Assembly: GCF_000003605.2 (NCBI RefSeq)
Contig: NW_003113202.1
Location: 7,501-54,313, forward strand
Length of the DNA: 46,813 nt
Source: Saccoglossus kowalevskii
Lineage: Eukaryota > Hemichordata > Enteropneusta > Harrimaniidae
Direction: 5' to 3'
In this document: piece by piece, positions 1 to 46,813 of the stretch
How positions within the stretch are numbered: position 1 is the first letter of the stretch
Layout of the letters: each line of letters opens with the position of its first letter
Translations under genes and position numbers: made by a program
Notes under the pieces: model-generated
Told to the model about the DNA's origin: nothing
The model's input: only the letters and a program-made list of their open reading frames with translations
The model's database searches: none

Positions 1-60
1 GATTTGAACCCGAGACCTCTCGCACCCAAAGCGAGAATCATACCCCTAGACCAACGAGCC
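1..60 (-). tRNA. tRNA-Pro: tRNA-Pro (TGG), partial at left edge
   Basis: Gene 5' part and anticodon present; the last 12 nt (3' acceptor strand and C73) lie outside the window. The visible part equals the TGG consensus. L spacer upstream. Confidence 0.93.
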
Positions 61-446
61 GATTCTAACTAATGAGTTAAGAAAAATTAAAAAAAATCTG
101 TTTTGTTCAGTTTTGCGACTCAATTGACAAGTTTTAAAATAGTATTTAGCAAATCTTTATACAATTCCATTTCAGGGTAATAATTCAGTAAACGAAATCA
201 AAAACTGATCTTTAAATTTCGAGTAAACTAACAGCCAAAGCGAGTGACTATATTTGTGATTTACTACCTTGCACTGCAGGGAATTCTCCATTTCATTGCC
301 ATGATTGTCTACTTGTTGGCACATTCCGATGTGCTCGCAAAATCCCCGGTCAGTATAATTGTGAGAATTTCTATTTTTGATTTTCTGTCGAATTTCATAA
401 CTTGAATTGAAATGCAGGCATCATAATGCAATATGTTAAAAAATAT

Positions 447-518
447 GGGCTCGTCCGGGAGTTGAACGCGGGACCTTTCGCATCCTAAGCGAGAATCATA
501 CCCTTAGACCAACGAGCC
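447..518 (-). tRNA. tRNA-Pro: tRNA-Pro (AGG), variant
   Basis: Anticodon AGG with A37 instead of G37, A15, a T-stem change at 52 and a C27-A43 mismatch. S1 spacer upstream. Matches the gene at 32128 in A37 and A15. Confidence 0.8.
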
Positions 519-520
519 AG

Positions 521-543
521 ACATACATTCAACAAACGTATGT
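521..543 (-). promoter_or_regulatory. Inverted repeat just upstream of an AGG gene (S1 spacer)
   Basis: ACATAC (521-526) and GTATGT (538-543) are exact reverse complements around an 11 bp centre, starting 2 bp from the 5' end of the tRNA. Present in S1 spacers and broken in S2, where the right arm reads GTATGG. Confidence 0.35.
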
Positions 544-560
544 ATAGGTCGGAAAATAAT

Positions 561-569
561 TTATAAATA
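561..569 (-). promoter_or_regulatory. TATA-like element upstream of AGG tRNA genes
   Basis: TTATAAATA lies about 43-51 bp upstream of the tRNA 5' end and is kept in nearly all S spacers (15230 and 22510 are altered). Upstream TATA-like elements aid TFIIIB placement on some tRNA genes; its role here is inferred from position and conservation. Confidence 0.4.
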
Positions 570-646
570 TCTCTTTTCTAAAAGTGTTCAAAGGTTGCCT
601 TATTGATGCAAGTCGAATCTTCAGCAGCCATTTTTCTAACTTTGGT

Positions 647-650
647 AAAA
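647..650 (-). terminator. Pol III terminator, S-side type (T4)
   Basis: GGTAAAATTAT on the plus strand gives TTTT about 5 bases after the 3' end of the TGG gene at 655-726. Four T is the minimum usually effective in animals, so TGG genes with an S spacer downstream may terminate less tightly than others. Confidence 0.75.
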
Positions 651-654
651 TTAT

Positions 655-726
655 GGGCTCGTCCGGGATTTGAAGCCGAGACCTCTCGCACCCAAAGCGA
701 GAATCATACCCCTAGACCAACGAGCC
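655..726 (-). tRNA. tRNA-Pro: tRNA-Pro (TGG), 53C
   Basis: Consensus except G53 to C, which breaks 53-61 and an almost invariant B-box base. Founder-type copy of the 53C group. S spacer downstream. Confidence 0.83.
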
Positions 727-950
727 GATTTTGACTAATTAGTTAGGAGAGAAATTAAAAAAAATCAGTTTTATTCAGTTTTGCGACTCAATTGACAAGT
801 TTTAAAACAGTATTTAGCAAATCTTTATACAATTCCATTTCAGGGTAATGATTCAGTAAACGAAATCAAAAACTCATCTTTAAACTTTCGAGAAAACTAA
901 CAGCCAAAGCGAGTGACCATATTTGTGATTTACTGCCATGCACTGCAGGG

Positions 951-1038
951 AATTCTCCATTTCATTGCCATTATTGTCTTCTTGTTGGCACATTCCGATG
1001 TGGTCGCAAAATCCCCGGTCAGTATAATTGTGAGAATT
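951..1038 (-). other. Conserved inverted-repeat core of the L spacer
   Basis: Outer arms AATTCTC (951-957) and GAGAATT (1032-1038) are complementary. Inside, CACAT (989-993) and ATGTG (998-1002) flank a TCCG tetraloop-like centre. The block looks less variable than the spacer around it across distant copies. It matches no snRNA, 5S or snoRNA that I recognise. It could be a small structured RNA, a protein-binding palindrome, or conservation by array homogenisation only. Confidence 0.3.
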
Positions 1039-1107
1039 TCTATTATTGTTTTTTCTGTCGATTTCATAACTTTGAATTGAAATGCAGGCATCATAATGCA
1101 ATATGTT

Positions 1108-1113
1108 AAAAAA
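1108..1113 (-). terminator. Pol III terminator, L-side type (T6)
   Basis: Six A on the plus strand read as T6 a few bases after the 3' end of the gene at 1117-1188. This is the usual form where an L spacer lies downstream; copies range from four to seven T. Copies at 33914 and 37507 are cut to T4, and the one at 20590 is lost. Confidence 0.85.
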
Positions 1114-1116
1114 TGT

Positions 1117-1188
1117 GGGCTCGTCCGGGATTTGAACCCGAGACCTCTCGCACCCAAAGCGAGAATCATACCCCTAGACCAACGAGCC
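1117..1188 (-). tRNA. tRNA-Pro: tRNA-Pro (TGG)
   Basis: Exact TGG consensus with intact A and B boxes and a T6 terminator. L spacers on both sides. Confidence 0.97.
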
Positions 1189-1577
1189 GATTTTGACTAA
1201 TAAGTTAGGAGAGAAATTAAAAAAAATCAGTTTTATTCAGTTTTGCGACTCAATTGACAAGTTTTAAAACAGTATTTAGCAAATCTTTATACAATTCCAT
1301 TTCAGGGTAATGATTCAGTAAACGAAATCAAAAACTCATCTTTAAACTTTCGAGAAAACTAACAGCCAAAGCGAGTGACCATATTTGTGATTTACTGCCT
1401 TGCACTGCAGGGAATTCTCCATTTCATTGCCATTATTGTCTACTTGTTGGCACATTCCGATGTGGTCACAAAATCCCCGGTCAGTATAATTGTGAGAATT
1501 TCTATTTTTGTTTTTCTGTCGAATTTCATAACTTGAATTGAAATGCAGGCATCATAATGCAATATGTTAAAAAATGT

Positions 1578-1649
1578 GGGCTCGTCCGGGATTTGAACCC
1601 GAGACCTCTCGCACCCAAAGCGAGAATCATACGCCTAGACCAACGAGCC
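1578..1649 (-). tRNA. tRNA-Pro: tRNA-Pro (TGG), D-loop variant
   Basis: One departure, a G to C in the D-loop G run (about position 18), shared with 10855. All stems pair. Confidence 0.9.
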
Positions 1650-2035
1650 GATTCTGCCTAATGAGTTAAGAAAAATTAAAAAAAAACTGTTTTGTTCAGT
1701 TTTGCGACTCAATTGACAAGTTTTAAAATAGTATTTAGCAAATCTTTACACAATTCCATTTCAGGGTAATGATTAAGTAAACGAAATCAAAAACTGATCA
1801 TTAAATTTCGAGTAAACTAACAGCCAAAGCGAGTGACTATATTTGTGATTTACTGCCTTGCACTGCAGGGAATTCTCCATTTCATTGCCATGATTGTCTA
1901 CTTGTTGGCACATTCCGATGTGGTCGCAAAATCCCCGGTCAGTATAATTGTGAGAATTTCTATTATTGTTTTTCTGTCGAATTTCATAACTTGAATTGAA
2001 ATGCAGGCATCATAATGAAATATGTTAAAAAATAT

Positions 2036-2107
2036 GGGCTCGTCCGGGAGTTGAATCCAGGACCTCTCGCACCCTAAGCGAGAATCATGCCCTTAGACCA
2101 ACGAGCC
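2036..2107 (-). tRNA. tRNA-Pro: tRNA-Pro (AGG), variant
   Basis: A53 and T50 in the T stem and A15 in the D loop; the B box is weakened. S1 spacer upstream. Confidence 0.8.
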
Positions 2108-2243
2108 AGACATACATTCAACAAACGTATGTATAGGTCGGAAAATAATTTATAAATATCTCTTTTCTAAAAGTGTTCAAAGGTTGCCTTATTGATGCAA
2201 GTCGAATCTTCAGCAGCCATTTTTCTAACTTTGGTAAAATTAT

Positions 2244-2315
2244 GGGCTCGTCCGGGATTTGAAGCCGAGACCTCTCGCACCCAAAGCGAGAATCATACCC
2301 CTAGACCAACGAGCC
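2244..2315 (-). tRNA. tRNA-Pro: tRNA-Pro (TGG), 53C
   Basis: Only change is G53 to C. S spacer downstream; its L spacer carries the rare GTCCACTTG also seen near 33325. Confidence 0.83.
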
Positions 2316-2704
2316 GATTTTGACTAATAAGTTAGGAGAGAAATTAAAAAAAATCAGTTTTATTCAGTTTTGCGACTCAATTGACAAGTTTTAAAACAGT
2401 ATTTAGCAAATCTTTATACAATTCCATTTCAGGGTAATGATTCAGTAAACGAAATCAAAAACTCATCTTTAAACTTTCGAGAAAACTAACAGCCAAAGCG
2501 AGTGACCATATTTGTGATTTACTGCCTTGCACTGCAGGGAATTCTCCATTTCATTGCCATTATTGTCCACTTGTTGGCACATTCCGATGTGGTCACAAAA
2601 TCCCCGGTCAGTATAATTGTGAGAATTTCTATTATTGTTTTTCTGTCGAATTTCATAACTTGAATTGAAATGCAGGCATCATAATGCAATATGTTAAAAA
2701 ATGT

Positions 2705-2776
2705 GGGCTCGTCCGGGATTTGAACCCAAGACCTCTCGCACCCAAAGCGAGAATCATACCCCTAGACCAACGAGCC
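2705..2776 (-). tRNA. tRNA-Pro: tRNA-Pro (TGG)
   Basis: Single change T50, still able to pair with G64 by wobble. Confidence 0.93.
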
Positions 2777-3162
2777 GATTCTAACTAATGAGTTAAGAAA
2801 AATTAAAAAAAATCTGTTTTGTTCAGTTTTGCGACTCAATTGACAAGTTTTAAAATAGTATTTAGCAAATCTTTATACAATTCCATTTCAGGGTAATGAT
2901 TCAGTAAACGAAATCAAAAACTGATCTTTAAATTTCGAGTAAACTAACAGCCAAAGCGAGTGACTATATTTGTGATTTACTGCCTTGCACTGCAGGGAAT
3001 TCTCCATTTCATTGCCATGATTGTCTACTTGTTGGCACATTCCGATGTGGTCGCAAAATCCCCGGTCAGTATAATTGTGAGAATTTCTATTTTTGTTTTT
3101 CTGTCGAATTTCATAACTTGAATTGAAATGCAGGCATCATAATGCAATATGTTAAAAAATAT

Positions 3163-3234
3163 GGGCTCGTCCGGGAGTTGAACCCGGGACCTCTCGCATC
3201 TTAAGCGAGAATCATGCCCTTAGACCAACGAGCC
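3163..3234 (-). tRNA. tRNA-Pro body with anticodon AAG
   Basis: Anticodon loop reads TTAAGAT: AAG at 34-36 with A37, so it would be scored as Leu (CUU) by anticodon. The body is AGG-type proline with A15. S1 spacer upstream. May be a dead or identity-switched copy. Confidence 0.82.
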
Positions 3235-3369
3235 AGACATACATTCAACAAACGTATGTATTGGTCGGAAAATAATTTATAAATATCTCTTTTCTAAAAG
3301 TGTTCAAAGGTTGCCTTATTGATGCAAGTCGAATCTTCAGCAGCCATTTTTTAACTTTGGTAAAATTAT

Positions 3370-3441
3370 GGGCTCGTCCGGGATTTGAAGCCGAGACCTC
3401 TCGCACCCAAAGCGAGAATCATACCCCTAGACCAACGAGCC
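3370..3441 (-). tRNA. tRNA-Pro: tRNA-Pro (TGG), 53C
   Basis: G53 to C only. Its L spacer starts as haplotype L1 and switches to L2 part-way, marking a conversion tract; shares CAGATTTGCG with the spacer after 32336. Confidence 0.83.
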
Positions 3442-3829
3442 GATTTTGACTAATAAGTTAGGAGAGAAATTAAAAAAAATCAGTTTTATTCAGATTTGCG
3501 ACTCAATTGACAAGTTTTAAAACAGTATTTAGCAAATCTTTATACAATTCCATTTCAGGGTAATGATTCAGTAAACGAAATCAAAAACTGATCTTTAAAT
3601 TTCGAGTAAACTAACAGCCAAAGCGAGTGACTATATTTGTGATTTACTGCCTTGCACTGCAGGGAATTCTCCATTTCATTGCCATGATTGTCTACTTGTT
3701 GGCACATTCCGATGTGGTCGCAAAATCCCCGGTCTGTATAATTGTGAGAATTTCTATTTTTGTTTTTCTGTCGAATTTCATAACTTGAATTGAAATGCAG
3801 GCATCATAATGCAATATGTTAAAAAATAT

Positions 3830-3901
3830 GGGCTCGTCTGGGAGTTGAACCCGGGACCTCTCGCACCCTAAGCGAGAATCATGCCCCTAGACCAACGAGC
3901 C
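3830..3901 (-). tRNA. tRNA-Pro: tRNA-Pro (AGG)
   Basis: Single change A64, mispaired with C50 in the T stem. S1 spacer upstream. Confidence 0.9.
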
Positions 3902-4037
3902 AGACATACATTCAACAAACGTATGTATAGGTCGGAAAATAATTTATAAATATCTCTTTTCTAAAAGTGTTCAAAGGTTGCCTTATTGATGCAAGTCGAA
4001 TCTTCAGCAGCCATTATTCTAACTTTGGTAAAATTAT

Positions 4038-4109
4038 GGGCTCGTCCGGGATTTGAAGCCGAGACCTCTCGCACCCAAAGCGAGAATCATACCCCTAGAC
4101 CAACGAGCC
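4038..4109 (-). tRNA. tRNA-Pro: tRNA-Pro (TGG), 53C
   Basis: G53 to C only; first gene of the 1128 bp higher-order repeat. Confidence 0.83.
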
Positions 4110-4498
4110 GATTTTGACTAATAAGTTAGGAGAGAAATTAAAAAAAATCAGTTTTATTCAGTTTTGCGACTCAATTGACAAGTTTTAAAACAGTATTTAG
4201 CAAATCTTTATACAATTCCATTTCAGGGTAATGATTCAGTAAACGAAATCAAAAACTCATCTTTAAACTTTCGAGAAAACTAACAGCCAAAGCGAGTGAC
4301 CATATTTGTGATTTACTGCCTTGCACTGCAGGGAATTCTCCATTTCATTGCCATTATTGTCTACTTGTTGGCACATTCCGATATGGTCGCAAAATCCCCG
4401 GTCAGTATAATTGTGAGAATTTCTATTATTGTTTTTCTGTCGAATTTCATAACTTGAATTGAAATGCAGGCATAATAATGCAATATGTTAAAAAAAGT

Positions 4499-4570
4499 GG
4501 GCTCGTCCGGGATTTGAACCCGAGACCTCTCGCACCCAAAGCGAGAATCATACCCCTAGACCAACGAGCC
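4499..4570 (-). tRNA. tRNA-Pro: tRNA-Pro (TGG)
   Basis: Exact consensus; second gene of the 1128 bp repeat. The downstream flank is the AAAAAAGTG variant. Confidence 0.97.
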
Positions 4571-4959
4571 GATTCTGACTATTGAGTTAGGAGAAAAATT
4601 AAAAAAAATCAGTTTTATTCAGTTTTGCGACTCAATTGACAAGTTTTAAAACAGTATTTAGCAAATCTTTATACAATTCCATTTCAGGGTAATGATTCAG
4701 TAAACGAAATCAAAAACTCATCTTTAAACTTTCGAGAAAACTAACAGCCAAAGCGAGTGACCATATTTGTGATTTACTGCCTTGCACTGCAGGGAATTCT
4801 CCATTTCATTGCCATTATTGTCTACTTGTTGGCACATTCCGATGTGGTCGCAAAATCCCCGGTCAGTATAATTGTGAGAATTTCTATTATTGTTTTTCTG
4901 TCGAATTTCATAACTTGAATTGAAATGCAGGCATCATAATGCAATATGTTAAAAAATAT

Positions 4960-5029
4960 GGGCTCGACCGGGAGTTGAACCCGGGACCTCTCGCACCCTA
5001 GCGAGAATCATGCCCCTAGGCCACGAGCC
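4960..5029 (-). pseudogene. tRNA-Pro (AGG) pseudogene, 70 nt
   Basis: Anticodon loop is one base short (TAGGGT, six bases) and the D-arm/5' side has lost another base. T66 also mispairs. Duplicated at 6088. Confidence 0.85.
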
Positions 5030-5165
5030 AGACATACATTCAAGAAACGTATGTATAGGTCGGAAAATAATTTATAAATATCTCTTTTCTAAAAGTGTTC
5101 AAAGGTTGCCTTATTGATGCAAGTCGAATCTTCAGCAGCCATTATTCTAACTTTGGTAAAATTAT

Positions 5166-5237
5166 GGGCTCGTCCGGGATTTGAAGCCGAGACCTCTCGC
5201 ACCCAAAGCGAGAATCATACCCCTAGACCAACGAGCC
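5166..5237 (-). tRNA. tRNA-Pro: tRNA-Pro (TGG), 53C
   Basis: Second-copy counterpart of 4038, G53 to C only. Confidence 0.83.
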
Positions 5238-5626
5238 GATTTTGACTAATAAGTTAGGAGAGAAATTAAAAAAAATCAGTTTTATTCAGTTTTGCGACTC
5301 AATTGACAAGTTTTAAAACAGTATTTAGCAAATCTTTATACAATTCCATTTCAGGGTAATGATTCAGTAAACGAAATCAAAAACTCATCTTTAAACTTTC
5401 GAGAAAACTAACAGCCAAAGCGAGTGACCATATTTGTGATTTACTGCCTTGCACTGCAGGGAATTCTCCATTTCATTGCCATTATTGTCTACTTGTTGGC
5501 ACATTCCGATATGGTCGCAAAATCCCCGGTCAGTATAATTGTGAGAATTTCTATTATTGTTTTTCTGTCGAATTTCATAACTTGAATTGAAATGCAGGCA
5601 TAATAATGCAATATGTTAAAAAAAGT

Positions 5627-5698
5627 GGGCTCGTCAGGGATTTGAACCCGAGACCTCTCGCACCCAAAGCGAGAATCATACCCCTAGACCAACGAGCC
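5627..5698 (-). tRNA. tRNA-Pro: tRNA-Pro (TGG)
   Basis: T64 mispairs with C50; otherwise consensus. Counterpart of 4499. Confidence 0.9.
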
Positions 5699-6087
5699 GA
5701 TTCTGACTATTGAGTTAGGAGAAAAATTAAAAAAAATCAGTTTTATTCAGTTTTGCGACTCAATTGACAAGTTTTAAAACAGTATTTAGCAAATCGTTAT
5801 ACAATTCCATTTCAGGGTAATGATTCAGTAAACGAAATCAAAAACTCATCTTTAAACTTTCGAGAAAACTAACAGCCAAAGCGAGTGACCATATTTGTGA
5901 TTTACTGCCTTGCACTGCAGGGAATTCTCCATTTCATTGCCATTATTGTCTACTTGTTGGCACATTCCGATGTGGTCGCAAAATCCCCGGTCAGTATAAT
6001 TGTGAGAATTTCTATTATTGTTTTTCTGTCGAATTTCATAACTTGAATTGAAATGCAGGCATCATAATGCAATATGTTAAAAAATAT

Positions 6088-6157
6088 GGGCTCGACCGGG
6101 AGTTGAACCCGGGACCTCTCGCACCCTAGCGAGAATCATGCCCCTAGGCAACGAGCC
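6088..6157 (-). pseudogene. tRNA-Pro (AGG) pseudogene, 70 nt
   Basis: Same shortened anticodon loop and T66 as 4960, with its own 5' side loss (CTAGGCAACG on the plus strand). Confidence 0.85.
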
Positions 6158-6293
6158 AGACATACATTCAAGAAACGTATGTATAGGTCGGAAAATAATT
6201 TATAAATATCTCTTTTCTAAAAGTGTTCAAAGGTTGCCTTATTGATGCAAGTCGAATCTTCAGCAGCCATTTTTCTAACTTTGGCAAAATTAT

Positions 6294-6365
6294 GGGCTCG
6301 TCCGGGATTTGAACCCGAGACCTCTCGCACCCAAAGCGAGAATCATACCCCTAGACCAACGAGCC
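6294..6365 (-). tRNA. tRNA-Pro: tRNA-Pro (TGG)
   Basis: Exact consensus. S spacer downstream with TTGGCAAAATT, a variant shared with the one before 23277. Confidence 0.97.
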
Positions 6366-6754
6366 GATTCTGACTATTGAGTTTGGAGAAAAATTTAAAA
6401 AAATCAGTTTTATTCAGTTTTGCGACTCAATTGACAAGTTTTAAAACAGTATTTAGCAAATCTTTATACAATTCCATTTCAGGGTAATGATTCAGTAAAC
6501 GAAATCAAAAACTCATCTTTAAACTTTCGAGAAAACTAACAGCCAAAGCGAGTGACTATATTTGTGATTTACTGCCTTGCACTGCAGGGAATTCTCCATT
6601 TCATTGCCATGATTGTCTACTTGTTGGCACATTCCGATGTGGTCGCAAAATCCCCGGTCAGTATAATTGTGAGAATTTCTATTATTGTTTTTCTGTCGAA
6701 TTTCATAACTTGAATTGAAATGCAGGCATAATAATGCAATATGTTAAAAAAAGT

Positions 6755-6826
6755 GGGCTCGTCCGGGATTTGAACCCGAGACCTCTCGCACCCAAAGCGA
6801 GAATCATACCCCTAGACCAACGAGCC
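6755..6826 (-). tRNA. tRNA-Pro: tRNA-Pro (TGG)
   Basis: Exact consensus between two L spacers. Confidence 0.97.
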
Positions 6827-7215
6827 GATTCCGACTATTGAGTTAGGAGAAAAATTAAAAAAAATCAGTTTTATTCAGTTTTGCGACTCAATTGACAAGT
6901 TTTAAAACAGTATTTAGCAAATCTTTACACAATTCCATTTCAGGGTAATGATTCAGTAAACGAAATCAAAAACTCATCTTTAAACTTTCGAGAAAACTAA
7001 CAGCCAAAGCGAGTGACCATATTTGTGATTTACTGCCTTGCACTGCAGGGAATTCTCCATTTCATTGCCATTATTGTCTACTTGTTGGCACATTCCGATG
7101 TGGTCGCAAAATCCCCGGTCAGTATAATTGTGAGAATTTATATTATTGTTTTTCTGTCGAATTTCATATCTTGAATTGAAATGCAGGCATCATAATGCAA
7201 TATGTTAAAAAATGT

Positions 7216-7287
7216 GGACCCGTCCGGGATTTGAACCCGAGACCTCTCGCACCCAAAGCGAGAATCATAACCCTAGACCAACGAGCC
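7216..7287 (-). tRNA. tRNA-Pro: tRNA-Pro (TGG) with S spacer upstream
   Basis: One of five TGG genes with an S1 spacer upstream. The 3' acceptor strand is changed so that T4-G69 and G2-T71 become wobble pairs. G19 to T removes an A-box base. Confidence 0.85.
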
Positions 7288-7423
7288 AGACATACATTCA
7301 ACAAACGTATGTATAGGTCGGAAAATAATTTATAAATATCTCTTTTCTAAAAGTGTTCAAAGGTTGCCTTATTGATGCAAGTCGAAACTTCAGCAGCCAT
7401 TTTTCTAACTTTGGTAAAATTAT

Positions 7424-7495
7424 GGGCTCGTCCGGGATTTGAACCCGAGACCTCTCGCACCCAAAGCGAGAATCATACCCCTAGACCAACGAGCC
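7424..7495 (-). tRNA. tRNA-Pro: tRNA-Pro (TGG)
   Basis: Exact consensus; S spacer downstream. Confidence 0.97.
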
Positions 7496-7884
7496 GATTC
7501 TGACTAATGAGTTAGGAGAGAAATTAAAAAAAATCAGTTTTATTCAGTTTTGCGACTCAATTGACAAGTTTTAAAACAGTATTTAGCAAATCTTTATACA
7601 ATTCCATTTCAGGGTAATGATTCAGTAAACGAAATCAAAAACTCATCTTTAAACTTTCGAGAAAACTAACAGCCAAAGCGAGTGACCATATTTGTGATTT
7701 ACTGCCTTGCACTGCAGGGAATTCTCCATTTCATTGCCATTATTGTCTACTTGTTGGCACATTCCGATATGGTCGCAAAATCCCCGGTCAGTATAATTGT
7801 GAGAATTTCTATTATTGTTTTTCTGTCGAATTTCATAACTTGAATTGAAATGCAGGCATAATAATGCAATATGTTAAAAAAAGT

Positions 7885-7956
7885 GGGCTCGTCCGGGATT
7901 TGAACCCGAGACCTCTCGCACCCAAAGCGAGAATCATACCCCTAGACCAACGAGCC
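7885..7956 (-). tRNA. tRNA-Pro: tRNA-Pro (TGG)
   Basis: Exact consensus between L spacers. Confidence 0.97.
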
Positions 7957-8345
7957 GATTCTGACTATTGAGTTAGGAGAGAAATTAAAAAAAATCAGTT
8001 TTATTCAGTTTTGCGACTCAATTGACAAGTTTTAAAACAGTATTTAGCAAATCTTTATACAATTCCATTTCAGGGTAATGATTCAGTAAACGAAATCAAA
8101 AAGTCATCTTTAAACTTTCGAGAAAACTAACAGCCATAGCGAATGACCATATTTGTGATTTACTGCCTTGCACTGCAGGGAATTCTCCATTTCATTGCCA
8201 TTATTGTCTTCTTGTTGGCACATTCCGATGTGGTCGCAAAATCCCCGGTCAGTATAATTGTGAGAATTTCTATTATTGTTTTTCTGTCGAATTTCATAAC
8301 TTGAATTGAAATGCAGGCATAATAATGCAATATGTTAAAAAAAGT

Positions 8346-8417
8346 GGGCTCTTCCGGGATTTGAACCCGAGACCTCTCGCACCCAATGCGAGAATCATAC
8401 CCCTAGACCAACGAGCC
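8346..8417 (-). tRNA. tRNA-Pro: tRNA-Pro (TGG), variant
   Basis: A67 breaks 6-67 in the acceptor stem; A32 in the anticodon loop. Confidence 0.87.
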
Positions 8418-8806
8418 GATTCTGACTATTGAGTTAGGAGAAAAATTAAAAAAAATCAGTTTTATTCAGTTTTGCGACTCAATTGACAAGTTTTAAAACA
8501 GTATTTAGCAAATCTTTATACAATTCCATTTCAGGGTAATGATTCAGTAAACGAAATCAAAAACTCATCTTTAAACTTTGGAGAAAACTAACAGCCAAAG
8601 CGAGTGACCATATTTGTGATTTACTGCCTTGCACTGCAGGGAATTCTCCATTTCATTGCCATTATTGTGTACTTGTTGGCACATTCCGATGTGGTCGCAA
8701 AATCCCCGGTCAGTATAATTGTGAGAATTTCTATTATTGTTTTTCTGTCGAATTTCATAACTTGAATTGAAATGCAGGCATCATAATGCAATATGTTAAA
8801 AAATGT

Positions 8807-8878
8807 GGGCTCGTCTGGGATTTGAACCTGAGACCTCTCGCACCCAAAGCGAGAATCATAACCCTAGACCAACGAGCC
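8807..8878 (-). tRNA. tRNA-Pro: tRNA-Pro (TGG) with S spacer upstream
   Basis: A64 and A51 disturb the T stem and G19 is T. The same combination is at 14451, 25119 and 26915. Confidence 0.84.
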
Positions 8879-9014
8879 AGACATACATTCAACAAACGTA
8901 TGTATAGGTCGGAAAATAATTTATAAATATCTCTTTTCTAAAAGTGTTCAAAGGTTGCCTTATTGATGCAAGTCGAATCTTCAGCAGCCATTTTTCTAAC
9001 TTTGGTAAAATTAT

Positions 9015-9086
9015 GGGCTCGTCCGGGATTTGAACCCGAGACCTCTCGCACCCAAAGCGAGAATCATACCCCTAGACCAACGAGCC
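9015..9086 (-). tRNA. tRNA-Pro: tRNA-Pro (TGG)
   Basis: Exact consensus; S spacer downstream. Confidence 0.97.
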
Positions 9087-9475
9087 GATTCTGACTAATG
9101 AGTTAGGAGAGAAATTAAAAATAATCAGTTTTATTCAGTTTTGCGACTCAATTGACAAGTTTTAAAACAGTATTTAGCAAATCTTTATACAATTCCATTT
9201 CAGGGTAATGATTCAGTAAACGAAATCAAAAACTCATCTTTAAACTTTCGAGAAAACTAACAGCCAAAGCGAGTGACCATATTTGTGATTTACTGCCTTG
9301 CACTGCAGGGAATTCTCCATTTCATTGCCATTATTGTCTTCTTGTTGGCACATTCCGATGTGGTCGCAAAATCCCCGGTCAGTATAATTGTGAGAATTTC
9401 TATTATTGTTTTTCTGTCGAATTTCATAACTTGAATTGAAATGCAGGCATAATAATGCAATATGTTAAAAAAAGT

Positions 9476-9547
9476 GGGCTCGTCCGGGATTTGAACCCGA
9501 GACCTCTCGCACCCAAAGCGAGAATCATACCCCTAGACCAACGAGCC
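9476..9547 (-). tRNA. tRNA-Pro: tRNA-Pro (TGG)
   Basis: Exact consensus; opens a run of L units to 11314. Confidence 0.97.
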
Positions 9548-9934
9548 GATTCTGACTTTTGAGTTAGGAGAACAATTAAAAAAAATCAGTTTTATTCAGT
9601 TTTGCGACTCAATTGACAAGTTTTAAAACAGTATTTAGCAAATCTTTATACAATTCCTTTTCAGGGTAATGATTCAGTAAACGAAATCAAAAACTCATCT
9701 TTAAACTTTCGAGAAAACTAACAGCCAAAGCGAGTGACCATATTTGTGATTTACTGCCTTGCACTGCAGGGAATTCTCCATTTCATTGCCATTATTGTCT
9801 TCTTGTTGGCACATTCCGATGTGGTCGCAAAATCCCCGGTCAGTATAATTGTGAGAATTTCTATTATGTTTTTCTGTCGAATTTCATAACTTGAATTGAA
9901 ATGCAGGCATAATAATGCAATATGTTAAAAAAGT

Positions 9935-10006
9935 GGGCTCGTCCGGGATTTGAACCCGAGACCTCTCGCACCCAATGCGAGAATCATACCCCTAGACCAA
10001 CGAGCC
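9935..10006 (-). tRNA. tRNA-Pro: tRNA-Pro (TGG), A32
   Basis: Only change is A32, next to U33, as in 8346 and 22606. Confidence 0.92.
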
Positions 10007-10393
10007 GATTCTGACTAATGAGTTAAGAAAAATTAAAACAAAACTGTTTTGTTCAGTTTTGCGACTCAATTGACAAGTTTTAAAATAGTATTTAGCAAAT
10101 CTTTATACAATTCCATTTCAGGGTAATGATTCAGTAAACGAAATCAAAAACTCATCTTTAAACTTTCGAGAAAACTAACAGCCAAAGCGAGTGACCATAT
10201 TTGTGATTTACTGCCTTGCACTGCAGGGAATTCTCCATTTCATTGCCATTATTGTGTACTTGTTGGCACATTCCGATGTGGTCGCAAAATCCCCGGTCAG
10301 TATAATTGTGAGAATTTCTATTATTGTTTTTCTGTCGAATTTCATAACTTGAATTGAAATGCAGGCATCATAATGCAATATGTTAAAAAATGT

Positions 10394-10465
10394 GGGCTCG
10401 TCCGGGATTTGAACCCGAGACCTCTCGCACCCAAAGCGAGAATCATACCCCTAGACCAACGAGCC
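10394..10465 (-). tRNA. tRNA-Pro: tRNA-Pro (TGG)
   Basis: Exact consensus; 10394-10926 resembles 1117-1649. Confidence 0.97.
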
Positions 10466-10854
10466 GATTTTGACTAATAAGTTAGGAGAGAAATTAAAAA
10501 AAATCAGTTTTATTCAGTTTTGCGACTCAATTGACAAGTTTTAAAACAGTATTTAGCAAATCTTTATACAATTCCATTTCAGGGTAATGATTCAGTAAAC
10601 GAAATCAAAAACTCATCTTTAAACTTTCGAGAAAACTAACAGCCAAAGCGAGTGACCATATTTGTGATTTACTGCCTTGCACTGCAGGGAATTCTCCATT
10701 TCATTGCCATTATTGTCTACTTGTTGGCACATTCCGATGTGGTCACAAAATCCCCGGTCAGTATAATTGTGAGAATTTCTATTTTTGTTTTTCTGTCGAA
10801 TTTCATAACTTGAATTGAAATGCAGGCATCATAATGCAATATGTTAAAAAATGT

Positions 10855-10926
10855 GGGCTCGTCCGGGATTTGAACCCGAGACCTCTCGCACCCAAAGCGA
10901 GAATCATACGCCTAGACCAACGAGCC
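10855..10926 (-). tRNA. tRNA-Pro: tRNA-Pro (TGG), D-loop variant
   Basis: Same D-loop G to C as 1578, its likely sister copy. Confidence 0.9.
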
Positions 10927-11313
10927 GATTCTGCCTAATGAGTTAAGAAAAATTAAAAAAAAACTGTTTTGTTCAGTTTTGCGACTCAATTGACAAGTTT
11001 TAAAATAGTATTTAGCAAATCTTTACACAATTCCATTTCAGGGTAATGATTCAGTAAACAAAATTAAAAACTCATCTTTAAACTTTCGAGAAAACTAACA
11101 GCCACAGCGAGTGACCATATTTGTGATTTACTGCCTTGCACTGCAGGGAATTCCCCATTTCATTGCCATTATTGTCTACTTGTTGGCACATTCCGATGTG
11201 GTCGCAAAATCTCCGGTCAGTATAATTGTGAGAATTTCTATTTTTGTTTTTCTGTCGAATTTTATAACTTGAATTGAAATGCAGGCATCATAATGCAGTA
11301 TGTTAAAAAACAT

Positions 11314-11385
11314 GGGCTCGTCCGGGAGTTGAACCCGGGACCTCTCGCACCCTAAGCGAGAATCATGCCCCTAGACCTACAAGCC
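11314..11385 (-). tRNA. tRNA-Pro: tRNA-Pro (AGG), variant
   Basis: T5 (wobble with G68) and A8 in place of the near-invariant U8. Sister of 28706. S spacer upstream with GCGTATGG. Confidence 0.83.
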
Positions 11386-11520
11386 AGACATACATTCAAC
11401 AAGCGTATGGATTGTCGGAAAATAATTTATAAATATCTCTTTTCTAAAAGAGTTCAAAGGTTGCCTTATTGATGCAAGTCGAATCTTCAGCAGCCATTTT
11501 TCTAAATTTGGTAAAATTAG

Positions 11521-11592
11521 GGGCTCGTCCGGGATTTGAAACCGAGACCTCTCGCACCCAAAGCGAGAATCATACCCTTATACCAACGAGCC
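11521..11592 (-). tRNA. tRNA-Pro: tRNA-Pro (TGG), weakened
   Basis: T53 in the B box plus A12 and A15 in the D arm/A box; 12-23 no longer pairs. Probably poorly transcribed. Confidence 0.75.
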
Positions 11593-11983
11593 GATTCTGA
11601 CTAATGAGTTAGGAGAGAAATAAAAAAAAAATCAGTTTTATTCAGTTTTGCGACTCAATTGACAAGTTTTAAAATAGTATTTAGCAAATCTTTATACAAT
11701 TCCATTTCAGGGTAATGATTCAGTAAACAAAATTAAAAACTCATCTTTAAACTTTCGAGAAAACTAACAGCCACAGCGAGTGACCATATTTGTGATTTAC
11801 TGCCTTGCACTGCAGGGAATTCCCCATTTCATTGCCATTATTGTCTACTTGTTGGCACATTCCGATGTGGTCGCAAAATCTCCGGTCAGTATAATTGTGA
11901 GAATTTCTATTTTTGTTTTTCTGTCGAATTTTATAACTTGAATTGAAATGCAGGCATCATAATGCAGTATGATAAAAAATTAT

Positions 11984-12055
11984 GGGCTCGTCCGGGAGTT
12001 GAACCCGGGACCTCTCGCACCCTAAGCGAGAATCATGCCCCTAGACCAACGAGCC
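11984..12055 (-). tRNA. tRNA-Pro: tRNA-Pro (AGG)
   Basis: Exact AGG consensus with a fully paired T stem. S2 spacer upstream. Confidence 0.97.
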
Positions 12056-12190
12056 AGACATACGCTCCACAAACGTATGGATTGTCGGAAAATAATTTAT
12101 AAATATCTCTTTTCTAATAGTGTGCAAAGGTTGCCTTATTGATGCAAATCGAATCTTCAGCAGCCATTTATCTAAGTTTGGTAAAATTAT

Positions 12191-12262
12191 GGGCTCGTGC
12201 GGGATTTGAACCTGAGACCTCTCGCACCCAAAGCGAGAATCATACCCTTATGCCAACGAGCC
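12191..12262 (-). tRNA. tRNA-Pro: tRNA-Pro (TGG), weakened
   Basis: C65 and A51 in the T stem; C11, A12 and A15 in the D arm. Confidence 0.72.
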
Positions 12263-12653
12263 GATTCTGACTAATGAGTTAGGAGAGAAATTAAAAAAAA
12301 TCAGTTTTATTCAGTTTTGCGACTCAATTGACAAGTTTTAAAATAGTATTTAGCAAATCTTTATACAATTCTATTTCAGGGTAATGATTCAGTAAACGAA
12401 ATTAAAAACTCATCTTTAAACTTTCGAGAAAACTAACAGCCAAAGCGATTGACCATATTTGTGATTTACTGCCTTGCACTGCAGGGAATTCTCCATTTCA
12501 TTGCCATTATTGTCTACTTGTTGGCACATTCGGTTGTGGTCGCAAAATCCCCGGTCAGTATAATTGTGAGAATTTCTATTATTGTTTTTTTCTGTCGAAT
12601 TTCATAACTTGAATTGAAATGCAGGCATCATAATGCAATATGTTAAAAAATAT

Positions 12654-12725
12654 GGGCTCGTCCGGGAGTTGAACCCGAGACCACTCGCACCCCAAGCGAG
12701 AATCATGCCCCTAAAACAACGAGCC
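12654..12725 (-). tRNA. tRNA-Pro body with anticodon GGG
   Basis: Loop TTGGGGT gives GGG (codon CCC), the only one seen. The D stem is damaged (T10, T12), so it is likely nonfunctional although the decoding would still be proline. Confidence 0.75.
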
Positions 12726-12860
12726 AGACATATATTCAACAAACGTATGGATTGTCGGAAAATAATTTATAAATATCTCTTTTCTAAAAGTGTTCAAAGG
12801 TTGTCTTATTGATGCAAGTCGAATCTTCAGCAGCCATTTTTCTAAATTTGGTAAAATTAT

Positions 12861-12932
12861 GGGCTCGTCCGGGATTTGAACCCGAGACCTCTCGCACCCA
12901 AAGCGAGAATCATACTCCTAGACCAACGAGCC
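12861..12932 (-). tRNA. tRNA-Pro: tRNA-Pro (TGG)
   Basis: One D-loop G to A (about 18). Its L spacer is a mosaic with the L4 right part. Confidence 0.9.
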
Positions 12933-13321
12933 GATTCTGACTAATGAGTTAGGAGAGAAATTAAAAAAAATCAGTTTTATTCAGTTTTGCGACTCAATTG
13001 ACAAGTTTTAAAATAGTATTTAGCAAATCTTTATACAATTCCATTTCAGGGTAATGATTCAGTAAACGAAATCAAAAACGCATCTTTAATCTTTCGAGTG
13101 AACTAACAGACAAAGCGAGTGACCATATTTGTGATTTACTGCCTTGCACTTCAGGGAATTCTCCATTTCATTGCCATGATTGTCTACTTGTTGGCACATT
13201 CCGATGTGGTCGCAAAATCCCCGGTCATTATAATTGCGAGAATTGTTATTACTGATTTTCTGTCGAATTTCATAACTTTAATTGAAATGCAGGCATCATA
13301 ATGCAATATGTTAAAAAATAT

Positions 13322-13393
13322 GGGCTCGTCGGGGAGTTGAACCCGGGACCTCTCGCACCCTAAGCGAGAATCATGCCCCTAGACCAACGAGCC
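13322..13393 (-). tRNA. tRNA-Pro: tRNA-Pro (AGG)
   Basis: C64 opposite C50; otherwise consensus. S2 spacer upstream. Confidence 0.88.
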
Positions 13394-13528
13394 AGACATA
13401 CGCTCCACAAACGTATGGATTGTCGGAAAATAATTTATAAATATCTCTTTTCTAAAAGTGTGCAAAGGTTGCCTTATTGATGCAAATCGAATCTTCAGCA
13501 GCCATTTATCTAAGTTTGGTAAAATTAT

Positions 13529-13600
13529 GGGCTCGTCCGGGATTTGAACCCGAGACCTCTCGCACCCAAAGCGAGAATCATACCCCTAGACCAACGGGCC
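13529..13600 (-). tRNA. tRNA-Pro: tRNA-Pro (TGG), C4
   Basis: C4 opposite A69 in the acceptor stem, shared with 13990. Confidence 0.88.
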
Positions 13601-13989
13601 GATTCTGACTATTGAGTTAGGAGAAAAATTAAAAAAAATCAGTTTTATTCAGTTTTGCGACTCAATTGACAAGTTTTAAAACAGTATTTAGCAAATCTTT
13701 ATACAATTCCATTTCAGGGTAATGATTCAGTAAACGAAATCAAAAACTCATCTTTAAACTTTCGAGAAAACTAACAGCCAAAGCGAGTGACCATATTTGT
13801 GATTTACTGCCTTGCACTGCAGGGAATTCTCCATTTCATTGCCATTATTGTCTTCTTCTTGGCACATTCCGATGTGGTCGCAAAATCCCCGGTCAGTATA
13901 ATTGTGAGAATTTCTATTATTGTTTTTCTGTCGAATTTCATAACTTGAATTGAAATGCAGGCATAATAATGCAATATGTTAAAAAAAGT

Positions 13990-14061
13990 GGGCTCGTCCG
14001 GGATTTGAACCCGAGATCTCTCGCACCCAAAGCGAGAATCATACCCCTAGACCAACGGGCC
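13990..14061 (-). tRNA. tRNA-Pro: tRNA-Pro (TGG), C4
   Basis: C4-A69 mismatch and one variable-loop change; tandem sister of 13529. Confidence 0.87.
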
Positions 14062-14450
14062 GATTCTGACTATTGAGTTAGGAGAAAAATTAAAAAAAAT
14101 CAGTTTTATTCAGTTTTGCGACTCAATTGACAAGTTTTAAAACAGTATTTAGCAAATCTTTATACAATTCCATTTCAGGGTAATGATTCAGTAAACGAAA
14201 TCAAAAACTCATCTTTAAACTTTGGAAAAAACTAACAGCCAAAGCGAGTGACCATATTTGTGATTTACTGCCTTGCACTGCAGGGAATTCTCCATTTCAT
14301 TGCCATTATTGTGTACTTGTTGGCACATTCCGATGTGGTCGCAAAATCCCCGGTCAGTATAATTGTGAGAATTTCTATTATTGTTTTTCTGTCGAATTTC
14401 ATAACTTGAATTGAAATGCAGGCATCATAATGCAATATGTTAAAAAATGT

Positions 14451-14522
14451 GGGCTCGTCTGGGATTTGAACCTGAGACCTCTCGCACCCAAAGCGAGAAT
14501 CATAACCCTAGACCAACGAGCC
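14451..14522 (-). tRNA. tRNA-Pro: tRNA-Pro (TGG) with S spacer upstream
   Basis: A64, A51 and T19 as in 8807; the surrounding block resembles 8346-9086. Confidence 0.84.
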
Positions 14523-14658
14523 AGACAAACATTCAACAAACGTATGTATAGGTCGGAAAATAATTTATAAATATCTCTTTTCTAAAAGTGTTCAAAGGTT
14601 GCCTTATTGATGCAAGTCGAATCTTCAGCAGCCATTTTTCTAACTTTGGTAAAATTAT

Positions 14659-14730
14659 GGGCTCGTCCGGGATTTGAACCCGAGACCTCTCGCACCCAAA
14701 GCGAGAATCATACCCCTAGACCAACGAGCC
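14659..14730 (-). tRNA. tRNA-Pro: tRNA-Pro (TGG)
   Basis: Exact consensus; S spacer downstream. Confidence 0.97.
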
Positions 14731-15117
14731 GATTCTGACTAATGAGTTAGGAGAGAAATTAAAAAAATCGGTTTTATTCAGTTTGCGACTCAAATGACAA
14801 GTTTTAAAACAGTATTTAGCAAATCTTTATACAATTCCATTTCAGGGTAATGATTCAGTAAACGAAATCAAAAACTCATCTTTAAACTTTCGAGAAAACT
14901 AACAGCCAAAGCGAGTGACCATATTTGTGATTTACTGCCTTGCACTGCAGGGAATTCTCCATTTCATTGCCATGATTGTCTACTTGTTGGCACATTCCGA
15001 TGTGGTCGCAAAATCCCCGGTCAGTATAATTGTGAGAATTTCTATTTTTGTTTTTCTGTCGAATTTCATAACTTGAATTGAAATGCAGGCATCATAATGC
15101 AATATGTTAAAAAATAT

Positions 15118-15189
15118 GGGCTCGTCCGGGAGTTGAACCGGGGACCTCTCGCACCCTAAGCGAGAATCATGCCCCTAGACCAACGAGCC
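15118..15189 (-). tRNA. tRNA-Pro: tRNA-Pro (AGG)
   Basis: C51 opposite C63 in the T stem. The TATA-like block of its S1 spacer reads AATATTTAAATA. Confidence 0.87.
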
Positions 15190-15325
15190 AGACATACATT
15201 CAACAAACGTATGTATAGGTCGGAAAATAATATTTAAATATCTCTTTTCTAAAAGTGTTCAAAGGTTGCCTTATTGATGCAAGTCGAATCTTCAGCAGCC
15301 ATTTTTCTAACTTTGATAAAATTAT

Positions 15326-15397
15326 GGGCTCGTCCGGGATTTGAACCCGAGACCTCTCGCACCCAAAGCGAGAATCATACCCCTAGACCAACGAGCC
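15326..15397 (-). tRNA. tRNA-Pro: tRNA-Pro (TGG)
   Basis: Exact consensus. T4 terminator kept in GATAAAATT. Confidence 0.97.
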
Positions 15398-15786
15398 GAT
15401 TCTGACTAATGAGTTAGGAGAGAAATTAAAAAAATCAGTTTTATTCAGTTTTGCGACTCAATTGACAAGTTTTAAAACAGTATTTAGCAAATCTTTTTAC
15501 AATTCCATTTCAGGGTAATGATTCAGTAAACGAAATCAAAAACTCATCTTTAAACTTTCGAGAAAACTAACAGCCAAAGCGAGTGACCATATTTGTGATT
15601 TACTGCCTTGCACTGCAGGGAATTCTCCATTTCATTGCCATTATTGTCTACTTGTTGGCACATTCCGATGTGGTCACAAAATCCCCGGTCAGTATAATTG
15701 TGAGAATTTCTATTATTGTTTTTCTGTCGAATTTCATAACTTGAATTGAAATGCAGGCATCATAATGCAATATGTTAAAAATTACC

Positions 15787-15858
15787 GGGCTCGTCCGGGA
15801 GTTGAACCCGGGACCTCTCGCACCCTAAGCGAGAATCATGCCCCTAGACCAACGAGCC
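15787..15858 (-). tRNA. tRNA-Pro: tRNA-Pro (AGG)
   Basis: Exact AGG consensus; T5 terminator in AAAAATTACC. S2 spacer upstream. Confidence 0.97.
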
Positions 15859-15993
15859 AGACATACGCTCCACAAACGCATGGATTGTCGGAAAATAATT
15901 TATAAATTTCTCTTTTCTAAATGTGTTCAAAGGTTGCCTTATTGATGCTAGTCGAATCTTCAGCAGCCATTTTTCTAACTTTGGTAAAATTAT

Positions 15994-16065
15994 GGGCTCG
16001 TCAGGGATTTGAACCCGAGACCTCTCGCACCCAAAGCGAGAATCATACCCTTATACTAACGAGCC
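15994..16065 (-). tRNA. tRNA-Pro: tRNA-Pro (TGG), weakened
   Basis: T64 in the T stem; A9, A12 and A15 in the D arm/A box. Confidence 0.74.
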
Positions 16066-16453
16066 GATTCTGACTAATGAGTTAGGAGAGAAATTAAAAA
16101 AAATCAGTTTTATTCAGTTTTGCGACTCAATTGACAAGTGTTAAAATAGTATTTAGCAAATTTTTATACAATTCTATTTCAGTGTAATGATTCAGTAAAC
16201 GAAATCAAAAACTGATCTTTAAATTTCGAGTAAACTAACAGACAAAACGAGTGACTATATTTGTGATTTACTGCCTTGCACTGCAGGGAATTCTCCATTT
16301 CATTGCCATGATTGTCTACTTGTTGGCACATTCCGATGTGGTCGCAAAATCCCCGGTCAGTATAATTGTGAGAATTTCTATTATTGTTTTTCTGTCGAAT
16401 TTCATAACTTGAATTGAAATGCAGGCATCATAATGCAATATGTTAAAAATTAC

Positions 16454-16525
16454 GGGGTCGTCCAGGAGTTGAACCCGGGACCTCTCGCACCCTAAGCGAG
16501 AATCATGCCCCTAGACCAACGAGCC
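16454..16525 (-). tRNA. tRNA-Pro: tRNA-Pro (AGG), variant
   Basis: C70 opposite C3 in the acceptor stem; T63 wobble with G51. Confidence 0.84.
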
Positions 16526-16660
16526 AGATATACGTTCCACAAACGCATGGATTGTCGGAAAATAATTTATAAATATCTCTTTTCTAAAAGTGTGCAAAGG
16601 TTGCCTTATTGATGCAAGTCGAATCTTCAGCAGCCATTTTTCTAAGTTTGGTAAAATTAT

Positions 16661-16732
16661 GGGCTCGTCCGGGATTTGAACCCGAGACCTCTCGCACCCA
16701 AAGCGAGAATCATACCCTTATACTAACGAGCC
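16661..16732 (-). tRNA. tRNA-Pro: tRNA-Pro (TGG), weakened
   Basis: A9, A12 and A15 as in 15994, with a normal T arm. Confidence 0.78.
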
Positions 16733-17121
16733 GATTCTGACTAATGAGTTAGGAGAGAAATTAAAAAAAATCAGTTTTATTCAGTTTTGCGACTCAATTG
16801 ACAACTTTTAAAACAGTATTTAGCAAATCTTTATACAATTCCATTTCAGGGTAATGATTCAGTAAATGAAATCAAAAACTCATCTTTAAACTTTCGAGAA
16901 AACTAACAGCCAAAGCGAGTGACCAAATTTGTGATTTACTGCCTTGCACTGCAGGGAATTCTCCATTTCATTGCCATGATTGTCTACTTGTTGGCACATT
17001 CCGATGTGGTCGCAAAATCCCCGGTCTGTGTAATTGTGAGAATTTCTGTTTTTGTTTTTCTGTCGAATTTCATAACTTGAATTGAAATGCAGGCATCATA
17101 ATGCAATATGTTAAAAAATAT

Positions 17122-17193
17122 GGGCTCGTCGGGGAGTTGAACCCGTGACCTCTCGCACCCTAAGCGAAAATCATGCCCCTAGACCAACGAGCC
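17122..17193 (-). tRNA. tRNA-Pro: tRNA-Pro (AGG) with L spacer upstream
   Basis: AGG gene joined to an L4 spacer instead of S. C64, A49 and T27 (wobble) weaken the stems. Confidence 0.82.
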
Positions 17194-17583
17194 GATTCTG
17201 ACTAATGTGTCAGAAGAGAAATTAAAAAAAATCAGTTTTATTCAGTTTTGCGACTCAATTGACAAGTTTAAAAATAGTATTTAGCAAATCTTTATACAAT
17301 TATTTTTTCAGGGTATTAATTCAGTAAACGAAATCAAAAACTCATCTTTAAACTTTCGAGTAAACTAACAGCCAAAACGAGTGACCATATTTGTGATTTA
17401 CTGGCTTGCACTGCAGGGTATTCTTCCTTTCATTGCCATGATTGTCTACTTGTTGGCACATTCCGATGTGGTCGCAAAATCCCCGGTCATTATAATTGCG
17501 AGAATTGTTATTATTGATTTTCTGTCGAATTTCATAACTTGAATTGAAATGCAGGCATCATAATGCAATATGTTAAAAAATAT
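17194..17583 (-). repeat. Divergent L spacer haplotype (L4)
   Basis: Begins AATGTGTCAG instead of AATGAGTTAG and carries GTATTCTTCC, TCATTATAATTGCG and GTTATTATTGATTTTC in place of the usual core edges. Related whole or part copies follow the genes at 22606, 33923, 35259 and 36387. Three of the four AGG genes with an L spacer upstream carry L4-type sequence. Confidence 0.75.
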
Positions 17584-17655
17584 GGGTTCGTCCGGGAGTT
17601 GAACCCTAGACCACTCGCACCCTAAGCGAGAATCATGCCCCTAGACCAACGAGCC
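17584..17655 (-). tRNA. tRNA-Pro: tRNA-Pro (AGG), variant
   Basis: A70 opposite C3; A50 and T49 in the T stem. Confidence 0.8.
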
Positions 17656-17791
17656 AGACATACATTCAACAAACGTATGGATTGTCGGAAAATAATTTAT
17701 AAATATCTCTTTTTCTAAAAGTGTTCAAAGGTTGCCTTATTGATGCAAGTCGAATCTTCAGCAGCCATTTTTCTAAATTTGGTAAAATTAG

Positions 17792-17863
17792 GGGCTCGTC
17801 CGGGATTTGAAACCGAGACCTCTCGCACCCAAAGCGAGAATCATACCCCTAGACCAACGAGCC
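17792..17863 (-). tRNA. tRNA-Pro: tRNA-Pro (TGG), 53T
   Basis: T53 only (B-box base and 53-61 pair). Flank is TTAGGGGCTCG. Confidence 0.83.
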
Positions 17864-18251
17864 GATTCTGACTAATGAGTTAGGAGAGAAATTTAAAAAA
17901 ATCAGTTTTATTAGTTTTGCGACTCAATTGACAAGTTTTAAAATAATATTTAGCAAATCATTATACAATTCCTTTTCAGGGTAATGATTCAGTAAACGAA
18001 ATCAAAAACTCATCTTTAAACTTTCGAGTAAACTAACAACCAAAGCGAGTGACCATATTTGTGATTTACTGCCTTGCACTGCAGGGAATTCTCCATTTCA
18101 TTGCCATGATTGTCTACTTGTTGGCACATTCCGATGTGGTCGCAAAATCCCCGGTCAGTATAATTGTGAGAATTTCTATTTTTGTTTTTCTGTCGAATTT
18201 CATAACTTGAATTGAAATGCAGGCATCATAATGCAGTATGTTAAAAAATAT

Positions 18252-18323
18252 GGGCTCGTCCGGGAGTTGAACCCGGGACCTCTCGTACCCTAAGCGAGAA
18301 TCATGCCCCTAGACCAACGAGCC
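18252..18323 (-). tRNA. tRNA-Pro: tRNA-Pro (AGG)
   Basis: A39 opposite C31 at the base of the anticodon loop; otherwise consensus. Confidence 0.87.
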
Positions 18324-18458
18324 AGACATACGCTCCACAAACGTATGGATTGTCGGAAAATAATTTATAAATATCTCTTTTCTAAAAGTGTGCAAAGGTT
18401 GCCTTATTGATGCAAGTCGAATCTTCAGCAGCCATTTTTCTAAGTTTGGTAAAATTAT

Positions 18459-18530
18459 GGGCTCGTCCGGGATTTGAACCCGCGACCTCTCGCACCCAAA
18501 GCGAGAACCATACCCTTATACCAACGAGCC
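18459..18530 (-). tRNA. tRNA-Pro: tRNA-Pro (TGG), weakened
   Basis: G49, G24, A12 and A15; D stem poorly paired. Confidence 0.75.
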
Positions 18531-18920
18531 GATTCTGACTAATGAGTTAGGAGAGAAATAAAAAAAAAATCAGTTTTATTCAGTTTTGCGACTCAATTGA
18601 CAAGTTTTAAAATAGTATTTAGCAAATCTTTATACAATTCCATTTCAGGGTAATGATTCAGTAAACGAAATTAAAAACTCATCTTTAAACTTTCGAGAAA
18701 ACTAACAGCCAAAGCGAGTGACCATATTTGTGATTTACTGCCTTGCACTGCAGGGAATTCCCCATTTCATTGCCATTATTGTCTACTTGTTGGCACATTC
18801 CGATGTGGTCGCAAAATCCCCGGTCAGTATAATTGTGAGAATTTCTATTATTGTTTTTCTGTCGAATTTCATAACTTGAATTGAAATGCAGGCATCATAA
18901 TGCAATATGTTAAAAATTAT

Positions 18921-18992
18921 GGGCTCGTCCGGCAGTTGAACCCGGGACCTCTCGCACCCTAAGCGAGAATCATGCCCCTAGACCAACAAGCC
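18921..18992 (-). tRNA. tRNA-Pro: tRNA-Pro (AGG), variant
   Basis: G61 opposite G53 damages the B box; T5 wobble. Its S spacer leads into the deletion junction at 19129. Confidence 0.8.
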
Positions 18993-19129
18993 AGACATAC
19001 ATTCAACAAACGTATGGATTGTCGGAAAATAATTTATAAATATCTCTTTTCTAAAAGTGTTCAAAGGTTGCCTTATTGATGCAAGTCGAATCTTCAGCAG
19101 CCATTTTTCTAAGTTTGGTAAAATTATGG

Positions 19130-19267
19130 CTACTTGTTGGCACATTCCGATGTGGTTGCAAAATCCCCGGTCAGTATAATTGTGAGAATTTCTATTATTG
19201 TTTTTTTGTCGAATTTCATAACTTGAATTGAAATGAAGGCATCATAATGCAATATGTTAAAAATTAT
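19130..19267 (-). repeat. Truncated L spacer fused to an S spacer
   Basis: At 19129/19130 an S spacer runs straight into the inner part of an L spacer at CTACTTGTTGG. The TGG tRNA expected there and about 250 bp of L spacer, roughly 320 bp in all, are missing. This is the only place where two S units are consecutive. Confidence 0.88.
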
Positions 19268-19339
19268 GGGCTCGTCAGGGAGTTGAACCCGAGACCTCTC
19301 GCACCCTAAGCGAGAATTATGCCCCTAGACCAACAAGCC
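19268..19339 (-). tRNA. tRNA-Pro: tRNA-Pro (AGG), variant
   Basis: T64, T49, A23 and T5. Lies downstream of the truncated L spacer. Confidence 0.8.
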
Positions 19340-19474
19340 AGACATACATTCAACAAACGTATGGATTGTTGGAAAATAATTTATAAATATCTCTTTTCTA
19401 AAAGAGTTCAAAGGTTGCCTTATTGATGCAAGTCGAATCTTCAGCAGCCATTTTTCTAAATTTGGTAAAATTAG

Positions 19475-19546
19475 GGGCTCGTCCGGGATTTGAACCCGAG
19501 ACCTCTCGCACCCAAAGCGAGAATCATACCCCTAGACCAACGAGAA
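19475..19546 (-). tRNA. tRNA-Pro (TGG), broken acceptor end
   Basis: Positions 1 and 2 are TT instead of GG, so the first two acceptor pairs are lost. The rest is consensus. RNase P processing and charging are unlikely. Confidence 0.75.
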
Positions 19547-19934
19547 GATTCTGACTAATGAGTTAGGAGAGAAATTTTAAAAAATCAGTTTTATTAGTTT
19601 TGCGACTCAATTGACAAGTTTTAAAATAGTATTTAGCAAATCATTATACAATTCCATTTCAGGGTAATGATTCAGTAAACGAAATCAAAAACTAATCTTT
19701 AAACTTTCGAGTAAACTAACAACCAAAGCGAGTGACCATATTTGTGATTTACTGCCTTGCACTGCAGGGAATTCTCCATTTCATTGCCATGATTGTCTAC
19801 TTGTTGGCACATTCCGATGTGGTCGCAAAATCCCCGGTCAGTATAATTGTGAGAATTTCTATTTTTGTTTTTCTGTCGAATTTCATAACTTGAATTGAAA
19901 TGCAGGCATCATAATGCAGTATGTTAAAAAATAT

Positions 19935-20006
19935 GGGCTCGTCCGGGAGTTGAACCCGGGACCTCTCGCACCCTAAGCGAGAATCATGCCCCTAGACCAA
20001 CAAGCC
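19935..20006 (-). tRNA. tRNA-Pro: tRNA-Pro (AGG)
   Basis: Only T5 (wobble with G68). Confidence 0.93.
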
Positions 20007-20141
20007 AGACATACATTCAACAAACGTATGGATTGTCGGAAAATAATTTATAAATATCTCTTTTCTAAAAGTGTTCAAAGGTTGCCTTATTGATGCAAGT
20101 CGAATCTTCAGCAGCCATTTTTTTAAATTTGGTAAAATTAG

Positions 20142-20213
20142 GGGCTCGTCCGGGATTTGAAACCGAGACCTCTCGCACCCAAAGCGAGAATCATACCCCT
20201 AGAACAACGAGCC
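20142..20213 (-). tRNA. tRNA-Pro: tRNA-Pro (TGG), weakened
   Basis: T53 in the B box and T10 in the A box/D stem. Confidence 0.77.
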
Positions 20214-20602
20214 GATTCTGACTAATGAGTTAGAGAGAAATTTAAAAAAAATCAGTTTTATTCAGTTTTGCGACTCAATTGACAAGTTTTAAAATAGTAT
20301 TTAGCAAATCTTCATACAATTCCATTTCAGGGTAATGATTCAGTAAACGAAATCAAAAACTCATCTTTAAACTTTCGAGTAAACTAACAACCAAAGCGAG
20401 TGACCATATTTGTGATTTACTGCCTTGCACTGCAGGGAATTCTCCATTTCATTGCCATGATTGTCTACTTGTTGGCACATTCCGATGTGGTCGCAAAATC
20501 CCCGGTCAGTATAATTGTGAGAATTTCTATTTTGGTTTTTCTGTCGAATTTCATAACTTGAATTGAAATGCAGGCATCATAATGCAATATGTTAAGAATT
20601 AT

Positions 20603-20674
20603 AGGCTCGTCCGGGAGTTGAACCCGGAACCTCTCGCACCCAAAGCGAGAACCATACCCTTATACCAACGAGCC
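20603..20674 (-). tRNA. AGG/TGG hybrid tRNA-Pro (TGG), no terminator
   Basis: T arm is AGG-type, anticodon and D arm are TGG-type with G24, A12 and A15, so an exchange fell inside the gene. C73 is T. The downstream A-run is broken (GTTAAGAATT), leaving no T4. The next TTTT lies about 105 nt on, in the L spacer core (20495-20498). Confidence 0.8.
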
Positions 20675-21063
20675 GATTCTGACTAATGAGTTAGGAGAGA
20701 AATAAAAAAAAATCAGTTTTATTCAGTTTTGCGACTCAATTGACAAGTTTTAAAATAGTATTTAGCAAATCTTTATACAATTCCATTTCAGGGTAATGAT
20801 TCAGTAAACGAAATCAAAAACTCATCTTTAAACTTTCGAGTAAACTAACAACCAAAGCGAGTGACCATATTTGTGATTTACTGCCTTGCACTGCAGGGAA
20901 TTCTCCATTTCATTGCCATGATTGTCTACTTGTTGGCACATTCCGATGTGGTCGCAAAATCCCCGGTCAGTATAATTGTGAGAATTTCTATTTTTGTTTT
21001 TCTGTCGAATTTCATAACTTAAATTGAAATGCAGGCATCATAATGCAGTATGTTAAAAAATAT

Positions 21064-21135
21064 GGGCTCGTCCGGGAGTTGAACCCGGGACCTCTCGCAT
21101 CCTAAGCGAGAATCATGCCCCTAGACTAACGAGCC
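21064..21135 (-). tRNA. tRNA-Pro: tRNA-Pro (AGG), A37
   Basis: A37 replaces G37 and A9 replaces G9. S2 spacer upstream. Confidence 0.84.
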
Positions 21136-21270
21136 AGACATACGCTCCACAAACGTATGGATTGACGGAAAATAATTTATAAATATCTCTTTTCTAAAAG
21201 TGTGCAAAGGTTGCCTTATTGATGCAAGTCGAATCTTCAGCAGCCATTTTTCTAAGTTTGGTAAAATTAT

Positions 21271-21342
21271 GGGCTCGTCCGGGATTTGAACCCGCGACCT
21301 CTCGCACCCAAAGCGAGAATCATACCCTTATACCAACGAGCC
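21271..21342 (-). tRNA. tRNA-Pro: tRNA-Pro (TGG), weakened
   Basis: G49, A12 and A15; close to 38182 and 40184. Confidence 0.78.
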
Positions 21343-21730
21343 GATTCTGACTAATGAGTTAGGAGAGAAATAAAAAAAATCAGTTTTATTCAGTTTTGCG
21401 ACTCAATTGACAAGTTTTAAAATAGTATTTAGCAAATCTTTATACAATTCCATTTCAGGGTAATGATTCAGTAAACGAAATCAAAAACGCATCTTTAATC
21501 TTTCGAGTGAACTAACAGACAAAGCGAGTGACCATATTTGTGATTTACTGCCTTCCACTGCAGGGAATTCTCCATTTCATTGCCATGATTGTCTACTTGT
21601 TGGCACATTCCGATGTGGTCGCAAAATCCCCGGTCTGTGTAATTGTGAGAATTTCTATTTTTGTTTTTCTGTCGAATTTCATAACTTGAATTGAAATGCA
21701 GGCAACATAATGCAATATGTTAAAAAATAT

Positions 21731-21802
21731 GGGCTCGTCTGGGAGTTGAACCCGGGACCTCTCGCACCCTAAGCGAAAATCATGCCCCTAGACCAACTAG
21801 CC
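21731..21802 (-). tRNA. tRNA-Pro: tRNA-Pro (AGG), variant
   Basis: A64, T27 wobble, and A5 opposite G68. Confidence 0.8.
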
Positions 21803-21937
21803 AGACATACATTCAACAAACGTATGGATTGTCGGAAAATAATGTATAAATATCTCTTTTCTAAAAGTGTGCAAAGGTTGCCTTATTGATGCAAGTCGAA
21901 TCTTCAGCAGCCATTTTTCTATGTTCGGTTAAATTAT

Positions 21938-22009
21938 GGGCTCGTCCGGGATTTGAACGCGAGACCTCTCGCAACCAAAGCGAGAATCATACCCCTAGAC
22001 CAACGAGCC
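21938..22009 (-). tRNA. tRNA-Pro: tRNA-Pro (TGG), variant
   Basis: T37 in place of G37 and C52 opposite C62. Confidence 0.79.
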
Positions 22010-22398
22010 GATTCTGACTAAGGAGTTAGGAGAGAAATTTTAAAAAATCAGTTTTATTCAGTTTTGCGACTCAATTGACAAGTTTTAAAATAGTATTTAG
22101 CAAATCTTTATACAATTCCATTTCAGGGTAATGATTCAGTAAACGAAATCAAAAACTCATCTTTAAACTTTCGAGTGAACTAACAGACAAAGCGAGTGAC
22201 CATATTTGTGATTTACTGCCTTCCACTGCAGTGAATTCTCCATTTCATTGCCATGATTGTCTACTTGTTGGCACATTCCGATGTGGTCGCAAAATCCCCG
22301 GTCTGTGTAATTGTGAGAATTTCTATTTTTGTTTTTCTGTCGAATTTCATAACTTGAATTGAAATGCAGGCATCATAATGCAATATGTTAAAAAATAT

Positions 22399-22470
22399 GG
22401 GCTCGTCGTGGAGTTGAACCCGGGACCTCTCGCATCCTAAGCGAGAATTATGCCCCTAGACCAACGAGCC
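22399..22470 (-). tRNA. tRNA-Pro: tRNA-Pro (AGG), variant
   Basis: C64 and A63 in the T stem, A37, A23. The S spacer TATA block reads TTTTTAAATA. Confidence 0.77.
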
Positions 22471-22605
22471 AGATATACATTCAAAAAACGTATGGAATGT
22501 CGGAAAATAATTTTTAAATATCTCATTTCTAAAAGTGTTTAAAGGTTGCCATATTGATGCAAGTCGAATCTTCAGCATCCATTTTTCTATGTTTGGTTAA
22601 ATTAT

Positions 22606-22677
22606 GGGCTCGTCCGGGATTTGACCCCGAGACCTCTCGCACCCAATGCGAGAATCATACCCCTAGACCAACGAGCA
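22606..22677 (-). tRNA. tRNA-Pro: tRNA-Pro (TGG), variant
   Basis: G54 in the T loop, A32, and T1 opposite C72. L4-type spacer right part upstream. Confidence 0.78.
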
Positions 22678-23066
22678 GATTCTGACTAATGAGTTAGGAG
22701 AGAAATTTAAAAAAATCAGTTTTATTCAGTTTTGCGACTCAATTGACAAGTTTTAAAATAGTATTTAGCAAATCATTATACAATTCCATTTCAGGGTAAT
22801 GATTCAGTAAACGAAATCAAAAACTCATCTTTAAACTTTCGAGTAAACTAACAGACAAAGCGAATGACCATATTTGTGATTTACTGCCTTGCACTGCAGG
22901 GTATTCTTCCTTTCATTGCCATGATTGTCTACTTGTTGGCACATTCCGATGTGGTCGCAAAATCCCCGGTCATTATAATTGCGAGAATTGTTATTATTGA
23001 TTTTCTGTCGAATTTCATAACTTGAATTGAAATGCAGGCATCATAATGCAATATGATAAAAATTAT

Positions 23067-23140
23067 GGGCTCGTCCGGGAGTTGAACCCGGGACCTCTCG
23101 CACCCTAAGCGAGAATCATGCCCCTAGGCCAACTGATGCC
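23067..23140 (-). pseudogene. tRNA-Pro (AGG) pseudogene, 74 nt
   Basis: Two extra bases in the 5' acceptor strand (AACTGATGCC on the plus strand) destroy the acceptor stem. Anticodon and T arm are normal. Confidence 0.82.
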
Positions 23141-23276
23141 AGACATACATTCAACAAACGTATGTATAGGTCGGAAAATAATTTATAAATATCTCTTTTC
23201 TAAAAGTGTTCAAAGGTTGCCTTATTGATGCAAGTCGAATCTTCAGCAGCCATTTTTCTAACTTTGGCAAAATTAT

Positions 23277-23348
23277 GGGCTCGTCCGGGATTTGAACCCG
23301 AGACCTCTCGCACCCAAAGCGAGAATCATACCCCTAGACCAACGAGCC
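23277..23348 (-). tRNA. tRNA-Pro: tRNA-Pro (TGG)
   Basis: Exact consensus; begins a run of L units. Confidence 0.97.
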
Positions 23349-23737
23349 GATTCTGACTATTGAGTTAGGAGAAAAATTAAAAAAAATCAGTTTTATTCAG
23401 TTTTGCGACTCAATTGACAAGTTTTAAAACAGTATTTAGCAAATCTTTATACAATTCCATTTCAGGGTAATGATTCAGTAAACGAAATCAAAAACTCATC
23501 TTTAAACTTTCGAGAAAACTAACAGCCAAAGCGAGTGACTATATTTGTGATTTACTGCCTTGCACTGCAGGGAATTCTCCATTTCATTGCCATTATTGTC
23601 TTCTTATTGGCACATTCCGATGTGGTCGCAAAATCCCCGGTCAGTATAATTGTGAGAATTTCTATTATTGTTTTTCTGTCGAATTTCATAACTTGAATTG
23701 AAATGCAGGCATAATAATGCAATATGTTAAAAAAAGT

Positions 23738-23809
23738 GGGCTCGTCCGGGATTTGAACCCGAGACTTCTCGCACCCAAAGCGAGAATCATACCCCTAGAC
23801 CAACGAGCC
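23738..23809 (-). tRNA. tRNA-Pro: tRNA-Pro (TGG)
   Basis: One variable-loop G to A; all stems intact. Confidence 0.95.
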
Positions 23810-24197
23810 GATTCTGACTATTGAGTTAGGAGAAAAATTAAAAAAAATCAGTTTTATTCAGTTTTGCGACTCAATTGACAAGTTTTAAAACAGTATTTAG
23901 CAAATCTTTATACAATTCCATTTCAGGGTAATGATTCAGTAAACGAAATCAAAAACTCATCTTTAAACTTTCGAGAAAACTAACAGCCAAAGCGAGTGAC
24001 CATATTTGTGATTTACTGCCTTGCACTGCAGGGAATTCTCCATTTCATTGCCATTATTGTCTTCTTGTTGGCACATTCCGATGTGGTCGCAAAATCCCCA
24101 GTCAGTATAATTGTGAGAATTTCTATTATTGTTTTTCTGTCGAATTTCATAACTTGAATTGAAATGCAGGCATAATAATGCAATATGTTAAAAAAGT

Positions 24198-24269
24198 GGG
24201 CTCGTCCGGGATTTGAACCCGAGACCTCTCGCACCCAAAGCGAGAATCATACCCCTAGACCAACGAGCC
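24198..24269 (-). tRNA. tRNA-Pro: tRNA-Pro (TGG)
   Basis: Exact consensus. Confidence 0.97.
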
Positions 24270-24657
24270 GATTCTGACTATTGAGTTAGGAGAAAAATTA
24301 AAAAAAATCAGTTTTATTCAGTTTTGCGACTCAATTGACAAGTTTTAAAATAGTATTTAGCAAATCTTTATACAATTCCATTTCAGGGTAATGATTCAGT
24401 AAACGAAATCAAAAACTGATCTTTAAATTTCGGGTAAACTAACAGCCAAAGCGAGTGACTATATTTGTGATTTACTGCCTTGCACTGCAGGGAATTCTCC
24501 ATTTCATTGCCATGATTGTCTACTTGTTGGCACATTCCGATGTGGTCGCAAAATCACCGGTCAGTATAATTGTGAGAATTTCTATTATTGTTTTTCTGTC
24601 GAATTTCATAACTTGAATTGAAATGCAGGCATAATAATGCAATATGTTAAAAAAAGT

Positions 24658-24729
24658 GGGCTCGTCCGGGATTTGAACCCGAGACCTCTCGCACCCAAAG
24701 CGAGAATCATACCCCTAGACCAACGAGCC
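24658..24729 (-). tRNA. tRNA-Pro: tRNA-Pro (TGG)
   Basis: Exact consensus; the next L spacer is the GTGTACTTG type that precedes most TGG-with-S genes. Confidence 0.97.
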
Positions 24730-25118
24730 GATTCTGACTATTGAGTTAGAAGAAAAATTAAAAAAAATCAGTTTTATTCAGTTTTGCGACTCAATTGACA
24801 AGTTTTAAAACAGTATTTAGCAAATCTTTATACAATTCCATTTCAGGGTAATGATTCAGTAAACGAAATCAAAAACTCATCTTTAAACTTTCGAGAAAAC
24901 TAACAGCCAAAGCGAGTGACCATATTTGTGATTTACTGCCTTGCACTGCAGGGAATTCTCCATTTCATTGCCATTATTGTGTACTTGTTGGCACATTCCG
25001 ATGTGGTCGCAAAATCCCCGGTCAGTATAATTGTGAGAATTTCTATTATTGTTTTTCTGTCGAATTTCATAACTTGAATTGAAATGCAGGCATCATAATG
25101 CAATATGTTAAAAAATGT

Positions 25119-25190
25119 GGGCTCGTCTGGGATTTGAACCTGAGACCTCTCGCACCCAAAGCGAGAATCATAACCCTAGACCAACGAGCC
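25119..25190 (-). tRNA. tRNA-Pro: tRNA-Pro (TGG) with S spacer upstream
   Basis: A64, A51 and T19; first gene of the 1796 bp repeat. Confidence 0.84.
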
Positions 25191-25326
25191 AGACATACAT
25201 TCAACAAACGTATGTATAGGTCGGAAAATAATTTATAAATATCTCTTTTCTAAAAGTGTTCAAAGGTTGCCTTATTGATGCAAGTCGAAACTTCAGCAGC
25301 CATTTTTCTAACTTTGGTAAAATTAT

Positions 25327-25398
25327 GGGCTCGTCCGGGATTTGAACCCGAGACCTCTCGCACCCAAAGCGAGAATCATACCCCTAGACCAACGAGCC
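25327..25398 (-). tRNA. tRNA-Pro: tRNA-Pro (TGG)
   Basis: Exact consensus. Confidence 0.97.
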
Positions 25399-25787
25399 GA
25401 TTCTGACTAATGAGTTAGGAGAGAAATTAAATAAAAATCAGTTTTATTCAGTTTTGCGACTCAATTGACAAGTTTTAAAACACTATTTAGCAAATCTTTA
25501 TACAATTCCATTTCAGGGTAATGATTCAGTAAACGAAATCAAAAACTCATCTTTAAACTTTCGAGAAAACTAACAGCCAAAGCGAGTGACCATATTTGTG
25601 ATTTACTGCCTTGCACTGCAGGGAATTCTCCATTTCATTGCCATTATTGTCTACTTGTTGGCACATTCCGATGTGGTCACAAAATCCCCGGTCAGTATAA
25701 TTGTGAGAATTTCTATTATTGTTTTTCTGTCGAATTTCATAACTTGAATTGAAATGCAGGCATCATAATGCAATATGTTAAAAATGT

Positions 25788-25859
25788 GGGCTCGTCCGTG
25801 ATTTGAACCCGAGACCTCTCGCACCCAAAGCGAGAATCATACCCCTAGACCAACGAGCC
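25788..25859 (-). tRNA. tRNA-Pro: tRNA-Pro (TGG), A62
   Basis: A62 opposite G52 in the T stem/B box, shared with 27585. Confidence 0.87.
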
Positions 25860-26245
25860 GATTCTGACTAATGAGTTAAGAAAAATTTAAAAAAATCGGT
25901 TTTGTTCAGTTTTGCGACTCAATTGACAAGTTTTAAAATAGTATTTAGCAAATCTTTATACAATTCCATTTCAGGGTAATGATTCAGTAAACGAAATCAA
26001 AAACTGATCTTTAAATTTCGAGTAAACTAACAGCCAAAGCGAGTGACTATATTTGTGATTTACTGCCTTGCACTGCAGGGAATTCTCCATTTCATTGCCA
26101 TGATTGTCTACTTGTTGGCACATTCCGATGTGGTCGCAAAATCCCCGGTCAGTATAATTGTGAGAATTTCTATTTTTGATTTTCTGTCGAATTTCATAAC
26201 TTGAATTGAAATGCAGGCATCATAATGCAATATGTTAAAAAATAT

Positions 26246-26317
26246 GGGCTCGTCCGGGAGTTGAACCCGGGACCTCTCGCACCCTAAGCGAGAATCATGC
26301 CCTTAGACCAACGAGCC
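26246..26317 (-). tRNA. tRNA-Pro: tRNA-Pro (AGG)
   Basis: Only A15 differs. S1 spacer upstream. Confidence 0.93.
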
Positions 26318-26453
26318 AGACATACATTCAACAAACGTATGTATAGGTCGGAAAATAATTTATAAATATCTCTTTTCTAAAAGTGTTCAAAGGTTGCCTT
26401 ATTGATGCAAGTCGAATCTTCAGCAGCCATTATTCTAACTTTGGTAAAATTAT

Positions 26454-26525
26454 GGGCTCGTCCGGGATTTGAAGCCGAGACCTCTCGCACCCAAAGCGAG
26501 AATCATACCCCTAGACCAACGAGCC
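26454..26525 (-). tRNA. tRNA-Pro: tRNA-Pro (TGG), 53C
   Basis: G53 to C only; links this region to the left-end 53C group. Confidence 0.83.
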
Positions 26526-26914
26526 GATTTTGACTAATAAGTTAGGAGAGAAATTAAAAAAAATCAGTTTTATTCAGTTTTGCGACTCAATTGACAAGTT
26601 TTAAAACAGTATTTAGCAAATCTTTATACAATTCCATTTCAGGGTAATGATTCAGTAAACGAAATCAAAAACTCATCTTTAAACTTTCGAGAAAACTAAC
26701 AGCCAAAGCGAGTGACCATATTTGTGATTTACTGCCTTGCACTGCAGGGAATTCTCCATTTCATTGCCATTATTGTGTACTTGTTGGCACATTCCGATGT
26801 GGTCGCAAAATCCCCGGTCAGTATAATTGTGAGAATTTCTATTATTGTTTTTCTGTCGAATTTCATAACTTGAATTGAAATGCAGGCATCATAATGCAAT
26901 ATGTTAAAAAATGT

Positions 26915-26986
26915 GGGCTCGTCTGGGATTTGAACCTGAGACCTCTCGCACCCAAAGCGAGAATCATAACCCTAGACCAACGAGCC
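26915..26986 (-). tRNA. tRNA-Pro: tRNA-Pro (TGG) with S spacer upstream
   Basis: A64, A51 and T19; second-copy counterpart of 25119. Confidence 0.84.
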
Positions 26987-27122
26987 AGACATACATTCAA
27001 CAAACGTATGTATAGGTCGGAAAATAATTTATAAATATCTCTTTTCTAAAAGTGTTCAAAGGTTGCCTTATTGATGCAAGTCGAAACTTCAGCAGCCATT
27101 TTTCTAACTTTGGTAAAATTAT

Positions 27123-27194
27123 GGGCTCGTCCGGGATTTGAACCCGAGACCTCTCGCACCCAAAGCGAGAATCATACCCCTAGACCAACGAGCC
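27123..27194 (-). tRNA. tRNA-Pro: tRNA-Pro (TGG)
   Basis: Exact consensus. Confidence 0.97.
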
Positions 27195-27584
27195 GATTCT
27201 GACTAATGAGTTAGGAGAGAAATTAAATAAAAATCAGTTTTATTCAGTTTTGCGACTCAATTGACAAGTTTTAAAACACTATTTAGCAAATCTTTATACA
27301 ATTCCATTTCAGGGTAATGATTCAGTAAACGAAATCAAAAACTCATCTTTAAACTTTCGAGAAAACTAATAGCCAAAGCGAGTGACCATATTTGTGATTT
27401 ACTGCCTTGCACTGCAGGGAATTCTCCATTTCATTGCCATTATTGTCTACTTGTTGGCACATTCCGATGTGGTCACAAAATCCCCGGTCAGTATAATTGT
27501 GAGAATTTCTATTATTGTTTTTCTGTCGAATTTCATAACTTGAATTGAAATGCAGGCATCATAATGCAATATGTTAAAAAATGT

Positions 27585-27656
27585 GGGCTCGTCCGTGATT
27601 TGAACCCGAGACCTCTCGCACCCAAAGCGAGAATCATACCCCTAGACCAACGAGCC
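27585..27656 (-). tRNA. tRNA-Pro: tRNA-Pro (TGG), A62
   Basis: A62 as in 25788; the indel-rich L spacer follows. Confidence 0.87.
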
Positions 27657-28038
27657 GATTCTGACTAAATGAGTTAAGAAAAATTTAAAAAATCGGTTTT
27701 GTTCAGTTTTGCGACTCAATTGACAAGTTTTAAATAGTATTTAGCAAATCTTATACAATTCCCATTTCAGGGTAATGATCAGTAAACAAAATAAAAACTC
27801 ATCTTAAACTTTCGAGAAACTAACAGCCACAGCGAGTGACCATATTTGTGATTTACTGCCTTGCACTGCAGGGAATTCCCCATTTCATTGCCATTATTGT
27901 CTACTTGTTGGCACATTCCGATGTGGTCGCAAAATCCCCGGTCAGTATAATTGTGAGAATTTCTATTATTGTTTTTCTGTCGAATTTCATAACTTGAATT
28001 GAAATGAAGGCATCATAATGCAATATGTTAAAAATTAT
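27657..28038 (-). repeat. L spacer with a cluster of single-base indels
   Basis: Between about 27660 and 27830 many one-base length changes occur (ACTAAATG, TTTAAATAG, CTTATACAATTCCC, ATGATCAG, AAAATAAAAAC, TCTTAAAC, GAGAAACT), unlike the substitution pattern of the other copies. Probably a poorly polished stretch of assembly; real decay is possible. Confidence 0.6.
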
Positions 28039-28110
28039 GGGCTCGTCAGGGAGTTGAACCCGGGACCTCTCGCACCATAAGCGAGAATCATGCCCCTAGA
28101 CCAACAAGCC
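28039..28110 (-). tRNA. tRNA-Pro body with anticodon ATG
   Basis: Loop TTATGGT gives ATG (codon CAU, His by anticodon). T64 and T5 also present. The body remains AGG-type proline. Confidence 0.8.
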
Positions 28111-28245
28111 AGACATACATTCAACAAGCGTATGGATTGTCGGAAAATAATTTATAAATATCTCTTTTCTAAAAGAGTTCAAAGGTTGCCTTATTGATGC
28201 AAGTCGAATCTTCAGCAGCCATTTTTCTAAGTTTGGTAAAATTAG

Positions 28246-28317
28246 GGGCTCGTCCGGGATTTGAAACCGAGACCTCTAGCACCCAAAGCGAGAATCATAC
28301 CCTTATACCAACGAGCC
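28246..28317 (-). tRNA. tRNA-Pro: tRNA-Pro (TGG), weakened
   Basis: T53, T41 opposite C29, A12 and A15. Near-identical to 38849. Confidence 0.73.
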
Positions 28318-28705
28318 GATTCTGACTAATGAGTTAGGAGAGAAATTTTAAAAAATCAGTTTTATTAGTTTTGCGACTCAATTGACAAGTTTTAAAATAG
28401 TATTTAGCAAATCATTATACAATTCCATTTCAGGGTAATGATTCAGTAAACGAAATCAAAAACTCATCTTTAAACTTTCGAGTAAACTAACAACCAAAGC
28501 GAGTGACCATATTTGTGATTTACTGCCTTGCACTGCAGGGAATTCTCCATTTCATTGCCATGATTGTCTACTTGTTGGCACATTCCGATGTGGTCGCAAA
28601 ATCCCCGGTCAGTATAATTGTGAGAATTTCTATTTTTGTTTTTCTGTCGAATTTCATAACTTGAATTGAAATGCAGGCATCATAATGCAGTATGTTAAAA
28701 AACAT

Positions 28706-28777
28706 GGGCTCGTCCGGGAGTTGAACCCGGGACCTCTCGCACCCTAAGCGAGAATCATGCCCCTAGACCTACAAGCC
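28706..28777 (-). tRNA. tRNA-Pro: tRNA-Pro (AGG), variant
   Basis: T5 and A8, sister of 11314. Confidence 0.83.
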
Positions 28778-28911
28778 AGACATACATTCAACAAGCGTAT
28801 GGATTGTCGGAAAATAATTTATAAATATCTCTTTTCTAAAAGAGTTCAAAGGTTGCCTTATTGATGCAAGTCGAATCCTCAGCAGCCATTTTTCTAAATT
28901 TGGTAAAATTA

Positions 28912-28983
28912 GGGCTCGTCCGGGATTTGAAACCGAGACCTCTCGCACCCAAAGCGAGAATCATACCCTTATACCAACGAGCC
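28912..28983 (-). tRNA. tRNA-Pro: tRNA-Pro (TGG), weakened
   Basis: T53, A12 and A15. The flank has lost one G (AATTAGGGCTCG). Confidence 0.74.
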
Positions 28984-29368
28984 GATTCTGACTATGAGTT
29001 AGAGAAAAAAATAAAAAAATCAGTTTTATTCAGTTTGCGACTCAATTGACAAGTTTTAAAACAGTATTTAGCAAATCTTTATACAATTCCATTCAGGGTA
29101 ATGATTCAGTAAACGAAATCAAAAACTCATCTTTAAACTTTCGAGTAAACTAACAGCCAAAGCGAGTGACTATATTTGTGATTTACTGCCTTGCACTGCA
29201 GGGAATTCTCCATTTCATTGCCATTATTGTCTTCTTGTTGGCACATTCCGATGTGGTCGCAAAATCCCCGGTCAGTATAATTGTGAGAATTTCTATTATT
29301 GTTTTTCTGTCGAATTTCATATCTTGAATTGAAATGCAGGCATCATAAAGCAATATGTTAAAAAATGT
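28984..29368 (-). repeat. L spacer with homopolymer-length changes
   Basis: Short indels (ACTATGAG, TTAGAGAAAAAAAT, CAGTTTGCG, CCATTCAGG) are clustered before 29100. The rest of the spacer is normal. Confidence 0.55.
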
Positions 29369-29440
29369 GGGCTCGTCTGGGATTTGAAACCGAGACCTCT
29401 CGCACCCAAAGCGAGAATTATACCCCTAGACCAACGAGCC
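29369..29440 (-). tRNA. tRNA-Pro: tRNA-Pro (TGG), 53T/A23 group
   Basis: A64, T53 and A23. Begins a seven-gene run of L units; the same triple is at 30290, 30750, 31210 and 43982. Confidence 0.78.
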
Positions 29441-29828
29441 GATTCTGACTAATGAGTTAGGAGAAAAATTAAAAAAAATCAGTTTTATTCAGTTTTGCGA
29501 CTCAATTGACAAGTTTTAAAATAGTATTTAGCAAATCTTTATACAATTCCATTTCAGGGTAATGATTCAGTAAACGAAATCAAAAACTGATCTTTAAATT
29601 TCGGGTAAACTAACAGCCAAAGCGAGTGACTATATTTGTGATTTACTGCCTTGCACTGCAGGGAATTCTCCATTTCATTGCCATGATTGTCTACTTGTTG
29701 GCACATTCCGATGTGGTCGCAAAATCACCGGTCAGTATAATTGTGAGAATTTCTATTATTGTTTTTCTGTCGAATTTCATAACTTGAATTGAAATGCAGG
29801 CATAATAATGCAATATGTTAAAAAAAGT

Positions 29829-29900
29829 GGGCCCGTCCGGGATTTGAACCCGAGACCTCTCGCACCCAAAGCGAGAATCATACCCCTAGACCAACGAGCC
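29829..29900 (-). tRNA. tRNA-Pro: tRNA-Pro (TGG)
   Basis: Only G69, a wobble partner for T4. Confidence 0.94.
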
Positions 29901-30289
29901 GATTCTGACTATTGAGTTAGGAGAAAAATTAAAAAAAATCAGTTTTATTCAGTTTTGCGACTCAATTGACAAGTTTTAAAACAGTATTTAGCAAATCTTT
30001 ATACAATTCCATTTCAGGGTAATGATTCAGTAAACGAAATCAAAAACTCATCTTTAAACTTTCGAGAAAACTAACAGCCAAAGCGAGTGACCATATTTGT
30101 GATTTACTGCCTTGCACTGCAGGGAATTCTCCATTTCATTGCCATTATTGTCTACTTGTTGGCACATTCCGATGTGGTCGCAAAATCCCCGGTCAGTATA
30201 ATTGTGAGAATTTCTATTATTGTTTTTCTGTCGAATTTCATATCTTGAATTGAAATGCAGGCATCATAATGCAATATGTTAAAAAATGT

Positions 30290-30361
30290 GGGCTCGTCTG
30301 GGATTTGAAACCGAGACCTCTCGCACCCAAAGCGAGAATTATACCCCTAGACCAACGAGCC
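30290..30361 (-). tRNA. tRNA-Pro: tRNA-Pro (TGG), 53T/A23 group
   Basis: A64, T53 and A23, with intact acceptor and anticodon arms. Confidence 0.78.
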
Positions 30362-30749
30362 GATTCTGACTAATAAGTTAGGAGAAAAATTAAAAAAAAT
30401 CAGTTTTATTCAGTTTTGCGACTCAATTGACAAGTTTTAAAATAGTATTTAGCAAATCTTTATACAATTCCATTTCAGGGTAATGATTCAGTAAACGAAA
30501 TCAAAAACTGATCTTTAAATTTCGAGTAAACTAACAGCCAAAGCGAGTGACTATATTTGTGATTTACTGCCTTGCACTGCAGGGAATTCTCCATTTCATT
30601 GCCATGATTGTCTACTTGTTGGCACATTCCGATGTGGTCGCAAAATCCCCGGTCAGTATAATTGTGAGAATTTCTATTTTTGTTTTTCTGTCGAATTTCA
30701 TAACTTGAATTGAAATGCAGGCATCATAATGCAATATGTTAAAAAATAT

Positions 30750-30821
30750 AGGGTCGTCTGGGATTTGAAACCGAGACCTCTCGCACCCAAAGCGAGAATT
30801 ATACCCCTAGACCAACGAGCC
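30750..30821 (-). tRNA. tRNA-Pro: tRNA-Pro (TGG), damaged acceptor
   Basis: T73 and C70 (opposite C3) on top of A64, T53 and A23. Confidence 0.72.
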
Positions 30822-31209
30822 GATTCTGACTAATAAGTTAGGAGAAAAATTAAAAAAAATCAGTTTTATTCAGTTTTGCGACTCAATTGACAAGTTTTAA
30901 AATAGTATTTAGCAAATCTTTATACAATTCCATTTCAGGGTAATGATTCAGTAAACGAAATCAAAAACTCATCTTTAAATTTCGAGTAAACTAACAGCCA
31001 AAGCGAGTGTCCATATTTGTGATTTACTGCCTTGCACTGCAGGGAATTCTCCATTTCATTGCCATTATTGTCTTCTTGTTGGCACATTCCGATGTGGTCG
31101 CAAAATCCCCGGTCAGTATAATTGTGAGAATTTCTATTATTGTTTTTCTGTCGAATTTCATATCTTGAATTGAAATGCAGGCATCATAATGCAATATGTT
31201 AAAAAATGT

Positions 31210-31281
31210 GGGCTCGACTGGGATTTGAAACCGAGACCTCTCGCACCCGAAGCGAGAATTATACCCCTAGACCAACGAGCC
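31210..31281 (-). tRNA. tRNA-Pro: tRNA-Pro with anticodon CGG
   Basis: Loop TTCGGGT gives CGG (codon CCG), the only one in the window. T66 opposite T7 plus the A64/T53/A23 group changes make it a weak gene. Confidence 0.8.
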
Positions 31282-31669
31282 GATTCTGACTAATGAGTTA
31301 GGAGAAAAATTAAAAAAAATCAGTTTTATTCAGTTTTGCGACTCAATTGACAAGTTTTAAAATAGTATTTAGCAAATCTTTATACAATTCCATTTCAGGG
31401 TAATGATTCAGTAAACGAAATCAAAAACTGATCTTTAAATTTCGAGTAAACTAACAGCCAAAGCGAGTGACTATATTTGTGATTTACTGCCTTGCACTGC
31501 TGGGAATTCTCCATTTCATTGCCATGATTGTCTACTTGTTGGCACATTCCGATGTGGTCGCAAAATCCCCGGTCAGTGTAATTGTGAGAATTTCTATTAT
31601 TGTTTTTCTGTCGAATTTCATAACTTGAATTGAAATGCAGGCATCATAATGCAATATGTTAAAAATTAC

Positions 31670-31741
31670 GGGCTCGTCCTGGAGTTGAACCCGGGACCTC
31701 TCGCACCCAAAGCGAGAATCATACCCCTAGACCAACGAGCC
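31670..31741 (-). tRNA. tRNA-Pro: AGG/TGG hybrid tRNA-Pro (TGG)
   Basis: AGG-type T arm (C49, AGG-type T loop) joined to TGG anticodon and D arm, with an L spacer upstream; A63 opposite G51. T5 terminator present. Confidence 0.84.
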
Positions 31742-32127
31742 GATTCTAACTAATGAGTTAAGAAAAATTAAAAAAAATCTGTTTTGTTCAGTTTTGCGAC
31801 TCAATTGACAAGTTTTAAAATAGTATTTAGCAAATCTTTATACAATTCCATTTCAGGGTAATGATTCAGTAAACGAAATCAAAAACTGATCTTTAAATTT
31901 CGAGTAAACTAACAGCCAAAGCGAGTGACTATATTTGTGATTTACTGCCTTGCACTGCAGGGAATTCTCCATTTCATTGCCATGATTGTCTACTTGTTGG
32001 CACATTCCGATGTGCTCGCAAAATCCCCGGTCAGTATAATTGTGAGAATTTCTATTTTTGATTTTCTGTCGAATTTCATAACTTGAATTGAAATGCAGGC
32101 ATCATAATGCAATATGTTAAAAAATAT

Positions 32128-32199
32128 GGGCTCGTCCGGGAGTTGAACCCGGGACCTCTCGCATCCTAAGCGAGAATCATGCCCTTAGACCAACGAGCC
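32128..32199 (-). tRNA. tRNA-Pro: tRNA-Pro (AGG), A37
   Basis: A37 and A15; matches 447 inside a duplicated block (offset 31681). Confidence 0.86.
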
Positions 32200-32335
32200 A
32201 GACATACATTCAACAAACGTATGTATAGGTCGGAAAATAATTTATAAATATCTCTTTTCTAAAAGTGTTCAAAGGTTGCCTTATTGATGCAAGTCGAATC
32301 TTCAGCAGCCATTTTTCTAACTTTGGTAAAATTAT

Positions 32336-32407
32336 GGGCTCGTCCGGGATTTGAAGCCGAGACCTCTCGCACCCAAAGCGAGAATCATACCTCTAGACCA
32401 ACGAGCC
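32336..32407 (-). tRNA. tRNA-Pro: tRNA-Pro (TGG), 53C
   Basis: G53 to C and one D-loop G to A. Confidence 0.82.
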
Positions 32408-32795
32408 GATTTTGACTAATAAGTTAGGAGAGAAATTAAAAAAAATCAGTTTTATTCAGATTTGCGACTCAATTGACAAGTTTTAAAACAGTATTTAGCA
32501 AATCTTTATACAATTCCATTTCAGGGTAATGATTCAGTAAACGAAATCAAAAACTGATCTTTAAATTTCGAGTAAACTAACAGCCAAAGCGAGTGACTAT
32601 ATTTGTGATTTACTGCCTTGCACTGCAGGGAATTCTCCATTTCATTGCCATGATTGTCTACTTGTTGGCACATTCCGATGTGGTCGCAAAATCCCCGGTC
32701 AGTATAATTGTGAGAATTTCTATTTTTGTTTTTCTGTCGAATTTCATAACTTGAATTGAAATGCAGGCATCATAATGCAATATGTTAAAAAATAT

Positions 32796-32867
32796 GGGCT
32801 CGTCCGGGAGTTGAACCCGGGACCTCTCGCACCTTAAGCGAGAATCATGCCCCTAGACCAACGAGCC
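32796..32867 (-). tRNA. tRNA-Pro body with anticodon AAG, otherwise consensus
   Basis: Loop TTAAGGT gives AAG (codon CUU, Leu by anticodon). Every other base equals the AGG consensus, with G37, boxes, stems and a T6 terminator intact. The cleanest single-base anticodon shift (G35 to A) in the window. Confidence 0.88.
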
Positions 32868-33003
32868 AGACATACATTCAACAAACGTATGTATAGGTCG
32901 GAAAATAATTTATAAATATCTCTTTTCTAAAAGTGTTCAAAGGTTGCCTTATTGATGCAAGTCGAATCTTCAGCAGCCATTTTTCTAACTTTGGTAAAAT
33001 TAT

Positions 33004-33075
33004 GGGCTCGTCCGGGATTTGAACCCGAGACCTCTCGCACACAAAGCGAGAATCATACCCCTAGACCAACGAGCC
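33004..33075 (-). tRNA. tRNA-Pro body with anticodon TGT, otherwise consensus
   Basis: Loop TTTGTGT gives TGT (codon ACA, Thr by anticodon) through a single G36 to T. All else equals the TGG consensus. It lies next to the AAG copy at 32796. Confidence 0.87.
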
Positions 33076-33465
33076 GATTCTGACTAATGAGTTAGGAGAG
33101 AAATTAAAAAAAAATCAGTTTTATTCAGTTTTACGACTCAATTGACAAGTTTTAAAACAGTATTTAGCAAATCTTTATACAATTCCATTTCAGGGTAATG
33201 ATTCACTAAACGAAATCAAAAACTCATCTTTAAACTTTCGAGAAAACTAACAGCCAAAGCGAGTGACCATATTTGTGATTTACTGCCTTGCACTGCAGGG
33301 AATTCTCCATTTCATTGCCATTATTGTCCACTTGTTGGCACATTCCGATGTGGTCACAAAATCCCCGGTCAGTATAATTGTGAGAATTTCTATTATTGTT
33401 TTTCTGTCAAATTTCATAACTTGAATTGAAATGCAGTCATCATAATGCAATATGTTAAAAAATGT

Positions 33466-33537
33466 GAGCTCGTCCGGGATTTGAACCCGAGACCTCTCGC
33501 ACCCAAAGCGAGAATCATACCCCTAGACCAACGAGCC
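33466..33537 (-). tRNA. tRNA-Pro: tRNA-Pro (TGG)
   Basis: Only T72 (wobble with G1). Confidence 0.92.
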
Positions 33538-33922
33538 GATTCTAACTAATGAGTTAAGAAAAATTAAAAAAATCTGTTTTGTTCAGTTTTGCGACTCAAT
33601 TGACAAGTTTTAAAATAGTATTTAGCAAATCTTTATACAATTCCATTTCAGGGTAATGATTCAGTAAACGAAATTAAAAACTGATCTTTAAATTTCGAGT
33701 AAACTAACAGCCAAAGCGAGTGACTATATTTGTGATTTACTGCCTTGCACTGCAGGGAATTCTCCATTTCATTGCCATGATTGTCTACTTGTTGGCACAT
33801 TCCGATGTTGTTGCAAAATCCACGGTCAGTATAATTGTGAGAATTTCTATTTTTGTTTTTCTGTCGAATTTCATAACTTGAATTGAAATGCAGGCATCAT
33901 AATGCAATATGTTAGAAAATAT

Positions 33923-33994
33923 GGGCTCGTCCGGGATTTGAACCCGGGACCTCTCGCAGCCTAAGCGAGAATCATGCCCCTAGACCAACGAGCC
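33923..33994 (-). tRNA. tRNA-Pro: tRNA-Pro (AGG) with L spacer upstream, C37
   Basis: AGG anticodon and C49 but a TGG-type T loop, hence a mosaic. C37 replaces G37. Terminator reduced to T4 (GTTAGAAAAT). Confidence 0.82.
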
Positions 33995-34383
33995 GATTCT
34001 GACTAATGTGTCAGGAGATAAATTAAAAAAAATCAGTTTTATTCAGTTTTGCGACTAAATTGACAAGTTTAAAAATAGTATTTAGCAAATCTTTATACAA
34101 TTCCATTTCAGGGTAATGATTCAGTAAACGAAATCATAAACTCATCTTTAAACTTTCGAGTAAACTAACAGCCAAATCGAGTGACCATATTTGTGATTTA
34201 CTGGCTTCAGCTGCAGGGTATTCTTCCTTTCATTGCCATGATTGTCTACTTGTTGGCACATTCCGATGTGGTCGCAAAATCCCCGGTCATTATAATTGCG
34301 AGAATTGTTATTATTGATTTTCTGTCGAATTTCATAACTTGAATTGAAATGCAGGCATCATAATGCAATATGTTAAAAAATAT

Positions 34384-34455
34384 GGGCTCGTCCGGGAGTT
34401 GAACCCGGGACCTCTCGCACCCTAAGCGAGAATCATGCCCCTAGACCAACGAGCC
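34384..34455 (-). tRNA. tRNA-Pro: tRNA-Pro (AGG)
   Basis: Exact AGG consensus; S2-like spacer (ACACTACACAAACGTC) upstream. Confidence 0.97.
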
Positions 34456-34590
34456 AGACATACACTACACAAACGTCTGGATTGTCGGAAAATAATTTAT
34501 AAATATCTCTTTTCTAAAAGTGTGCAATGGTTCCCTTATTGATGCAAGTCGAATCTTCAGCAGCCATTTTTCTATGTTCGGTTAAATTAT

Positions 34591-34662
34591 GGGCTCGTCC
34601 GGGATTTGTACCTGAGACCTCTCGCACCCAAAGCGAGAATCATACCCCTAGACCAACGAGCC
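34591..34662 (-). tRNA. tRNA-Pro: tRNA-Pro (TGG), T-loop variant
   Basis: A55 in place of the near-invariant T55, and A51. Confidence 0.78.
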
Positions 34663-35051
34663 GATTCTGACTAATGAGTTAGGAGAGAAATTTTAAAAAA
34701 TCAGTTTTATTCAGTTTTGCGACTCAATTGACAAGTTTTAAAATAGTATTTAGCAAATCATTATACAATTCCATTTCAGGGTATTGATTCAGTAAACGAA
34801 ATCAAAAACTCATCTTTAAACTTTCGAGTAAACTAACAGACAAAGCGAATGACCATATTTGTGATTTACTGCCTTGCACTGCAGGGAATTCTCCATTTCA
34901 TTGCCATGATTGTCTACTTGTTGGCACATTCCGATGTGGTCGCAAAATCCCCGGTCATTATAATTGTGAGAATTTCTATTTTTGTTTTTCTGTCGAATTT
35001 CATAACTTGAATTGAAATGCAGGCATCATAATGCAATATGTTAAAAAATAT

Positions 35052-35123
35052 GGGCTCGTCCGGGAGTTGAACCCGGGACCTCTCGCACCCTAAGCGAGAA
35101 TCATGCCCCTAGACCAACGAGCC
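35052..35123 (-). tRNA. tRNA-Pro: tRNA-Pro (AGG)
   Basis: Exact AGG consensus. Confidence 0.97.
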
Positions 35124-35258
35124 AGACATACATTCAACAAACGTATGGAATGTCGGAAAATAATTTTTAAATATCTCATTTCTAAAAGTGTTCAAATGTT
35201 GCCTTATTGATGCAAGTCGAATCTTCAGCAGCCATTTTTCTATGTTTGGTTAAATTAT

Positions 35259-35330
35259 GGGCTCGTCCGGGCTTTGAACCCGAGACCTCTCGAACACAAA
35301 GCGAGAATCATGCCGCTGGACCAACGAGCC
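35259..35330 (-). tRNA. tRNA-Pro-derived, anticodon TGT, decayed
   Basis: TGT at 34-36 with T39 opposite C31, G60 and several D-arm changes. Likely a pseudogene; its TGT is probably independent of 33004. Confidence 0.68.
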
Positions 35331-35720
35331 GATTCTGACTAATGAGTTAGGAGAGAAATTTAAAAAAAAATCAGTTTTATTCAGTTTTGCGACTCAATTG
35401 ACAAGTTTTAAAATAGTATTAGCAAATCATTATACAATTCCATTTCTGGGTAATGATTCAGTAAACGAAATCAAAAACTCATCTTTAAACTTTCGAGTAA
35501 ACTAACAGCCAAAACGAGTGACTATATTTGTGATTTACTGGGTTGCACTGGAGGGTATTCTTCCTTTCATTGCCATGATTGTCTACTTGTTGGCACATTC
35601 CGATGTGGTCGCAAAATCCCCGGTCATTATAATTGCGAGAATTGTTATTATTGATTTTCTGTCAAATTTCATAACTTGAATTGAAATGCAGGCATCATAA
35701 TGCAATATGTTAAAAAATAT

Positions 35721-35792
35721 GGGCTCGTCCGGGAGTAGAACTCGTGACCTCTCGCACCCTAAGCGAGAATCATGCCCCTAGACCAACGAGCC
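35721..35792 (-). tRNA. tRNA-Pro: tRNA-Pro (AGG), damaged T arm
   Basis: Changes at 57, 52 and 49 spoil the B box; anticodon arm intact. Confidence 0.75.
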
Positions 35793-35926
35793 AGATATAC
35801 ATTCAACAATTGTATGATTGTCGGAAAATAATTTATAAATATCTCTTTTCTAAAATTGTTCAAAGGTTGCCTTATTGATGCAAGTCGAATCTTCAGCAGC
35901 CATTTTTCTAAATTTGGTAAAATGTT

Positions 35927-35998
35927 GAGCTCGTCCGGGATTTGAACCCGAGACCTGTGGCACCCAAAGCGAGTATCATACTCCTAGACCAACGAGCC
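35927..35998 (-). tRNA. tRNA-Pro (TGG), decayed anticodon stem
   Basis: 3' anticodon strand reads GCCAC against CTCGC, leaving few pairs. T72 wobble, plus changes at 26 and in the D loop. The S terminator is AAATG/TTG and lacks a clean T4 next to the gene. Confidence 0.68.
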
Positions 35999-36386
35999 GA
36001 TTCTGACTAATGAGTTAGAGAGAAATTAAAAAAAAATAGTTTTATTCAGTTTTGCGACTCAATTGACAAGTTTTAAAATAGTATTTAGCAAATCTTTATA
36101 CAAATCCATTTCAGGGTAATGATTCAGTAAACGAAATCAAAAACTCATCTTTAAACTTTCGAGTAAACTAACAGCCAAAGCGAGTGACCATATTTGTGAT
36201 TTACTGCCTTGCACTGCAGGGAATTCTCCATTTCATTGCCATTATTGTCTACTTGTTGGCACATTCCGATGTGGTTGCAAAATCCCCGGTCAGTATAATT
36301 GTGAGAATTTCTATTTTTGTTTTTCTGTCGAATTTCATAACTTGAATTGAAATGCAGGCATCATAATGCAATATGTTAAAAAATAT

Positions 36387-36458
36387 GGGCTCGTCCGGGA
36401 TTTGAACCCGGGACCTCTCGCACCCTAAGCGAGAATCATGCCCCTAGACCAACGAGCC
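36387..36458 (-). tRNA. tRNA-Pro: tRNA-Pro (AGG) mosaic with L spacer upstream
   Basis: Fully paired AGG gene with a TGG-type T loop (TTCAAAT); no damaging change. The best-formed member of the AGG-with-L lineage. Confidence 0.93.
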
Positions 36459-36847
36459 GATTCTGACTAATGTGTCAGGAGAGAAATTAAAAAAAATCAG
36501 TTTTATTCAGTTTTGCGACTCAATTGACAAGTTTAAAAATAGTATTTAGCAAATCTTTATACAATTCCATTTCAGGGTAATGATTCAGTAAACGAAATCA
36601 AAAACTCATCTTTAAACTTTCGAGTAAACTAACAGCCAAAACGAGTGACCATATTTGTGATTTACTGGCTTGCACTGCAGGGTATTCTTCCTTTCATTGC
36701 CATGATTGTCTACTTGTTGGCACATTCCGACGTGGTCGCAAAATCCCCGGTCAGTATAATTGTGAGAATTTCTATTTTTGTTTTTCTGTCGAATTTCATA
36801 ACTTGAATTGAAATGCAGGCATCATAATGCAATATGTTAAAAAATAT

Positions 36848-36919
36848 GGGCTCGTCCGGCAGTTGAACCCGGGACCTCTCGCACCCTAAGCGAGAATCAT
36901 GCCCCTAGACCAACGAGCC
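36848..36919 (-). tRNA. tRNA-Pro: tRNA-Pro (AGG), G61
   Basis: G61 opposite G53 hits the B box, as in 18921. Confidence 0.82.
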
Positions 36920-37054
36920 AGACATACACTCCACAAACGTCTGGATTGTCGGAAAATAATTTATAAATATCTCTTTTCTAAAAGTGTGCAATGGTTCCCT
37001 TATTGATGCAAGTCGAATCTTCAGCAGACATTTTTCTAAGTTCGGTTAAATTAT

Positions 37055-37126
37055 GGGCTCGTCCGGGATTTGAACCCGAGACCTCTCGCACCCAAAGCGA
37101 GAATCATACCCCTAGACCAACGAGCC
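37055..37126 (-). tRNA. tRNA-Pro: tRNA-Pro (TGG)
   Basis: Exact consensus. The S spacer downstream reads GTTAAATTAT, so the T4 is cut to T3 (TTCGGTTAAATT on the plus strand). Confidence 0.95.
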
Positions 37127-37514
37127 GATTCTGACTAATGAGTTAGGAGAGAAATTTTAAAAAATAGTTTTATTCAGTTTTGCGACTCAATTGACAAGTT
37201 TTAAAATAGTATTTAGCAAATCTTTATACAAGTCCATTTCAGGGTAATGATTCAGTAAACGAAATCAAAAACTCATCTTTAAACTTTCGAGTAAACTAAC
37301 AGCCAAAGCGAGTGACCATATTTGTGATTTACTGCCTTGCACTGCAGGGAATTCTCCATTTCATTGCCATGATTGTCTACTTGTTGGCACATTCCGATGT
37401 TGTTGCAAAATCCACGGTCAGTATAATTGTGAGAATTTCTATTTTTGTTTTTCTGTCGAATTTCATAACTTGAATTGAAATGCAGGCATCATAATGCAAT
37501 ATGTTAGAAAATAT

Positions 37515-37586
37515 GGGCTCGTCCGGGATTTGAACCCGGGACCTCTCGCAGCCTAAGCGAGAATCATGCCCCTAGACCAACGAGCC
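37515..37586 (-). tRNA. tRNA-Pro: tRNA-Pro (AGG) with L spacer upstream, C37
   Basis: Same C37, TGG-type T loop and GTTAGAAAAT flank as 33923; a 3592 bp spaced duplicate. Confidence 0.82.
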
Positions 37587-37974
37587 GATTCTGACTAATG
37601 TGTCAGGAGATAAATTAAAAAAAATCAGTTTTATTCAGTTTTGCGACTAAATTGACAAGTTTAAAAATAGTATTTAGCAAATCTTTATACATTCCATTTC
37701 AGGGTAATGATTCAGTAAACGAAATCAAAAACTCATCTTTAAACTTTCGAGTAAACTAACAACCAAAGCGAGTGACCATATTTGTGATTTACTGCCTTGC
37801 ACTGCAGGGAATTCTCCATTTCATTGCCATGATTGTCTACTTGTTGGCACATTCCGATGTGGTCGCAAAATCCCCGGTCAGTATAATTGTGAGAATTTCT
37901 ATTTTTGTTTTTCTGTCGAATTTCATAACTTGAATTGAAATGCAGGCATCATAATGCAGTATGTTAAAAAATAT

Positions 37975-38046
37975 GGGCTCGTCCGGGAGTTGAACCCGGG
38001 ACCTCTCGCACCATAAGCGAGAATCATGCCCCTAGACCAACGAGCC
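37975..38046 (-). tRNA. tRNA-Pro body with anticodon ATG, otherwise consensus
   Basis: Loop TTATGGT gives ATG (codon CAU). All other bases equal the AGG consensus. S2 spacer upstream, T6 downstream. Confidence 0.87.
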
Positions 38047-38181
38047 AGACATACGCTCCACAAACGTATGGATTGTCGGAAAATAATTTATAAATATCTC
38101 TTTTCTAAAAGTGTGCAAAGGTTGCCTTATTGATGCAAGTCGAATCTTCAGCAGCCATTTTTCTAAGTTTGGTAAAATTAT

Positions 38182-38253
38182 GGGCTCGTCCGGGATTTGA
38201 ACCCGCGACCTCTCGCACCCAAAGCGAGAATCATACCCTTATACCAACGAGCC
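38182..38253 (-). tRNA. tRNA-Pro: tRNA-Pro (TGG), weakened
   Basis: G49, A12 and A15. Confidence 0.78.
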
Positions 38254-38641
38254 GATTCTGACTAATGAGTTAGGAGAGAAATTTTAAAAAATCAGTTTTA
38301 TTAGTTTTGCGACTCAATTGACAAGTTTTAAAATAGTATTTAGCAAATCATTATACAATTCCATTTCAGGGTAATGATTCAGTAAACGAAATCAAAAACT
38401 CATCTTTAAACTTTCGAGTAAACTAACAACCAAAGCGAGTGACCATATTTGTGATTTACTGCCTTGCACTGCAGGGAATTCTCCATTTCATTGCCATGAT
38501 TGTCTACTTGTTGGCACATTCCGATGTGGTCGCAAAATCCACGGTCAGTATAATTGTGAGAATTTCTATTTTTGTTTTTCTGTCGAATTTCATAACTTGA
38601 ATTGAAATGCAGGCATCATAATGCAATATGTTAAAAACTAT

Positions 38642-38713
38642 GGGCTCGTCCGAGTGTTGAACCCGGGACCACTCGCACTTTAAGCGAGAATCATGCACCT
38701 AGACCAACGCGCC
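38642..38713 (-). tRNA. tRNA-Pro body with anticodon AAA
   Basis: Loop TTAAAGT gives AAA (codon UUU). T62 wobble, A60, G4 opposite A69, and a D-loop change. Confidence 0.78.
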
Positions 38714-38848
38714 AGACATACATTCAACAAGCGTATGGATTGTCGGAAAATAATTTATAAATATCTCTTTTCTAAAAGAGTTCAAAGGTTGCCTTATTGA
38801 TGCAAGTCGAATCTTCAGCAGCCATTTTTCTAAGTTTGGTAAAATTAG

Positions 38849-38920
38849 GGGCTCGTCCGGGATTTGAAACCGAGACCTCTAGCACCCAAAGCGAGAATCA
38901 TACCCTTATACCAACGAGCC
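38849..38920 (-). tRNA. tRNA-Pro: tRNA-Pro (TGG), weakened
   Basis: T53, T41, A12 and A15; duplicate of 28246 (offset 10603). Confidence 0.73.
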
Positions 38921-39308
38921 GATTCTGACTAATGAGTTAGGAGAGAAATTTTAAAAAATCAGTTTTATTAGTTTTGCGACTCAATTGACAAGTTTTAAAA
39001 TAGTATTTAGCAAATCATTATACAATTCCATTTCAGGGTAATGATTCAGTAAACGAAATCAAAAACTCATCTTTAAACTTTCGAGTAAACTAACAACCAA
39101 AGCGAGTGACCATATTTGTGATTTACTGCCTTGCACTGCAGGGAATTCTCCATTTCATTGCCATGATTGTCTACTTGTTGGCACATTCCGATGTGGTCGC
39201 AAAATCCCCGGTCAGTATAATTGTGAGAATTTCTATTTTTGTTTTTCTGTCGAATTTCATAACTTGAATTGAAATGCAGGCATCATAATGCAGTATGTTA
39301 AAAAATAT

Positions 39309-39380
39309 GGGCTCGTCCGGGAGTTGAACCCGGGACCTCTCGCACCCTAAGCGAGAATCATGCCCCTAGACCAACGAGCC
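39309..39380 (-). tRNA. tRNA-Pro: tRNA-Pro (AGG)
   Basis: Exact AGG consensus; S2 spacer upstream. Confidence 0.97.
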
Positions 39381-39515
39381 AGACATACGCTCCACAAACG
39401 TATGGATTGTCGGAAAATAATTTATAAATATCTCTTTTCTAAAAGTGTGCAAAGGTTGCCTTATTGATGCAAGTCGAATCTTCAGCAGCCATTTTTCTAA
39501 GTTTGGTAAAATTAT

Positions 39516-39587
39516 GGGCTCGTCCGGGATTTGAACCCGCGAACTCTCACACCCAAAGCGAGAATCATACCCTTATACCAACGAGCC
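39516..39587 (-). tRNA. tRNA-Pro: tRNA-Pro (TGG), weakened
   Basis: G49, T40 wobble with G30, A12 and A15. Confidence 0.75.
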
Positions 39588-39976
39588 GATTCTGACTAAT
39601 GAGTTAGGAGAGAAATAACAAAAAATCAGTTCTATTCAGTTTTGCGACTCAATTGACAAGTTTTAAAATAGTATTTAGCAAATCTTTATACAATTCCATT
39701 TCAGGGTAATGATTCAGTAAACAAAATTAAAAACTCATCTTTAAACTTTCGAGAAAACTAACAGCCACAGCGAGTGACCATATTTGTGATTTACTGCCTT
39801 GCACTGCAGGGAATTCCCCATTTCATTGCCATTATTGTCTACTTGTTGGCACATTCCGATGTGGTCGCAAAATGCCCGGTCAGTATAATTGTGAGAATTT
39901 CTATTTTTGTTTTTCTGTCGAATTTCATAACTTGAATTGAAATGCAGGCATCATAATACAGTATGTTAAAAAATAT

Positions 39977-40048
39977 GGGCTCGTCCGGGAGTTGAACCCG
40001 GGACCTCTCGCACCCTAAGCGAGAATCATGCCCGTAGACCAACGAGCC
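39977..40048 (-). tRNA. tRNA-Pro: tRNA-Pro (AGG), C15
   Basis: Single D-loop change of G15 to C; would disturb the 15-48 tertiary pair. Confidence 0.9.
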
Positions 40049-40183
40049 AGACACACGCTCCACAAACGTATGGATTGTCGGAAAATAATTTATAAATATC
40101 TCTTTTCTAAAAGTGTGCAAAGGTTGCCTTATTGATGCAAGTCGAATCTTCAGCAGCCATTTTTCTAAGTTTGGTAAAATTAT

Positions 40184-40255
40184 GGGCTCGTCCGGGATTT
40201 GAACCCGCGACCTCTCGCACCCAAAGCGAGAATCATACCCTTATACCAACGAGCC
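40184..40255 (-). tRNA. tRNA-Pro: tRNA-Pro (TGG), weakened
   Basis: G49, A12 and A15. Confidence 0.78.
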
Positions 40256-40643
40256 GATTCTGACTAATGAGTTAGGAGAGAAATTTTAAAAAATCAGTTT
40301 TATTAGTTTTGCGACTCAATTGACAAGTTTTAAAATAGTATTTAGCAAATCATTATACAATTCCATTTCAGGGTAATGATTCAGTAAACGAAATTAAAAA
40401 CTCATCTTTAAACTTTCGAGTAAACTAACAGCCAAAGCGAGTGACCATATTTGTGATTTACTGCCTTGCACTGCAGGGAATTCTCCATTTCATTGCCATT
40501 ATTGTCTACTTGTTGGCACATTCCGATGTGGTCGCAAAATCACCGGTCAGTATAATTGTGAAAATTTCTATTATTGTTTTTCTGTCGAATTTCATAACTT
40601 GAATTGAAATGCAGGCATCATAATGCAATAAGTTAAAAAATGT

Positions 40644-40715
40644 GGGCTCGTCCGAGTGTTGAACCCGTGACCACTCGCACTTTAAGCGAGAATCATGCCC
40701 CTAGACCAACGAGCC
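40644..40715 (-). tRNA. tRNA-Pro body with anticodon AAA
   Basis: AAA at 34-36; A49-G65 mismatch, T62 wobble, A60. Acceptor stem, D arm and anticodon stem are intact, so it is one of the better-formed AAA copies. Confidence 0.83.
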
Positions 40716-40850
40716 AGACATACATTCAACAAACGTATGGATTGTCGGAAAATAATTTATAAATATCTCTTTTCTAAAAGTGTTCAAAGGTTGCCTTATT
40801 GATGCAAGTCGAATCTTCAGCAGCCATATTTCTAAGTTTGGTAAAATTAT

Positions 40851-40922
40851 GGGCTCGTCCGGGATTTGACCCCGAGACTTCTCGCACCCAAAGCGAGAAT
40901 CATACCCCTAGACCAACGAACC
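40851..40922 (-). tRNA. tRNA-Pro: tRNA-Pro (TGG), 54G
   Basis: G54 in place of T54, T3 wobble and a variable-loop change; opens the 1335 bp repeat. Confidence 0.8.
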
Positions 40923-41311
40923 GATTCTGACTAATGAGTTAGGAGAGAAATTTAAAAAAATAAGTTTTATTCAGTTTTGCGACTCAATTGACAAGTTTTA
41001 AAATAGTATTTAGCAAATCATTATACAATTCCATTTCAGGGTAATGATTCAGTAAACGAAATTAAAAACTCATCTTTAAACTTTCGAGTAAACTAACAGC
41101 CAAAGCGAGTGACCATATTTGTGATTTACTGCCTTGCACTGCAGGGAATTCTCCATTTCATTGCCATTATTGTCTACTTGTTGGCACATTCCGATGTGGT
41201 CGCAAAATCACCGGTCAGTATAATTGTGAAAATTTCTATTATTGTTTTTCTGTCGAATTTCATAACTTGAATTGAAATGCAGGCATCATAATGCAATAAG
41301 TTAAAAAGTGT

Positions 41312-41383
41312 GGGCTCGTCCGGGTGTTGAACCCGGGACCACTCGCACTTTAAGCGAGAATCAAGCACCTAGACCAACGCGCC
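41312..41383 (-). tRNA. tRNA-Pro body with anticodon AAA
   Basis: AAA with a fully paired T stem (C49, normal 61-65) and A60. G4-A69 mismatch and two D-arm changes. Confidence 0.8.
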
Positions 41384-41518
41384 AGACATACATTCAACAA
41401 ACGTATGGATTGTCGGAAAATAATTTATAAATATCTCTTTTCTAAAAGTGTGTAAACGTTGCCTTATTGATGCAAGTCGAATCTTCAGCAGCCATTTTTC
41501 TAAGTTTGGTAAAATTAT

Positions 41519-41590
41519 GGGCTCGTCCGGTATTTTAACCCGAGACCTCTCGCACCCAAAGCGAGAATCATACCCCTAGACCAACGAGCC
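41519..41590 (-). tRNA. tRNA-Pro: tRNA-Pro (TGG), broken B box
   Basis: A61 and A56 remove the 53-61 pair and the invariant C56. Pol III promotion is probably lost. Confidence 0.75.
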
Positions 41591-41978
41591 GATTCTGACT
41601 AATGAGTTAGAAGAGAAATTAAAAAAAAATCAGTTTTATTCAGTTTTGCGACTCTATTGACAAGTTTTAAAATAGTATTTAGAAATATTTATACAATTCC
41701 ATTTCAGTATAATGATTCAGTAAACGAAATCAAAAACTGATCTTTAAATTTCGAGTAAACTAACATCCAAAGCGAGTGACTATATTTGTGATTTACTGCC
41801 TTGCACTGCAGGGGATTCTCCATTTCATTGCCATGATTGTCTACTTGTTGGCACATTCCGATGTGGTCGCAAAATCCCCGGTCAGTATAATTGTGAGAAT
41901 TTCTATTTTTGTTTTTCTGTCGAATTTCATAACTTGAATTGAAATGCAGGCATCATAATGCAATATGTTAAAAACTTT

Positions 41979-42050
41979 GGGCTCGTCCGGGAGTTTAACC
42001 CGGGACCTCTCGCACCCTAAGCGAGAATCATGCCCCTAGACCAACGAGCC
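41979..42050 (-). tRNA. tRNA-Pro: tRNA-Pro (AGG), A56
   Basis: C56 to A in the T loop/B box only. Confidence 0.84.
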
Positions 42051-42185
42051 AGACATACATTTAACAAACGTATGGATTGTCGGAAAATAATTTATAAATA
42101 TCTCTTTTCTAAAAGTGTTCAAAGGTTGCCTTATTGATGCAAGTCGAATCTTCAGCAGCCATATTTCTAAGTTTGGTAAAATTAT

Positions 42186-42257
42186 GGGCTCGTCCGGGAT
42201 TTGACCCCGAGAATTCTCGCACCCAAAGCGAGAATCATACCCCTAGACCAACGAGCC
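42186..42257 (-). tRNA. tRNA-Pro: tRNA-Pro (TGG), 54G
   Basis: G54 and variable-loop changes; second-copy counterpart of 40851. Confidence 0.8.
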
Positions 42258-42646
42258 GATTCTGACTAATGAGTTAGGAGAGAAATTTAAAAAAATAAGT
42301 TTTATTCAGTTTTGCGACTCAATTGACAAGTTTTAAAATAGTATTTAGCAAATCATTATACAATTCCATTTCAGGGTAATGATTCAGTAAACGAAATTAA
42401 AAACTCATCTTTAAACTTTCGAGTAAACTAACAGCCAAAGCGAGTGACCATATTTGTGATTTACTGCCTTGCACTGCAGGGAATTCTCCATTTCATTGCC
42501 ATTATTGTCTACTTGTTGGCACATTCCGATGTGGTCGCAAAATCACCGGTCAGTATAATTGTGAAAATTTCTATTATTGTTTTTCTGTCGAATTTCATAA
42601 CTTGAATTGAAATGCAGGCATCATAATGCAATAAGTTAAAAAATGT

Positions 42647-42718
42647 GGGCTCGTCCGAGTGTTGAACCCGTGACCACTCGCACTTTAAGCGAGAATCATG
42701 CACCTAGACCAACGCGCC
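42647..42718 (-). tRNA. tRNA-Pro body with anticodon AAA
   Basis: AAA with A49, T62, A60, G4 and a D-loop change: combines marks of 38642 and 40644. Confidence 0.77.
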
Positions 42719-42853
42719 AGACATACATTCAACAAACGCATGGATTGTCGGAAAATAATTTATAAATATCTCTTTTCTAAAAGTGTGTAAACGTTGCCTT
42801 ATTGATGCAAGTCGAATCTTCAGCAGCCATTTTTCTAAGTTTGGTAAAATTAT

Positions 42854-42925
42854 GGGCTCGTCCGGTATTTTAACCCGAGACCTCTCGCACCCAAAGCGAG
42901 AATCATACCCCTAGACCAACGAGCC
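42854..42925 (-). tRNA. tRNA-Pro: tRNA-Pro (TGG), broken B box
   Basis: A61 and A56, duplicate of 41519. Confidence 0.75.
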
Positions 42926-43313
42926 GATTCTGACTAATGAGTTAGAAGAGAAATTAAAAAAAAAACAGTTTTATTCAGTTTTGCGACTCAATTGACAAGT
43001 TTTAAAATAGTATTTAGAAATATTTATACAATTCCATTTCAGTATAATGATTCAGTAAACGAAATCAAAAACTGATCTTTAAATTTCGAGTAAACTAACA
43101 TCCAAAGCGAGTGACTATATTTGTGATTTACTGCCTTGCACTGCAGGGAATTCTCCATTTCATTGCCATGATTGTCTACTTGTTGGCACATTCCGATGTG
43201 GTCGCAAAATCCCCGGTCAGTATAATTGTGAGAATTTCTATTTTTGTTTTTCTGTCGAATTTCATAACTTGAATTGAAATGCAGGCATCATAATGCAATA
43301 TGTTAAAAACTAT

Positions 43314-43385
43314 GGGCTCGTCCGGGAGTTTAACCCGTGACCTCTCGCACCCTAAGCGAGATTCATGCCCCTAGACCAACGAGCC
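43314..43385 (-). tRNA. tRNA-Pro: tRNA-Pro (AGG), A56
   Basis: C56 to A, A49 and A26; counterpart of 41979. Confidence 0.8.
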
Positions 43386-43520
43386 AGACATACATTCAAC
43401 AAACATATGGATTGTCGGAAAATAATTTATAAATATCTCTTTTCTAAAAGTGTTCAAAGGTTGCCTTATTGATGCAAGTCGAATCTTCAGCAGCCATATT
43501 TCTAAGTTTGGTAAAATTAT

Positions 43521-43592
43521 GGGCTCGACCGGGATTTGACCCCGAGACTTCTCGCACCCAAAGCGAGAATCATACCCCTAGACCAACGAGCC
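43521..43592 (-). tRNA. tRNA-Pro: tRNA-Pro (TGG), 54G
   Basis: G54, and T66 opposite T7; start of an incomplete third 1335 bp copy. Confidence 0.79.
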
Positions 43593-43981
43593 GATTCTGA
43601 CTAATGAGTTAGGAGAGAAATTTAAAAAAATAAGTTTTATTCAGTTTTGCGACTCAATTGACAAGTTTTAAAATAGTATTTAGCAAATCATTATACAATT
43701 CCATTTCAGGGTAATGATTCAGTAAACGAAATTAAAAACTCATCTTTAAACTTTCGAGTAAACTAACAGCCAAAGCGAGTGACCATATTTGTGATTTACT
43801 GCCTTGCACTGCAGGGAATTCTCCATTTCATTGCCATGATTGTCTACTTGTTGGCACATTCCGATGTGGTCGCAAAATCCCCGGTCAGTATAATTGCGAG
43901 AATTTTTATTATTGATTTTCTGTCGAATTTCATAACTTGAATTGAAATGCATGCATCATAAAGCAATATGTTAAAAAATGT

Positions 43982-44053
43982 GGGCTCGTCTGGGATTTGA
44001 AACCGAGACCTCTCGCACCCAAAGCGAGAATTATACCCCTAGACCAACGAGCC
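43982..44053 (-). tRNA. tRNA-Pro: tRNA-Pro (TGG), 53T/A23 group
   Basis: A64, T53 and A23, identical in type to 29369; the flank also shares CATAAAGCAATATG. Confidence 0.79.
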
Positions 44054-44441
44054 GATTCTGACTAATGAGTTAGGAGAAAAATTAAAAAAAATCAGTTTTA
44101 TTCAGTTTTGCGACTCAATTGACAAGTTTTAAAATAGTATTTAGCAAATCTTTATACAATTCCATTTCAGGGTAATGATTCAGTAAACGAAATCAAAAAC
44201 TGATCTTTAAATTTCGAGTAAACTAACAGCCAAAGCGAGTGACTACATTTGTGATTTACTGCCTTGCACTGCTGGGAATTCTCCATTTCATTGCCATGAT
44301 TGTCGACTTGTTGGCACATTCCGATGTGGTCGCAAAATCCCCGGTCAGTATAATTGTGAGAATTTCTATTATTGTTTTTCTGTCGAATTTCATAACTTGA
44401 ATTGAAATGCAGGCATCATAATGCAATATGTTAAAAAATGT

Positions 44442-44513
44442 GGGCTCGTCTGGGATTTGAACCCGAGACCTCTCGCACCCAAAGCGAGAATCATAACCCT
44501 AGACCAACGAGCC
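44442..44513 (-). tRNA. tRNA-Pro: tRNA-Pro (TGG), T19
   Basis: A64 and T19 as in the TGG-with-S group, but with an L spacer upstream. Confidence 0.83.
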
Positions 44514-44870
44514 GATTCTGACTAATGAGTTAGGAGAAAAATTAAAAACAAATCAGTTTTATTCAGTTTTGCGACTCAATTGGCAAGTTTTAAAATAGTA
44601 TTTAGCAAATCTTTATACAATTCCATTTCAGGGTAATGATTCAGTAAACGAAATCAAAAACTGATCTTTAAATTTCGAGTAAACTAACAGCCAAAGCGAG
44701 TGACTATATTTGTGATTTACAGCCTTGTACTGCAGGGAATTCTCCATTTCATTGCCATGATTGTCTACTTGTTGGCACATTCCGATGTGGTCGCAAAATC
44801 CCCGGTCAGTATAATTGTGAGAATTTCTATTTTTGTTTTTCTGTCGAATTTCATAACTTGAATTGAAATG
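44514..44870 (-). repeat. L spacer truncated at its right end
   Basis: Runs normally to GAATTGAAATG, then joins the middle of an AGG tRNA. The terminator-bearing last 32 bp of the spacer and the first 26 bp of the tRNA window sequence are deleted together (58 bp). Confidence 0.85.
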
Positions 44871-44916
44871 ACCTCTCGCACCCTAAGCGAGAATCATGCC
44901 CCTAGACCAACGAGCA
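44871..44916 (-). pseudogene. Truncated tRNA-Pro (AGG)
   Basis: Only the 5' 46 nt remain (acceptor 5' strand, D arm, anticodon arm). The T arm, 3' acceptor strand and terminator are deleted. T1 as well. Confidence 0.88.
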
Positions 44917-45051
44917 GGACATACATGCAACAAACGTATGGATTGTCGGAAAATAATTTATAAATATCTCTTTTCTAATAGTGTGCAAAGGTTGCCTTAT
45001 TGATGCAAGTCGAATCTTCAGCAGCCATTTTTCTAAGTTTGGTAAAATTAT

Positions 45052-45123
45052 GGGCTCGTCCGGGATTTGAACCCGAGACCTCTTGCACCCAAAGCGAGAA
45101 TCATACCCCTAGACCGACGAGCC
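45052..45123 (-). tRNA. tRNA-Pro: tRNA-Pro (TGG), variant
   Basis: A41 opposite C29 and C8 in place of U8. Confidence 0.82.
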
Positions 45124-45511
45124 GATTCTGACTAATGAGTTAGGAGAGAAATTAAAAAAATCAGTTTTATTCAGTTTTGCGACTCAATTGACAAGTTTTA
45201 AAACAGTATTTAGCAAATCTTTATACAATTCCATTTCAGGGTAATGATTCAGTAAACGAAATCAAAAACTCATCTTTAAACTTTCGAGTAAACTAACAGC
45301 CAAGGCGAGTGACCATATTTGTGATTTACTGCCTTGCACTGCAGGGAATTCTCCATTTCATTGCCATTATTGTCTACTTGTTGGCACATTCCGATGTGGT
45401 CGCAAAATCCCCAGTCAGTATAATTGTGAGAATTTCTATTATTGTTTTTCTGTCGAATTTCATAACTTGAATTGAAATGCAGGCATAATAATGCAATATG
45501 TTAAAAAAAGT

Positions 45512-45583
45512 GGGCTCGTCCGGGATTTGAACCCGAGACCTCTCGCACCCAAAGCGAAAATCATACCCCTAGACCAACGAGCC
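45512..45583 (-). tRNA. tRNA-Pro: tRNA-Pro (TGG)
   Basis: Only T27 (wobble with G43). The upstream flank is unusual (AATGCTG). Confidence 0.93.
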
Positions 45584-45972
45584 AATGCTGACTATTGAGT
45601 TAGGAGAAAAATTTAAAAAAATCAGTTTTATTCAGATTTGCGACTCAATTGACAAGTTTTAAAACAGTATTTAGCAAATCTTTATACAATTCCATTTCAG
45701 GGTAATGATTCAGTAAACGAAATCAAAAACTAATCTTTAAACTTTCGAGAAAACTAACAGCAAAAGCGAGTGACTATATTTGTGATTTACTACCTTGCAC
45801 TGCAGGGAATTCTCCATTTCATTGCCATTATTGTCTACTTGTTGGCATATTCCGATGTGGTCGCAAAATCCCCGGTCAGTATAATTGTGATAATTTCTAT
45901 TATTGTTTTTCTGTCGAATTTCATAACTTGAATTGAAATGCAGGCATCATAATGCAATATGTTAAAAAATGA

Positions 45973-46044
45973 GGGCTCGTCCGGGATTTGAACCCGAGAC
46001 CTCTCGCTCCCAAAGCGAGAATCATACCCCTAGACCAACGAGCC
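45973..46044 (-). tRNA. tRNA-Pro: tRNA-Pro (TGG), A38
   Basis: Only A38 in the anticodon loop; its T6 terminator is present. Confidence 0.92.
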
Positions 46045-46429
46045 GATTCTGACTAATGAGTTAGGAGAAAAATTAAAAAAAATCAGTTTTATTCAGTTTT
46101 GCGACTCAATTGACAAGTTTTAAAATGGTATTTAGCAAATCTTTATACAATTCCATTTCAGGGTAATGATTCAGTAAACGAAATCAAAAACTGATCTTTA
46201 AATTTCGAGTAAACTAACAGACATAGTTAGTGACCATATTTGTGATTTACTGCCTTGCACTGCAGGGAATACTCCATTTCATTGCCATGATTGTCTACTT
46301 GTTGGCACATTCCGATGTGGTCGCAAAATCCCCGGTCAGTATAATTGTGAGAATTTCTATTTTTGTTTTTGTGTCGAATTTCATAACTTGAATTGAAATG
46401 CAGGCATCATAATGCAATATGTTAAAAAA

Positions 46430-46497
46430 TCGTCCGGGAGATGAACCCGGGACCTCTCGCACCCTGAGCGAGAATCATGCCCCTAGACCAACGAGCC
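46430..46497 (-). pseudogene. tRNA-Pro (AGG) lacking its 3' end
   Basis: A 7 bp deletion removes the last acceptor bases and C73, joining the T-run directly to the stem. C33 replaces the invariant U33. Confidence 0.85.
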
Positions 46498-46632
46498 AGA
46501 CATACTTGCAACAAACGTATGGATTGTCGGAAAATAATTTATAAATATCTCTTTTCTAAAAGTGTGCAAAGGTTGCCTTATTGATGCAAGTCGAATCTTC
46601 AGCAGCCATTTTTCTAAGTTTGGTAAAATTAT

Positions 46633-46704
46633 GGGCTCGTCCGGGATTTGAACCCGAGAGGTCTCGCACCCAAAGCGAGAATCATACCCCTAGACCAACG
46701 AGCC
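46633..46704 (-). tRNA. tRNA-Pro: tRNA-Pro (TGG)
   Basis: Two variable-loop changes (GG to CC); stems and boxes otherwise intact. Confidence 0.92.
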
Positions 46705-46813
46705 GATTCTGACTAATGAGTTAGGAGAGAAATTAAATAAAAATCAGTTTTATTCAGTTTTGCGACTCAATTGACAATTTTTAAAATAGTATTTAGCAAA
46801 TCTTTATCAATCC
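46705..46813 (-). repeat. L spacer, cut by the right window edge
   Basis: First 109 bp of an L spacer upstream of the last TGG gene. It shows the array continuing beyond the window. Confidence 0.85.

Follow-up and report, generated by a model that had tools for sequence, protein, structure and literature searches.

The window, the whole stretch of 46.8 kb (46,813 nt) that was analysed, covers positions 7501-54313 of a 54,313-bp contig. It is a tandem array of tRNA-Pro-derived loci (1..46813, minus strand), reading towards lower coordinates, as determined with BLASTn, ARAGORN and Rfam. BLASTn with two tRNAs from the window identified 128 loci that do not overlap and that all lie on the minus strand. 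This is the same count and the single direction given in the original prediction. ARAGORN made 125 tRNA calls. The gathering score of Rfam RF00005 was reached by 99 matches in the window, with 29 of the 128 loci falling below it. Identity of the loci to a consensus ranged from 84.7 to 100%, so a chance origin is not an issue.

Two unit types of approximately 461 bp and 668 bp were found, with the orders UGG-long spacer and UGG-short spacer-AGG-long spacer, respectively. An example of the one-gene unit (727..1188, minus strand, 462 bp) contains a UGG gene at 1117-1188 and a long spacer at 727-1116. An example of the two-gene unit (61..726, minus strand) contains a UGG gene at 655-726, a short spacer at 519-654, an AGG gene at 447-518 and a long spacer at 61-446. 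The 127 spacers comprised a long class (79 spacers, 381-391 bp), a short class (46 spacers, 134-138 bp) and two deletion forms of 331 and 275 bp. The 275 bp form derives from the long spacer and is located at 18993..19267 on the minus strand. No genes other than tRNA genes and no ORFs of at least 100 amino acids were found in the window. Rfam at a lax threshold returned, besides tRNA, only matches at chance level in positions 1-3000. The predicted lack of unique sequence between the loci was thus borne out. In comparison with tRNA-derived SINEs, the copies in the window are arranged head to tail with fixed spacers. The right end of the window is the contig end and the opposite end of the contig is array again, so neither array end was reached, as predicted. 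A second contig is likewise array at both ends.

Mean identity between long spacers was 0.965 at distances below 2 kb and 0.954-0.961 farther apart. On average they were about 0.96 alike, with a best match of 0.987, and the copies are highly similar in this looser sense. A 3.9-kb stretch matched itself at 98% when shifted by 1130 bp, representing a longer local duplication. The tRNA bodies deviated by 2.6-4.4% from the consensus of their own class. The difference of about 4% between spacers indicates that the array is not a simple assembly duplicate.

Intact and damaged copies

The following counts are based on 127 copies, as the 128th locus is cut by the window edge. Seventeen of the 127 copies matched the UGG consensus exactly, for example that at 1117..1188, and five matched the AGG consensus exactly, for example that at 15787..15858 (both minus strand). 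Of 125 copies, 44 retained the full set of 20 stem pairs together with a UGG, AGG or CGG anticodon and the GGTTC at the start of the B box. At least one stem pair was broken in 74/125. Two 70-nt copies were dropped from the stem, anticodon and GGTTC count and a deletion copy was included, read past its break. A run of at least four T was found within 25 nt downstream of 119/127 copies, compared to 1560 of 5000 random spacer stretches. Cloverleaf, B box and terminator are features of a subset, and part of the loci in the window have changed A or B boxes.

The 125 ARAGORN calls were Pro (113), Phe (4), Leu (2), His (2), Thr (2) and undetermined (2). The 12 non-Pro calls are Pro bodies with an altered or shortened anticodon loop. 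The array is therefore made only of proline tRNA genes by descent, as originally proposed, but not by call. Four Phe-type copies with an AAA anticodon (38642-38713, 40644-40715, 41312-41383 and 42647-42718; ARAGORN, BLASTn) lie within 38642..42718 on the minus strand, with other Pro copies interleaved. They carry further changes and occupy the position usual for AGG genes. A truncated copy was located at 44870..44915 (minus strand); it has lost its 3' third to a deletion that extends into the spacer.

Substitution patterns

In the Pro array 78 of 132 substitutions were in stems compared to 79.6 expected. Of these 78, 20 preserved pairing, hardly more than the 16.2 expected. The expected stem numbers are approximate, as they use a mutation spectrum from 120 of the 127 copies (those with odd neighbours or length were dropped) and estimated spacer base shares. 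No constraint was seen on single Pro copies, since stem substitutions were about as expected in both place and pairing. Private substitutions were twice as frequent in Pro tRNA bodies (80/8640) as in spacers (151/36163).

Two stretches of Cys arrays from the same genome were also profiled. For the two halves of the gene, singletons per site amounted to 0.47 and 0.36 in C4368 (flank bins 0.15-0.40), and 0.14 and 0.19 in C926 (flank bins 0.10-0.45). The evidence for faster mutation of tRNA bodies comes from the Pro array only, and the effect was not clearly seen in the Cys arrays. In both Cys stretches the bodies were 0.013-0.050 off consensus, compared to 0.048-0.082 in most flank bins, which counts against a lack of constraint. 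The Arg and Trp profiles comprised only 9 and 10 copies. This type of profile was not used for the Pro genes because flank classes are mixed in it.

Other arrays in the genome and its source

Single-isotype arrays of Thr-UGU, Arg-UCG, Cys-GCA and Trp-CCA were found in the same 572-Mb genome. Together with Pro, arrays of five isotypes were present on 10 contigs, which range from 10 to 122 kb, as seen among 63 scored of 25,204 first-look candidates. The 122 kb Thr-UGU contig was array in all six stretches read and at both ends. In the Thr, Arg and Trp stretches that were scanned, Rfam matched tRNA 48 times, with scores of 37.6-74.9 bits. One tRNA-Arg gene was solitary in its 3-kb stretch, so tRNA may have sources besides the arrays. 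The single-isotype array that had been called unusual is real but is not special to proline. The window is an example of an unusual genome layout that is not tied to this amino acid.

On a mitochondrial contig with a bilaterian order, 12 of the 13 protein genes usual in animals were found along with two rRNAs and 22 kinds of tRNA, which supports the animal source assumed in the original prediction. The genes nad5 and cob are adjacent, cox1 is inverted, nad1 or nad2 is transposed, AAA is used, AGG is absent and tRNA-Lys has the anticodon UUU. Gene order and code features match the Saccoglossus mitochondrial type described in excerpts of two sources (PMC3121625, PMC2697986) and point to a Saccoglossus-like acorn worm (Hemichordata), as judged from the sequence. 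Hydractinia, which has similar arrays, was rejected as the source because its mitochondria differ in having one tRNA-Met and one tRNA-Trp (PMC11067881, in part). Lancelets were also weighed as a source; no match to the GFP family was obtained, a result that carries no information by itself. In the Asymmetron mitochondrion, according to part of a published account, cox3 and nad3 have moved away from atp6, which is not the case here.

Discussion

The organisation of tRNA genes in arrays is already known from Entamoeba, Hydractinia and Nematostella. The sources are cited here for the parts available. Tandem tRNA arrays occur in Hydractinia symbiolongicarpus, H. echinata and Nematostella (PMC11067881). 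These belong to another phylum; the present genome has arrays of five isotypes so far, many damaged copies and an array in which two Pro isoacceptors occur together. Entamoeba also has tandem tRNA arrays, attributed to concerted evolution (PMC2652664). The arrays of E. histolytica take up more than 10% of its genome and fall into 25 unit types of no more than five tRNA genes each; most copies are uniform and short tandem repeats lie between the genes (PMC2652664). In the stretches of the present genome that were read, each array has a single isotype, and damaged copies are numerous. The 128 loci on one strand with two spacer classes form head-to-tail units with similar spacers of the Entamoeba and Hydractinia kind, which upholds the claim of a tandem tRNA array. 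Most tDNAs are clustered in zebrafish, stickleback and Nematostella, with clusters of at least 50 in Nematostella and teleosts (PMC2888827). The clusters of Nematostella and zebrafish are mostly heterogeneous pairs (PMC2888827), whereas the present array is homogeneous. Arabidopsis has tandem tRNA gene repeats of Ser-Tyr-Tyr (PMC12308677) and Cys (PMC10701932), but only a few such clusters in a mostly dispersed tRNA set, and its Ser-Tyr-Tyr cluster is silent in most tissues (PMC12308677). A likeness to tRNA-Pro of Schistosoma was also considered and rejected, as the parts of the literature available describe tRNA-Pro-CGG pseudogenes and no tandem tRNA array. No report of hemichordate tRNA arrays of this kind was found in the literature searched.

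The window is probably a tandem multi-copy tRNA-Pro family with UGG and AGG isoacceptors, one of several single-isotype arrays in a Saccoglossus-like acorn worm. Growth of the array and similarity of its copies may be maintained by unequal crossing-over and gene conversion, as in rDNA. With their internal A and B boxes, the intact copies at a minimum would be transcribed by Pol III. Selection may act on the pool of copies, which would carry the function, rather than on single ones, and it is proposed that damaged copies accumulate for this reason.

The array could instead be a tRNA-derived satellite: a former tRNA cluster that has become a silent repeat, with the working tRNA-Pro genes elsewhere. 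The high share of copies with a broken stem pair, the private substitutions concentrated in tRNA bodies and the silencing of the Arabidopsis cluster are in keeping with this. The lack of visible purifying selection on single copies agrees with this part of the original prediction, but the 44 intact-looking copies do not. Exact consensus copies and terminators persist, the scanned Thr, Arg and Trp stretches contain high-scoring genes, and most flank bins of the Cys genes lie further from consensus than the tRNA bodies do. A silent satellite is considered rather unlikely.

It is very unlikely that the main role of the array is to form a chromatin boundary or structural element by binding TFIIIC densely. 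One tandem repeat of human tRNA has been described as a candidate boundary element (PMC4041453, in part) and 128 tRNA loci in 46.8 kb are dense, although the A or B box is altered in some of them. Because array sequence forms both ends of the Pro and Thr contigs, any genes flanking the arrays lie out of view. These contigs start and stop inside arrays like repeats in draft assemblies, as would a short cluster falsely expanded during assembly, but such an artefact is highly improbable given the distinct copies, the five isotypes on 10 contigs and similar Hydractinia arrays argued to be real (PMC11067881, in part). A proline-specific expansion feeding proline-rich secreted proteins, as originally suggested, has the array length and nothing else in its favour and is scarcely credible beside the Thr, Arg, Cys and Trp arrays.

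The multi-copy family described here extends large-scale tandem tRNA organisation from amoebae and cnidarians to an apparent hemichordate. It offers more than 100 distinguishable copies in a single genome, on which the selection, homogenisation and mutation of tRNA genes can be measured. A broader proposal, which we regard as doubtful, is that most tRNA genes of this animal lie in long single-isotype satellites with the array as the functional unit, in which single copies decay freely, transcription itself speeds mutation of tRNA bodies relative to the spacers and recombination continually restores a minority of good copies. If true, mutation associated with Pol III would be naturally recorded in the many copies of these arrays.

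Structure and extent of the proline array

The window consists of head-to-tail tRNA-Pro-derived genes, all on the minus strand. A blastn search with two of the window's tRNAs as queries gave 128 loci, the number and single direction of the original prediction. ARAGORN predicted 125 tRNA genes and the Rfam tRNA model gave 99 matches at or above gathering score. No ORF of at least 100 amino acids was present in the window. Two unit types were found, both on the minus strand. In the two-gene unit a UGG gene is separated from an AGG gene by a short spacer (~135 bp), and a long spacer (~389 bp) follows. The one-gene unit contains a UGG gene and the long spacer alone. The 127 spacers were classed as long (79), short (46) and deletion forms (2). 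Genes following a short spacer (n = 46) carried AGG (30), TGG (5), AAA (4), ATG (2), AAG (2) or GGG (1), or were of odd length (2). Genes flanked by a long and a short spacer (n = 45) carried TGG (43) or TGT (2).

The assembly has 572,110,611 bases in 4830 contigs, and the window occupies positions 7501-54313 of its contig, C712 (54,313 bp). The end of C712 beyond the window is also array, with seven ARAGORN tRNAs. A second stretch of the same type was found on contig C3200 (17,135 bp), with 35 ARAGORN tRNAs in its readable parts and a best match to the window of 6.5 kb at 96% (cut-off 95%). No array end was found on C712 or C3200, in agreement with the prediction that neither end had been reached.

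Condition of the proline genes

The view that the array holds only proline genes was correct for the tRNA bodies but not for every call. Twelve of 125 ARAGORN calls were of another isotype or none, all arising because the anticodon loop is altered in proline bodies. Exact UGG and AGG consensus sequences were present in 17 and 5 of 127 complete loci, respectively. Stem pairs were counted in the 125 loci in the 72-nt register; all 20 were present in 51, and 44 of the loci combined them with GGTTC as the first B-box bases and an anticodon of UGG, AGG or CGG. T-run terminators, of at least four T within 25 nt downstream, were found at 119 of 127 loci compared to 1560 of 5000 stretches drawn at random within spacers.

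Four AAA-anticodon copies with further changes in common lie at 38642-42718 of the window, and three more AAA copies at 1676, 4347 and 7016 of L007, a part of C3200. This variant seems to be spreading as a subfamily.

Substitution and proposed homogenization

Divergence from the class consensus was 2.6-4.4% in tRNA bodies, 2.0-2.5% in long spacers and 3.2% in short spacers. Stems held 78 of 132 distinct tRNA-body substitutions (79.6 expected) and 20 of these 78 kept the pair (16.2 expected), the expected counts resting on an approximate spacer mutation spectrum. In tests treating copies as independent although they are kin by duplication, one-copy-only substitutions affected 80 of 8640 body bases compared to 151 of 36163 spacer bases (odds ratio 2.2, p = 3.5e-8). 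By site class, the body excess was present at A/T sites (27/3354 vs 77/24430, p = 1e-4), weak at non-CpG G/C sites (38/3846 vs 62/10147, p = 0.024) and absent at CpG sites (15/1440 vs 12/1508, p = 0.56). With stem substitutions at or near expectation and a one-copy excess in bodies, these comparisons gave no sign of purifying selection on single proline copies. Proline tRNA bodies possibly mutate faster than spacers, by tests that ignore this kinship. The body excess was not clear in arrays of other isotypes, and in two Cys stretches tRNA bodies were nearer consensus than most of their flanks.

Long-spacer identity was 0.965 for pairs less than 2 kb apart and 0.954-0.961 beyond, with a mean of 0.987 for the best-matching partner of each spacer. 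A 3.9-kb stretch matched itself at 98% at an offset of 1130 bp. These identities and the self-match fit repeated unequal exchange across the array. The same data also speak against simple duplication in assembly.

Arrays of other isotypes

The Rfam tRNA model gave 25,204 first-look candidates over the genome, of which 63 were scored, lower-scoring proline copies falling outside the 63. Sixty-two were on contigs found to carry single-isotype arrays. The other was an Arg gene on C3484, alone in a 3-kb stretch partly reading N. Arrays were of Arg-UCG (C237, 36.6 kb; C1937, 51.2 kb; C3006, 16.3 kb), Cys-GCA (C926, 28.9 kb; C4368, 28.2 kb; C682, 10.0 kb), Trp-CCA (C4826, 15.0 kb) and Thr-UGU (C4103, 121.9 kb); sizes are of whole contigs, which were sampled in parts. 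The six stretches read from C4103, the two ends of the contig among them, were all array, with one unit covering 0.99-1.00 and 63 of 65 ARAGORN tRNAs called Thr. Scans of stretches from the Trp, Arg and Thr arrays gave 48 tRNA matches of 37.6-74.9 bits. As in the proline array, single copies with altered anticodons were called as other isotypes. The proline array therefore belongs to a set, in which its contig is not the longest. It is single-isotype as predicted, but proline is not special.

A recurrent open frame of ~100 amino acids was seen in Thr-array spacers (six listed in stretch L043, 12 of 100-127 amino acids in L044) and may be chance within a repeat. L043 also contained tRNA-like fragments within short tandem duplications. 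Arg copies with a UCA anticodon, called SeC by ARAGORN, were found on C237 (L010, 384-456; L021, 2074-2146); from their anticodon they would read UGA stops if expressed. In the Cys arrays (L036-L039) a recurrent variant with two bases missing ahead of the anticodon, which lies at position 31, was interspersed with the full form.

Mitochondrial contig

The mitochondrial contig, C4830 (17,037 bp), was located via COX1. The genes run atp6-cox3-nad3-nad4L-nad4-nad5-cob-nad6(minus)-small rRNA-large rRNA-nad2-nad1-cox1(minus)-cox2. Pfam confirmed the 12 protein genes, and Rfam confirmed the two rRNAs. No atp8 was identified on C4830. ARAGORN in mitochondrial mode made 26 calls representing 22 kinds of tRNA. 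TGA encodes Trp, and in the 11 genes counted AAA occurred 50 times and AGG 0 times. Relative to Balanoglossus, S. kowalevskii mitochondria are reported to have COX1 inverted and ND1 or ND2 transposed, with AAA as Lys, AGG absent and a UUU tRNA-Lys (PMC3121625). Adjoining nd5 and cob are reported in both genera (PMC2697986). C4830 resembles Saccoglossus by order and code in its adjoining nad5-cob, minus-strand cox1, use of AAA and absence of AGG. The animal is probably Saccoglossus or something closely related. Tandem repeats at both ends (L046, ~1-640; L047, ~6290-7037) probably mark the point at which the circle was opened, within a repetitive control region.

Proposed function of the array

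Tandem tRNA arrays as such are already known. They are reported for all 20 amino acids in Hydractinia, and also in Nematostella (PMC11067881), and 25 types of array unit are described in Entamoeba histolytica (PMC2652664). In a survey of 74 genomes, clustered tDNAs reached 89% in Nematostella, 65% in zebrafish and 87% in stickleback (PMC2888827). No paper on hemichordate tRNA arrays was among the matches listed, most subscription journals being outside the literature searched.

The chief rival explanation is a silent satellite, a tRNA-derived array without transcription. Most likely the array supplies tRNA-Pro from many gene copies, much as rDNA supplies rRNA. The array structure, the T-run terminators and the sister arrays were observed directly. 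Pol III would transcribe the intact minority of copies, whose number would provide dosage, and recombination would maintain array size and keep the copies alike over time.
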